From Morchella semilibera (lineage: Eukaryota; Ascomycota; Pezizomycetes; Pezizales; Morchellaceae), in NCBI GenBank assembly GCA_009192285.1, contig CM018603.1, positions 4,957,613 to 5,021,612 on the forward strand: a DNA stretch of 64,000 nucleotides, written 5' to 3'. Below are positions 1-64,000 of this stretch, piece after piece (position 1 is the first letter of the stretch; every line of letters begins with the position of its first letter). The notes under the pieces were generated by a model. The model was not told the DNA's origin and did no database searches. It saw nothing but the letters and a program-made list of their open reading frames with translations. A program made the position numbers and the translations under genes.

Positions 1-200
1 AGAGACATAGGAACGCATCATATATGGCACGGGAGTATCACTGGATAATATATGGTAACGTTTTAGAGTGTCATGGGAATTGCCTAAATTTATTTTATTT
101 TATCTATTGACGTTAGAAATAGGAAACTTAGCAAAACCAGGGACATTCAACAAACCTTTAATTCTCTTCCACCGGCGTCATTCCCACGAAACGCCAGCGC

Positions 201-823
201 TCACAAACCGGAGCTTCTCTCCAACCCCACCCTCCCCTCCCTCTCGAGCCTCTCCACCTGAGAGAGCTCCACGTCCTTCCGGCCCTTATCGTTTCGGCTC
301 AAGTCCCAGAGCACCTCCTGGCGGAGATACTCAGCGAGCTCCAAGGCGCCTAGGAGCGCCCTTACGGCGGGCGAGATCTCAGCTACGCCGTACATGCACT
401 GGTTGATGAGGTCGTAGCCGTGCAGGGCGAGCCTGTGGCGGGTGGTCCAGACGCTCAGAAGGGTGATGTTGAGCTCGCGCTCATGCTCCCGGTTCCTGCG
501 CCTGTAGCTTGCGATCAAGGCGGCGGTGGAGGCGGCGTGGGCGTTGGCGCTGGGGGGAGCAGCCAGGAGAAGGGGGTCGATTAGGGCGTCGGGGGTGGCA
601 GTGCTGCTGTCCCCAACAGCACCCGCGGTAGCGACGACGCCAGTAAGGGCAGAGCTGGTCGATGCTGGGGTGGGTCAGTGTCAGCGGCGGTGGTACTGGT
701 GCCACGGTTACCTATAGGGTCCTCACCTGCAATGGTCATCGCAACTGGGTCACCAGCATCATCTGGGGTATCTTGGACGGCGGTGGTAGGAGCAATCGTC
801 GCGATGGGGGCAGTGTTCGACAT
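201..823 (-). CDS. small coiled-coil family protein, two exons, 186 aa
   Basis: I do not recognise this gene; it is a member of the window-wide small helical family. The model joins 823-727 and 664-201. The intron (726-665, 62 bp) has a GTGAGG donor and a CCCCAG acceptor, and the phase-1 junction restores one frame of 187 codons with stop. The second exon alone has no ATG before an upstream stop, so the intron is needed to reach the ATG at 823. Residues 1-90 are a low-complexity Ala/Thr/Ser/Pro leader. The rest is charged and helical, with the hinge RHRLALHGYDL near residue 115 and a second helix ending KGRKDVELSQVERLERE. No signal peptide or membrane segment. The nearest relatives by eye are at 2237 and 27336. 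Function unknown. Confidence 0.65.
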
Positions 824-2236
824 GATTTCGGTGTTTGGTTTGAGGTGCGCTTGGTGTGAGAGGTTGGAGGAGGTGGGTTAGGAGGTCCCTTTGGAAGAGG
901 CAATGGACACTCAGCGTGTCGTTCGGGTGCTTTGGGCCTAGAAGCGTTAGTGGATAGAGCAGATCCCGCTCGGGCATGACGTAAACTCCCAAATACCTTT
1001 GGCCATATGGCGGTAACCGTTCCGGTGCCAAAACAAGGTTTCGGGGGAGGAAAAAGGGTTGTACGCATACCCTTGAAGAACAGAGCGGGCCGGCCTGGCA
1101 AGAGTCATCTTATTAGGCGCTGCAATACCACGCAGTATTAGGGTCTGCGGTATGTCGGGAATGCCCTATATCAAATCTATGTTAGCTCTTCGTATATTCT
1201 TCTTGGTGATTCCTCATGATCAGATCTTTACCGGCCGGCGTTCCCAGCTTCTTCTCTCCAGCTCACCCGCCCCCTATCGGTTCCCTTGAGATCCCCAAGC
1301 TTCCCGAGGCGATCCAGAGAGCGGCCAAGGCCAGCTGAGTGGACTTTGCAGGGCTGTGGAATATATATGGCACTGTCATATATATTCCAAGCTACAACCC
1401 CATAATCCGGACTATAGCCGGTGGTCCTGGCACCATATTCCGTAGCCAGTCCCGGCACCTGCCCTGGAGCGACAGAGCGCGGTGGTCTTGCGTAGGCATC
1501 TTGGGCTGCTAGGGGTTCCGGGTATAACCCGTATTATAGGGCGCTAGGTTGGCACCGCTGTGCAGATATCCATATGTAGATATCTGTGATCGCAGCCTGG
1601 CCACGGCGAGCACGGGTTGGGCCTGAGGCGGCGGTTGGTGGAATCAGGGAGATTGGTGTAGTGCGTTCCACCATAGTGGTTTGAGAAGTGGTAAGCTTCG
1701 TAGTGGTGGTTGCGTGTGCTATGTCGTGCGGCTCTTCGGAGGTCTCCGGGCCTGGGCGAGTGTTGCTAGAACTCAACGAATTTGATTCGGATGAAAGATT
1801 AGTCTATATACATGTATGCATGCGACAGGAATAAAGACTCCAAGGTAAATGCTAATTGCCAAATGGTAGTCATCGGCGGTAGAGCAGGAGCATAGGGGTG
1901 TTTGAGGTTCATGCTAGGACATAACACTATATATATATCTTGTAAGATTTGTATTCCTGACGTTGTATATGTAGAGTTTTAATAATCTCTCCAGTGGGAA
2001 GGAATCTCCAGCAGAATATCTCTCCTTCTAAGCACAGACCTGGTGCCTACCCGCCGGAATGGATGGGGGAGAATTGTCTGGTCCTCAGACGTATCTAGGG
2101 ATGGATCTATGGTGCGAGCGCCTAAGGGGGTATAGAGATATTTCTGTTCAAATTTGGTACACAGGATAAGGAAGATATGCGCAATATAAGAGAAGAGTAA
2201 ATCAACGAAGAACGAGAGTCCTTGATTGATAGCAGG
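824..2236. other. intergenic, no gene seen
   Basis: No frame here has coding character that I can support. It contains a perfect inverted repeat at 1358-1388, a short palindrome pair CAGATATC/GATATCTG near 1562-1586, and one TACATGTA site at 1809-1816. Confidence 0.5.
1358..1388. repeat. perfect 12-bp inverted repeat, 7-bp loop
   Basis: GGAATATATATG (1358-1369) is followed after seven bases by its exact reverse complement CATATATATTCC (1377-1388). It could be a hairpin or a remnant of a foldback element; no target-site duplication is evident. Confidence 0.6.
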
Positions 2237-2686
2237 CTAGTATCTAGATACACTAGCCAGCATAAGAGGTACAAGAAAAAGATCCGACGATCTGATTACC
2301 CCTAATCCCATTCTCAACCCCCATCTCCCAAGCGTCCATCTCCCTACGGACCCTTTCCTCCTCCTCACCTGCAACCCCTTCCATCTCCCATCAGCGAGCT
2401 GGATGCTGCGGACTCCGATGCGGACCGTATCCTCATGGACCCTCAACCTGGTCACGGCCCTCTCGATGTTCAGCGGGCAGTCGCAGCCGTCTATCATGCG
2501 GTCGGTGGGATCGTAGCCGGCGAGGATGAGGATGTGGCGAAGGGACCACGCTCTGAAGCGGGCGTCGGCGGTCATGTGTTCGAGGGTTGCGATTTGGCGT
2601 TTAAGGGCTGCGATTTCGGCGGCGGTGTTGCTGGGCGGGGTGTGAGCGGCGGTGACGGTGTGGGAGGAGGGGGGAGTGCTCGCCAT
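2237..2686 (-). CDS. small coiled-coil family protein, 149 aa, C-terminus probably frameshifted
   Basis: The ATG at 2686 follows a purine-rich context and opens MASTPPSSHT, a leader like those of its paralogues. The protein then has a helix, the hinge SLRHILILAGYDP (near residues 48-60) and a second helix to about residue 106. Relatives at 13656, 22737 and 24376 carry WKD-x-x-L-x-x-EEERV at the end of that helix. Here the current frame reads RWKGLQVRRRKGSVGRW, while an alternative frame beginning just downstream reads GEEERVRREMDAWE. A single-base indel near 2370 is therefore likely, and the last 40 residues of the listed frame are probably not ancestral. It may be a young pseudogene or carry a sequence error. 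Function unknown. Confidence 0.55.
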   Translation of the reverse strand: MASTPPSSHTVTAAHTPPSNTAAEIAALKRQIATLEHMTADARFRAWSLRHILILAGYDPTDRMIDGCDCPLNIERAVTRLRVHEDTVRIGVRSIQLADGRWKGLQVRRRKGSVGRWTLGRWGLRMGLGVIRSSDLFLVPLMLASVSRY

Positions 2687-4870
2687 CGTGATCGTTGAGG
2701 GGATGCTGTGCGGTGGTGAGATGACGTGAGGTTGGTGGTTCCTTCTTGTTGGGTTGGGTAGGTTGGTAATTACTAGGTAGAGTCATGCAGTGTGGTTATG
2801 AGAGACGGTCGACAAGAGAACAATGGCGTTGTGACCTCAATCAACGGTTTAGAACCACAGCTATGTAGTTAAAATAGCTCAAGTTCTTTATCACCAATAC
2901 CCACCACCTAATATTCCCCCTGAGACAAACAGCTTAAATTTTTGGCATCTCCGGTTCAATCCCCCTTTCAAAAACTCAAAGCCAGCAATTACCCGGCGGG
3001 CTCTGATCTTATGCGGCTCTACGACAGGTATGAATGTCCCACCACGCCCGACCCGCAGATGAAGAAATAGACCCCCAACCCCCCAACCTCCCGGCGTCCG
3101 CTGGCACTTGGAGTTCCTTCATTTCATAACGGGTGACTCAGTGTCCCTGTCGTATTCAGACCTCTCGACGCACCGGCCGTTTGGCGGTTATGGCGTCTTC
3201 CTGGCAAGTTCTAGTTAAAATTAACTCTGATACCTCTTCAAATCCTAGCCGGTGTGTGGATACGCCAGAGGACGCCCTATTTTCAAACAGAAATCTTGAA
3301 CGGGGGGTGTAATGGAAGACATGGCCTGGTTCCCAAGAGCAATAATATAATATAACTATATGGGGGTATTATTATTTTGAGAAAGACTACCCTCTCCGCT
3401 CTTAGAACATGGATTGACAAAGATAAATCGGTGTTACATCTTAGAAATTAAACGTGGACCACATCTTTCAGTAAGAACACCATTAGGAATGTTACATCTC
3501 GACAACTGAGTTGAGGAGGTTACGGCGAACGTTCCAGAGTCTGATCTTGTATTAGACTAAAGTACTTTCTCCCTCCTAGTTCGCCCTTTGGTGGCGGCGG
3601 TGAAGTCGCCGATGGAATGGACATATCGAAGAAGGCGGAAGCAAGCGGTGGCAGGGGGAAAGAACGGGGTAAGATCTTAATAGTTCTCATAAGAAGAGGG
3701 AAGGAAAGAAAGGTGTAGTTGGTTGGAGGTAGACCTGGCACGCTGCTGTAGGTACACGTACATGTATGTACTAACTTAACTGGTAACGTGGCCCAACCGG
3801 GGAGAGGTTTGAACTCAAAGCAGATCACTGAATCATATGTACTTGTCCTTAGGTCGATATGGCCAGTATGATCTAACATTATCCAACGTTTCAGGATCAA
3901 ATCAGATACCGCGTGCCTTAGCTAGCCACCCTACGGGTTCATATCAAGTATTCTCTTCCTCCGCCGAAACCTATGCAACTCCTCTCTTTCTACCAGCTAC
4001 AGTTCTCTCTATTCAGAGTCCTATCTCCCAGGTAACTTACAGAACCTCGATTTACAAACCTATGTACGCTTACTGACCGGTGATCTCTGCGAGTCCAGTC
4101 ACTCCACCGTGTTCTTTCCACGCAGTTTAGGCAACACGCAGTACCTGCACTCCATTCCTCTAGCTCCGGAGGGGATATTGTTATTATGACGCGAGCTTCA
4201 GCGATGATTCTGGTTGGCTCGGGGGTAACGACAGAGGGTGGTATCCAAGACTGTGAGCTTATACCCTGGCCGGAAAGGTACACCGCAGAGATGAATGCTA
4301 ATTGTAGTTGTGCTAGTTGGGTACTGTAACCATTCTACAGATCTGAATTCTAGTACCCATTGCACTACTACTATCATTTTAGCATTTACATGGGTGAGCT
4401 GCCTTAGGACCACGTCACCTAACCTTTTTTACTCCCTTCTGTTCCCATCACCGGCCTTACCTCACTACTTCTCCGCTTGTGTACCCTCCCAAGTGTATCA
4501 AATCCATACGAAACCAAGATCAACATTTCACAACGGTACTTCATAATTACTCGAGCTTTGATATACACTCCTAAAATGAGAATAATACTCGTATCAAGTG
4601 CCACTATGGCATTTATTGGTGACTACATCTAGAGCATACGGCCAGGCCTGTTATGCTTATGAAGATTGGGTTTCGATGCTTGGTCTCACCACCAAACATC
4701 ATCCAGGCTATATTTCGCCCCTACAGAGCCACCCGGAGCTACCCCGCTTATGAAATGTAGATATATAAAATACATCTCCGAATAGGAATACAAGGGATCA
4801 AAGTGAAAACAAGGGTTTATCTGCTTTCTTCCAACAAAAATAGAAGGAATGCTATTGGGGAAATCATCTC
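2687..4870. other. intergenic, no gene seen
   Basis: AT-rich DNA with scattered chance frames up to 126 codons and no helix motif, no good start context and no splice-linked frame. One TACATGTA palindrome lies at 3759-3766. Confidence 0.5.
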
Positions 4871-5404
4871 CTATCTGGTGTCCCCGGTTCTAGCCATCTG
4901 CTTCTCTTCCTGCATCCACAACTCCAACTGCAATCGACATTGCCACATATCGGAGACCATGAGTCGAAGTTCATAGTCCCGCTGGAAGAGGAGCTTTACA
5001 TTTTCAGTTATTGGAAAGCCAGGATGCATTTCATATGCCTTACAATCGCATCTGGACTCTAAGAAACGTCGTGGATCTTTGAAAAACTCGGCAGTATGCT
5101 TGTAGGTACTGAGGTCACATCCTGCCCCTGCAAGTAGGCGTTGAGTCAGTTGCCATTCGTTCTCAATGTGTTGAAGGTCAGAGGCCCATTCCTCCAGCTC
5201 TACATAGTAACCCGATACGGAGGATTTGAGGCGATCTGTGATCGGAATGAGAGTTTCTGTAACTTTTTCAAGGGATGCACCCACGGGGGTGGCATATATT
5301 GGCTCTAGGTATCTGGTTTATTGTTCGAAGCAGCAGTCGCTAGCAAATCTGGTTTAGTATAGGATAAATGGATCTTTTGTGTCAGTGAGGTACCTTGGGC
5401 TCAT
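4871..5404 (-). CDS. small coiled-coil family protein, two exons, 150 aa
   Basis: Family member of unknown function. The long frame 5312-4871 lacks an ATG start. An ATG at 5404 in ACCATGAGC gives an 11-nt first exon (5404-5394). It joins across an 81-bp intron (5393-5313, GTACCT donor, ACCAG acceptor) in matching phase 2, giving MSPRYLEPIYATPV and then the long frame. The body is charged and helical: ELEEWASDLQHIENEW, the hinge QRLLAGAGCDL (about residues 61-71), a Cys/Asp-rich insertion LESRCDCKAYEM not seen in relatives, then a second helix ending WMQEEKQMAR. The tiny first exon is the weak point; transcripts would decide. Confidence 0.55.
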
Positions 5405-5810
5405 GGTGGATATCGAATCGGCCCCTATTTATACCAAATGTCACGCGACCGGTTCTAGAAACCGTACAATGAGGGCAACAGCGCCCGTATATCCTGCTCA
5501 CACAGCCCAATTTTGGGCTCCAACAGTATACTATATAAACAATGATGTTTATATGCTGATTCGTGAAAGGAGCTGGGAAGATCACATATATTTCCAGTAT
5601 AATAACCGAGGGAGGTGGTATCAGGAGGTTGTGCGACGTGGCCTATTTCTTACGCAAGCCGACCAAACCACCGCCATGAACCTCACATCCCCGGCAAAGG
5701 TACGTAATCTTTTGGCAAACCTCATATTCACAAAATCCGTGACCTCAAGAAATGTGTAGTTTCATTTTTACTATTCTGACACTAATGCGGTTGGCGCGAC
5801 GATCATGTCC
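5405..5810. other. intergenic between two minus-strand genes
   Basis: About 400 bp, presumably promoter of the 4871 gene and 3' flank of the 5811 gene. An imperfect palindrome ATATAAACA...TGTTTATAT lies near 5532-5553. A 126-codon frame on the plus strand lacks family features and I do not call it. Confidence 0.4.
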
Positions 5811-6221
5811 TTAGTGCATCACAGCCATACCACCGGCGTCCTGCTCGTACACTCTCATCTTCGTCCCCTGCCTTGACATCCGTGCCCTTTCCATCATCGT
5901 ATTCCCCATTTTCTCCCGCTCCTCCGCAAGTCTTTTCTTCTCGTTGGCGTGGATCTCCTCCATTTGAGCATGGACACCTCTCATGATAGCAAGATCGAGG
6001 GCCATCAGATCTTGATAGTGCTTCACGCCGGTGTAAAGCGCAGCGCGCTCGCACCTCTCGAGATTCGAATCTCCGAAAACGGCCTCGAGGCGGCGGCTTA
6101 GGTGGTCCATCTCAGATTTAGAGCTGAGGTATGTCGTAGTGAGGTCGTTGAGATAATTTTGCAGAATCGAGAGCCTGCCAGTGGCTTGGGCCGCCATGGT
6201 CATAGAGATGGCGGTACGCAT
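5811..6221 (-). CDS. small coiled-coil family protein, 136 aa
   Basis: Single-exon frame from the ATG at 6221; internal ATGs follow at residues 7 and 9 and the third lies in ACCATGG, so the real start could be slightly inside. The protein is almost wholly helical: LSILQNYLNDLTTTYLSSK, then SEMDHLSRRLEAVFGDSN in the position of the hinge, then a long second helix MRGVHAQMEEIHANEKKRL followed by AEEREKMG, which resembles the EEERV end motif of paralogues. The G-Y-D hinge itself is not conserved, so it is a divergent member. No targeting signal. Function unknown. Confidence 0.6.
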   Translation of the reverse strand: MRTAISMTMAAQATGRLSILQNYLNDLTTTYLSSKSEMDHLSRRLEAVFGDSNLERCERAALYTGVKHYQDLMALDLAIMRGVHAQMEEIHANEKKRLAEEREKMGNTMMERARMSRQGTKMRVYEQDAGGMAVMH

Positions 6222-6691
6222 CTTTGGAGTTTAGGAAGAGTGAGGAAGCTTTGTGGGTGTTTAAGCTGGTCGGGGTCTTGTGGTGATGTTGTAGGCATGA
6301 GAGGGAGAAAGGAGCGGCGGCTTTTGTGTGGATAAACTTTCCTGGGGCGTGCACTACAGTAAAAACCTCTTATCGGCTGATTTGTGCTGCTAGTGTGCCT
6401 AATGTTCTAGCTTGCATGTTAGCCACAGGCAGGAGTGAAGCAGGGAAGATATAGGCGCCCCACCTTAATTAAATTGCGCATTCCCAGGTGGTTCAATGCT
6501 TAGAAACAAGTAGTGGCACTAGGATTCAATGAGTTTTCGGAACCTATTGTGGGGAGATGTTGCTTTCAAGGTGGAAATGGGAATGATCCAATTGTATATA
6601 TATCATTTCGACGATGGTCATAGATAGAACCGCAACCGGCTTTGCAATTCAGCTCGCATAAAAGCCTCTATCAAGCTTTTCCCTCGATAAT
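6222..6691. other. intergenic
   Basis: Upstream flank of the 5811 gene. Nothing else recognisable. A TATATATC run lies near 6595-6604. Confidence 0.4.
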
Positions 6692-7117
6692 ATGGCCGAC
6701 GCCGTACTCAAAGTAATACCAAGATCCAAGGGTTACCAGAATATTATATTCACCCCAAACCTAACATACATCCATTACGTCACTGAGCGCCCAAGCATTT
6801 GGCGCCAAGTCCGCATATATAAGGACATATGTACTTTGTGTCTTCGCTCATATAAGTTACATGTAGGCAGAGAAATAGGACCCGACTTTATCACTCGACA
6901 TATCCAACAGGGCGATGCTAGTATATGTGGGTTCATGTCGTCACTATTAGTACACCAGATGTTTTTAGAGACTATTGCCATTACGGAGGTGCTTACACCC
7001 CTACCCAGGCCACAACATTACGCTTATCGTTATACTTCAATAACATTCATCTTACAATATATCTTGCCAAATTCATATCTTAGCAATAGCAGTTATATAA
7101 CATACCGAGAACATTGA
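6692..7117 (+). CDS. doubtful 141-codon frame, hypothetical protein
   Basis: Opens MADAVLKVIPRSKGYQ at an ATG preceded by a TATA-like element (CATAAAAGCC at about 6657). The first few codons are GC-rich and gene-like. After that the composition becomes AT-rich with many Tyr, Ile, His and Ser residues, no helical heptads and no recognisable domain. It contains one TACATGTA palindrome (6858-6865), which is typical of intergenic DNA here. It may be chance, or a decayed copy of a small gene. Listed only because of length, start context and upstream TATA. Confidence 0.25.
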   Translation: MADAVLKVIPRSKGYQNIIFTPNLTYIHYVTERPSIWRQVRIYKDICTLCLRSYKLHVGREIGPDFITRHIQQGDASICGFMSSLLVHQMFLETIAITEVLTPLPRPQHYAYRYTSITFILQYILPNSYLSNSSYITYREH

Positions 7118-7814
7118 TTGCGCTTCACATTCGTCGCAACCCAACCTTGTCATTGGTTATCACTCATCCTTATCCTCATGGGATATCACTCGGTTATGTA
7201 AGCGGGTTGGACAAGAACTTCAATGAGAACGCTCTGGTGTTACAGGCCACGAACTTGGGGTGCAGTGTAGCTCAAGCGGGGTTATATTAGAGTTTTGAGA
7301 TTTCACAGAAGCTTTCGGAGCAAACACAACCCCTTGTCATAGTCAAATTATGTCTCATAGCAGGGGCAAATCCTATCTCACATTGGTTCGGCTAGAAGGA
7401 GGGAGTGCAGGAGTGGAAGTAAAGTTCCGTGAGGTTTGAACACACATTTACACGCTGTAGAAGCTGTTCATGTCCTTTCTAAGGGTGCTGGCTGGCCACC
7501 GTAATGTCTCAGTTTGTTTACCTGTGTAGCCAAGACCCCAACAAACGAGGTACAAACCTGTGGGTATTGATTGTAAATGACCTGATATTTGATTAAAGGT
7601 AAAAGAGAAAAGATTGATATAATAGAAAAATGCTCTGTATCTTTATCAAGAGATCCGACTTGGTTATATCCCGATTCTAAGAAAATTATCTGACAAGTGA
7701 AGAAACAATGGCGCTGCCGAGGTTTGAAAAACCGTGACATAGAGGAAAGATGGTTAGGTAGGAGTTATGGTAAATATAGGAACTGAAACCCCCTGCTACG
7801 CTTTCTCTGGATCC
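7118..7814. other. intergenic, no gene seen
   Basis: AT-rich, no coding character on either strand. Confidence 0.45.
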
Positions 7815-8243
7815 TCACTTGGAAAAACTCCTATACAGCTTGTCTCTCTCATGACCCTGATTTCTCAGTAGTGCATCAAACTCGAGCTGATGAGCGGCAT
7901 TCAGAATTGCCACTTGTGATTTCTCCTTCATTCTCTGCTGGTGACAGTCGGGCTGGAGGAGACGCCGGCGGAGCTCGGATACGTTAAGCCTAGCATTTCT
8001 GTACTGTGAGCCCCGAGGGGTGCTGTTGGTACTTTGAGCTGTAAGCAGTATCTTTTGGAAAGCTCTGCATTCGCTGATGAGATTGAGCCGGATATTGCGG
8101 GATATCTCTGGGTGGAGCTGCTCGAAGCGAACCTTCTTGTATACGTAGGGCTGCTCTTGGGGCGTGCGTTGGCGGGACCTGTGGGGGGTGTGTCCCGGCC
8201 CCTGGCTCTCGTGTCCTGCTTGATGGTCATGGCGGCGGGGCAT
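7815..8243 (-). CDS. small coiled-coil family protein, basic N-terminus, 142 aa
   Basis: Single exon from the ATG at 8243, opening MPRRHDHQAGHESQGPG, a His/Arg/Gln-rich leader to about residue 38. The remainder is helical and basic: VRFEQLHPEISRNIRLNLI, ECRAFQKILLTAQ, VSELRRRLLQPDCHQQRMKE and a final helix NAAHQLEFDALLRNQGHERD. The G-Y-D hinge is not visible, so it belongs to the divergent edge of the family. A GATATATATC element (8321-8330) lies about 80 bp upstream of the start and could be the TATA box. No membrane segment or signal peptide. Function unknown. Confidence 0.6.
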   Translation of the reverse strand: MPRRHDHQAGHESQGPGHTPHRSRQRTPQEQPYVYKKVRFEQLHPEISRNIRLNLISECRAFQKILLTAQSTNSTPRGSQYRNARLNVSELRRRLLQPDCHQQRMKEKSQVAILNAAHQLEFDALLRNQGHERDKLYRSFSK

Positions 8244-8320
8244 TCTTTGTCCGTGTTGCGGGCTCTAGAATGAGCCTTGTGGTAGTGGTGGAATCTGAAA
8301 GCAGATATTGTTCTGGCTAG

Positions 8321-8330
8321 GATATATATC
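8321..8330 (-). promoter_or_regulatory. candidate TATA element of the 7815 gene
   Basis: GATATATATC, about 80 bp before the ATG at 8243. Assigned on position and composition only. Confidence 0.3.
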
Positions 8331-9170
8331 AGAGGAGCGGATTTTGAAGATATTTATCACCGAAGAATTAGCTCCACGTGTCGGAGTCAAACATGTCCTA
8401 GTATCTGAAGAAAAACATTGCCCCTAAATTAAAACACTATATTATCTCCTGAGGAGCTTTAGCTAAATTCCATGCTAGGGATTTGTCATATGACAGGCGT
8501 TATCTTGTCATCGGACACAGGTTTCAAGTGTTTGTGCTGTTCTGTCAAGTAACGGTTAGGTTCTGTGGGTGTCTAACAGACCTCGGACCTTGTGAGCAGA
8601 AGTAGTTACATAATGATGAGTGCCAGAGGCAAACTGGTCAAAGTTTATGACGAGCAAAGAATCTGTCTATACATATTAGCATGTGTATAGCATAGGCATA
8701 CAGGTATCCCATGCATAAAGGGATTTTATCTCTCTGTGACCCGTAAAGGTACATGTATCACTCAATTAAATCCGATATTCCCGTAGGTGTTAAGACTGTC
8801 CCAAAAAGCCTCAGTATGTCATCCGATTATTCTGGGAGTCTTGGATTGACCATTTGGGGCTGCCCAAATTGATGGTGCACGGATATGTATAACAACAGGT
8901 ATATATCAAATTCCTATACATATACTTGCATGTATTTATCCTCTTCTACCGCCCGTGTCACTTGCTGATGCGGGAGTAGAGGTGGGTGAGAGTGGTGACG
9001 TCATACATGGCAAACCGCATAGGGCAACAGAGGACTGATTCCTAACAATTATATTACTGTTTTTTAAATACTACCTCACCATCTACCAATCATCAATGAG
9101 CTCCGGGCCTGAATGATACAGGGGTCGATGATGGTATGGTAACCTTGCACCATGCACAAAGATCACCCCT
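8331..9170. other. intergenic, no gene seen
   Basis: AT-rich; one TACATGTA at 8750-8757. Probably holds the 3' flank of the zinc-finger gene at its right end. Confidence 0.45.
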
Positions 9171-10476
9171 TCACTGCTCTTCAGAGCCTTTGCACACCCC
9201 ACTGATACGATGTCTTCTGTGGGAAGACTTTCCCGAAAACTTGGAGCCGCACTCACATATCACCCCTTCGCCGTGGATTGTGTCCATATGCACTTTCAAG
9301 CAGCTCGGTCTCGCAAAGACCCCTCCGCAAATCCCGCAGCGGGTATTTCCTTTGGCCCTCCCACCACCATGCCTTCTCTTCACACCGCTCTCTTCAACAC
9401 GTTCCTGAGAGTGACTTGCAAGAATCCCATCTGAGCCACCAATCATCTGCTTCTTGTATGGGCCGCGACTTCCTTTCCCCGCCTTCGGTCTTTTCGCTGG
9501 GCTGTTTGTTGGCGAGGAGGCAGATGATGTCGAAGTGCTGGTGATGGCATCGCCATCCTTCTCCCAATACTTCCAATCTTTTCGATAGTGGGCTTTACGA
9601 GGGTATTTTACACAGTTGGAGAATGAAATAACATCCCCTCCCTCAATCCGATAGCCATCGGAGCTATCCGACTGGGAAACCCCGACGGTAGACCCAAGGC
9701 GAATCTCTGTAACATTAACGTATCGAATGGCAGCCTCGAGCGCAAGGTCCTGCCTCGCCTTCGCCTCGATATAGTCGTCGGTGATGGTAATTGTCTGCGA
9801 GGAAGGAGGATCACATGCCGCGTAGTCGACGAAGTCCATGATGTGTTGCTGAGTGGGGTCGGTTTCCTGAGCAAACTTCGTCATATGCGCCGGGGCATGG
9901 GCAACTAACACGGGGTGCTCAAGAGCTGCAGGGTCGCCAAATGAAGTTGGTGCATCAAACTCATAGCCCCCGAAAATTGTATCAAGCTCGGCCGAAGACT
10001 CAAGGTCCATGATGTCTAAGGGCGTATGACCAGCACCGCCAATTGCAGCCGTTAAGAGACAGGCGAATTCCTCGTCCGTCAGTTCAACAGGTCCACTTGT
10101 TGGTGACGCCTCTAATGAAGAAAAATTATTAGTTGAACTAACAGAGCGTATGGAGGGTGGAAGGAGGAACTGACCAGTTGCTCGTTCTAGTAGGTAGTTC
10201 CCATGGCCGGAGGCTTGTGTAGCAAAGGTACCAGTAAAATTACTTCCACTGTCCTGCAGCAGGGGTAAATTGCCTACAGAGATTGTCAGCAATTTCTCAT
10301 TAGGGACAGGGAGGATATGGGTCAAACCAAGGGTGCCCACTCGGTCTTCATTGTTGCCAGCAACAAGAAGCTTCAGGTCTGAGGACAAAGGTCAGTTACT
10401 CTCCACGTTCAATGATTGAGGCCCAACGTAGAGCACTTCACTCACCAATTGCAGACTCAAAATATGTTGAACCCAT
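9171..10476 (-). CDS. C2H2 zinc-finger protein, three exons, about 391 aa
   Basis: Probable nuclear DNA-binding protein. The model joins 10476-10446, 10378-10175 and 10111-9171. Intron 1 (10445-10379) has GTGAGT and TCCTCAG ends with a phase-1 junction, giving MGSTYFESAID. Intron 2 (10174-10112, 63 bp) has GTCAGT, an ACTAAT branch-like site and CATTAG. It is itself open and in frame, so retention would add 21 residues. The middle is acidic (VELTDEEFACLL, then DLESSAELDTIF), compatible with an activation region. Near the C-terminus lie a basic stretch (KRPKAGKGSRGPYKKQ) and two fingers: CGIC-x12-H-x4-H, and an atypical C-x1-C-x12-H-x5-C finger with Cys as last ligand. The protein ends 7 residues after it. 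The only gene of the left arm with a recognisable role; target genes unknown. Confidence 0.75.
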
Positions 10477-11431
10477 TGATCGCTCAATGGTTGTTAACAT
10501 TAGTTAGATACTATATTGCTTGTCTAGGGCCGTTTGCTTGTTTCCTCTTGCCTGATATTTATGCACCCAAATCTTAGAGGTTCACCTCCTTTGAATGGAG
10601 GCCGGGGTTGGAACTTTGGGGCCAATATAACCCAATGAGGATATTTCCACGACAGATCACTTATAATAAGAATGAAGATGGAGAGGATAGGATGAACCTT
10701 CATAAAGACAGTACAACGTGTTTTTCAGCAGCGTCATTGACTGGAAGGTGCTCGTTCTCACTATCCACCCTTTCCACACCTACCGTATTGTTCGTGATCT
10801 CTTTCTACTAGATACGGTCATCCTATGCGTCCTGTCAAGAAAGATCTATCAAATTAAAGAAGAGCACCACAAACAACACTAAATTTCAAGATTTACTAAA
10901 CAAATTAAATATATATGCAGGCTTGCTGCAATTCCCTCAGAATTTATACCGGGGTTATGACCCCTATAATATATTTGTTCCTACGGAATACAATATTGTG
11001 GCCGCTGGTGTTTCATATTATTATGCTTTGGGGTAGGCCCGTTGCACATTGTGTATTGACGTGCTATACGATCGGCACGGCAAACACGGCAGAGACCATG
11101 TACGAAAGGTTGCGACTAGATTCCTAAGTCATAAATAGGTTTATGTAACACTAGGATCAGGATTTTAGGACAGTGAGGTCATGCTAAAGCTTTGGTTCAT
11201 TTTTTGCGACATTTCAGCGACAAATATTAAACTCCAATACCGGCACAGATACAATCAACCTCCGCCTGTTCCGGCACGCTCGAGTATATCTTCCGTTATA
11301 CCCCCTTTTTAATCCACCCCAACTCAATAGCCACCCCTTGAGAATTTACACTCCCTCAGGCCAGCCAAAACACCCCCTCCTCCACCGTTCAGTAACCCAC
11401 CCCCACCCCCAGCCCCCAAGCCCTACCCCCT
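10477..11431. other. intergenic with a dispersed repeat
   Basis: Promoter region of the zinc-finger gene followed by AT-rich DNA. About 10725-10850 is a diverged copy of the segment at 35128-35265. Otherwise nothing recognisable. Confidence 0.45.
10725..10850 (+). repeat. dispersed repeat, copy 1
   Basis: Shares GCAGCGTCATTGA, GTGCTCGTT and, after a variable middle, GGTCATCCTATGCGTCCTG with the copy near 35128-35265 (GGTCGTCCTATTCATCCTG). Spacing is similar in both. No coding potential, family unknown. Confidence 0.5.
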
Positions 11432-11842
11432 TCACTCCCTCAGTCCCGCAACATACTCCACCCCCGGTGGCCTAAGTCCCTTCTTTTCCTTATCCAAGGC
11501 ATCCTCCAACAGAATGATATTCGTCTCAACGATGACTATCATATCCTCAAGTTCCAACATCTTCTTCCTGTTACGTCTGAGCCTATCCTTGACGAAGCTT
11601 CTCCGGATTGCTTCAATAAGCTCCTCATCACCAAGAACAAAGAGGAACCCAATGATGTTGATCTTGAGGGTCTGGATAAACCCACGGCCGCGGTAGAGGT
11701 GGTTGCACAGATTGTCATGCCGGGCCTTGAGCGGTTTGTACTGACGGTGGAGGTATTGGAGGTTCCGCTTCTCGTCGATAATCTGGTCCGCGAGACCAAC
11801 GGGGGGCATCTGGATGTCGTAGGAGCAAATTGAGGAAGGCAT
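11432..11842 (-). CDS. small coiled-coil family protein, 136 aa
   Basis: I chose the ATG at 11842 (context CCACGATGCC), 125 bp downstream of a TATTTAAA box. The frame stays open further upstream, but that part reads as non-coding promoter sequence. Opens MPSSICSYDIQMPPVG. Residues 18-50 form a basic helix (ADQIIDEKRNLQYLHRQYK, then LKARHDNLCNHLYRGRGFIQ). A short hydrophobic stretch IIGFLFVLGDEELIEAI follows at about 60-75; it is too short and too acidic for a clear membrane span. The last third is a coiled coil RNRKKMLELEDMIVIVETNI followed by LLEDALDKEKKG. The G-Y-D hinge is not visible. Function unknown. Confidence 0.65.
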   Translation of the reverse strand: MPSSICSYDIQMPPVGLADQIIDEKRNLQYLHRQYKPLKARHDNLCNHLYRGRGFIQTLKINIIGFLFVLGDEELIEAIRRSFVKDRLRRNRKKMLELEDMIVIVETNIILLEDALDKEKKGLRPPGVEYVAGLRE

Positions 11843-11966
11843 CGTGGCGGCGTTTAGTAAGATCGGGATCTGTGCTGTTCGACAGGGTTTCCACTGAATG
11901 AGGATTGATAACAACGATGATTTAGTGATGATGATGAATGATGAAGGTTGAGGGAATCCGTGTTGG

Positions 11967-11974
11967 TTTAAATA
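11967..11974 (-). promoter_or_regulatory. TATA box of the 11432 gene
   Basis: On the minus strand TATTTAAA, 125 bp before the chosen ATG. Supports the internal start over the longer open frame. Confidence 0.4.
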
Positions 11975-13359
11975 GCGTGCCTGTAGGAGTAGAGGTGTTC
12001 CATTCTCCCCTAATACAGGGTAGGTCAAGGCCCGCCTGAGACACGGGTCGGTATTTTGCTCGCCCCGAGTTGCACTGCATAAAGGCGCCATGATTGATCC
12101 CATTCCTTTGCCGGACAAGTTTATCTCTACTCAAGTACATATTCTAGCCATATCAGGAAATCTTTATCCACAACCAGGAAAGTTTGTATATCCTCCTCGA
12201 TGGATACGACCAATCGATATTAGAAGTGAGATACCTATCAGGGGCTTCAGTTAGTGAGGTGAGCTTCTAAGATTCTGTCTACTCATGCTTCCGGGTGAAG
12301 TAACATTGCTATTCATCTCAGTTTGACACACCACACTTGTAGATCATCGATAACTGAACCGACAATGGTCCTACCCTGCCATCCTATTTAAACCATGTTC
12401 AACTGCTATCGGTACACCAAGACTTCTCCCCCTATCCCTCCTCCCCGGGCGGTACCGGTGGCATGGAGATACTCAACCTTGGGAGAGCTCGCTTGAGTTG
12501 CGTGGCTTGGGGGAGTGACACAGCGGGGCGTGGCCGGCATGAGGTCCCACTGCCGTGGTTAGGGTTAGTCCTGGTATATATGGTGTTCGTACTTTGTATG
12601 AGGGGTTCCTCCTGCCTGCAAGACGGGGGTGGGCCGGAGGAGGGCCCGGCAGGTTTCTTCTAGTTTTCAACGCCCAGGCGAGAGATATCGGTCTTCGTGG
12701 GCTCAAAGGAGCCATAAACAGTTTTGATTCCAATATATATGATTACATCTACGGGTACGTTCCCACAGCCCAGTTCAAAGCACCCCACCAGAAAGTATTG
12801 TCAGCTAGGTTGTAGAAATAACTACACACCTAACGAGAACCTAGACTACACAAGTTCGTATATTCTAACAACTATAATGGATATGGGGGTTCGTCCATTC
12901 CCATAACATTAGAAAACTATAATCTTTTTTTTTCACCCATAATCTGAAAATCTTGGTTTAAGATCCTATCATATGAGGATGAAACTTTGTGCCATAGGGC
13001 TTCCCTACACGCAACATTCTTGTACCTAGAAAAGAACGAAAGTATGATAAAAAAAAATGAAAACGAAAATGAAACCTTTGGTTGCTACGCGGTGCGCAGC
13101 TACTCTTGTAACCTGGTAATAGAATATTACCCCAATCATAGCGAATTCGAAGATACTAGGGACTTGGTGGTTTATCTACCGTGACGAGCCCCTGGCAGCT
13201 AATTATAACTCGTCTACTCACTCCGCTAAAATTCAAATGCTGCTTACTGATTATTTTACTACCAAATCATCTTAATTGGGCTTGACCGGCATTTTAATTC
13301 TGGCACTATGAGGAGAAATATAGGGACACTACTGCTGTGTTTCCAAGCGCCCTGTATAC
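11975..13359. other. intergenic, no gene seen
   Basis: Low coding character. Poly-T and poly-A runs near 12925 and 13048. Frames up to 86 codons are chance. Confidence 0.45.
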
Positions 13360-13440
13360 ATTCTCCGCAGCTTACAAAACAATAGAAAATGCTATTTGCA
13401 GCCAGTAGCATTTTCTATCGTTCTCCAAGCTGCGGAGAAT
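13360..13440. repeat. 81-bp hairpin, 35-bp arms
   Basis: ATTCTCCGCAGCTT (13360-13373) mirrors AAGCTGCGGAGAAT (13427-13440), and ATAGAAAATGCTA mirrors TAGCATTTTCTAT. The arms differ only in a central stretch of about seven bases, and the loop is 11 bp. It resembles a minimal foldback or MITE-derived hairpin. No clear target-site duplication. It lies about 215 bp upstream of the 13656 gene. Confidence 0.7.
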
Positions 13441-13655
13441 CTTAATGTGCCGTCCGGGGTGAACACAGTTGTTACTATAACTAAGATATATCAGTAGTGT
13501 GCGACAGTGGCGGGTAATCTATCTTTCAGACATTTCCAAAGCTATTTCGTTTATCCAAGTTTAACACGGTAATCTCGAACATCATCGCCCCTGTCTCTCA
13601 CTACGAATACTATCTACACACCACAGCCAGGCCCGCGCGCCCACCACAATCCACA

Positions 13656-14003
13656 ATGTCCTCCACACCCGCAATAACCTGGACACCAGACCAGACCTCC
13701 GCCCGCGTCGCCGCCCAAATCGCCAGTATCAAGCGAGACCTTGCAGCCCTCTACAGGGGCGAAGAGTGGGCCCGCTTCAAGTTCCTGCTGGACACCGTCG
13801 CGGGGAGGGACCATTACCGAAGGGAGTGGGTAGACCGGCGCGAGGACTATGTCGTTCAAATGAAGCGGCTGGAGCGGAGGTGGAAGGATAAGCAGCTGGC
13901 CGAGGACGAGAGGGTGGAGAAGGCGATCGAGAGGTTGGAGAGTAGGGCGGAGAGGGAGGAGGGGGGGTGGGGGGGGAAGAGGAGGAAGGTCGCGGAGGAG
14001 TAG
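13656..14003 (+). CDS. small coiled-coil family protein with WTPD motif, 115 aa
   Basis: Single exon from the ATG at 13656 in CCACAATGTC. It is a clear paralogue of the 24376 gene: ITWTPDQTSARVAAQIASIK here matches AAWTPDAHSARVAATIQRIK there. The body is a charged helix (DHYRREWVDRREDYVVQMKR) followed by the family end motif RRWKDKQLAEDERVEKAIER. The C-terminus KRRKVAEE follows a Gly-rich linker; KRRKV resembles a nuclear localisation signal. Stop at 14001-14003 is followed by a 10-base G run. No membrane segment. Function unknown; nuclear location is inference only. Confidence 0.7.
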   Translation: MSSTPAITWTPDQTSARVAAQIASIKRDLAALYRGEEWARFKFLLDTVAGRDHYRREWVDRREDYVVQMKRLERRWKDKQLAEDERVEKAIERLESRAEREEGGWGGKRRKVAEE

Positions 14004-17000
14004 TGGTCCGGCGCGTGGGGCTTTTTTGGGGGGGGGGAGGGGGTGGTGTACTGTGGGTGGGATGATCTTTGGTGGTGGCATTCTTGTATTTTTAATTTTT
14101 TTTGAATGCCTATGGGTTTTTGAGTTCTGTTTTCTTTTTTTGCTGAGATGTAGTAGTTACGATAGAACACGTACTCCCCATCTGTCCAGCTAGGCGTTTC
14201 GATATCTTTCTACTTCGTGAAGATAGCTACACCCCGTTCACTCTCTTCTGATATTCCTAAGTAGAACCAAGGTTCTCAACATTATGTATCCGTATAATCC
14301 ACCTGCCATATCGTACCCCTATGTGCTGAGGTTGTTATCAAACTGCATGATATCTTGCAGACTCCTTATCGTGCCAACTATAACGACATAATCGGGAAAT
14401 ATCATATGTTCCTGGCAGCGCTCCGGGGCATAATCTAGGATTTTCTTTTTCTTTCCTCCATTTTCCAACCAGTAAGTTGCATAAACCGAGGATAGAAAGA
14501 GCCAATTTCCTACAGCATGACACTTATGATATTATTAATACAGATGGTGTCTATGTTGGAGCCTCGTTATTTACCAAGCAAGCACCCCAAAAGCTTCGCT
14601 AGGTGAAGGTACGTGATGGCTGATATCTTGATTTAGTATCTTTTGCTATAGTTAGAGCAACGAAGGCCCCCTCATTGGGCTCCGCTATACTGCATAGTAC
14701 AGATGCTCCGAAGCAGAAGCTTACCTAAGCAAGGAAGATAACCTATTTGTAAGGGTAAAGGCGAAAAAGACGGAGAAGGGGCGGAAAGGGAGAGGAATTG
14801 AATCAAGGGAGGCATAGAGAAGGAGTGAGTGGGTAGACGAGTAGAGAAGACAGAATGGTTTAATTAGTATCTGTCGATCCCATTTTGTTTTGATTTCTGT
14901 TTGCTGAAGATGGCGGTGGAAGAGAGGGTACTTCCGGGGTTGTGATTTTCCTTTGTTGAAGATGGTCGCGGGGAAGAGGGTACCAGGGCTGGATACAGCT
15001 GATGGCGCAAACAAAAAAAAAATTCGCAAAGCGCAGAGCCGCCCGAGTGAGATTTTGTGACCTCTCCCAGTCGTTGCCTGCGGACTACCTGCACCCACTC
15101 CCCCGCCCTATCTTACCCCACCCCACCCACCACTGGGGACCACCGAACACCAATTAACGCAGGGAGAATAAATGGCGCACGGGTGAAGGAGTAACGGGGA
15201 CAGAGACACGGGTAAGGACGCCGGCCGGGAGGAAGACCGCTGACGGGCTGCCACAGACACACTCCGACGATAGGCGCCGCGTCTATACCGCTAGATACGA
15301 TGGCGCCACTTTTACGGCAGACTACGCTTGTCCTGTGAATCAAGTAGACACTTCTACCAATAGACCCATCTAGAGCCCCAACCCCCAGGTCCCCAACCGG
15401 GCCCAGCGTGGTGCATATCGATAGATATAAACGCTAGCCCTAGAGGTACAGTTTGATAGAAACTAGTTATATCGACAATACCATCCGGGAGAAATAGTCT
15501 GTCTGGCGGTGTCTCGTTTTTCCACCGTAGAGGCGGTGGTGCTCGGAACAACCTGGGACTTGACCATCACTTGTGTCTATGCCGGTACCCATGGATCACC
15601 TATGCGTGCTATATCTTCAAGTTAGTACAACATCAGGGCCGGGGTACCACGCGGTACTAGGATCCATCTAGATGAGGCAGCCAACTAAATATTGGTGGCA
15701 ACTATACTCGGTTATAGGACATCCATAGCGACGCTTCACGGCCGACTCCAGCCCCGTCGGAACGCGCGTATTTTCTGCTGGACGCTTACCTCACGCATAG
15801 CGTGGCAAACGCGCATGTAACGAAACATGTCGACTCGGTCATTTCTAGTTGCGGGCTAGGTTATGGCGGACGGGGGTAACCCCGCACAACCCTTTCTGGT
15901 GCCTCCCAATCTGCTCCAGGACCACCGGTATGCACAGTACCTAGGGGAGTGGGTCTTCAATGACATGATATTGAGGTGGGCGAACGGCTGCTGGTGGGAC
16001 CCGTTTGGATCCGAGTCGCCCTATCTGTCAGGATCGATGGGTGGATGTTAGATATAATACATATACGAAGGCAGTGCTCTCGTCCGTGCGGTATGGGGGT
16101 TGGTGTATAAAAACAACTTCTTTTTTAGCTAGTGGTCAAGCAAGTTTGTATTCAATATCACATTTCTCCCAGGTGCATTTAACCTTATACCTTACATACA
16201 TGAGACTACTACGTCTTGTGCGTTTCCTGCCACTCCCGTTTGTTCCATCCTGTGCCCTAAATGCGTTGACCTTACTGTCCGCCGTGTTGAGACAGCATCC
16301 TGGAGGCAGGGCGGGTATTCATACGTGAGGCCCACAACAGCCCGTTATAGAGTAGGGGCTTATATACCCCAGATACACCATCCAGACAATTAAGGGACTA
16401 GGAGTACCAGCCCGGCCCCTCAGGAAACACCCAACGCAGCCACGCCTCCAGAACGGAGAAAAACATAGGCGACGCCCAGACAATGCCTACCGCCTCTTTT
16501 TTTTTTTTGATTCATATCCGCCCCGATCTGTAGGTACATGTAGCTCTACACCGCCGCGAAAGGCTGCCGGCCAGCCAGTGCTGGTCGATTACCGACCGAT
16601 ACCCCCAGCGCAACCACAGCCAGACATGTAATTAATGAAGTAAACAAAAAAAAAACACAGCCACAGTCGGTGTTCACAACCGGTCACTCGGTGGCCGGGT
16701 GATTGCCCATACAGACACCGGGTGATTAGGAGCTGTTCACAGGTTTGCTATGCTTGGGATTATGGTAGGACTACTTGAGGTCACGGAGGGGGGCCATGCC
16801 ACGCATCAGTTCTGCCTACTCCTGCCCCGTGTGTAAGTCGGTTTGCGAGTCCGGGCTGGGCCAGTGATCATGAGGCAGAGCAATGTACATGATAAGCCCT
16901 CTCAGCCCAGCCCAGGCCTGGCAAGCACATTTCAGCCCCCAATCCGCGCTCTCCTGGCGTCCGTGACCCCCAAAACCCCACAACCCAGAACACCCGCCGA

Positions 17001-17515
17001 AGCCCACGCCCAAGCACAACCTAGGCTAAACTGCCGCAGTTCCCCCACCGCGCACCCAACCCGCCAGAAAAGACAGTGCTCCGCAGCCCTTTCTCACACT
17101 TTGCTTGCCCCTTGCACCTTTCCACAGCGCCGCACAGCCATAGATACGCCTACCATCTCTAGCTGCAACGTGCTTTTGGAGTTCCTTATTTGTGCACACG
17201 GCCTGCCTGGGTCCTTTTGCTGCTACGGGCGAACACGACTCGGCTTTTGGTTTGGGTGGTCTCGACTTACCCGTCTTTGAAGGCTTTGGCCTCGACGCTG
17301 TCTGCGGCCTACTACTCTTCTGGGCCTCGATCTCGTAGTGGGCATTACAAGAACTACATCTGGGCACCTACAGCACACCATACCCAAGTCCGGTCCCCTC
17401 TTCTCTACGATACCTAGGAAAGCTCTACGGGACACCCAAAAACGCTATCCAGCTCTAAATAACATACACAAATATACACAAAAGCAACAATACCTCCCCA
17501 ACCAAAAATCCCACC
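14004..17515. other. long intergenic stretch
   Basis: No gene I can support. It holds a G10 run (14018-14027), TACATGTA at 16535-16542, and a TGTAATTAATGAAGTAAACA segment ending in ten A (16624-16655) that recurs near 29325. The last 600 bp before 17516 are C-rich on the plus strand, probably promoter and 5' UTR of the large gene. A Cys-containing minus-strand frame at 17367-17026 has no ATG and is left uncalled. Confidence 0.4.
16624..16655 (+). repeat. A-tailed repeat end, copy 1
   Basis: ACATGTAATTAATGAAGTAA, then AC and ten A. It matches ACATGTAATGAAGTAAGC followed by nine A at 29325-29351. Flanks do not match by eye. Could be the 3' end of a retroposed short element. Confidence 0.4.
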
Positions 17516-20500
17516 ATGGCCCGCAAAGCTCACTCCTCGGCCCCCCTCCGCCGCTCAACCCGCCCCCGCCGCCAACCGCACCCCCTCGCCCCCACCCCCC
17601 ACCCGCCAACCCCTCCCCCCGCCACAACCCCCACCCCGCCCGCACCACCCCTCTCCATTTCCCACACCGACAAATCCAACCTCTACACCTACTACCGGCA
17701 GCAGCTCCTGCAGACCGGCCACCGCCCCACCCACCCAGCGCTCAACGCCTGGTGGGCCTACACGCACTCGGGTGCCATACTGCCATCGTCCGTGTTGCGG
17801 TCTGTAACCGCGGGCGCGGCCGTCCGCGGGAGTAAAGCCGTCCAGGCAGGGCGGGTGGCGGACTGGGCGCGTGGGCGCCGGGAGGCGGGCGGGTGCTGGC
17901 CGAGCGCGGAGCAGGCTGCTGGCTGGATGCTGAGTGTGGGGTTGGGTGATGTGGTGGATGTTGAGGCTGTGTTGCGCGGGCTTAGGGGTGGGCCGGAGAG
18001 ACGGGTACCGGTGGAGGTGGAGGATCGGAGGTGGGGACCGGGCGCGGGTGGGATATTGGCGTGGCCGGAGGCGTTGGGGCCTCGGAGGAGTCCAGAGCCG
18101 GAGCAGGAGACGGAGGCGGAGGCGAATGTGGAGGCCGAACCGGAGGCGGAGGGTGTTAGTGTTGCCGAGCCAGCCGTGGAGGAGAAAGAGGTTGTCCCGG
18201 ACCCGGGAAACAAGCGCCAGCCCAGTACCCCGATGATAAGCAGGCGGAGCAAGCGGCGGACCCGGCAATCGACCACCTTTGCCGCCGCCGGAAAGCAGCC
18301 CGAAATACAGAAAGAAGCGGATATAGACATCCCCAGCACTGAGCGCGGCGAGAGCAGCAACAGCAAACCAGACACGACGCATGCCACGGAAACAGAGGCG
18401 GCAGGCCCAAGCACGACAAAGCCAGCGCGGCCCTTAGGGCGCCGGCAGCAGAGGGCTCTCCAGCGCGCGGCTACGAAGCGAAAGGCGGACGAGGAGGTGA
18501 TGGAGGACACAATTGTCGTCGCGCACCGTGCTCCGGCGGCAAAACCCGTTGCCGACAGTAGGGGCGGGAGGGCGGTAAGCGCCAAACCCCCGCCTACTAC
18601 CGCGCCGCGCTGCCGTTCGCCCCAGATCCCGGCACTGGTCATCGCCCACGCGCAACACATCAACAACAAGCACACGAACAAGAAGAAGCATAACCACAAC
18701 CGCAACCGCAACCACAACCGCAGCGCCCATTCATTAAAATCGCTGCCGCTGATGATGGCTGACGAAGCTGTGCGTGCACTGGCTAGGCCGGCTGTGAAGA
18801 AAGAATCAGGGGACATCACTCGGCCTCTCTCCCCGCACATCAATCATACTGGGGCCATGGCGCCGCGCAAGACTGGCGGACAAGGCAGGACTGAGGGTGA
18901 CAAGCAGGTCAAGCAGGAAGAGGGTCCGGCCCTGGTGACGGCGCTGTCTAAGGCGGAGTCGGGGTTTAGGTCTCATCCTGCTGGGGGGGTCCAATCGGTA
19001 GCTGCTACTAATACTGCAGCTCGCCCGGCAGTTGAGGAAGAGGGGGTACATGGAGATGAAAATGCAATGGAGGAAGAGGGCTGGTGTGATGAGGGCGAGG
19101 GGGAGATTGAAGAGTCTGAGGCCATGGACAAAGAAGCCATTACTGTCTCTGCTGGGTCTGCAGAAGTCAAGAGGGAGGGCGGTACAATCGATGCTGGCCC
19201 GGCCCAATCAACGCTGAGCAGGCAAGCCGGCGTTATGCCAGCAGCGAACCTCGATGAGCAACACCAGCACATCTCCGCTAACCAGGACCCCAACGCCGCT
19301 GCTCCCCCTGCTACAGTCGAAGAGCCAGCCAGAATCAGGGCACGCACAGTAGACGCCGGCATCGACGACGAATTCCGGCACCTGGCAGAACTCATCAACC
19401 GCGCCTCCGACCCTCCCGTCAAGCTCAAAGTCCAGGACCCGCGCACACCCACACCATCCATCCCCGTGACCCCCGCGCCAGACCCAGACCCCATCTGCGC
19501 TGCCATCGGCGTCGCGCTCTCGCCGCGTACAGCAGCAAAGGTAAAGGCCTACCTGGATGCCCGCGTGCAGTCCGAGGTCGACAGCCGGCTCTCGAACATA
19601 CCCGTCATCACAAGGGACGGCGGGTCGGTCATTAAGGAGTACATTGACGCCACCATCCAGCTGGAGCTACAGGCACGATTTGCCGCCGCCAGAAATCTGG
19701 GGACGGCAAGAGTGGAAGGAACGGTTGCTCGTGTCATCAGGGAGCAAGTTGGTGTTGAAGGTGGTGGAGATTTCGGGCAGAGGGCTGCTTCTGTTCCAGT
19801 TGCGCCGCTGGTGTTGGATAGAGGCACGGACACGAGCACGAACAATGGCAAAGAAAAAGGAAAAGAAAAAGCCGTGGAACAGAGCGCAGCTAATAACAAC
19901 CTCGACAAAGAGGACCACTCTCCGCCCACTCAGCAGCCCAGCCCGGCCGCCCACGAGTCCCGCAAGCGCAAGCTCCCCGCCAACGACGGAGCCCCAGGGC
20001 CTTCCCGCCGCCGCACCACCCCACTACCCCAAGACCCAACCCCCCCGCCAAAGCAGTCCAACGCGAAGTATACCGGCCCCCCGAGGCGCACAGCCGACAG
20101 GGAAGTCGTCGCCGAGTTCTGGGCGGCAACGCCCCTCCCCCACCGCACCCGCAAGCCCCCCGCGCCCGAGGAGCCCGCCCACCCCGCCCCGCCAAAGCCA
20201 GCACCCGCGATCACGCCCGTCCGCTGCTTGGCGCCGGCGCCGCAGCCCGCGACCAGCTACGTCCAACGCATCTTCTACCACAACGGCCGCACCAACAACC
20301 GCCATCGTTCCCGCCTCGAGAACAGGACCTACATGCGCCGCCTGCGCCGCCACCACGACGCCCTCCCTCCCGCTCCGCAGCACTGCACCGAGGAGGAGAC
20401 AGCGGTCCACCGCGCGACGCTGATGACAGGCGTGCACGTTGACGCGCGCGACACGGGGCTCCCGGGCCATGTCGTCCCGGTGCTTGCGCCGGCTCAGCAG

Positions 20501-20975
20501 ATGCAGGTTACTGCTGGCCGCCCGCGCGTGATGGATCCTGCGGAGCGGCGCGCGCTGGATGCCGAGCTGCGTGTCTGGTATTCTGTTGCTGCTGCCGGCA
20601 GCGTTGTCACTGAGAGGGCGCTTGAGAGGAAGGTATTTGCCTTGGTTGGTGGTAGGTTCTCTTTCCTGTTTGCACTGTCGTGAGAGGGGCTAATTGTGTG
20701 GACAGGGAGGGTGTTGCCGCGTGGCTGGTTGGCGAGGTGGAAGAGGAGGCATGGCGTTAGTGCTCCACACGGGCCGCAGGGGTCTCTACCGGTATGTTGC
20801 TCTGTGGTGGCGGAGCTAGAGGCTGTGACTGACAATGTACGTGAATGCATAGGAGGATCCAATCTCCATCTCCGACTCCGACGACACCGACACCGACTTC
20901 GACGACACCGACGACGAAAGCGCCGAAGGTACACAAGCCGCCGCACCTCCCCGCCGTGGAGGCGCTCACCGCTAA
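17516..20975 (+). CDS. large disordered protein with C-terminal CENP-B/Tc5-type HTH and acidic tail, 1114 aa
   Basis: Likely a nuclear DNA-binding protein. The model joins 17516-20651, 20706-20791 and 20853-20975. The start CACCATGGC is strong. Intron 1 (54 bp) has a GTAGGT donor and intron 2 (61 bp) a GTATGT donor; phases match. Residues 1-40 are Arg/Pro-rich. A conserved-looking helical block lies at about 45-150 (ALNAWWAYTHSGAILPSS). Roughly 150-1015 is disordered, rich in Glu, Ala, Pro and basic patches. Across intron 1 the splice creates SVVTERALERKVFALVGG, then RVLPRGWLARWKRRHGVS (about 1028-1064), which fits the second half of the Tc5/CENP-B HTH (VSxxLLxxKA...WLxRFKRRHG). No DDE nuclease domain is seen, so it is not an intact transposase. 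The last exon is an acidic tail beginning EDPISISDSDD, compatible with a SUMO-interacting motif. GC-rich relative to its flanks. Confidence 0.7.
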
Positions 20976-22489
20976 ACGGTGGCGCTGTTTTTCTTCCCCT
21001 GTCCTGTCCTTACGTCCCCTGTGTTGGATTGGCAGGGTTCTTTTTTTGCAGCCGCAGTTGGGGTGTTTTGCTCAAGGCGTGCGGGATATTTGCCCGCTTT
21101 GTAGGTGTATAGCGTGTATGCGAGTAAGATAATAAAATGGAATGCTGTTGTGTCTTGTGTGCTTTTGTGGTTTTTTTTTTTTTTTGTTCTTGGGGGGGGC
21201 TAGGAGGTGCTCCGGGGGGGGGGGGGAGGAAGACGTGTGGTGGTATAGAGGCTACGGGTATATCCCTAAGCTGTGACTTAGGTCCTGCAAGCATGGGACA
21301 CATAACACCAGTGATATCTCACGCGTAATCTACAAGAGACCGAGAGGTGGTCAGTTTTTGTTACAGTATATAGGAGTGGTGCTTCTTCACAGCTCACCAC
21401 TCGCACACCTCAGGAGGATGTTGTTTGAACTATTGTTGCGAGCCGGGGAAAATATATCCTACCTTTCATAATTGTGGCAAGGTCTAGACCACCCTTATAT
21501 TATGCCATTACTGTTGTTTGCCAAGGCTATTTGCTATAAAAGGGCTATTAGATTCCCTCAGAAGATATCACAAGAACTATATTCGCTGCCAAAGTCACTA
21601 TTTCTGACAAATTTATTGCTATTCGGGTGTTGTTGAAAGGTAGTTATCTGATCACCAGCATGGGGCTTACACGCTAGCACTAACATCCGCTAAATAAAGA
21701 ATGTCACTTACACTGTACCCACGGCCGGGCGCCGTGTATGCCCCACCGTCCAGTTAGAGGGACAGCCTCGGTATTGGGTATCTATACGCGGCAGGGCGGC
21801 TCAGTCGTGGGCTTTAGGTGCGCATGGGTTGTGTTGTTGTATTCATGGTTTATCACTCGGCGTTTAAGGTGGCTCGGTCGTACGCATCGTGGGTGTTGTG
21901 TTCATGGTCTATCACCTGGTGTCGATCTGGCACCCACGGACTACTCCTCGCTGGTGGTGCCGTGCTGTGGCGAGTAGGCGTGAGATTGGGGATGGGGGCT
22001 CGTGATCACAAGGTAGGGCAGGGTTCTCACTGATAATGCGGTGTTGTAATACATATCGATAAAACTCGCTGGTAGTACAGTGAGTACGGTACGATATGGT
22101 GATCTTTGGTAATAGGAGGGAGGATATGGATTTATCTGTATCGATGATAGCAGGAATATCATGGTAGGGACTTGACAAATGGATCTTGGTTTACCTTTAC
22201 TAACCTCATAGATCAGGATCGAAGAGGAGGGGGAGGGAAGGGGAACCTGGATTTTGCCCCGGAACACTTCTAGGCCGAACATAGGACATCGCTCGCCTAC
22301 AGTATAGTATATTATGGTTGGTATGATAAAGGGTCTGCACAGTAGCATGCAGTTCGATAGCCACCGCAGTATATAACAGTGGGTACGGTATGGCATGAAA
22401 ATCATACTGATACGTACCTTTGAGAACCCTGAGGTAGGGAAGGTACTAGTTGCGTCCTAATTAAGGGAGGACAATAACATGGCCCGGGA
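20976..22489. other. intergenic
   Basis: Contains a T16-type run near 21170, a G8 and a G13 run (21214-21226) and no supported gene. Confidence 0.45.
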
Positions 22490-22736
22490 GGGGCCCGACT
22501 GCCACCGCGAGCCGTGGGGGTTCACGACCTAGTCTACCAGCAGCAAAGGAGAAACACAACTACAGTGGACCTACTCCCACTAAATGGTACCATAGCTATT
22601 CAAGCCTGTGCAAAACAGCATAAACACTCTGACGCACTGTAGAAGTAACCCAAGGCACAGAGCAAGTTTCAATTCTCTACGGATGCTACCCAACAGCCGA
22701 AAGCCCTCCAGCCAGCAGCAGCACCAATCCAGCCCC

Positions 22737-23132
22737 TCAACCCCCAGCCCACCAGAACGGGTGCAGCCCCCCCATGTCACTTCCGCCCCCCTCCCGACGT
22801 AGGCCCCCTCCCCCGTCCTCCATCCACTGCCTCCTCCTCTTCCTCCTCCTCTCGATCCTCACATCCTCGGCAGCCCTCTCCTCCTCCATCTTCAGCACCC
22901 GGTCCTTCCACTCGTACTCCAGCTCGTGCATGTTCCGCAATAGTATCTGCATGTTCCTGCGACACTGGTATATGTGGCTTTCCCACCACTGTAGAGAGTG
23001 GAGGCCCGTGGCGGGGGCGTTGGCGGGGTGCCGCTTCACATCAGTGTATCTCATGTACTTGACGAGATACGCGTATTGCTCCTTGTGGTAGGAGTCGGTG
23101 AGCTGTTGGATGTGTTCTTTGTAGGTGCTCAT
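22737..23132 (-). CDS. small coiled-coil family protein, duplicate A, 131 aa
   Basis: Start at the ATG 23132, matching the position of the duplicate's ATG (both follow a CGAACCYCAAMCCCAAA leader). Opens MSTYKEHIQQLTDSYHKEQ, lacking the WTPD block and first helix found in the 24376 copy; about 22 codons are missing just after the start. Next comes YAYLVKYMRYTDVKRHPANA and ATGLHSLQWWESHIYQCRRN, then the end motif YEWKDRVLKMEEERAAEDVR, an Arg-rich run RIERRRKRRRQ (possible NLS) and a Gly-rich tail GLHPFWWAGG. The promoter keeps a TATAAGTA element at 23310-23303. Function unknown. Confidence 0.65.
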   Translation of the reverse strand: MSTYKEHIQQLTDSYHKEQYAYLVKYMRYTDVKRHPANAPATGLHSLQWWESHIYQCRRNMQILLRNMHELEYEWKDRVLKMEEERAAEDVRIERRRKRRRQWMEDGGGGLRREGGGSDMGGLHPFWWAGG

Positions 23133-23302
23133 GTTTGGGTTTGAGGTTCGATGTAAGGTCGTTAAATTATTTGTGGTTGTTAGGTCTAGGTGAGCCCGGG
23201 CCACTGGATGGGTGTTGGAGGGCTGGGCTCAGCGGGGGTCGCGGGGTGGGCTGGGCTGCTACGGTATCCAGAAATCCAGTTCTTTCAGTCATTGCCCTGG
23301 GT

Positions 23303-23310
23303 ACTTATAC
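23303..23310 (-). promoter_or_regulatory. TATA box of duplicate A
   Basis: TATAAGTACCC on the minus strand, about 171 bp before the ATG. The same place in unit B reads CTAAGTACCC, so the element is damaged there. Confidence 0.4.
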
Positions 23311-23535
23311 ACCACCGGCGCGTCGCGCGTCTCCGGGCGGGCGGACCTCACGGGCAGGGATTCAGCTCAACAAACAACGGCGCCATTACTAGTGGGAGTC
23401 CGTGGTCCATCGCTTGTCCTCCCGCCGTACGGGGTGTGTTCTTGGAGCTTCTGGTCTAGCGGACACCGTATGCCGCATTCCGTCCGGCCCCCATCTACCT
23501 ACAGCCACGGCCTTCCACGTCTCACGTCTAAGTCA

Positions 23536-24164
23536 GTGTTCCCAACGGTCAGGTGCAGATCATAAATATCTATAGATGACTTGGCAGTTCTTCCAGTCCC
23601 TGACCTTGCCAGGACTATCGATAAGACGCCGGACCATACCTATGAGCCATGAGTGATCACTCGGCTTTGCAAACTATAAGTGCGGGAGAATTAATATGTT
23701 GAGCTCCCGTAAAAGGTACGTGTGTGGGGGGACTGCCGACACTTGCAGACTGTGGATCAGTGCAAGGACCGCGGATTATGGGCCCATACACCAAAGAGAC
23801 GAATCGTATCCCACATATTACAAAGATTGCAGTGGGATTGCAAATTTATGGGCAACAAACTGACGAGGGCTGGCTGGTGCTGGGGACGAAAGGGCCAGGT
23901 AGGGCATGAGATATAAGCGCGAGGGGAGAAGGTTTAAGGTTCGGCCAGGCGGTGCCGTGCCAGTGGGGATTGGCCCAATTAAGTATGATTATGGTAGAAG
24001 AGGGCTGGGCGGAGCCGGAAATAAGGTTATCCCGCGCTCTAGCCCATATATTGGGAGCAACGTGCAACTACATGTAGTTATGTTACCCCTTTCTTTAATG
24101 CACTGGGAACCCTAAATTATTCAAAAAGCCATTTCCGATCTTTGTGTCACAGACAGCGGCCCCC
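23536..24164. other. spacer between duplication units
   Basis: Not shared with the units. TACATGTA at 24069-24076. No gene seen. Confidence 0.45.
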
Positions 24165-25225
24165 GCGGACCATGGGCGCCCACGACCCAGTCTAACAGCA
24201 AATGAGAAATACAACTACAGAAGACGTAGTCCTACCAAATTACAACATTCAAGCCCAGGTCTGTGAAAACTGCAATACTCTGACGAAACCTTGGAGTAAC
24301 CCAGAAATGCAGAGGAATCTACGATTATCTACGGAGTCTACCCAACAGCCGCAGGCTCCACAGCCAGCAGAGGCACTAATCCGCCCCCTCCCCCTCAACC
24401 CCCACTAGCACGGCCCCCCCATTCCCCGCCCTCCTCTTCCCGGCCCTCTCCCCCGCCCCCTTCTCCCTCTCCCGCTCCCTCTTCCTCCCCGCCCTCTCGA
24501 TCCTCCCCACGGCCCTGGCAACCCTTTCCTCCTCCATCAGTGCCCGGTCCTTCCACTTGCGTTCCAGCACGGCCATGTCATGCACCAGCTGCTGCATTCT
24601 AGTGTGGGACTGGAGTACGTAGTCCCCCCACCACTCCAGCGAACGGAAGCCCGTGGTGGGCGCGTAAGTGAGGTGCTGCTTCACCTCACTGTATCTGGTG
24701 TGCTTGACGACGTATGCCCATTGCTCCTTGTGGTAGGACTCGGTGAGCTGGCGGATGCGTGCTTTGATCCTCTGGATGGTCGCGGCGACGCGGGCGCTGT
24801 GCGCGTCCGGCGTCCAGGCTGCGGCGGCGGCGGTATTCATGATTTGGGTTGGGGTTCGATGTAAATTTGTTATGTTGCTCTTGAGTGTTAGTTGTAGTTG
24901 GGGCCGGGCCACTGGTGCGTGTTGGAAGGCTGCGTTTAGCGGGGTTGCAGAGTTTGGTGGGGTGCGGCTCCTTCGGTGTCCAGAAATCCTGTTTTTTCAA
25001 TCATTGCCCCGGGTACTTAGGCACCACCACACATCACACGTCTCCAGACAGGCAGACCTTGCAAACAAACAGCGACGCCATCACTACTAGATATCCGTGG
25101 GCCATCGCCTGTCCTCCCGCTATACGGGGTGTGTTCTTGAAGCTTCCGATCCAAGGACCACCGCACGCCGCGTTCCGCCCCCATCTACCTAGAGCCACGG
25201 TCTTCTACGTCCCACGTCCATTCTT
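24165..25225 (-). repeat. tandem segmental duplication, unit B
   Basis: Partner of 22490-23535 in the same orientation, offset about 1.67 kb. In the upstream block unit A has CGGCGCGTCGCGCGTCTCC where unit B has CACACATCACACGTCTCC, a run of CpG-to-CpA changes. This is the pattern left by deamination of methylated cytosine. Confidence 0.75.
24376..24840 (-). CDS. small coiled-coil family protein, duplicate B, WTPD motif, 154 aa
   Basis: Start at the ATG 24840 (CAAATCATGAATACC). Opens MNTAAAAAWTPDAHSARVAA, so the N-terminal helix shared with the 13656 gene is intact here though lost in duplicate A. Then RIRQLTESYHKEQWAYVVKH, EVKQHLTYAPTTGFRSLEWW and a second helix MQQLVHDMAVLERKWKDRAL followed by MEEERVARAVGRIER. 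The tail is Lys/Arg/Glu-rich (RKREREREKGAGERAGKRR), possibly a nuclear signal, ending in a Gly/Val stretch. No membrane segment. Its promoter has lost the TATA box seen in duplicate A. Function unknown. Confidence 0.7.
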   Translation of the reverse strand: MNTAAAAAWTPDAHSARVAATIQRIKARIRQLTESYHKEQWAYVVKHTRYSEVKQHLTYAPTTGFRSLEWWGDYVLQSHTRMQQLVHDMAVLERKWKDRALMEEERVARAVGRIERAGRKREREREKGAGERAGKRRAGNGGAVLVGVEGEGAD

Positions 25226-27335
25226 GCGCAGACACCGGGTGTTTCACCAGCGCCAAAATACCACCGCTGACCTGGTACAATTCCACAGAAGGTCAGGCCC
25301 TTAGTTTATCCAAGCCCCTATCATGGGACCTGACTGATATCTAGATCCGGATCGTACTTTTGACTACCGGCGCACTAGTCCCCGATATGTATATAGAGGT
25401 ATACCTACCCTAGGTGTTGGCGCCTGACGCCTACGGCGGTGGGAGACGGATCACATCTTCCACGAATCTCATTAAGAGCGGTGCTGGGGCCCAAGACGTG
25501 GTGGCGGCGGGGACGGTGGTGAGTTATGGGAGTGGGAAAGGAGTGGAAGGATATGGTACTAGGTGGGGTGGAGGCTTGGGGGGGGGGTGGTGTGGAGTAC
25601 GGTGTAGGAAGGGGCGTACTAGTTTTTGTGGGGCGGCTTGGGAGGACTGCGTAGGACTGGCGAGCTTAGGGGTGGAGATTGATTTGTATATGGGCTATCC
25701 AGCATGGGGCAAAGGGATGGAGCCTGCTAGACTGGGGGATATACCGGCGGCGGTGGAACTTCCTAGACTAGACGACGCGGCGGTTTCTGACCGCCTGAGT
25801 TCCTGCGCCACGGGACCTACCTTCAATTGGTGTAGACTCCTCCAAACATGATCCGCTGGGCATTACCCACCTACCTAGGGAGTACCTCCGCCAAGCATCG
25901 GCCATGCTCTAGTCCCATACCCATCCCCTATAGGCAGCATGCTGTTTTGAATTCCTTGGGGTACAATGTGGAAGTATATCTCTCCGGCATGTCCCGAGAA
26001 GGGGCTCCAACACTCTGGTTCAAAAAAAAAACCTTCCTTGACCAGCTATACGGGGGTGGCTAGAATGGCCGCTCTCGTAGGTCCTAATATTGATTATTGA
26101 AATCATACCACCCATGCATGTCCAGTTAGTTCTCACTTGGTACCAACAATTGCGTTTGTGCTGCAACGGGCACGTCCAAGCATCTAGATACGCTCATCTA
26201 ACCTGAATAATTGCTCAAAACCCCCTACTAAACCCCGGAGCCGTATCCTTCTAGCTCCTCCTGTGGGATGGTGTGCGGTCTTGGTCATGGCGCATCAATC
26301 GTTGCGTTTCCTCGCCTTATATAAGCGCCGGCGGGGAAGCCCACGTCCCGGGTACATGTAGTCAACAGACAAACCCTGTGGGGGCGCACAAACATCCGCG
26401 TTCCTGCTTTTGGTCTAGCGTAGCGGTCCTTTGTTCCAAGGAACCCCATTCAAAATATATTGTCTTGCCATACGAATAAAAATTCTATTGTCTTGCCTTG
26501 GAGAAAACCTTGCCTACTGGGGCTCAACCACAAGCGGCGTATAGGTGAGGGAATAAAGGAGGTTTTCAGGACAAGGTAATATATAGGAGAAGGATGCTGC
26601 GCGAGCATAGGCGTGCTTAGAAAATGAGGTACTGCGGGGAGTAGCTTGGGCGCAGGTGCAGCCCCCCAGAATTTAGAGGGCGCCTGTGTGGCCAGTGACC
26701 CTGGGCTTTAAGGCCAATATTGGTACCCGGGGATACCCAAGAAATGAACATTAATTCCAATCTCCTCGTATGTGTCCTGAGGTGCCTTTGAAGTCCGGGC
26801 ACTAGCCAAACATGCATGTTTTGCTGGGTGTACGGGTGGAGCAATTGGGGAGTCCCTAAGGACAAGGGCTAGAAACACGGGCAAGCGCAGGGATGTTTGT
26901 ACAACAAAGCACTTCATCAATATAATTATCCTTCCTACTCATGTTTTATTTTCAATCGTTGTGTTCTAGATTTCTATCTCTAGCTAGAGAAATCGGCTAC
27001 CTAGGCGTAGAATATTTATATGAAGCATGTAACCTGTGTTGGTTTATCGCTTAGTTACGTAAAGAAAACACCAGAGGGAGTCATTATCCATTCTATTAAC
27101 ACCTATAGTAACAAAGCTGTCTCCTTAATATAATGAGATGCCCTTGGTTGCAATTCTGTTAGAACGCCGGATATCCCTTACACCTAATCCATCACCGTCG
27201 ACAACCTCACATCTTCAACAGTGCAAGAACTATTCCCGCGCACATCCCCACTACAAGACGCTCAAACCGACTACCCCGCTTGTCCCGCAGTCTCGAAGCA
27301 CAATTCCCCGCACAAACCCCCGCCACTCTACAAAC
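25226..27335. other. intergenic
   Basis: A G-rich stretch at 25480-25790 gives a 145-codon frame without an ATG start or recognisable motif, and I do not call it. G10 run at 25578-25587; TACATGTA at 26353-26360. The 200 bp before 27336 are C/A-rich, like the leaders of the other small genes. Confidence 0.4.
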
Positions 27336-27644
27336 ATGAACAACAATGCCACAGGGGGCGATATCCTGAAGGCCCGGATTTCCATCCGTAACCAAAGGTA
27401 CGACAGTTACCTATTCAAAGTTTGGGCGATACGCCACAACCTTGCGTGCCACGGTTACGATCTCAAAGCAAATACACCGCTGCAAGATGGGGCAAGTCAA
27501 TCGGTGTGCCCCGAAATTGGACGTCTCCTAGACTTACACAGCCATCTTCAGAAGCAGATGCGCCGTGACCTGCAAATGATGCAGATGCTCCGGGGGGTGC
27601 TTAAAGATTTGGAGGCTAGGATGGAGGAGAGGAATATGGTGTAG
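27336..27644 (+). CDS. small coiled-coil family protein, G-Y-D hinge, 102 aa
   Basis: I chose the ATG at 27336 (CAAACATGAAC). The frame is open back to 27138, but that part is C/A-rich leader. Opens MNNNATGGDILKARISIRNQ and has almost no low-complexity leader, so it shows the family core most plainly. Helix 1 is RYDSYLFKVWAIRHNLACHG with hinge AIRHNLACHGYDL (residues about 38-50). A 20-residue linker follows, then helix 2 PEIGRLLDLHSHLQKQMRRD and a short end KDLEARMEERNMV. Closest in the window to the 201 and 28488 genes. Function unknown. Confidence 0.7.
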   Translation: MNNNATGGDILKARISIRNQRYDSYLFKVWAIRHNLACHGYDLKANTPLQDGASQSVCPEIGRLLDLHSHLQKQMRRDLQMMQMLRGVLKDLEARMEERNMV

Positions 27645-28487
27645 CGCGTGGGATGGAGGAGGGGTGGGGGTTATTCTGCTCGAAGGCCTAAGGATGTGGA
27701 GATGAATACCAAGAAATAAATGAGGTGGACTGCAATATGCTGAGCGGCTCTCCTCCTATTCCGCACTGTAATTTAATCTTTCTTCACGGGCAATATCCCA
27801 AATTGAATTCCCTTTACTCTCAAACGTAGCCCAAGCTATTTTGCCCATAAAGCCCATATGTCTAGGGCCCTTAAACGTCGGGTATTTTCAAGATATGAAT
27901 GCCCGCCATCGCCCATGAGAACAAAGATCACCTGATCAATACAGATCGCCTTTACCACCCAAATGTATCACCCACCACCCCCCTTGTCAGACGTGAACCA
28001 CATCCTGAATGCCGGATTGAACATAATTAAGGCTCTTGATCACCAGCGGAACGATAGAACCTGAGGGAGCGGGAAGTAAATGGGAGATCAAGGGCCTCCG
28101 ATAGCATTTCGATACTTACACTGTATGGAATAGAGGAATCTGGGCGGTCAGTGTGATTACGTGGAGGTTTGAAGAAGTGACCAGATAGCTATAGATGAAC
28201 ATTATCTCTCGTGGGTTAGGGGTGTTGAAACAAGGTATACAGGAACCATTAGAACCTAAACCACATACGTTGTACCTTACGATTTGGTTCCGTATTAGAG
28301 CTACGCGCACTCACTATTCCGCAAGAAAATAAAACTACACTTCGAAAGTCTCAAGCGGGCGTCGGCAGTGGCCGCCTGGGTGTTGGTACATGCTTCAGTG
28401 CTCCTTGCCCCAACATCACCAAGCCCAATCCTCAAAACACCATTATCAACCGAACATCCAGTCAACCTACAGTCACCACCAACACTC
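27645..28487. other. intergenic between two paralogues
   Basis: No coding character. Presumably the 3' flank of the 27336 gene and promoter of the next. Confidence 0.45.
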
Positions 28488-28919
28488 ATGTCTCTTCCAT
28501 GCATGTTCCACCAAAGCCCTTCCTCTCTCGCGATGAGCGCGGCCGCAGCGCTACGCATCCAGGAGGCAGTCCTCGAAATGCACCAAACAACTCAGGAGCT
28601 CCACAGACTCAACATGTGCATGTGGAGCATGCGCATCCGGCTGCAACGTGAAGGCCTCGATCTCGCTACAGGGGCCTTCCCACCGGAAATGGACGTGGGG
28701 GATATGCAGGAAACAGGCATTGAAATCCTCCGTTTGGTGGAGAAGGATGTTAGGCATTGTACTTTGTTGCTGCGCGGGATGCATTTGAGGTGGAGAGGCA
28801 TGCAGAAGTGGGAGGAGACCAGGGTCCAGTCCGAGAGGCAGAGCTTCGACAGATTCGAGCGCCAGAGACAGATTCAGGATGAGAAGCGCAAGATTCAGCA
28901 GCTGTATCGCCTCAACTGA
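28488..28919 (+). CDS. small coiled-coil family protein, 143 aa
   Basis: Start taken at the ATG 28488 (ACTCATGTCT, MSLPCMFHQSPSS); the ATG at 28533 (MSAAAALRIQ) is an alternative. No ATG lies further upstream in frame. Helix 1 is RIQEAVLEMHQTTQELHRLN, the hinge SMRIRLQREGLDLATGAFP at about residues 48-66, then helix 2 ETGIEILRLVEKDVRHCTLL and the end motif LRWRGMQKWEETRVQSERQS. The last 20 residues RFERQRQIQDEKRKIQQLYR extend the coil. Direct neighbour and relative of the 27336 gene. Function unknown. Confidence 0.7.
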   Translation: MSLPCMFHQSPSSLAMSAAAALRIQEAVLEMHQTTQELHRLNMCMWSMRIRLQREGLDLATGAFPPEMDVGDMQETGIEILRLVEKDVRHCTLLLRGMHLRWRGMQKWEETRVQSERQSFDRFERQRQIQDEKRKIQQLYRLN

Positions 28920-31125
28920 TTGGCCCCCGGGGGAGGGGGGGTTATAGGGCGGTCTTCTCTGTATGGGGTAGAACTCGTTGGGTACGTGATTCCCTGCAGT
29001 ATTCGCCCTAAGACGGCAGTATGCTGATAGAGTTAGTTTTAGTACCCTGAGCGTTTAGGTCATTGTTATCTATTTCACTATCGTCAACCAACCTAGGATA
29101 CTAGCCTCCCAAGTCAAACCTTTTCCCTAAGGATGTCTTGCTCTATTACAATAGATCCGAATAAAATCGTCTTTGGAATGGCACCGGAATTAAACCTGTT
29201 GCTCCGATACACTCCCTAGTTGTGAGTAACGCTCTAAAAATGTAAGACTAGGTCTAGCTAGTATATGCCGTGAGGTAATGTTTAGATTACATCTACCACT
29301 GCATCATCACATCCCAATTTGCATACATGTAATGAAGTAAGCAAAAAAAAAGAAAAACATCCCCATTTACTTCGGCCAGTTTAAAGTGAAGGAGGTGAAC
29401 GCAACAGTGCGGAAGTATAGAATTTTGGTGGCCGGAGCGCCACCGCGCATACTGTTCCTTCCTCCTCCAGTACCTAGGCAAAAACCTTTGCTTCGAGAAA
29501 GAAGGAGCGGAATCTCTGTTTCTGCGTAAACTCTATATACCTCTTGATATGTCAAAGCTTAGCCTACACTGGCTACACGTGCTGAGCCCTGTCGATCTAG
29601 TATACCACATCCCCTATGCAGCAACCCTGGATTAATTAAATGGCTGCTACGGGGGCGCTGTCTTCGCCGGTTGTGGAGAAACGGCTGGGCTCGTGAGCCC
29701 CCTTACGTTCCAGATCTACCTGTCCAAATCCTTTCTCAGCAGGATTTCGTTATATAATTAGCTAGTACCAATTTCAGGGATAGTCTCCCGGGTATCCTGC
29801 TCCCAGGAGTGGTGGTTGGTATCATGAATCGCTTGTGACTGCCTCTTCGCAGCTTTAGCCCGCCGTTGTTGGAGTACACCTAAATCGTACTTGGGTGTTC
29901 TGATGGAAATCTTCTCAAGCTACTCAGTCCGTGAAAAACTAAAAACGTGGGAGGGATATGATAATCTTCATCAGAGAGGTGTACGCCGTGCTATTCGTGT
30001 ATACTAAGTAGATGAAGAGATCCATAATCTCTTTTGCTGGAACAAGTATGTACCAAGGGTGCCCGCCGGTTAACCATGATGCTTTACCAAGGTATAATGT
30101 AAGAGGAGAGCATATACTTGGAAAGTACACAGAGGCTTAAGGGCAGGGATGGGCGTGTATATCGGTTTTAGTAAGGTTTTGGGATATTTCAGGTATTGTC
30201 GTTCCTAGTAGAGTCCAGATTTCTCCGCACCTACATGTAAGAGTTGCTTCCTGCTTCCATCAAGCGTGAGTATCAGGCTTTACTTATAATTCAATGACCT
30301 AGCGGACAAAGTGCTACTATATATCGTTATTTTTGGGCCCTGAAACCATGTTCCAACAATGTTGGTCATATGCTTAATCAGCGAGGGGCTGGCGCAACCA
30401 AGTTCCTACCACTAGAACGGCAGTGCAACGACCTCTCATGATCTTCACGAACAACCATAAGGTACATCTCGAGTCGAATGAACCAACGAATTGATAAACT
30501 GATATCATAGTAGAATACCAGTCCGTCCCCGGCCTAGCGGTCGGGGCTGCACTCTTTCTGGCCATAATAGACTAAATCAAGCTGCTCTCGCCGCCGGGGG
30601 TCTTGTTTATGGTGTCGCTTGCCGGGGGAGGTCAATAGGGGCTAGGGGATGCGCTGTATCCATTTCAGGTGGATCACGCGATATGGCTGGCAGAACAAGC
30701 TGGAGGAGGAAATGGCTCGGCAAGAAGCGGGGAATGGTCAATGGGCTGTTAGGGGCCTGGAGGAGGGGGAGGGGGTGGTGGTGAATAGCGGGCCTAGCTG
30801 ACCTGCCCATGTTACAATAAGAACTCTATCATATAAAACTTTCTCAGAGCAGGCTACTCAATTAAAGAGGTCATGACACCATACAAACCTTGGGTCATGG
30901 CTAACTGGGCAGCCTGACCTTCTGAAGCCTAGTAAACTCTCGCTTTCTTCCTATTACAAACATTACCATTTGGAAAAGTAAGTGTAAGTGCGGTGGTGGC
31001 ACCCTGATCCTACCCGCCCCAACATTCCCACACATCACAGACCCTTTGTCCGTCCCACAGCAGTCGGCAACACACCCCCAACACCCCCACAAACCCCACC
31101 ACGAACCACCACCCCCTCCTCAAAG
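28920..31125. other. intergenic, no gene seen
   Basis: AT-rich; TACATGTA at 29324-29331 and 30232-30239, an A-tailed repeat end at 29325-29351. Nothing coding. A GTAAGT site at about 30977 with a CACAG near 31036 could be a 5' UTR intron of the next gene. Confidence 0.4.
29325..29351 (+). repeat. A-tailed repeat end, copy 2
   Basis: ACATGTAATGAAGTAAGC plus nine A; see copy 1 at 16624-16655. Confidence 0.4.
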
Positions 31126-31556
31126 ATGAGCACCCCGCCCCCGCCCCGCGCCCCGCCCCCGCCTCCACCGGCTTCCTCGCCGAAGCCTTCGCCCACATCA
31201 CGCTCTCCGGCTACGGCCACCACCTCCCCGACATCCGCTACCACCTGACGGACCTGCGCGAGATGCAAGACGCATACGAGCAGCGCGTCTCGGCGCTGTT
31301 CATGCTGCGCGCGGAGCTGCAGCACTACGGCTTCAACTTCGCCACCGAGTCCTTCCCGAAGGGGTGTGTCGTCACGCGCGACATGGACGACCTGCTGCTC
31401 TCAATGTTGCAGCTGCGCCAGCGCATGAAGATGAATATCGCGTACATGCAGTATGTCGATAGGTACTACAAGAAGCTCCTGGTGGTGCTGTTGGAGACGC
31501 CGGGGGACTGGGGGGAGGAGCAGCCGACGGATGGTGAGGGGTGTGTCGTTGCGTAA
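31126..31556 (+). CDS. small coiled-coil family protein, apparent frameshift near the start
   Basis: The protein body is in the frame of the ATG at 31263. Codons with clear family character extend upstream in that frame to about 31129 (STGFLAEAFAHITLSGYGHH, then DIRYHLTDLREMQDAYEQR). The only plausible start, ATG AGC ACC at 31126, is in another frame. The two are separated by a C/G homopolymer-rich tract with no GT dinucleotide, so no intron can start there. A one-base indel is the simplest reading, either a real mutation or a sequence error. If intact, the product would be about 143 aa; from 31263 it is 97 aa. The hinge is MLRAELQHYGFNF and helix 2 is DMDDLLLSMLQLRQRMKMNI. Nearest relative is the 33032 gene. 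Confidence 0.55.
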
Positions 31557-33031
31557 GGGATGGGCTTGGACGTGGTGCAGGCTGGGAAAAAGGGGCAGGG
31601 TGGAGATGGCGATGGATAGGGTCTAATGGCCCTAGGCTAGATTAGCAAAATGGAACTCTTCTGCCCCAGTTTTGTGTTTTATTATTGCGGCCGTGAAAGT
31701 GGTGATGATATCCATAATTGGATGGTGATATAGTGTTCCGAACGGCCACGTCCAGATCATATATCCACAAATACCGCAGCACTACCTCCAAACGAAACCA
31801 ACAAAATAGCCCCAAAAATGAGATAGCTGATTATGTATAAGTATCCATAGGATCATGGGAGATCACTCGGCCCGGCTATCGCGTAGATGTCCGTTGTAAT
31901 CACCATTGCTGCGGAATTCTTGTGATGTCTAGGAGGGAATTTAGCTGTCTTTTATAGCAGTGGCCGCCTTGGCACAAACGCAGTAATGACACAATATCAT
32001 AGTGGTCTAGACCTTGCCAGGGTTGTTACAGAGAGGATATATTTTCCCCGGGTCGCAACAATAACCCCAATTGTAGAGGTACAAGGCTCATACACCGGAA
32101 GGCCTGCAGATCTACCAAGGACTGCACAATGGAATACTAGGCAAAAACCTATCGGAATGTGGGCTGCAACGGTAGAGAATCAGGTTTTTGTCGGGGCCTT
32201 CCACACACATAACCAGCTCGGCTCTGCAGATCCCACACATACGGCTTGGATACCTTAGGCGAGTATTTCCCGAACGCTGATATTGGGAGGATTCCCCCGC
32301 GCGGACCCCCCTGCCTCCCGCCACTCTACCCTAGTTGCCGAGTGTATTCAAGTAATGAATTTTCCTCCATGCTACAACTAAAGCCAGCACTTGCCTATGA
32401 AACTACGAAAGAGAAGGGATCTTCTGTAGAAATTGGGCTTATGTGTAAACGATGAAAAAATACTAGAAACAAATTTTATGCGTGGCAGAAGCAGGACGTC
32501 CGGGAGACGCATTCCAAATGCTGCGTGACAACCACCAGCGCCTGATCAACAACCCAATTGGTGTGGGTTCCGCCTTTCGCTCGCCCACGCCCGGAGCCCT
32601 TATCCGAGGTCTTATCCGTGTTGGGGTAATTGTTACATATCTAAAATAATGAATTACTCCGTGGAGGAACATATAATATGTCACAGCTATCTCAATTCAA
32701 CACTTATTATATATACAAGGGCCACTATATATATTCAGTCACTATCATACCAGGTCCTGATGAGCAAAAGTCGATATTCCGTTATGCTCGTGGGGATTTC
32801 ATAGGAAGATTATGAAGTGGTAGCTGGTATCATGTTTATATTCCTATCGTAGGCAACGTTAGGCAAAAGCAGAGCCCCGTACTTACAATTATGTACGCAT
32901 CCGCCCATATATCACCTGATGAAGAACCCTAACCCAGTTGTTCCACCGCTGTAAGTAAATAACCCAACCTAACCTATGATACTAACCTAAACAGCACCCT
33001 AAGTTACCACACTAAACAACCCCATCCTCCC
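31557..33031. other. intergenic, no gene seen
   Basis: AT-rich. A 90-codon frame near 31986 has no supporting feature. Confidence 0.45.
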
Positions 33032-33484
33032 ATGTCCACCAGCGCCTCCACACGCGCCTACAGCGCGACCGGCGCCTCCACCCCCCTCGACCCACTCGCG
33101 CAAGCCAACCGAAACATGCGCCTCTACCAGATCAGCGAGCAGAAGCACCTCATCGACGAGATGTGGCAGATCTACGAGCACGGCCAAGCAAAGCTTATGG
33201 TTCTCCGGGCCAAGCTCGGCCGGATGGGATTCAACCTCCTTACCAATAAGTTCGTTGCGGGGAACCGTGTCCGCCCGGGCCCGATCAGGATGTATAGGGT
33301 CATGCATCAGCTCAAGTGGGAGCTGCACTGGTATGAGAGGGATATCCAGGAGCACGTAGTGCGCTGGAAGGATACGAGGTTGGCTTTTGAGGAGGAGGAT
33401 TTGGCGACCGCGATGAACCCGCTGGCGAGGAGGATGAAGTTGGTGGCTTTGGGAGATATTGAGGAGGAGGAGGAGGAGGCGTAG
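33032..33484 (+). CDS. small coiled-coil family protein, 150 aa
   Basis: Single exon from the ATG at 33032 (CCCATGTCC). Opens MSTSASTRAYSATGASTPLD, the Ser/Thr/Ala leader typical of the family. Helix 1 is EQKHLIDEMWQIYEHGQAKL, the hinge VLRAKLGRMGFNLLTNKFV (about residues 64-82), helix 2 MYRVMHQLKWELHWYERDIQ, and the end motif VRWKDTRLAFEEEDLATAMN, followed by a Glu run at the C-terminus. It aligns with the 31126 gene over helix 1 and the hinge. Very GC-rich codons against AT-rich flanks. No targeting signal. Function unknown. Confidence 0.75.
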   Translation: MSTSASTRAYSATGASTPLDPLAQANRNMRLYQISEQKHLIDEMWQIYEHGQAKLMVLRAKLGRMGFNLLTNKFVAGNRVRPGPIRMYRVMHQLKWELHWYERDIQEHVVRWKDTRLAFEEEDLATAMNPLARRMKLVALGDIEEEEEEA

Positions 33485-36063
33485 GAGGCGGGGAAGCGTG
33501 AGCGAGAGGAAGGAGCAGCGCGGGGAAGGTAGCATATGGGGACCAGGAATTAAAATTAGATGGGGAGGTGGCTCGGGAATAGGTCTTAGCAATATATCAG
33601 AATGGCTGGCGAACGCTCCGGTTGCTCGCCACCAAAGTCCATGTACCCTCTGCACCTATTATCACATGTAGCCCACCTACCGTTTAACTTATAATATGCA
33701 GTTACCACTATTGTTAACCACGATGCATCGGATTTATCCTTCATACCTTTCCTTGTCCTTAAATTTCCGGTCGTGCAAGAAAGTCTCCGCGCAATCTCCA
33801 CCAGGATTGCGGCAGGACTCCCAGCGCTCCCCCACATAGAGTCTGATTGATTCGCTCGCGCACTGCTTATTAACGTCTTAGCGTAGTAAAGTAGAACACA
33901 ACTTGATATTGCACAACTCCGCTTCATGGTTGCATGATACGCCACTGGATTGAATCTCTGACTATGCAATTGTTTCCCCCGTTTTCGTTGTGGTGCATAG
34001 CTCCCTGGTAGGGATTATATTTATTGGCCGCGCAGAGGTTAGTTGGGCATTGTGGATACAGATTATACACTTACCGGGTCTTTATATCAGCCCAGGATAT
34101 CGTGGCGACACCGGCCATATTGGGTCACGCATGCCGGTCTCAAAAAACCCCTGTGATAAATATATTTCTCGCCCTTCCATGCACAGTTGGGTCAGCAATG
34201 CACCCACGACCGCCGTCACCAGGCCGGTGGTGAGTTTCGGCCATAGTCTGTCTTCCGCCTGTACCTTCACGCATCAAGGAAATGGACACTCTGCCAAAAG
34301 AATGAGGGTGCAACATATGTACTCTCGATCCTGAATAATATTGCCTTCCCGCCACTCTGAATGTATTTTTGGGGAAAGGATGGCGTTCCAGGTGCGCCTA
34401 AGGAACTCTTTCCGTGGCCTAAGTGTCTCATGGGGCTCACGAGATTGTTTTTCTACCACTAAGTGGGCCCGGGTCGGAGTGGCCCGGGAACTAAATTCCG
34501 TTGTGCCACCAGAGGTCGATGGAGTCCATCTTGGCGTTCCCGCAACACCGCTATCCAGACCTCCCACCAACGCTCCACAGCCACTACAGTTGGTGGTATG
34601 CGGGTGTTCCCATCTTGAGAGGGATAGCTGTTTTTGATTAACAAAGACCTAGCCAAGGATGGGTGTATTTAACGATATACTTTAAAGGTCAGGGTTGCAG
34701 CTTCTCCGGTGCAGTAGCGGTACACCATCCTATTCACTGTTTCAGTACTACACTCAGAAAGCGAGCAAGAATGGGCTGGCTATACTTACTCCACGATTCT
34801 CGATGCTTTTGCACCCCTCGTTCCCTGCGAAGTGCTCCTATATGCTTGAAAAGAGTCGCTTCCAACATATCTGCGGTATTGAATAATGATGGAGATCCTA
34901 AGCTTACCGGTGTTGACAGGAACAACAATTTACACCCTGCTTTCAAGGGAACCCAGTTGCCGACACCCCCACCCGGCCGCGGGCCCGGGCTGAGGCCATT
35001 GACCGCTGCTAGATGCTGCGGGGGTCAGATAAGAAAGAAATGCGGGACTGTATTGAAGAGAGCATGAAGTCGCCTCGGTGGCGCTAGGGATGACGGGGTG
35101 AAGCCTTTCCAAGATATCTGTTTGTCCGCAGCGTCATTGAGTTGGACGTGCTCGTTTTTATTATCTCTTTTTGTCATACTCACCGCTGTTATAACGTTTC
35201 TTTCTTTAGTTTTCCTTTGACCACAATCTCCTTTGTGTTGTATAAGGTCGTCCTATTCATCCTGCCAGAGGGATTGGGGTGACCACCTGCGGTGAGTATC
35301 TTTTAACCGGGAAATAGAGTATAGAGAGACTACACCGGCCTGGAAGGAAATCTACCAGAAATGAGCTTGCTTGTGCCGACCGTACCTGGGCCCACGGCTA
35401 GCCTAGCTCAGTCAGGATGCAGAATGGATACTGAGACGGGTCCTAATATAGGCCTCAAGGCGATCATCACTAAGGCCGGGTAGGGATCCCGTGCCGTATT
35501 GCGCGGGGTGCGTGGTTGCATGGGGGCGGTGCGCACGGTCAGTATCCGTGGTGGAGAGGGGTGGGGGGGGGGGGGCATAAGACCAGAAAATGCGAATATA
35601 TTATCATGTGGCGCCGGGTTTATACACAAAATGTATAGACACCGTTGTAAATACCTAAGCCAAACTAACGCAGGGGTGTACCTAGCATCACTAAAGCAAG
35701 ATATTGTGGATTTGTCACGAAAGGGAATTTAATTCCTGAGACCTATCCTCCATAGCTATATATTCATCTAAGAAGCTATCTCTAGCTGTCAAATTATCTC
35801 TCCAGGTAATATCGGTAAGTGATAGCGGCTAGAGAAAGGAAAACATCAATTTTGACAGAATTCTCCGACACCACGGTCTTAACTACCCCTTCCGACGGTC
35901 CTCAGTCATCTTCTGACAATATCCCTCTTATCATCCCAGACAGAAACAACTAGATCAATTCCGTCAAACAAATCAAACAAACAAATTCAAGCCACACAAG
36001 AAACATACACAATTTCGAAAAGAACCTTTGAAATCACCACAACCTACCCCGGTACATGAGGTC
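33485..36063. other. intergenic with a dispersed repeat
   Basis: Several chance frames around 34-35 kb, none with a start context or motif I trust. 35128-35265 is a diverged copy of the 10725-10850 repeat. G13 run at 35563-35575. Confidence 0.4.
35128..35265 (+). repeat. dispersed repeat, copy 2
   Basis: See copy 1 at 10725-10850. Same orientation. Confidence 0.5.
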
Positions 36064-36083
36064 CTAAACGGGCCTCATGTACC
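36051..36083. repeat. 11-bp stem-loop spanning a stop codon
   Basis: GGTACATGAGG (36051-36061) and CCTCATGTACC (36073-36083) are perfect reverse complements around an 11-base loop that contains the stop codon of the minus-strand gene. The coding arm encodes part of WYMRPV. It could mark the transcript end. Confidence 0.55.
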
Positions 36084-37832
36084 AATCGCGGCTCCATCCG
36101 TCCCAAAGTTCTTCTCCTTCTTCATCCAAGACCTCCTGCTGCATTTTGCGGATATATTTCTGGGTACTCTCAATCAACGCCTGTTGCCGAGCAGAGTTAT
36201 CCCTCAAATACTCAGCCGTGGGATAACGGTTAATACCAACACCGCCATGGATAGTAGCCCGAAGTCTGGTCAAACGGTCCTGAGCTGCAACCAGCTCTTG
36301 AATGGCGACACGAAGTACGAGCGGCAGCTGACGGAGTGTCTCCTGAACCTCAAAATGCACCGCAGCCTCGTTATCGCTGTAGTAATATGGTGATTCACAC
36401 GATTGGCTGCACTCGACCACTCCTGTGGGCCCAGCAGAGGGGGGTGGGGAAGGCGGGGGTGTGGCGGGAGGAGTAGCAGGGGCACTACCAGGGGGGGAAG
36501 GCGGGTGGGAACTATCCATGCCTACAATGCCAGAGTCACAATGGACCAAGTTCTGGTAACGGTCAAAAGCCGCAATGACATTAGGTGGGGGGATACGACG
36601 TTCAAAGGTCGCAATGGCGGCGTTGAGAGCGTCGTTCATCGAAGTCTCGAGATTCTGGAGAGCAGACCTCTCGTTGGGGCTTAAGCCCTCCGTTAGGAGA
36701 TCAAGGTCCTCTTCCTGGAGCTGGGGGGGTGTTAGTTATATTTTGAAAGTATGTCAAAGGTACTTACAGATGAGTCGTCGGAAGGCCCAAAATCTGCTGC
36801 GAGGGTGGTCAAGGCCTCAATGAACTCTCCTGCAAGAACCCTATCGCTTTGATCGGAGGTGGTAGGGAACTTAAAGGCTTTAGCTAGGGGTAGGAGAGAG
36901 AGGGAAGAGATATACCTGATGAGTAAAGCCTGGAAGCTGACACGCCTCAAATGCTGCATTGACATTATTGATCATAGCAGATAGAGTATCAGCGGGATAA
37001 GCGGAACAGGTAGGCTATATCAAAGAGATTAGGAGCTAGTTTGAATTATTGTGAAAAGCGGAGAGGTGGAGAATGAACTGACCTGAGTAGACGAGATCAA
37101 GCTGTTGCTCGGGATGCCGGGGCACTCATTTTGTTCATTACTTGCTACAAGATTGGAACCTTCTCGGACAACGTTGGCAGATTGCTGTGCACATTGGTTA
37201 GTTAGTATTGGGTTTACCCATTATGTGTTCCTGGACTTACAGTGCTAGTATCTTCTGATCCACTAACAGGTGGAGTGTCTTCTCCATGAGCTCCTGAGCC
37301 GCGGGTAGCAGTCCCACCCCCGGAGACACCAATAGGCTGTTGCATCCGAATTGTTAGTAACAGAAGGGAGTGAGAGAAGGGGAAGGTACTCACATCAACG
37401 AGTCTTGATGCCTGTTGCTCTACACAGGCGGGGGATCTAGAGGTTGGCCCATGAGGAGGTTGTGAATTGTGGCCGCAATCAGCACTATCACTCCTGAGAA
37501 CGGTTCCATTGATGATAGCCTCATCACCAACAAAGACAGTAACCTGCTATATATAGGTCAGTGATACATAGCAGTACTGTCAAGGGATGAAGCATACATT
37601 ACTGCTGAGAAATCCGGTTCCCGGATGTGCATCGCCGGTGATGAGGCCATTACCACCATCGTTTGAACTGGTACCGGTCATTACGGCAGCAAGATAATTC
37701 TATTTCGTTAGCGAAGGATCCAAGTTTCATCAGGAAAAGCTTGATAAAACATACATCGTGACCGTGAGAATTAGAGTTGTGAAAGTTACTATGGGTATTG
37801 GTTGCAACAACCTCTTCTGAAGAGACAGGCAT
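36064..37832 (-). CDS. eight-exon protein, all introns phase 0, about 461 aa
   Basis: Unrecognised product. Exons: 37832-37755, 37699-37598, 37543-37394, 37336-37241, 37184-37083, 37014-36916, 36869-36768, 36720-36064, of 26, 34, 50, 32, 34, 33, 34 and 218 codons plus stop. Introns are 46-68 bp, with donors GTATGT, GTATGC, GTGAGT, GTAAGT, GTCAGT, GTATAT and GTAAGT. Every junction is phase 0. The start MPVSSEEVVATNTHS follows a pyrimidine-rich leader. Residues 1-180 are Ser/Thr/Asn/Gly-rich and look disordered. From exon 6 on it is helical (PADTLSAMINNVNAAFEACQ, EFIEALTTLAADFG, LQEEDLDLLTEGLSPNERSA). The last exon has a Pro-rich block and a coiled coil (LVLRVAIQELVAAQDRLTRL). Least certain is the exon 7 acceptor (TTTAAG). 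The last exon's coil may relate it to the small helical family. Confidence 0.7.
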
Positions 37833-39713
37833 CTACAATGATAGCAGAGGTAGGTAGAGAAAGTAGAAGATAAGCTGGACTGGATGGAATGTGTTGCTCT
37901 AGTGCTTTGATAGGGGATGTTGATGAAACTAAGGTTGATGGAGGGGATAGATCAAAAAGTTCATGAACGAATGAGGAGCAGAGGGGGAGGGGGGCGGAGG
38001 CGGTAGGAAGTGGGAAAGGAGAGGATGAGAGGGGCCTGTGATATGATATACTGAGTTCCAATCTCTACGCCCATTGGATTATACCTCCGGCAGCCCTCGG
38101 GAAGTGCATTGGAACCTGTAACAATCGATCTGCCATCCAGCTATATGGGACGAACTGATCGGAATCCTGAGAAATAAGCTTTCTTTAGCCTTGTTCACCC
38201 CGCACTATGGGTACACTACATGTATCTTTTCTGCAGCCTGCTAGGTTCCCTCTGGGGCTGCGAGTTAGCGTAAGAGATCCCTGTCGTTCACCTTCACCAA
38301 AGGAAAAGATCCCTTTGGATATCTCGGTAGGGATCTATAAAGTCACAAAAGAAGTACAGGAATTATTACATCATGATATGGAGATATGCTATTTTTCCAA
38401 ACTATAACCAATCGAAAGCTAGCTGTAGAGGCCCTAAACATCCTTGAGATTGTCGGGACATGATTATATTTAAATTTTGGTAGTATCCCACTATCCCACG
38501 GTAGGCCACGGGTCACCTACTGTAGTACCCTGAGGCATCCATCTCGTGTCGCTCTCGTTTGGCCGCGAGCTTTCAAGGCTAAATAGCAGGCTAACACAGA
38601 CCGAAAGCATACATAAAGCCTGGTAGGGCGGGAGGCCTATTGACGTCTTCGCGTGGGGGTGCCGCACATGTTTAAGTAAATGATTCTGGGGGTACCTATG
38701 CACCTATCTAGTTATTTTCGGTAATACTGCAAGCTAGACTCAATTGGCCCACAACAGAGATGGGATAGTCACAGAAGAAATATCAATATGTTTGGCACGC
38801 ATAGCAATTGCATAGCCCAGCGATTCATTCGTTAACTGCTGGTATATGTATTACGTGTATACTGAAATACCCAATCCATTAAGCTATGTTTCTGATGTAG
38901 CGCGTGGGCATAGCTTTTTAGAATAAGGGATATTGACCCCAGAGGGATCTGTTTCAACCGCGGCATCGCCAGCGCTTTCTGACGGTTACTGGGTGGAGGT
39001 GGTGTTTGAGGGCTGGACAGTGTGATCACGGCGGTCTTATCAAGAAGGGGGTGAGAGTAGTAGTAGGGATCGTAGTTCATGTCATCCTCCGGAGGCCTCA
39101 GTAACTATAACGCCCAGATAGCTTATTTGATATTAATATAATCCGGTAACTGCGCCGGGGAAGTGTGGTCTCTCCCTGGGCTCTAATATTACAATCCGTG
39201 TCCGTTCCCTTCAGAATCATGGATAATTGTCGCCAGTAAACTACCGTATAGTTATTTCCGTTGATATCATATACCTCTGTGGAGAAGGCTGTATCTTTAT
39301 CTCCCCCCATCGTGTCATGTGTAAGTGTCATGCGTAAGTGTCCCGAGGTTGAACTAGTATTGGATAACTGCTGGAATATAATCTAGCCTGACGTTCTGAA
39401 TCAATTTTGTAGTCAAAGCGGCTAGAGTGATGCTGGATACCTTGGCTAGTAAAGGGAGACACATGCATTCTGTATATGCATGTACGTCCTTTGTTCCACC
39501 CACGAATCCTAAAAAAAGCCAAGATTCCCAATGATTCTGGTACCTTCCAGTTATAAACCGATTCCAGATGTCGCGCAAACCGACACACCTACCGAACACC
39601 CCCGGGAAAATTAAACTACCTTTTTCTAAAGTATTCTTCGCAATGTCACGTAATTAATCCCGACACCCATTGATGTTAGCCTATTGCTCTTACTAATCAC
39701 CACTCCAGACTTC
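37833..39713. other. intergenic
   Basis: The first 200 bp upstream of 37832 are C/T-rich on the minus strand, a likely promoter and 5' UTR. The rest is AT-rich with no supported gene. TACATGTA at 38217-38224. Confidence 0.45.
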
Positions 39714-40274
39714 ATGTGGCGTCCAGACCCTAATCTGTCTCAACGCGCGGACTTCAGGCTCAGCTACCCTACTTCACCGGAATCCTCTCCTACACCGGCA
39801 AACTACCATAGTGCTCCCCGCGAGACGCCTCCCCCCTCTTCACCTCTTCCTCTCCCCTATAAGGACTATAGGTGCCGTATCTTTGCGCCATGGGGTGTCA
39901 ACCTCCCATGGCGTGTGGAGGAACTAATTGTGGAGCTTGAAACGCTCTTCAAGCTCCGTGCCACAGCGGTCGAGGATATTAAGGTCTACAACGAAACATG
40001 CACGGTTACTGATACTCCCGTCGTCGCCGATGACCTAAAGTTGTTCGAGGATCTCAAGGAGAATCTTGAGGAGGAACTCTCGAAGGCGCAGGAAGAGTTG
40101 AGGTACACCAGGGGACAACATTACTGGGTCGGCGAAAATCGAAAGAGGTTGATGCAGCAGGTGGCAAAGAAAAGGAAGTACGAGGATTACGAGGCGGAAG
40201 AGAAGGGGGAGGGGAAGGCAGAGGAGAAGGAGAAGGAAGACGGGGGAGCAGAGAAGAAGGTGAAGGTTGCTTGA
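39714..40274 (+). CDS. coiled-coil protein with Lys/Glu-rich tail, 186 aa
   Basis: Start at the ATG 39714 (TTCATGTGG); no ATG lies further upstream in frame. Residues 1-60 are a Pro/Ser/Thr leader (SPESSPTPANYHSAPRETPP). A helical core follows: RVEELIVELETLFKLRATAV, then DIKVYNETCTVTDTPVVADD and the heptad run LKLFEDLKENLEEELSKAQE. The last 50 residues are basic then mixed-charge (LMQQVAKKRKYEDYEAEEKG, ending EKKVKVA), with two candidate nuclear signals (KKRK and KKVKV). The same leader-helix-linker-helix order as the small family, but the G-Y-D hinge is absent. Function unknown. Confidence 0.7.
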   Translation: MWRPDPNLSQRADFRLSYPTSPESSPTPANYHSAPRETPPPSSPLPLPYKDYRCRIFAPWGVNLPWRVEELIVELETLFKLRATAVEDIKVYNETCTVTDTPVVADDLKLFEDLKENLEEELSKAQEELRYTRGQHYWVGENRKRLMQQVAKKRKYEDYEAEEKGEGKAEEKEKEDGGAEKKVKVA

Positions 40275-41977
40275 TTCCTTCTTCTTTTTCTAACTATCGT
40301 ATTGTTTGAGAACTAAGGGCTTTCAATTACTCCTGTTTTAAATTCGTCACCGGCAATGAGTAACGTACTTCTATACCTTTCTAGCTCGTTGTATCTTGTG
40401 TCCTTTTAATTTCATACCTCTTTCTCATTTTGATATTAATTCCGAGCTAGCAGAAACAGATCACATAGAGATCCTGTTGTAAACACTAGACCAACGGTAT
40501 CCGTGTCCATAAGCCCGCTTATTATGTGAGTCTTAGCTTAGGGCAAGACAATACAATACGTAGCAAGAGTCACCCGTCCATTGCCTTTTTCTGCGTACCC
40601 ATATGTAATTATAAGGTTCTACCTTTCCGTTGTAGAATCGATGTTGTTGTATGGCTGTGTAACAAGCTGCTATACATGAAGCCACACGCCGGATAGTACA
40701 TACCGGAAAAATCACTTCACTCTGTTCACACTTGAAGATGTGGGGTGTATCCGTTGCCCGCGGGCCGCGTCCCTTTCTGGAGTACCAGTCAATATTTCGA
40801 GCCCAACATCAAGTATAACATCTCCTCTCCCATTTCACACCCCCGTGCTTACACCCTTACATACGTAACGTCCCCCCTCATTGCCGATCCCAGTGCAGGT
40901 AGTTAATGAAACCCATCGGTTGCCTCTCTTGAGCATTTGTTGTAAATTACGGCCGGGAGATACAAGTGTTTAGAGGCCACCTTTATTCACCAAAGCTTAA
41001 TTCATATATATATTTATACGCTTACCGGACAATATCCCCGGGTAGAGCGGTTGACCTTTGCTGGAAGTAGGAAAGATTTAAGCTATTTCTGGGTTCCCTT
41101 CGAGAAAAACTGCTTAGCTTCTGAGCGGAGTGATTTCTCATGACGCGGCGATTGAAGAAGTAGGCAATATAAATAATCCCGAGCCGCAACGTCGAGGGAG
41201 CCCAGTGTTTGCGTCCCCCGGCGAATTAAAGAGGTGAGACCATATGAGTTTCCGCATAGCACCTCGCGATCCGGAGCAGCCCCCACCCCCAAGGAAAGGA
41301 TAGGTTAAACCCCGAGCTAGTGTTCTACTTTATAATTACGCTACATCTTACTATAATCAGAGTTATAAATACCCTGATATCCCCAACTCCCCAAGCCTCT
41401 ACACGTGTAGTAACGTCGCAATTACAGGCTCCATCTTGGAAAGAGAGGGATCGTTGCTACCACTCAAAATCCACTAATCCCATACACATACAGGTGCGAG
41501 AAAAACTCCATATCGGGGGATAAACGGACCCAGGTAGTCTAGGGCTTGAATGAGCAAGCTTTAAGAACTCCGCGGGTCAGTTACTTCCTATTCGTCCATG
41601 ATGTTGGGGTAAGTGTTGGGTGATTAGGAAATCAGCTGTTGTCTAAGGATTTGACTCATTCATTTCAAGAAATTGGGGTAGCTAGCCTTCAGGTACTTGT
41701 TGTGTAATTTTAAAAAATGGATCTTGGTTAGATTAGGCGCCCATACTATGCGGAGGTATCCTGCCCTATGAAGGGCCTATAGACGGTTTCTGGGTTACTC
41801 CAACATTCCCCCGCCCCTCAATTCCCACAGGATACCTGAAACAAGGCGTAACGACTTTAGTTCTAATAACGCCGGCCGTTTTCCCCTCACATTCGCTTGT
41901 ATTAGTATCGTCTCTTCCTCCCTACGCTCTTTTTGAAGCTTGGTTTTATATTTTTAATCACATTCCTTAAACCTCCA
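40275..41977. other. intergenic, no gene seen
   Basis: AT-rich, no coding character. Confidence 0.45.
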
Positions 41978-42578
41978 ATGTCTACCCCTATTCAGGACCT
42001 TTCCACCGATGCCGGCGACGCCACTAAACCTCGCAATGGGCCAACTACAGGCGGTAGCTCCAGCGCTAGGCCTTCTACCACCGGCGCCGGTTCAAGCACA
42101 GATACCAGTACACAGACCAGTGCTGGGCCTCGTACTACTACTACTCAATCCTTCGTGGAAGATCTCAAGAAAGAAATTTCTTTCCATGGCTTTACGCCAA
42201 ACACCGTAAGATTCCACTATACTTCACCTCCGTCCAATCATTTTTCATACTCACCCATACTAGGAAAGAACCTTCACGAGAACAGGGTCTTCAACTGCCG
42301 CCGACGTGAAGGAGGCCACCACTCTCCTTGAATATCTACAGTTGAATGAGGAATTCAACACCAACGCCTACGAGAGCGAGAGCGACGAGTTTATGGAAAT
42401 TGACCAAGATCAATTAGCCGGGTTCGATTCCGGTGGGCCCTCCGGCACCACTTTCGTAGAGGAGAGCACCGAGCCCCCTATGTCCCCCGACCAGCGCCGC
42501 CGCCATCTTCGCCGCCAGCAATTAAAGGGATTTGGGTGTAGGTTGCCCGCCATCCCCGAGCAGGAGCAGGAAAAGTAG
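41978..42578 (+). CDS. small coiled-coil family protein, two exons, 180 aa
   Basis: Exons 41978-42205 and 42264-42578; the 58-bp intron has GTAAGA and ACTAG ends and a phase-0 junction. The ATG at 41978 (CCAATGTCTACC) gives MSTPIQDLSTDAGDATK and a long Ser/Thr/Gly leader. The first exon ends in FVEDLKKEISFHGFTPNT, which matches the family hinge (L-x-x-E-I-x-x-x-G-F), so the intron falls just after the hinge. Exon 2 has a short helix ADVKEATTLLEYLQLNEEFN, an acidic stretch ESESDEFMEIDQDQ and a basic RRRHLRRQQ near the C-terminus. Helix 2 is much reduced. Function unknown. Confidence 0.7.
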
Positions 42579-44182
42579 AATTTCTTTTCACATGGATGGA
42601 AGGTGCTAGATCCCACAACGCACCATCTTTCCTTCTCTAATCCTTGGCTCTCATTGTGATTGATAATAAAATCTCATCTCACAATTATTACCTACATTTT
42701 CTATCCCCAGATGGCTATAGTTTGAGTGTTCTTTAGTAATTACTTAGTTAGGAGGTAAAACACAAAAACATGCTTGCGAAATCATTCCCGGGATACCAAA
42801 GGACACATGTACTCAGCAAGTTAGCCTTCAGGGATTACGTTTCTCAAGCCTCATCAGTAACCTTTACAACAATTCAAACATCTTAAGTAACCGCACTTTA
42901 GTATAAGCTTACAGCGATCTTGGGTCGATTCCGAAGGATTTGTTTGTATGGCATTTACTGGGAAAGAAACATATATGCTTTGCAAGCCGAGATTTTGACA
43001 ATGATTGGATTTCTTGAACTACAACCTCTTCCCTCTCCGTAAGATTAGTAGAGGTTATAAATTACCAACAGAGCACAGGGTGCGGAGGAAAGGGCTGCAG
43101 TACATACCTCCAGTTCGATAAGCTATCACTGCCTTAAGAAAGCGTCCTATGCCAATAGGGGTATACGCATTTGATCACTGAATGTGACCTGGGCCGGGCC
43201 GACCGTAGCTCGTTCGAATTAGATAATATACGGACTTGCAGCCCCCCTTCCGGACATCGATATAATGCCCGCCACGTATCATAAACATTTCAAAAGATTA
43301 TGCATCCCGCCCCCATAGGTCACATACATCATTAGTAGCCTCAAATTATTGCGAACATATTATTTAATTAATAGATCATGGTTCCCCGGCTACGGTTCTA
43401 TAATTAATCACCCAAAAGGGCCCATACCAGTCTGTGATCAGTTGCTGGATGAAGTCTCTCCCAATGATAATTACGTTGGATCCTACATACAGAATAATGT
43501 GTCTCATGAGGCTCTCACCCGAGAACTACATGTATGCGACGATCAGCACTGCATTGCATTAGTGAACCAAGGAGAAAGCAGGACATTTAAAATATACTTC
43601 AGCATGTTTCTTGCCACAAAATTGAAATTCTGATTCTTCTGAGCCCTAATATGTCTCCAGAAACTCGGGAAGCCCTAGGAACAACATTTATTGCCAAGGC
43701 TACGTTTAAACCAGTGAGTATATATATATAGCGCCATATCCAAAGAAAGAACCTTGCCCCCCATACTTACCCTAAATCCCCCTCCTTATGATAGGCGCTA
43801 GGAGGAATAAAGGCCTCGACTGATACTATTCTAGCCTACCACGTGAACTCTTTATTTGAGCCTATAAATATGCTTTCTTCTCTTTGCGTAGCCTTTCAAG
43901 GCAACTACCCTCTCTCTGCTTCTAGGAACACTTTCCTCCGAAATTTCATCAAACTACATGTATGTACCGTAGAGAGAGGATTTGTCAGCCACTGCTCCCT
44001 GAAATTTACACAACTCGCGGTTGCGAGGTGGCAAGTCCCTGGCACATCATCCGCCGAGCCATATAGAGCACCCAAGGCTAAAAAATAATTAAATGATAAA
44101 AGAAGCCGGCAACAAAAGACTTACGTGAATGAGTATCATCCCTCAAGAGCGTCGCTACCATATTGGGCATTCTCATCACTGC
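42579..44182. other. intergenic, no gene seen
   Basis: AT-rich; TACATGTA at 43527-43534 and 43955-43962. Frames near 43.3 and 43.8 kb lack features. Confidence 0.45.
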
Positions 44183-44254
44183 TCCCACCAGGGTTTGAAC
44201 CTGTCGTGGTCATATGACGAAGCCCAGTGTATTACCACTAGGCCACGCCACGAT
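44183..44254 (-). repeat. tRNA-like Pol III promoter, SINE head or tRNA pseudogene
   Basis: On the minus strand TGGCCTAGTGG (44245-44235) fits the A box consensus and GGTTCAAACCC (44201-44191) the B box, 33 bases apart. The flanking acceptor arms (CGTGGCG and TGGGAGC) do not pair and no clean anticodon stem forms. It is therefore not a functional tRNA as read; a tRNA-derived SINE head or decayed tRNA fits. A T4 run lies about 70 bases downstream. Confidence 0.45.
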
Positions 44255-44897
44255 GCTTTTGTTTGTGTCACTATAGTTTATGAGCCGCCCATTTGTGGAA
44301 AGATCGATCTCCTGGGCGACGCATCAAAAACTTGTCATATAGGTACAGTGAGAGGTTGGAGCGGCTGGGGCAGTGCGGCTAGTCTAGATTGTTGGGTCGT
44401 AACCTCCGATTCCGAGTTATTCATCGTGAAGAATGTTTGATGCGTAGAATGTTCAAGCCATTCCCTTAATTTGCAGGCCCTTTGGTAGCGCTCTAGTGTT
44501 TACTGTCTAGATATCTCCTTCTCCACCAGCCGAACCGGACATAGCGGGCCTGCAGGTTGTGCATGGTCTCTTGGCCAAAAGAAGTAGGGTAAGTACTCTG
44601 GGATTTTCAAGAGACTCCCGGCTGGGGAATCCTAAAAACATAAATACCAAAATCAAGATCCAGAGGAAACTCCCCCGAATACCACCTAACATAACAGCGC
44701 ACCAACAACCCCTCCATTCAAGCTATCTTTGAAATTGGAGTATATTAGGGTATACCACAAATCCTTCCGCCCCCTATTAAATCCCTTACAAGTTAGAAAG
44801 AATATCATACGTATTAAATCTATTGATACTAATAACCTGAACGCAGAAGATTCCAGAAAAGAAGCCACCTCGCTCGACCAGGGGTCCTCTACCTACC
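44255..44897. other. intergenic
   Basis: Promoter region of the next small gene; nothing else seen. Confidence 0.4.
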
Positions 44898-44921
44898 GTG
44901 TCTACCGCTCAGGATCAGGCC

Positions 44922-45263
44922 ATGCTCGACGATTTCGTTACCGTCCAGAGGAGGTACAACAATCTCCGTGCCAAATGGGTCGCGCTCAACTCCACCTACA
45001 AACGCCTCAAGTTCGAGTACAATGCCCTCTTCAATCCGTATCCTGCCAGCTCCGTCGACGATCCTGCATCTATGCGTTCCCTCGAACACCTAGCCCTTCT
45101 TTTGGAACGCCGTGCCTCTCGCGCCAAGGAGCTACTAGACATGGTCACCGTTGCTGCTAATGGAGTCAACGATATCTACGAACAGTGCGAGGCCCTCTGG
45201 CCGGTCGTGGAGGCGGCACGGAAGCTATGTGCGGAACTGCAGGAGACTGTCCAGAATGCTTAA
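44922..45263 (+). CDS. small coiled-coil family protein, start codon possibly lost, 113 aa from first ATG
   Basis: The first in-frame ATG is at 44922 (MLDDFVTVQRRYNNLRAKW). Eight codons upstream, GTG TCT ACC GCT at 44898 sits exactly where paralogues have ATG TCT ACC (MST...). The ancestral start may have changed to GTG, shifting initiation inward. The protein is helical throughout: QRRYNNLRAKWVALNSTYKR, LKFEYNALFNPYPASSVDDP at the hinge position, then MRSLEHLALLLERRASRAKE and VNDIYEQCEALWPVVEAARK. No leader remains. Codons are GC-rich against AT-rich flanks. Function unknown. Confidence 0.65.
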   Translation: MLDDFVTVQRRYNNLRAKWVALNSTYKRLKFEYNALFNPYPASSVDDPASMRSLEHLALLLERRASRAKELLDMVTVAANGVNDIYEQCEALWPVVEAARKLCAELQETVQNA

Positions 45264-46031
45264 GGGTCTAGAAGCTGGGGGCTATGGGCAATTTGTACTG
45301 TGACTACGAAGTACGTAAGGCGGTACGAGTCTGCTTAGTATATCTGTATTTTAGTTGCTATGAACTATGAGTTTGACCAAGTTACATGCCTTCCATCCTT
45401 CCCCTCATATTAGTGAAGTGGGCAATGAACGAAATCGAACTAGCGGAAACCTCAACTGTGACAGGGAGCCTAATGGGAAGGTAGATTCGTAGATAACCAG
45501 CCATTCGTGAACGTACCGATCGTAGGGAAGTCAAGCATTCTTCCCCCGAATTGGTGAAATTATCGAGAGTAGGGGAATTATAGTTCTGGCCACTGAAGAA
45601 ACAAGGGACTTTACAATAGAATTACATAAATATTTTGGTGAATCCTCCAAACCTCTGAAATAAGGCTAGATTCCACTAGAGGGCCATGTAGGGGGGGGGG
45701 GAAGTAGCGAGGAAGGAGGGCCTTTGAACCCGCGAGGGCACCATGCAAGCTACAGGTGCCTTCCTTTCGGGGTCGACTTCAACTTAGAAACCTAGCGCCT
45801 AACTAGGTCCCATGGACTCCTTGGCGCGTTAATATACTATTTGTACCCCTCTTCTACCTCAAATCGATACACAATTATTCCTTCCCCTCCACCACCACCA
45901 GCACTAAGTATCTCTCGTTAGATCCTACTAAAAGAGTGTAGGTTCCTTTCCCATTCCACCGAACCGAACCAGAGACTGACTCGATCAAAACTTCACTCAA
46001 CAGAACCTCAAATCATACACCACCAGCGACA
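45264..46031. other. intergenic between paralogues
   Basis: AT-rich; G11 run at 45691-45701. The last 70 bp are A/C-rich leader. Confidence 0.45.
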
Positions 46032-46379
46032 ATGCCAGCAGCCGTCGAAGTCATGCGGAACAAGCTCGATACCGCCCTCCTCCTTTGCCAGCCTTCAATG
46101 TGTCTCTGGACCGCTCTGAACAACCTCCGCATTAAATTGACTCTCGAACTTGAGGGGGGAGCGATTGCCACCAATGCTAGACAGCCTCTTATCAACAGAA
46201 TTAGGGCCATCACCAAGGCCCGTGATAGGGAGTGGGAGCACGTTGCGCTCCTCTACAAAGAGGTGCAGAAGGCAAAATGTGCCCTGGAGGCTATGGAGAA
46301 GATGGAGGGGCAGGTCGGCGGAGGCGGGGCAGGGGGGAATAGCGAAGGGGTTGGGCCAAAGGGGGTGGTCCAGAAGTAG
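46032..46379 (+). CDS. small coiled-coil family protein, 115 aa
   Basis: Single exon from the ATG at 46032 (GCGACAATGCC). Opens MPAAVEVMRNKLDTALLLCQ. Helix 1 runs through CLWTALNNLRIKLTLELEGG, where LRIKLTLELEGG occupies the hinge position without the Y-D. Helix 2 is NRIRAITKARDREWEHVALL then KEVQKAKCALEAMEKMEGQ. The C-terminus is a Gly-rich tail. Nearest by layout to the 44922 gene 770 bp upstream. No targeting signal. Function unknown. Confidence 0.7.
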   Translation: MPAAVEVMRNKLDTALLLCQPSMCLWTALNNLRIKLTLELEGGAIATNARQPLINRIRAITKARDREWEHVALLYKEVQKAKCALEAMEKMEGQVGGGGAGGNSEGVGPKGVVQK

Positions 46380-49104
46380 CGCCAGGTGCTAGTTCTGATA
46401 CTAGACTGAATAAAGAAGTCTGGTTTTGGCCCGTGATTGATCCTGCGTCTTGTAGTCCATATACCAGGGCACCGCACAGGAGTTTGTGACTCCCTTACTC
46501 CCTCACCAGCCTTCCTTGGGTGTGCATATAGTATGTTCACTAAGAGGCTTCGGTAACCTGTTTACAGAGGTAACAGACTGTATTTGTCCTGTGTTAACTT
46601 ATATCCTGTCACCCATTGCCCAACAAGACTGATGCCCTCTTCCCCCGAATTTGCCAGTGGATGGAACGAGAGATAATTCTTTTAATAAACTACAGTGGTA
46701 AAGGCGACTCATATATACAAATAGAGTAAACGTACTGTGTCCTCAAGGTAATGACATATATACCGCGGAATGGTCGGTTGTAGGTACGTTGGTCGGTCCC
46801 CCGTAGTGGAACCAACACGTATAATTACCGCAAGGGGTGTTGCTTCTGAGCTTAGTGAATATTTATCCCCAGGACCTTATGCGCGGTAAAAGACATATGT
46901 CTGTCTCTTTATATTGGTATGTATATGACACCTACTTTGTACCCAAGGTTGATAGAGCGACGAACTCTAGTACAAAGTCTTTATCCCCTACTATCAAAAT
47001 CACAAAATGGTAGCGGGGGGACAGTCGAGTGAGAACCCATGTCTCTAATTCGCCAATTTGTTGTGGAAGCTGGCTGGAGGATGGAGGGTAAAGAGTGATA
47101 CTAGAGCACCGCCTGGGCTGCTTATATCTTGTCAACGCAGGAAAAACTCAGGTTTTATGGTCTTGATGCTTCATATTTTACACAATGCTAGATATGTTGT
47201 TTTGATAGCAGACTAGGGGGTCCATCCGTGAAATATTAGTGAGATGTAGAAACCATGTTCTTCCACATACTAAGCTATATGCTAGATTACTTTAAGTGAG
47301 AGGAAGATTGTAGACAAAGCCGAATCGGGACCGCTGTTTTATGAACATAAAGATTTGCACGTAGTTTTAAGAGCTGCACGAGGGGGGTCATGGTTTGCAG
47401 CCATGGGGAAGGAGGTGTGCCTTCCACGACAACCCACCGGTTTGCAAAATAAATCGTCGGCCTCAAATTGACCTTCACCATCGCGATAGTTGAACCCAGG
47501 CTGTTGATACCCTGGGCACCGGCAGACACGGACAGCTCGAGCGTTGGAAGGGGCCGACGCACCGGCGGTGGCGGTATTGCGTACTGCTGCCCCATATCAA
47601 GTCACTTCCACCGGCAAATAGCAGCCAGAAATCCACCCGTGCGTACCCTTAGATAGTTGTCAAGCATAGGAACGGCGAGGAGCTTTGATTTTGTACCGCT
47701 AAACCTGGGGGTGGATTTTTATCCGATACGCACTACCCCGCAACTCCCCACAAACACCACAAGGGGATCCGTCCCAGCGGCAGCTCTGTACAACCCTTTC
47801 TCTGCCAACTTTCCAACCATCAACAATACTATGCAAAAAATTGTAGGTGCTCGCCGTTTTTTCTTAAACCTGGATGCCTGAAAATATTAGTGAGTTACTA
47901 AAACGACGGGGATAGCCTGAAGAATGTAAAAGTAGGTAGCTAGATTGGAACGGGGTGTGGAATTGCATACCATTTTTCTCTGGGGGGGCGCTCGTGCCCC
48001 AAGAACGGATGACGAGTTCCTTCCACCTCCCGTCTTCGCATCTGCCCAGGAAACAATAAGCTATACCGAACCTAACGTACCTACAATAATATCTCATCAG
48101 CCAAGAGTGCGTCAGGAAGATCGACAGGGGAAACTCACATATACCTCGCCTGCAAAAATAAAAAACCAAGATCCCTGACACGCCTCCTAGACAATTGCCT
48201 CCCCTCCCCACTTGCCTAATGAGCGTTGTGTCTTCCGGCATGGGATGCTGTAAACAATTGGCCTCTAGCGAGTAGACCTCCGGTACGTTGTCTACTGTTG
48301 ATAGTTGACACTCCTCGCTCTGTAATCGATGCATCTGGAGGTTGCCAACTTAGTCTAAGCTAGGGTGTTGAAGTTCGCCAGAAATAGATTTCCTAGACAG
48401 ATGAGTATGTGTGTGGAATTACATACTTCTGGGACAATTATAACTGCGTCCGTTTCAGAGCTCCTGATATAAACCTGCTCGACCTCCGCCACCTCCGCAC
48501 CAAAGCATCTCGCTCCCCCTACCACAACAAAGGCGCCCGTAGACGTTCAATAGGCCAATAAATATGTGGCCAGCATACCAGGCTTAGGTAGCATCAGAGG
48601 TTGGGCAGTATCAACTTGAATTTGCGGTGGGGGGTGCTCTGGCCACCTCCTCCCGACTAATTACAGTACTTCTTTAGGGGGAAAGTATCTTCTAGGTCTT
48701 TCCCACACAGGCTGATCTGCTACCTATAGATCAACAATTAGTCTAACCTTTAGGGAAGCGAAATAAATCAGCGCAAACATATTTGATATTTCCCGCCTCA
48801 CATATTGTGATATCATATCCTCCGATCCTTCATTTGCCACCTCTTTCATCTCCCCCTTTGGATCGCCTTGACCTCCCGCAACTAGCAAGTGCCAGGTTTC
48901 CAGCCTAGTGCAAATCCGATCTCCGGGCACGCCATCCAGCACTTCAGGCATAGCGAGAGAGGTATTCATCCCGTGGGGAGTTTAACCATGGGCTAGATTT
49001 CCGCCGTGGTTTGCAGATGCGATTGAGAGATCGGCGGGGGATTTTGTATTGTAGATGTCGGAGTTTGTTTCTGGTGGTTGTAGTGCGGGGTCGAGCACAT
49101 TTCT
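46380..49104. other. intergenic, no firm gene
   Basis: A minus-strand frame 47595-47287 opens at an ATG (MGQQYAIPPPPVRRPLPTLE) and has some coding look over 70 codons, but no domain, no paralogue here and a degenerate end. It could be a gene fragment. Nothing else supported. Confidence 0.35.
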
Positions 49105-49200
49105 CTAAGGAGAAAAGAGAAAGGAAGGGAAAGAAAAGGAAATGGAAAAAGAAAAAGCAAAAAAAAGATAGAAAGAAATAAAGAAAAGGGAAAAACAAGG
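49105..49200 (+). repeat. purine-rich GA/A low-complexity tract
   Basis: Nearly uninterrupted A and G over about 95 bases on the plus strand. A simple repeat that could form unusual DNA structure. Confidence 0.6.
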
Positions 49201-49383
49201 AATCATCGTAACAGGAAAAAGAAATTCAGTGGTTGCCTCCGCTCGCTCGCTAACAGGAGAAGAAGAAAAAAAATCTTATCGCTCATCCCAAAATCTTAAC
49301 CACAGATCGCGTGGGCGGGGTCCTCTTGGTGTCCTCCCACGACCACACCACACCACACACAACCACACAACCACAAACACGAA

Positions 49384-49853
49384 ATGCATCTCCGCGCGCA
49401 TCATCGACCACCTACCAAGACGACCCACTTAGACCCAAGTCAACGCCGGCCGCGCATATTGTCACGGATGACAAGTACGAGTATGCAGGTGGGGGGGCAA
49501 TTGCGGGGAGTTTGCACTTACTTTGCGCCTCAACGCTGCGGTGCAGACAAGACAAGGGTAAGTAGCCACACATTGCGATTCGCAGACCTAGCTTGCCTAA
49601 GACATTGCCTAACATGTGCGCGATAGCAGGACAGATGCGGAGACCCCGAAAACACCCTACCACAAGATAGCGCGCAGAGCCTGGCTCGCTTCCTCGCACG
49701 CCTCTGCTGGCGGTGTGCCGTGTCGTTCCTGTCAAGGGTGAGAGCGCCAGATATTTTGCAACTCCCGCTTGTTCCTAATGCCGGCTAACATTTAAGCAAT
49801 AGGCCGGCAAACCAGAGCTCCGCAACCCCATTTCAGCGCGGCCCAGCGCCTAG
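49384..49853 (+). CDS. unidentified three-exon model, about 110 aa
   Basis: Tentative. Exons 49384-49557, 49630-49737 and 49803-49853. Introns carry GTAAGT/AGCAG and GTGAGA/AATAG ends and both junctions are phase 0. The first exon ends VCTYFAPQRCGADKTR-like sequence; the second reads DSAQSLARFLARLCWRCAVS. It ends at a stop after AGKPELRNPISARPSA. The second exon stays open in two frames, so the junction frame is not unique. No domain recognised. It sits in a GC-rich block with a second model at 50380 and a diverged 150-bp tandem repeat between them. It could be an old mobile-element gene or an orphan gene. Confidence 0.3.
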
Positions 49854-49964
49854 GTTTCTTTCGACCTCGTGGGCTTGTAAGGGCGGTGTACCGGCGCCGT
49901 CAGTGCCTGTCAATCTGTATCGTGAGGGCAGGCAGGGTGTAGAGAGGAGGGGTTGGGAGATTCT

Positions 49965-50350
49965 GTTGTGGGGTCGGGGCTCTCACGGCTGGTAGCAGCA
50001 CCTGCGCCTCAACAGACTGTGACTTGGAGGGGATGAATAAGTGGAGTCTGGCTCGGGCCGTTTCTGGGTGTTTTCGCCGGCCGAGCACCATACTGCGGGT
50101 AGGGCCTGTAAGCCCAGCTGTAGCTGGACGGCAGTGCCGGGTGTGGTGAGGGGGGAGTGAGAGGTGGTATCAGCGCATGTGGAGCAGCACGTTGCGCCTT
50201 GGGGGGGGGGGGTTGTGGGGTCTCGCTGGCGGGGCGGTTTGCTGTTACCCCCCTCGACCCAGCACCAAGCTGCGATCAGGCCTGTTAGTCTAGCTGCGGC
50301 TGTGTGGCAGTGCCGGGTATGGAGAGGGGGAATTGAGGGGCGCTGGGCTT
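49965..50350 (+). repeat. diverged tandem repeat, two units
   Basis: GCCTGTAAGCCCAGCTGTAG with GGCAGTGCCGGGTGTGG (about 50104-50145) recurs as GCCTGTTAGTCTAGCTGCGG with GGCAGTGCCGGGTATGG (about 50280-50321), each unit preceded by GTTGTGGGGTC. Unit spacing about 175 bp. Confidence 0.5.
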
Positions 50351-50379
50351 TAGCTTTGGCGGCGCCCAGCTACGGTTCT

Positions 50380-51273
50380 ATGGCGGCAGAGGAATGGAGA
50401 CCAGAACAACAGGTCTCTCAAATAGCGAGAGACTCGCCGCCAGATAGAGGCCTGACACCATTGCGCAATGGCTACAATGCTCGACGAACGTATACACAGG
50501 TAAGCCGAGGGGGTGAAGTTAAGATTACTCGTTTAGTTTCTGACATGTGGTGGCCATGATAGGATACCGAGCCAACGCTTTCGTTGGAACAGTGGAAGAT
50601 ACAAAGGTTGATGTCGGAAGGCACTAGAGCCGGAAGATGGACTGCAGTAGGTGTTCTCGGCTGTAGTCTGTTTTGAGGCCTGTATCTAATGCTTTGCCTG
50701 CAGGATCGTTATAGCCGTCGTGCCAGTGGGGTCTACTTCGACGCAGCCATATCAGGATATACATATATTGAGCGGTGCTCGCAGCGGCGCCGCTGGTTGC
50801 GACTGTGGGGGCTGGGTACGCAATATATCAGGGGCATCAGGTCTCGTCACTGGCTAGGCTGGGGGATGCCGGGGCTATCGGGTCTGGTGGACGACGTCCA
50901 GAAATCTTGTTCGGAGGGTGAGAGGGGGTTTTTGTCTGATGGATGGAGAGGGTTCCTCTACTGCCGTGTGGGATCATGGGTTGCATGCCTTTACTCCTCG
51001 GTGAGTAGAGCTGCCAGCAAGGAGCAGACAGATAGAGCGCTGGTGGTCTTGCTACAGGGGCACTTGCGCCGGCGAGGCCTGCTTGTCCTGCTCCCAGTTT
51101 CTCAACTATTCTAGCGGCGCCAGGAATATGGGTGGAAAGCAAGGGTCTTTATGTTTCTTCGGCGCGGGCTCAAAGGAAAGAATCAGGTTTACAGTACGGC
51201 CTCAGGAGGCTGTGCCTCTGTCACGCGGGAAGTATTTCAAGGGATTTTGAATGGGGATTGCCAGCGCACCTGA
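50380..51273 (+). CDS. unidentified four-exon model, about 219 aa
   Basis: Tentative. Exons 50380-50499, 50563-50646, 50704-51000 and 51115-51273. Donors are GTAAGC, GTAGGT and GTGAGT; acceptors are GATAG, CTGCAG and TTCTAG. All three junctions are phase 0 and the joined frame is open to TGA. The ATG at 50380 opens MAAEEWRPEQQVSQIARDSP. The protein is basic and Trp/Gly/Arg-rich in the middle (WGLGTQYIRGIRSRHWLGWG), then GWKARVFMFLRRGLKGKNQV near the end. If the third intron is retained, translation ends at 51114 after 204 residues. No domain recognised. Further exon-like segments follow to about 51420 in another frame, so the 3' half is uncertain. Confidence 0.4.
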
Positions 51274-54200
51274 TGGTATTTGAGTTTGCTCGACTCTCTC
51301 ATACGCTTCCGGCATCGGTGATTGTCAGGTAATATTCTCCCCTACGTACCATACGAACAGACCACAGGATTCTAACGACAGGAAGCACCAGAGAATCGAG
51401 AGCAATGATGCTTTTGGTGGCGTGACTCGCCTTCCGACTACCGCCGACCTACATTGAACCATGTTTCTGCCGTGTTCCTGTCATGTTTCTGCAACTTCTA
51501 CGACGAGATACCGCCGCACGAAGTAGCCATAGGTCCTTTGGCTATGCTAGAGCCATCGATGCGTGTGGGTTTTTGCTTGCCGGCCTTGGTGTCTGTTATT
51601 GTAGGCGGCCATGGGCGCTGTTGCTCTCACACTCTGATGCGCAATGATATGACGGCCCTTGCGGGGTGTACGGAATGGATAAAACTACCAGCTACTAGGG
51701 GGCGCGCATGCGCATGGCAGAAAGGGGAGGGGGTGCTTATGCGTACAGCTTGTGGGTCGATGGTTGGCCATGATTGGAAACGGCCAACAGGAAGGCCCCG
51801 AGGTACGAACCCCACCCAGGAAAAAGGATGAATGGTTCAGACCTAAATGTAAGTCCCAGACAGTGCCCCTTGCTAAATCACGTCTCTGATTGTAGACAGG
51901 AACGATATAATATCATCTAGTCAGCCAAACAGGCTCAGTATGGCGGTGCCCATGAAGAGCAGCTACTAGCCTATGTGGTATGGGACAACGGGAACAAACT
52001 GCCTCATAGGCCAAGGAGAGGCGGGCGGGTATTGGCGGGGAGATTATCTTGCGCGGAGAAGATAGTTTGTGGGTGTGGTATGGGGCGAGCAGAAGTAAGG
52101 TCGTCCTAATCACGAAGACATCGCTTGCTAGACCTTTTCGTTTTTTGCACCCAGGCCCATAACTGCAATTTTCCACTCAGACCTTTGGAAGATCACACAA
52201 AAGATTGCTACACGCGAACACGGTAGCAATGGAAAAACAACGGCGATCGGGTGGAATGGTTTGCATGCAAGGCGGCGCTGGGGAAACCCTGACTACTCTG
52301 CAATTACCTAGCAAGGAGGTCGTTGAAGCTGGGAAAATTGCGCTGCGTGGACATGAGCCAATACTCTCTAGTATCACGCGTGTTATTTGAAATTTAAAGA
52401 GCAGTGATTGGACAAGGAAGCATATCAGACGGCGGCTGGCGCTGGGACGAGACCAGCGAAAAGGATCGACGGCGAAGAGTTGAACCCTGGAGGAAATGCA
52501 ATATCTAGCTGTGAGGAATTACCGGCAATCATTGGTGGTCGCTTCAGCGGCTTGAGGTCATTGCGTGACATGGGGAGGAGGGCATTCGGTACTCGAATAG
52601 ACATTTATCACGCGCCAACTACTCGGCATTTACCAGCAGGAATCAAGAGACAAGGGGCCCGAGATAGCGTGGGAGAGCATTGGATGGGGTGGCGTATGGG
52701 AATACGGAGCAATTAGTCCAGAACTCGAGATAATGACGAAACGTGAACATGACGCGTTAAGCAACGCCGATGCGGGCGTGGAAAGGACCAAGAGGGAAGA
52801 ATAAAATGGTCACGGTTGTTGAAAATGTTGAGGTGCATATTGAGCGAAAAAGGAACAGCTTGGACTTTGGGGTTTTGCTTCAGCAAAAAACAAATGAATT
52901 TATCATTGAAATGAGCGAGAAGACAAAGGCTAGTTTGCCACATATGCTGATGGCTGAGGCTCTAGTAATATCTTCGAGTGCCTTTTCATGACCAGGCACC
53001 ACTAACACGGCTTTTGGTAGTGCGTTTTGGAAGCGCTGCCTATCCCGCATCCTTTGCATTACCACAGCATCACTTGCCGGTTTCCAACACTGGCTTGAAC
53101 GAATCTTGCGCTCACCTCCATCGGGCATTATTACGGGGTGGGGGGGGGGGGGGTTCCACGCTTGTTTGTGTTAGAGGCATCGAATAAACCGACGACTACT
53201 CAGTTCAAGCCGAGTCCGTGTATTTGGCTAGGTTACGTGGGGTTATACTCGGAACGGTTGGGAGGGTTGGTCGTAGGAAATGGATGAGAAATTTGTTGAT
53301 ATTGGGCTTACGGGCTCTAATGCAGGCGACTGATCCAGGGCCCTTTTTGCAATTGCGTTGGAGCCTCCAGGTCTTCAGCGACTTCGTTTAAAGATCCCAG
53401 TAACCCCTAGCGCCGCTAAAATGTCCGCGGGTAAATCCTTCCGTCGATGTTCGCAAACAGAGTTCCCAATGGTACAAACAAGGGAGGCAGATGATATTTC
53501 CGCTCACACCGCCAACCAGAACCGTTGAGCATTCAGTATAACTTCACCAGTGGGTATTGGACGTATCTATAGGGGCTAGTAGTTATGCCAAACCAGAATT
53601 GTTAGACCGGCGTTGGTTGGCTCGGAGGAATGCTCCGCATCGAGGCCTGAAGACCTCAATGATATAATACTGCCTTCTTGAATTGCTGTTCTGACTACAA
53701 AGGTGTCCCTCCTGTTGATCCCGAATTAGAAGCCCTCACAGGTGCGTGCTTCGTCCCTCTTCCTTCCTCAACGTCTGTCAGATAGATGACAAGCTACCCA
53801 TCTTTGCCCCCCAAGCTTGATCACACTGCCGGTAGCCTGGAGGTCAGCTCAGGCACGGTCAGAGGTACTCGATACTACCCTACCCACCAAAGCCAACAAT
53901 TTTTAGCTGAGAACCCCGACCCTTACCACCACTGAAAATGACCACCACTCCCGTTACGATTGGATACCCATCATGTTGATTGCACCAAATCACTAAAGAC
54001 TAAAGGGCAAAAATACTAGACAATTAAAAAAATATCTACGTCATGTAGAGGTAGGGGGGGGGGTAGGCTAAAGCACATTGGGAGGGCTAGAGGTTCAGTT
54101 TCCGCGACTCAAGGCCCCCCCGCTCCTTGGCTACAAGGAACGGATGTGGTGCAATCGGAAGCAGTGGCGGAGCGATGGTGGAATCCTTTGTTCATCCAGG

Positions 54201-55566
54201 GTCGTGCTAGGCGCTGCGAAGCGGTACCCAGCATGAGATCACAGAAATAATAATTAGCGGACGTGTATTTTGTTCTACGTCTTCGAGGCGAATTCTTTCT
54301 CTGGCTACAAATTGGCAACAGGTCCCGCTAATATCACGCCAGAGGGTAACCACAATATCAGCAATCGGGCTGTTTTCCCTTTGTCTCATCTTCCAGCCAC
54401 CAATCTGTGGCCGCTATATCAACATATGTGTACCTGGTAGCCCCGCCGAACCACAGCGGAGCTTAGCACAACCGCCCTAAATACAGTATGGATATTGATG
54501 GTCCTAGTTATAGAATTCAACATACTTTCCACCGCACCTGAGTTCAATTACCATTCCCAAGCAGGTTTTAAAGATGCCGAGGGGGGAGGCTGCCCCCAAT
54601 GACCAAATACGAGTTCTTTATTGAACGATGGTAGTACCGCTGGTTGTCCCAAGCAGAAGAAGGGCGGGGGAGATGTGATAGGGTTAAATTGAGGGAGTAT
54701 GTCTGACCAGGCCGCAAGGTGCTCCAGAGGCAGTATGCTTGGTGGTGAATGACCCCAGCTAGCCACGAGTATTATTAATTTAGTACCCGTTCTCACAACA
54801 ACTCTCATTCAAGGATATGATAAGGAACATGAGGGGGTTTCACAGTATGGAAGGGGATTTACTGAAAATTTCATGGATTCAGCATCAAACCCAAATGACA
54901 AATTTTCGACAGTGGTTGGGGAAAAGCAGTTTCCGGGCTAAGACAATGACTCCCATCGAAACCTACACTCAGCCAGGGTTCCATCCCAGCTATAAGGCAG
55001 GACTCCAGCAGAAGACCATGATACAATCTAAAAGGAAACAAAAGCAAAACAGTGCACATACACCGGTATGGTCACGAATAAGTGATATACCTATATATTA
55101 TGGCACAGCGCAATCCTTCACTGGCACCTTTTATCTTTGCACATTTTGGATCAAATCACAAAACCACATTAAAGTTGGCTATGAACCGTGCTGGTGATGA
55201 AGAATATGCTCACTCCCACATAATTACTAAAATTAGTTCAATTTATATTTTCTTGTATATATTTAAGGTTTCAGTTTCAGCAACTCTTTTTTCTGTGAAG
55301 TCGATAAGAGTAATAGTAATTTTATCCATAGTCTATAGCCCTTTGATTTTGGATGACTTCTACCTCTTCAGAGGATATGTTAATATGGGGAGAGTTATCC
55401 GCATATTTTGATAACTTATCCCCTGTGACATTGTATCATAGGGTATCCTATAACAGTATGAATTACCAAAAGACCATTTGTTCTCTCTATCTTCACTCCT
55501 TTTTTTTTGTTTGGAGAGTCAGGTGATAAGACGGCGAGGATGAAAGACTTGAAACCTATATATGCT
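51274..55566. other. gene-poor stretch, possible decayed coding pieces
   Basis: 51274-53200 has short open, coding-looking pieces in changing frames (for example around 51454-51800 and 52740-52980) that I cannot join into a gene. 53.2-55.5 kb is AT-rich and silent. G14 run at 53140-53153 and G10 run at 54054-54063. Confidence 0.35.
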
Positions 55567-55937
55567 AGATACTATGGTGCGGTAAACGTGTCAAAGGTGA
55601 TTTTACCAACGGTGGTAAATTATTTTACCACTGGTGGTAGAAGTGGTACCAGCATTTATACATCAAAATAGATAATAGCACAGGCCTTTCCGCCAAAAGG
55701 GGCTATATAACACCAGTATATATGAACATTGTCCACCGGTGGGAATTTCACCACCGGTGGCAGGGGTTTTACCACCGGTCTGGAACTGTGGGTATTAATG
55801 ATAATTCAGAATAAAGACTGAAAGTCAGCATTTATACTGGATCAAGGACTGAAATTCAGTGCTTATACCATCGGTGGTAAATAATTTACTACTGTTGGTG
55901 AAATTACTTTTGACACATTTACCGCTCCATAAGATAC
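55567..55937. mobile_element. complete non-autonomous TIR DNA transposon (MITE), 359 bp
   Basis: Terminal inverted repeats of roughly 55 bp start TATGGTGCGGTAAACGTGTC on the left and, read in reverse complement, TATGGAGCGGTAAATGTGTC on the right. A perfect 6-bp direct repeat AGATAC (55567-55572 and 55932-55937) flanks the element as target-site duplication. The inside holds several imperfect CCACCGGTGG palindromes and no open frame. TIRs match at about nine in ten positions, so it is not very old. Superfamily not assigned. Confidence 0.8.
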
Positions 55938-57786
55938 GTGCAAATGATTAGTGAATTTAGAATAAAAAAGAGAAAAGGGAAAAAATCATAGATCAAAGAT
56001 GGGGCGATCGCCAAAACCTACAGGTTACATGAATGTAAGTATAAATAAATATATAAATAAGTAAATAAATCAAGTGGTCGATCACGATTTCCCACCCGGC
56101 CCATCCAAACCGACCGCGCCTGATTGATCGATCGATACCTCATGAAGCGATTATCGGCTTATTTGTTTGTTTATTTTTACTTCCTACACACACCGATTAG
56201 GCAACGTACCTACACAAGACATGTGTATGACAGTTGGATAACCGATCTCCTAGAAGCTTTTGAACCATTGCCAGCTCCCGCATCCCTTTTACAATTTCTC
56301 TAGCCGATATACGACGATCCGACGGAATGCGAAGATCATCAGGAACTTGGGGACTGAAAGGAGCCCAGCATGCACCAAATTCGCTCCTCTCAAGGGGACC
56401 GTCACCGCTGACTCCCCACCCCAGATGCCCATTATTTCACATAATGTATATAGTCCCCCAGTGATTTTAATTCCGGGTAAGATTAAGTCACAAGCTCGCG
56501 TTCCATAATGCTCGTTACTCCTATCTCCGCCGGAGTGGTCTTCTACTTCTTTCATAACCGGACTTTCCAATAATTCTCCCAATCTTATGTTAAAGAATAC
56601 CCCTGAATAAGATCCGGAATGAATTCATCCCATCCACGGTCTTTCGAGTGAAGAGGCCCTCGGATATTTTGGGAAAGCGAGTTTGACCGGGAGAGCGATC
56701 GTCACTGGGAAAGCAACCGAGTCACTTTGATGAAGGATGGTAGGACCAAAGTTATGTCTAATATGAAGCCGAATATGTCGGAGGTACTTTTTGTTGTTTT
56801 GAGGTGATATTAACTTGGGTAGGGCGGTGGGGGCCCCCAAAGACCCACAGGAGGCATTGCTTTTTGGGGGGAATTATGTCTGGTGGCAACTATCCTCCAC
56901 CACTCAACCTTAGCAGGTATCATCTAAAATAGTCAAAAACATAGTCAAAAATATCTAGAGAGTATTTCTAGACACTTTGTTCACTACAGCCCAAGGTCTC
57001 AGATTTTTACAGTCTCGTTGCCACTGCTGATAGCTTAACTGGTGACGATTTCATTCCCGGCGAAACAAGTTGTTCCTCGGTAAACTATTTTCCATGAACC
57101 CCGGGAATTGAGAGCTGATATCAATGGGTAGTGCGGGTAAGCAATCAGCTCTACCCCTAGTTCCCAAGACGGCCGGGGATGTCGAGGCCTCTGCTATGAT
57201 CCATGCGCGGGCACTTAAGTCACCATTTTGGATTCCTGCTAGTTGATTCCCCTCATGTATTAGCCTTTCAAAAGTGAGTAACCATGAAAAGGCTTTGGTA
57301 GCCCCAGGGGGGGGGGGGGCTCTCTGGTCATTGTTATTGTGAGTACCTACATCATTTAGCGGCAGAGGTGGGATGCACCGAGGCTGTGGGGCTTGGTATT
57401 TTTCCTATATGGGTCTTTACCACAATCAAAAGATTGAGTCCAACTGCAAATCGGCAGTCAACTCGGGAACTCAATCTCCTGCTAGCCGGCGAAGCCTTGG
57501 CTACCTTCGACTATGATATCTTGAACTGGGAAAGCTCTTCAACAGCTCGCTCCTCGCTGCCTTAGTTCCATCAAGTGCTGAATCCGCGGCCGACTAAGAC
57601 CTTTCACCGACACCCGCAAAAGCTACCCAGCGTATCCAAGATCGGGTCACCCATTTCTGTCCGAACGATCCTTCCTGCCCTGGGGGCACCCACACCAGCA
57701 CTCCCGGGAGAGCCCAGAATATCCTAGACGCTCGTCTAGGCGGCGGGGTATTCTTTGTTTACTTTCCTTATCCGTGGGTGATGCAT
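55938..57786. other. intergenic, no gene seen
   Basis: ATAA-type simple repeats at about 56036-56075 and a TTTGTTTGTTTATTTTT run near 56160. G13 run at 57307-57319. A short frame at 57452-57565 (ELNLLLAGEALATFDYDILN) looks coding but is isolated, probably a fragment. Confidence 0.4.
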
Positions 57787-58274
57787 ACTAATGCCCAGGG
57801 CTTCCAATGGGCCATGGCACTATTGGGCTCGCCCGGGCCCATACTTGGGCGGGCTGGGCTGGGCCTCAATTTGAAACTTGGGCCGGGCCGGGCCGGGCCG
57901 GGATTAGTTGGAGACCGGGCTGGCCTAAATAATACACGGGCCATAGTATGTTTTTCCTTTACACCAAAATGTGCCCCATCGATAGCAATCAAGTTTATTC
58001 CCCACAGAATCACTCATTCACAATTGCCATAAAACTTGGATGAAGATTAATACTGTTTTGGGTCATGTATCTATTAAGTCTCCACTTATTCAATATTAGT
58101 TTTATCTCCTCATAAATGGGTTAGGCCGACATGTATGAGCTTGTGGGCTTGCCCGGGCTTCTGCTAACTGGGCCGGGCTGGGCTGGGCTGGGCCGAGTAT
58201 CTCGTGGGCTGGGCTGGGCTGGGCGGAGGTGTTTTTGCGCCCGGGTTGGCCCATTGGATGCCCTGGACTAATGC
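57787..58274. mobile_element. complete non-autonomous hAT-type transposon (MITE), 472 bp
   Basis: Flanked by a perfect 8-bp target-site duplication ACTAATGC (57787-57794 and 58267-58274). Termini 57795 and 58266 are 20-bp inverted repeats: CCAGGGCTTCCAATGGGCCA on the left, with one mismatch to the reverse complement of the right end. The 8-bp duplication and CAGGG-type termini are hAT hallmarks. Inside, GGGCC/GGGCT subterminal repeats occur near both ends. No transposase is encoded, so it would need a helper elsewhere. Confidence 0.85.
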
Positions 58275-61008
58275 CTGCTGATGGAGGCCGCCACCTAGTA
58301 GGTGAGGCGCCGTTCTTGGATGCTTGGTTGATCCGATCACATATTCATGACTCTATGCGCAGGATGGTCGGGTTGTTTGTGGTAGTTGTCTTGTTTCTCC
58401 GGGTGCGCAAAGGTGCCTAGGACTACCTTCCTATTATCATCAGGCCTACGCTGTTGGTTTGCTCCCGTACTATGGGGGTGGGTGTAGGTCTGGCGCTAGA
58501 TACCGTGGCTCCAGCAGATCTAACTACCGCCAGACTTAACCCCTATGCTATAGCTTGTTGGTAATCCTATAGCTAGTCAAATGTCTAGGCCCTACTGCGC
58601 GCGCTATTGGACATGCGAAGTAGTTAATGAATTGGTCAAAAAAAAAAACGAAGAGGGGACATCGACAGCACACCGAGTGACATTCTATGACCAGAGCTCT
58701 TAGAAAACAATAATGTGCCTCATGAATTCGACGGCGATCCGCTCTAAACTTCTTTTGGGAGCACCGGGTTTCCGTATCATAGATTGTAGGGGGCTAGTCT
58801 AATACCTGTATTTGTTTGACAGCTAATTTTCGCTGGGCGTTTGCTGTGGTGTTTCTCGCGGTATTAAAATATCCATCTATATGTGGATGCAGGAGTGTAC
58901 CAGGCTATCGCACACGTTCTACCGTCGCTACCCGAACCTCATGATGGTAGGGCCTAGTCATAAAATATCCACGTCTTTCCCGGAGGCTCTCTGTCGTAGG
59001 ATGGGGGCAGAAAATCGTTACTTACTAAAATTAGGTCCTTCCAGATCCCTTCACTACCACCGTGCTTTAATACCGCGGTGCTGTGTTGTCTGTAGCTAGA
59101 ATTAAGTTAGCACGGCCACAAGTTATGTGAAGCGGCAAGATCAGCGTGTGGGATGCGTTAGGTGGGGCGTTGTATAGGTGACGTTCATCCCCTTTCCCGT
59201 AAGCGCCAATTTAGCTGGGGACTCCTACTTGGGTTATCATGATGGTGGTTTTTAACTTTAACAAGTCAAGACTCAATCTACGCACATCGTAAAATCAGTG
59301 ATAGGTGCACCAAGCATCTTATGCTCACACTCAATTTTCGTACATTCGGTGTTTTGATGATATGAGTCTGCGGTTAGTATCTTTACCCTCTATACACATA
59401 AGCTAATCCCCAACCTGGAAACTAGTATGGTGGAGATAAGGGATTCATCAACTCACCTCTTCCATTCTTTAGCATGCCTGTGGTGCAACGCCTGTCCCAG
59501 CGTACCACGCCCTGCGCCAGTTGGCGAGAAACGGTGTCAATCGATTTCAAGGTCCGGATAATTAGCGTAGAACATCCCCGCGAATTTTTGTTGGATAACT
59601 CACCTAGTATTGAACCACTTTGTCGCGGAAGTACCTCACGTTAAACGGAGTTCGCAACATTGATAAAGGAGTAGGGGAAAAGGGAAGATGGATTATTGGG
59701 GTCCTTATATATCCTACAAGATAGAGCGCTACGTCATGTACAACCATTTTCCCAATTTTCGCCGACGCCAAGTAACTAACCAAAACCGTCTCTAGTTCCA
59801 CACCAATATCATTCCGCGGGCAATATAAATCCATACTTACCAGAAGATTCTCTGGGCGCAGTATGTAAAAATACATCTCTTACCTTTAGCCGCCACCCTG
59901 CGCTTTAAAGAACTTACCAGTCCCACCTAGGTGTTTGAAAGATGGGTGGGGGGTGGTGACGGTAAACTATTTCATCCTAACCGAACAAAGTAATTCCAGC
60001 CTAAAGGGCTCAGAAGGTCATCTGAAACTAGCCAAAAGGACAGGATATTGAATTCCAACTTTTTAACTTAAGTAATGAAGGACTTGGTACTCTTTTATAA
60101 CCCCCATGCTCCTTGAGAGAGCTGTTGCCCACTGACTACATAGAACCAGTTTCCTCTATACCTTAATCGAGAAATAATTAGTTTCGAGTAGAGCATATTC
60201 AATATTGTTTAGCTGGTGTAAGCGTGGTGGGAGGGTATATTGATATCATAAACGAATAAAGAAAACAATGGTTGCCAGGTACGGGAGAAATCAGGAGAGG
60301 ATCGGCTGGTGTGTGATCGGTGAATACCTTCAATATGAAGTAGACTGCGTGGGTATTAAATATGGGAAATCACGACACGGGTATGTACGTGGCTACTCTG
60401 GATGACTCAACTTTGCGGCTATGCAGTTATAACTAATAATTAAATAAATTTGTCAAAGAACGTTTCTTCCTGCCACTCCATTCCCGTAGTCGTAGGAGGA
60501 TTTCATTATCTTTGAGAGGCTGGGAGTTTCAATGTTCGGGCTAGTTACATCCATATCCATATATATGCAATTTAGTTAACCACCAGACGCAAGAAAAGCA
60601 GCAGCGGGGTACCGTTTGAAAGGATTATTTTTCAAGAGACTAATCTCAAGGTTGATTGTTGGGATTACTACCTCATAACTTTCCTCGCTTGTAGTCTTTC
60701 TTATTAGTGTAGTGGGGCCCGCAGATTTCTCTCGACATACCCCGACAGGCGACGGAAGAGGCACAGCCTTGCACCCGAAGGTTTGGATACGCTCTTTCAT
60801 GACCACCAAGATTCCTTGACTCTTGATACTGTACTAGAATGTGTGTTAACTTCATTTCAAGTGAATGAACCGATCAGGGACTCAACTATATAAACCATTC
60901 CTATCTATCACCAACTACATCCCACATCCACCACAACATCCACACAAGTATAATCACAACTACAAATATATCCTATTAAACTATCGATATCACCAGCAAA
61001 ACATTTCC
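58275..61008. other. intergenic, no gene seen
   Basis: AT-rich; an A11 run near 58641. No coding character. The last 130 bp are the promoter and C/A-rich leader of the next gene. Confidence 0.45.
60887..60894 (+). promoter_or_regulatory. TATA box of the 61009 gene
   Basis: TATATAAA 115 bp before the ATG, followed by a C/A-rich leader typical of the small genes here. Confidence 0.45.
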
Positions 61009-61368
61009 ATGTCTTTCTCAAGCACCGCATCTGCCATCCCCACCTACACCATTCAGGCCGCCTGCAACGCCCTCCGCTCCGAGCTCACCGCGCTGATCAG
61101 CACCTACGCTAGCATGATCATTAAGCTGGACGAGCTTTCTGAAGACCTCATTGCCTGCGTCGCGGGGGAGGATTTCTATGCCAATCTCATGTTAAATGGT
61201 GGGTTCAGGGATGAAATGGATCCAGCAGTACTTCTGGTTTGGACAGAAGGTGAAGGTGAATCTGATGTGAAGGCCAAGATCGATGCCCAGTTTGAAGAGC
61301 TGAGGAAATTGGAAATGATTATTATCAAGAAGATGGAGGAGGTTGAAAATATGGAGAAGGACCTTTAG
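61009..61368 (+). CDS. small coiled-coil family protein, 119 aa
   Basis: Start at the ATG 61009 (TTTCCATGTCTTTC), downstream of a TATATAAA box. The frame is open earlier, but that part is leader. Opens MSFSSTASAIPTYTIQAACN. Helix 1 is LRSELTALISTYASMIIKLD. A variable acidic middle with GGFRDEMDPAVLLVWTEGEG follows, then helix 2 KIDAQFEELRKLEMIIIKKM ending EEVENMEKDL. It is the clear paralogue of the 62480 gene: both have IQAA/LQAA, an EL-x-A-[LM]-ISTY segment and a [KI]-x-EEV-x-x-ME end. The G-Y-D hinge is absent, so these two form a subgroup. Function unknown. Confidence 0.75.
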   Translation: MSFSSTASAIPTYTIQAACNALRSELTALISTYASMIIKLDELSEDLIACVAGEDFYANLMLNGGFRDEMDPAVLLVWTEGEGESDVKAKIDAQFEELRKLEMIIIKKMEEVENMEKDL

Positions 61369-62479
61369 GTATGCGGTTTGGTTGGGAAATCGGGAAAGCG
61401 GGATGATAGTTTGTGATCAGGTTGCCTTTGAGGAAACTATTAGAGATTGAAGAGTGGTCTGATTAAGAATAAATGCTTTAACTATGTCCTTCGTATTATT
61501 AGTGACACTTAGATTTTGTGCAAATTATGAAAATTGATATTTAACTGTGATAGTGTCCCCCCTCCGGGTTATTAGGGGGTCTACTTAGTCCGCAATCTAC
61601 CCCGGTATCTTCAAGATCACCCTAGAGACGGCCCTGGATCCGCTGGATATGCCGGGGAGACAGTGGATGAATATAAAGTTTACAGATGCATCACAAGGTT
61701 TACTCACTACCCTAGATCTATTCTCACTGCGTGCCACCTGCGGGGAAGGTGGTCGGATCCTGTTCACACAGCAATCCATAGCATAGCTAATCATTATATA
61801 AGAATGTGTACTCTGTTGCCCTGCCCTGAACCTGCAGCCAAGTACTTTTTGCGGGCGGGGGCTCGCTGGGCGGGGATGAGGAGTGACGAGTACTTGCCAA
61901 ATGCCCAACTCCAGGACAGAAACCCGACAAACACTTACAGCTGCCACCACCTTTGGCGGTGTTTTCATCCCAAATATTAAAACGCGGAAGTATATTCATG
62001 TGATTGGTTCTTAAACGTCTAAGATGTCTTGTTCCATAACCTGTTCCGATGATTACCATGCGGGAACTAACTGGCCCTTCGGCCATTTATTCAACTCCAT
62101 CAGAGATCCGGGGCTAGGTGATTATGATTCATTCTGTAACTGCAGAGGCAGCCCCCGGCCCGTCTCAACCCAGAGCCGGGGACCCCCGCCCTCCTGGTCC
62201 TAATGTAGTAAAGGGTGCAAGGTAGATTTATTCTTGCTAGTACCCTCTGGACAAAGGGCTTCGTCCACCAACTTGAAATACAACCACCCTACGCAGATAA
62301 TCTCTTTCTACGCGGTTAAGTTTTTCAAGATGAAACCTTGATAATAAACCAGGAATATAAATGTTTTGCAGCCCTCCCCAGAATTTACTCCTGTATCCCA
62401 CACCACAACCTCAATAATAGGTTCGTCTTCCTCCCAACCCGCAACTTTCTACTCTTAAGTGCAATCGAAATTTTTCAGC
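61369..62479. other. intergenic between two paralogues
   Basis: No gene seen. A GC-rich inverted pair CCCCGGC/GCCGGGG lies near 62150-62182. Confidence 0.45.
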
Positions 62480-62887
62480 ATGTCGACCCCAGCCTCTGAA
62501 AGCAACCCCGCCACAGGCATCCCTCACCCCACCCTCCAAGCAGCCTATATTATAATCGGCAACGAGCTAGTAGCTATGATATCAACCTACGAGGAGACCT
62601 TCGACAGGCTCGGTGCCCTCGCCGAACAGGCAACGCTCGCCAAGCTCGAGGCCCTCGCCGAACAGATCCAGGGCTGTGCTGCAGCCGATCTAGGCGAAAG
62701 ATGTGCCCACCTGAGGCGTATCCGACCGGACGGCAGGCTACCTAGGCTCTTCCAGTCTCTGTACGAGCTCGAGAAGAAAATAGACATTAAAATTGAGGAG
62801 GTTAAGTGCATGGAAACTCTTCTGATAGAGTCGGGGGAGTTGTGTTTGAGTAGAAGTACCGCGGCCTATATTGGCTCGGGAATGTGA
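62480..62887 (+). CDS. small coiled-coil family protein, 135 aa
   Basis: Start at the ATG 62480 (TTCAGCATGTCGACC). Opens MSTPASESNPATGIPHPTLQ. Helix 1 is GNELVAMISTYEETFDRLGA. A short internal duplication follows, LGALAEQ then LEALAEQ twelve residues later. Next come DLGERCAHLRRIRPDGRLPR and helix 2 LYELEKKIDIKIEEVKCMET. The tail SRSTAAYIGSGM has no counterpart in the 61009 gene. Tandem paralogue of that gene in the same orientation, 1.1 kb downstream. Function unknown. Confidence 0.75.
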   Translation: MSTPASESNPATGIPHPTLQAAYIIIGNELVAMISTYEETFDRLGALAEQATLAKLEALAEQIQGCAAADLGERCAHLRRIRPDGRLPRLFQSLYELEKKIDIKIEEVKCMETLLIESGELCLSRSTAAYIGSGM

Positions 62888-63867
62888 TGATCCGGGGGAC
62901 ATGGTAGTGATTTTGTTGTCGGATTACCCTCGCAGTTAGATTCAAGGATCACTTATGACCCCAAATAGGAATAAACTCCTTGCATAACCTGATGCTTTAT
63001 TATCCAATAGTGTGATTATTCCCATACTCGGCCGACCAAGATGTTAAGCAAACCGGCCACATGAAATTAGTTATGCCAGTATGATGATAGACTCGCAGCA
63101 AAAATATCTCTCACACAATGTGGGAGAGGTCCGTTAGCATCTTTGCTTTACCGAGCTATTGTAGCATTTCCCCTATGGAGAACGGGTTTCTGTAGAGCCA
63201 ACCGGCATCCTAATATCCAGGGTGTACGGAATAGCTTCACTAGCCTGACAGACTTGCGTGTTGATAATTGCTTGAGGTATCTTGAGATTTAGTTGCTGTC
63301 ATAATCCTTCCGGGTCTCTTCAGATGTTTGGGTAGGTTATATTCTCATGTACGCCCTCTTTTGGTGCACATATATATGGGGGTGGGTAGGAAGGAAGGTT
63401 TTGTGGTATATTTTCATAGCCGAAACTGTTGCACACACCAAGGAGAAAAATAAAAAAGCTCCTCGCGGGGTAACAAAAAAAGAAGGACGACCACATCCCG
63501 AGGTTGTCTGGTGTCCAGGTACAGGCGTTGGCGCCAAGATGCTTGGCTAGCCACGAAACAAACGGAACTGGGCAGTCGTACGCATAATAAAATAGGAGGA
63601 AAGAAAGGAAGAGGAAAGGAATGGTAAAGGCCGTGGCTAGGTCAAAAGAAAAAGAAGTAAAAAAGAACCGGGAGCTAAATCGCATGCAAGTACCAGTCAG
63701 GAGTCCGCACTCGTGTTGGCAAAGCTTGGTCGTGTTTTACGTCGATACCCGTACAGACACCGGAAACATTTAGTGCCGGGAGCTCAGTTGGCATTTCTGA
63801 AGCGTCGGTCTCGATAAGTACGCAAGAAAAATATAAATTCACGCCCTACTAGTCCCAAGTCAGCAAC
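62888..63867. other. intergenic
   Basis: No supported gene; A-rich stretches around 63440-63480 and 63600-63660. Confidence 0.45.
63832..63837 (+). promoter_or_regulatory. TATA-like element before the 63868 gene
   Basis: TATAAA about 31 bp before the ATG, in an AAAATATAAATTC context. Confidence 0.3.
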
Positions 63868-64000
63868 ATGCCAGGAAACAGGATTAGACGTTTCTTAAAG
63901 CCTATTTCTCCGGAAGGCCACGAGAACTTGGCACGGCCACCATCAGACCAGTACGAAAATCTCTTACCCGACGCCTCAGAGGTGGGGAAGCCCCTGATAT
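63868..64000 (+). CDS. 5' end of a gene cut by the window edge, possible NLR-type N-terminus
   Basis: An ATG in GCAACATGCCAGG opens a frame that stays open for 44 codons to the edge. It reads MPGNRIRRFLKPISPEGHEN, then LARPPSDQYENLLPDASEVG. The basic start followed by SNQYENLLPDA-like sequence recalls, from memory, N-terminal tails of fungal STAND/NLR proteins that lie ahead of a helical domain. I cannot confirm this without the rest of the gene. Codon use and start context fit a real gene. Confidence 0.5.
   Translation, partial: MPGNRIRRFLKPISPEGHENLARPPSDQYENLLPDASEVGKPLI

Follow-up and report, generated by a model that had tools for sequence, protein, structure and literature searches.

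A clustered orphan family of small, predicted two-helix proteins in Morchella semilibera and its possible role in recognition

Does a crowded array of small open reading frames in a 64,000-nucleotide stretch of Morchella semilibera DNA (the window) encode a single protein family, and in what setting might such a family work? Vegetative incompatibility, for which few genes are known, hampers morel cultivation and breeding. A first-pass annotation listed 19 ORFs, referred to here by their first coordinate, and read them as a family of about eighteen genes. The cluster was real and larger than described, and 9 of the 19 listed ORFs were assigned to one family with an iterated profile; the other ten had no profile match at E<0.01. 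The profile was seeded with these nine listed ORFs, picked after pairwise comparison, and was stable under iteration. The nine members were:

201..823, minus strand: family member of 186 aa in two exons (823-727 and 664-201); profile E 2.5e-17.
2237..2686, minus strand: family member of 149 aa; profile E 1e-16; leader percentile 0.993.
13656..14003, plus strand: family member of 115 aa; profile E 1.1e-8.
22737..23132, minus strand: family member of 131 aa; profile E 2.9e-19.
24376..24840, minus strand: family member of 154 aa; profile E 3e-19; modelled with AlphaFold.
27336..27644, plus strand: family member of 102 aa; profile E 2e-18.
28488..28919, plus strand: family member of 143 aa, or 128 aa if translation starts at ATG 28533; profile E 2e-17; modelled with AlphaFold.
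31126..31556, plus strand: family member; profile E of the domain frame 4.1e-20.
33032..33484, plus strand: family member of 150 aa; profile E 2.5e-18.

Across the 284 kb read, 27 members were found at E<0.01 with the iterated profile: 9 in the window, 14 in the flanks and 4 near C1:4.55 Mb. Reversed frames, used as a control, gave no profile match at this threshold. The cluster extends past the window on both sides. Eight whole-genome queries returned 16 non-self hits at E<1, equivalent to 12 distinct genes, all 16 on scaffold C1 (7.34 Mb) between 4.55 and 5.12 Mb, a region of ∼570 kb. A stretch of ∼17 kb contained four profile members and four look-alikes recognized by eye, every one of them in minus orientation. 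A fragment-like member was observed at +156918. Median pairwise identity over 22 members was 15%.

The listed ORFs might have been chance open frames that were over-read. With an order-2 Markov null, 19.5 ± 4.4 ATG-initiated ORFs of at least 100 aa were expected per window against 45 observed; ORF length alone was thus weak evidence, with ∼20 expected by chance, and was insignificant for many ORFs. A low codon score for 7815 and the lack of family signal in 5811 and 11432 also fit chance frames. For the nine members this reading was refuted by window profile E values of 1e-8 to 1e-20, the clean reversed control, the excess of pS over pN, the leaders and the intron at 201, and for the locus as a whole it is scarcely credible; it was not excluded for every listed ORF. 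pS exceeded pN in 13 of 13 pairs, some by a hair; the pairs were hand-chosen from stop-to-stop frames and included 61009/62480. Leaders were of fungal type, and in 14 of 18 members they reached at least the 93rd percentile of random ATGs; start codons were picked by eye, and members lacking an assignable ATG were left out. The intron of 201 (726-665, GTGAGG...CCCCAG) keeps the frame, and its removal connects ATG 823 with the frame of the domain; it is 62 nt long (published median 63 bp). The leader of 201, taken one base off the ATG, scored at percentile 0.999.

The training set for the codon scores comprised one HSP90 exon and six flank ORFs, of which three had no Pfam match; since these six served for training, their own ranks are biased. 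2237 ranked only 48 of 195 and 27336, scored from an upstream Met, 78 of 195. Three upstream features were rejected. A TATA box was present in 6 of 30 leaders and in 3 of 18 members compared with 12.6% of random 200-mers, no clear enrichment; 5'-leader introns were present in 1 of 30 leaders compared with 9.1% of random 300-mers, and so are no family feature; and upstream 7-mer enrichment reflected the A/C-rich composition of the leaders. 33032 has a candidate 5'-leader intron whose end lies 37 nt upstream of the ATG.

The other ten listed ORFs were mostly gene-like:

4871..5284, minus strand: weak candidate member; shuffle p 0.010, 0.005 and 0.013; profile E 5.0; no in-frame ATG.
5811..6221, minus strand: gene-like small ORF; codon rank 15 of 195; leader percentile 0.996; family shuffle p 0.70.
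7815..8243, minus strand: ORF of doubtful coding status; codon rank 61 of 195; leader percentile 0.936; family shuffle p 0.066.
11432..12118, minus strand: listed ORF; family shuffle p 0.47.
39714..40274, plus strand: ORF resembling a gene, its family membership doubtful; rank 5 of 195 by codon score; family shuffle p 0.146, 0.027 and 0.035.
41978..42578, plus strand: two-exon gene of 180 aa; intron 42206-42263, 58 nt, frame kept.
44922..45263, plus strand: weak candidate member; shuffle p 0.013, 0.042 and 0.029.
46032..46379, plus strand: gene-like small ORF; codon rank 16 of 195; leader percentile 0.989; family shuffle p 0.15, 0.03 and 0.08.
61009..61368, plus strand: small protein forming a pair with 62480; rank 30 of 195 by codon score; family shuffle p 0.18.
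62480..62887, plus strand: small protein related to 61009; rank 42 of 195 by codon score; family shuffle p 0.16.

The shuffle p values of 4871, 44922 and 39714 (0.013, 0.029 and 0.035) came from a composition shuffle and are uncorrected, 19 ORFs having been tested; the reversed sequence of 39714 scored as well (p 0.012). 61009 and 62480 form a separate related pair (phmmer 2e-7), and a genome search with 61009 returned itself and a weak match to 62480 only. No family-profile match was found in the exon 1 frame of 41978. A Pfam HR1 match in 11432 was below cut-off (E 4.9e-4, 20.4 bits against 33.1). The window also holds a 405-aa ORF at 9171, with a weak zinc-finger match, and a 1055-aa ORF at 17516.

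The first-pass annotation knew no named family of this plan, and no relative was found in Pfam, the PDB or the 5.8 billion proteins searched. Pfam-A gave a best E of 0.0039 against 18 members, with 15 weak families each in one member only (cut-offs were compared for the first member). Prefoldin (PF02996) was rejected, matching 1 of 18 members at a non-significant E of 0.15. HET, NACHT and NB-ARC had no match in the 18 members or in the window ORFs scanned, and a Pfam scan of 30 ORFs from the window and its flanks found neither HET nor NACHT. The family profile searched against PDB sequences gave a best E of 0.098, to unrelated coiled coils. Among the 5.8 billion proteins, no homologue was found with the 18-sequence alignment (1185 candidates, E<=1) or with 24376 alone (159 candidates, E<=10). 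These searches used at most 100 words each, the first drawing few per sequence and the second testing one member, so orthologues in black morels, at a published distance of ∼34 My from this lineage, could still exist. Linkage to MAT was rejected, the sole MAT-alpha-like match lying on C22 at E 0.003, below cut-off.

The annotation had described neighbours as most alike, and this was borne out: similarity fell with distance over 22 members (Mantel r=-0.40, p=5e-5), the pattern that tandem birth would give, and 7 of the 22 had their best match within the two nearest neighbours (2.1 expected). Members do lie on both strands, as described, but in blocks of orientation (runs p=0.011, 22 members), the last 14 of 22, from 27 kb rightwards, all being on the plus strand. 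One segmental duplication carried genes with ∼400 bp of upstream sequence:

22501..25218: duplicated segments 22501-23528 and 24159-25218; blastn 71% and 74% identity.

Its copies 22737 and 24376 share 54% identity over 87 aa. 13656 is close to both (BLASTP E 1.5e-12 to 24376), and a whole-genome search with 27336 matched 201 and a family member at -3246. The birth and divergence proposed for the array are thus backed by one orphan family, a 1-kb duplicate and the decay of similarity with distance. We are confident that this is one orphan family, clustered and arisen by tandem birth; its genes are small, mostly intronless and diverged almost beyond recognition.

Gene death, also proposed, may be represented by 31126, where the best start codon and the domain lie in different frames. 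The ATG (leader percentile 1.000) is separated from the domain frame across a C-rich tract, reflecting a broken gene, an assembly slip or a missed upstream exon.

A domesticated element, or the remains of a transposon-encoded protein with a gag-like coiled coil, was weighed against these data as an origin. Other repeats and what we take to be Gypsy-like elements, named from their motifs, are interspersed in the region. Many species-specific genes of M. sextelata are gag-like (PMC13208314). The origin is nevertheless disfavoured and very improbable: all 16 protein hits (E<1) fall in one chromosome region and are not dispersed through the genome, the 22.5/24.2-kb pair is the only duplicate covering a member among the DNA self-matches listed that touch the window, and no gag family occurs among the weak Pfam matches of the 18 members. 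One DNA probe, covering ORF 5811, which is not a proven member, was single-copy in the genome.

The high dN/dS (w) that the annotation named as support was not found. For the least diverged pair w was 0.82 (95% CI 0.53-1.33), and for six pairs whose dS reached at most 1.1 it was ∼0.5-0.97. Judged from these sequences the family appears to evolve fast, with w not shown to exceed 1. In the closest pair the upstream flank had diverged by 0.26, and dN did not fall below this, at 0.38 overall and 0.29 in the helical core. Coding divergence about as fast as that of the flank would suit a nursery of young and dying genes, with most copies near-neutral by-products of local duplication and few functional, as would the out-of-frame start at 31126, the fragment-like member and the chance background of ∼20 ORFs of at least 100 aa. 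We regard this as unlikely: the pS excess in all 13 pairs and a conserved turn and hydrophobic pattern at ∼15% identity suggest long-term selection on the proteins.

The annotation described small charged proteins lacking signal peptide or membrane span, in agreement with the absence of strongly hydrophobic stretches from 29 ORFs by Kyte-Doolittle hydropathy alone (highest 19-residue mean 1.59 overall, and 1.19 within the first 40 residues, where a secreted small effector would carry its signal peptide). AlphaFold predicted a two-helix hairpin in the two members modelled, 28488 (helices 3-39 and 57-127, mean pLDDT 92.1) and 24376 (helices 13-55 and 65-136, mean pLDDT 80.0), and this is very probably the family fold. 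The first helix, of ∼40 residues in the prediction, would stop close to the conserved LRxxL...GYD turn, and the second would be longer; the profile covers both helices and the turn. Turn and hydrophobic pattern are preserved across copies ∼15% identical. With 0 of 460 Foldseek matches to the PDB at E<=0.001, the hairpin fold is generic.

Confinement to a single region, fast turnover and orphan status would also be shared by spore-killer-like or other selfish genes encoding coiled-coil poisons or antidotes that spread by duplication. Such meiotic drive seems improbable, as no membrane span was seen by hydropathy in 29 ORFs and no poison/antidote pairing was visible.

In the reading we prefer, the hairpins would act inside the cell as partner-specific coiled-coil recognition proteins, with core and turn conserved and the surface free to change, while birth and death of genes would renew both their number and their sequence. 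Conflict or self/non-self recognition would be the most probable setting, be it in vegetative incompatibility or in defence against mycoviruses and transposons. As a whole, an orphan hairpin cluster in such a setting has somewhat less than an even chance of being correct, and the recognition or conflict role itself is put forward tentatively. In M. importuna, homologues of known het genes were invariant between compatibility groups, and the authors of that study anticipate further genes (PMC8940278). Against the role stand w not above 1, the generic fold and the absence from the 30 ORFs scanned of HET and NACHT, the domains usually involved when ascomycetes are incompatible; mimpvic32/33, the candidates mapped in M. 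importuna, are also large proteins of 773 and 1311-1324 aa (PMC8940278, Table 5) and no small hairpins.

Ordinary intracellular coiled-coil adaptors or developmental proteins (fruiting-body or stress proteins, for example), under relaxed constraint in a duplication-prone region and without a conflict role, would fit a w of 0.82 with a confidence interval that includes 1, a generic hairpin and no HET or NACHT in the 30 ORFs. In Neurospora, lineage-specific genes are reported to respond to cues from development and the environment, and knockouts suggest that few are essential (PMC10684091). This account is possible though doubtful, as the retention of many members over 570 kb at 15% median identity, with turn and hydrophobic pattern preserved, would exceed what simple relaxation is expected to leave.

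If recognition is the role, a dense, fast-turning cluster of this kind provides a concrete, mappable candidate for morel incompatibility. A bolder version, in which dozens of hairpin proteins on one chromosome form a morel-specific self/non-self complex replacing the HET/NLR genes of other ascomycetes, hidden so far because gene sets were filtered with Pfam, is rather improbable. Annotation of M. crassipes ended with a gene set 'screened using PFAM' (PMC7014384), a blind spot by which a family lacking a Pfam match would be removed. A real family without a conflict role would still offer a good case of orphan-family birth and death, in which a single genome contains duplicates of varied age.

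Ascomycete het and allorecognition loci encode HET-domain and NLR proteins. The morel family resembles them in fast evolution and possible intracellular recognition, and differs in matching no HET, NACHT or repeat domain and in consisting of small proteins with a predicted two-helix fold. Generic antiparallel helical hairpins (ESCRT-III/Snf7, Vipp1, prefoldin and ING dimerisation domains) are also counted among the closest known systems. The clustered lineage-specific genes of Neurospora crassa (PMC10684091) are likewise orphan; they carry few known domains or none, form physical clusters and have been proposed to bear on self-recognition and reproduction. They adjoin telomeres together with HET-domain genes, whereas the morel cluster, between 4.55 and 5.12 Mb on a 7.34-Mb scaffold, consists of a single homologous helical family, with no HET in 30 ORFs. 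Closest in organism are mimpvic32 and mimpvic33 of M. importuna, also morel genes proposed for vegetative incompatibility, the latter free of any known domain like the family described here; these 773- and 1311-1324-aa proteins have 8 and 2 introns (PMC8940278), whereas family members are ∼100-190 aa and mostly intronless.

The window spans C1:4,957,613-5,021,612. The genome comprised 56,756,124 bases in 23 contigs, with 7,341,407 bases in contig C1; its HSP82, spliced by hand, shared 97% identity with the Morchella conica counterpart, the top value among the 120 matches listed. Twenty ORFs, namely the 19 listed in the first-pass annotation (named here by start position in the window) and one added at 36064, were compared pairwise and gave few linked groups. 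A family profile was seeded with nine of these (201, 2237, 13656, 22737, 24376, 27336, 28488, 31126 and 33032) and searched against all six frames of the window and 100 kb on each side. This retrieved 15 ORFs at E<1e-3, rising to 18 on iteration, with the best reversed-frame match in the last round at 0.38. For a later round, 20 kb from C1:4.545-4.565 Mb were added and the inclusion threshold was E<0.01. The profile search that the first-pass annotation had proposed from the listed proteins converged on 27 members, of which 9 lie in the window, 14 in its flanks and 4 at 4.55 Mb, and no reversed frame of the same stretches reached E<0.01. The consensus ran from an N-terminal helix through a turn, LR..L...GYD, to a second helix in which WKD was frequent. 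Median pairwise identity of 22 members was 15%.

The first-pass annotation had grouped all nineteen listed ORFs in one cluster of small helical proteins; the nine seed ORFs belong to one family, and firm family signal was lacking for the other ten. ORFs 61009 and 62480 formed a separate related pair. Weak signal to the profile was obtained for 4871 (p 0.013) and 44922 (p 0.029) with 19 ORFs tested, and 39714 scored p 0.035, equalled by its own reversed sequence. ORFs 5811 and 46032 were gene-like without firm family signal, 41978 was a spliced gene that did not match the family profile, and 11432 and 7815 were doubtful. Because similar small helical look-alikes were present in the right flank (w104959, w108990, w114249 and w116910), we suspect that the listed singletons may be family members past detection.

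Whole-genome searches were performed with eight family proteins, each as a single sequence. The 16 non-self matches at E<1 (7 of them at E<=0.01) fell on 12 distinct genes, all within C1 4.55-5.12 Mb, about 1% of the genome; one query had no non-self match at E<1 in the whole genome. At E 1-10 there were two further matches on C1 and three elsewhere, on C12, C13 and C23 (E 5-8). Further distant clusters may exist in the genome, since a search with one sequence has little sensitivity for proteins so diverged. In the 4.55-Mb stretch the four profile members were joined by four look-alikes picked out by eye, and every one of these genes lay on the minus strand within some 17 kb; about 290 kb separates this stretch from that of window plus flanks, both of which were examined. 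The matches at C12:396172 and C13:396208 were the same chance match, identical in both its scores and its stops, and loci L029 and L030 agreed frame by frame in score, so C12 and C13 may share a long near-identical stretch.

ATG-initiated ORFs of at least 100 aa numbered 45 per window against 19.5 from a Markov null, and ORF length by itself would not prove genes. Synonymous exceeded non-synonymous differences in 13 of 13 pairs, which were hand-chosen, several being saturated and some differing by a tiny margin. ORFs outside the family served to train a codon score, by which 195 ORFs were ranked. The top 45 included 16 of 20 scored members and, among the other listed ORFs, 7 of the 8 that were scored; members 2237, 27336, +133091 and +158047 (signed positions are offsets from the window start) ranked lower. 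Leaders of 30 members and look-alikes were A/C-rich with 10% G. Against 6000 random ATGs (leave-one-out, start codons hand-picked), leaders of 14 of 18 members scored at or above the 93rd percentile, and the remaining four fell between the 80th and 90th. The domain frame of gene 201 lacks an upstream ATG, which a canonical, frame-keeping 62-nt intron supplies, and ORF 41978 runs on through a 58-nt intron; the published median intron of the M. crassipes gene set is 63 bp (PMC7014384). Judged on synonymous excess, codon scores, leaders and the intron at 201, the family ORFs look like genuine genes despite the length null.

Features of the region.
Window 22501-23528 and 24159-25218: tandem segmental duplicate, 71-74% DNA identity.
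Window 9171-10388, minus strand: 405-aa ORF in which a single C2H2 finger matched weakly, short of the cut-off (E 9.5e-4).
Window 17516-20683, plus strand: 1055-aa single-exon ORF with the highest summed codon score of the 195 and a fungal-type leader.
L015:426-1409 (+94426 to +95409): family member of 306 aa, lengthened considerably by additional C-terminal sequence.

Family similarity dropped with distance (Mantel r=-0.40, p=5e-5), in agreement with the earlier observation that neighbours are most alike, and member orientation was in blocks (p=0.011). High dN/dS (w) had been named as support for a conflict system and was not borne out: w was 0.82 (CI 0.53-1.33) in the closest pair and about 0.5 to 0.97 in six pairs whose dS ranged up to 1.1, estimates that give no demonstration of positive selection in these pairs. 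In the closest pair dN was 0.38 over the whole protein and 0.29 in the helical core, no lower than the upstream flank divergence of 0.26. The proteins change at about the pace of the surrounding DNA. A near-neutral nursery of genes ranks third among the readings of the cluster. In 31126 the best start codon was out of frame with the domain, with a C-rich tract between, and this ORF may be a copy in decay, may have an exon that was missed or may reflect a slip in the assembly.

The 9171-10388 ORF carries, by eye, a second CxCG..F........H....C-like motif. Two flank ORFs, at about -45989 and -31238, terminate with a motif like it, and for this reason divergent zinc-finger orphans may cluster here too. 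The 17516-20683 ORF and the L015 member had no match in Pfam. The orphan ORFs at about -41905, -37914, -37625 and -24527 are related to one another and make up another small group, two of them with a Cys-rich C-terminus. Two related ankyrin-repeat ORFs (Pfam) lie within the cluster region at about +83.7 to +90.3 kb (L013-L014), one with what we take to be an F-box-like N-terminus. A repeat of about 430 bp (window 22018-22431; copies near +80.8, +121.4 and +128.0 kb, 76-82% identity) is interspersed through the cluster and is possibly a small non-autonomous element. Mutually related flank frames between -90 and -66 kb and between +70 and +76 kb, and L043:1-1125, are also interspersed with the array; from their motifs these are presumably retrotransposon-like (L043 reverse-transcriptase-like).

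The family proteins might act in partner-specific recognition, which would fit their local birth, confinement to one region and orphan status, and the conservation of a hydrophobic pattern and a turn amid positions that vary freely. Of the settings in which recognition might operate, conflict or self/non-self is the best fit; a conflict role for the cluster is put forward tentatively, at rather less than even chances, and ordinary adaptors rank next. Neither HET nor NACHT was found in any of 30 ORFs scanned in the window and flanks.

M. crassipes gene prediction ended with a Pfam screen, as given in section 4.3 of its description (PMC7014384), and the family would drop out of the published gene set because it has no Pfam match. 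The matches listed among open-licence papers, judged by title and opening of the abstract, included no description of the cluster. Known het genes have homologues in M. importuna that are reported as invariant between compatibility groups, and the authors of that study expect additional genes (PMC8940278), which leaves room in morels for new recognition genes; the candidates mapped there are large proteins, whereas those described here are small. Among the matches listed, the nearest analogue is in Neurospora, where lineage-specific genes are reported to cluster with HET-domain genes (PMC10684091).
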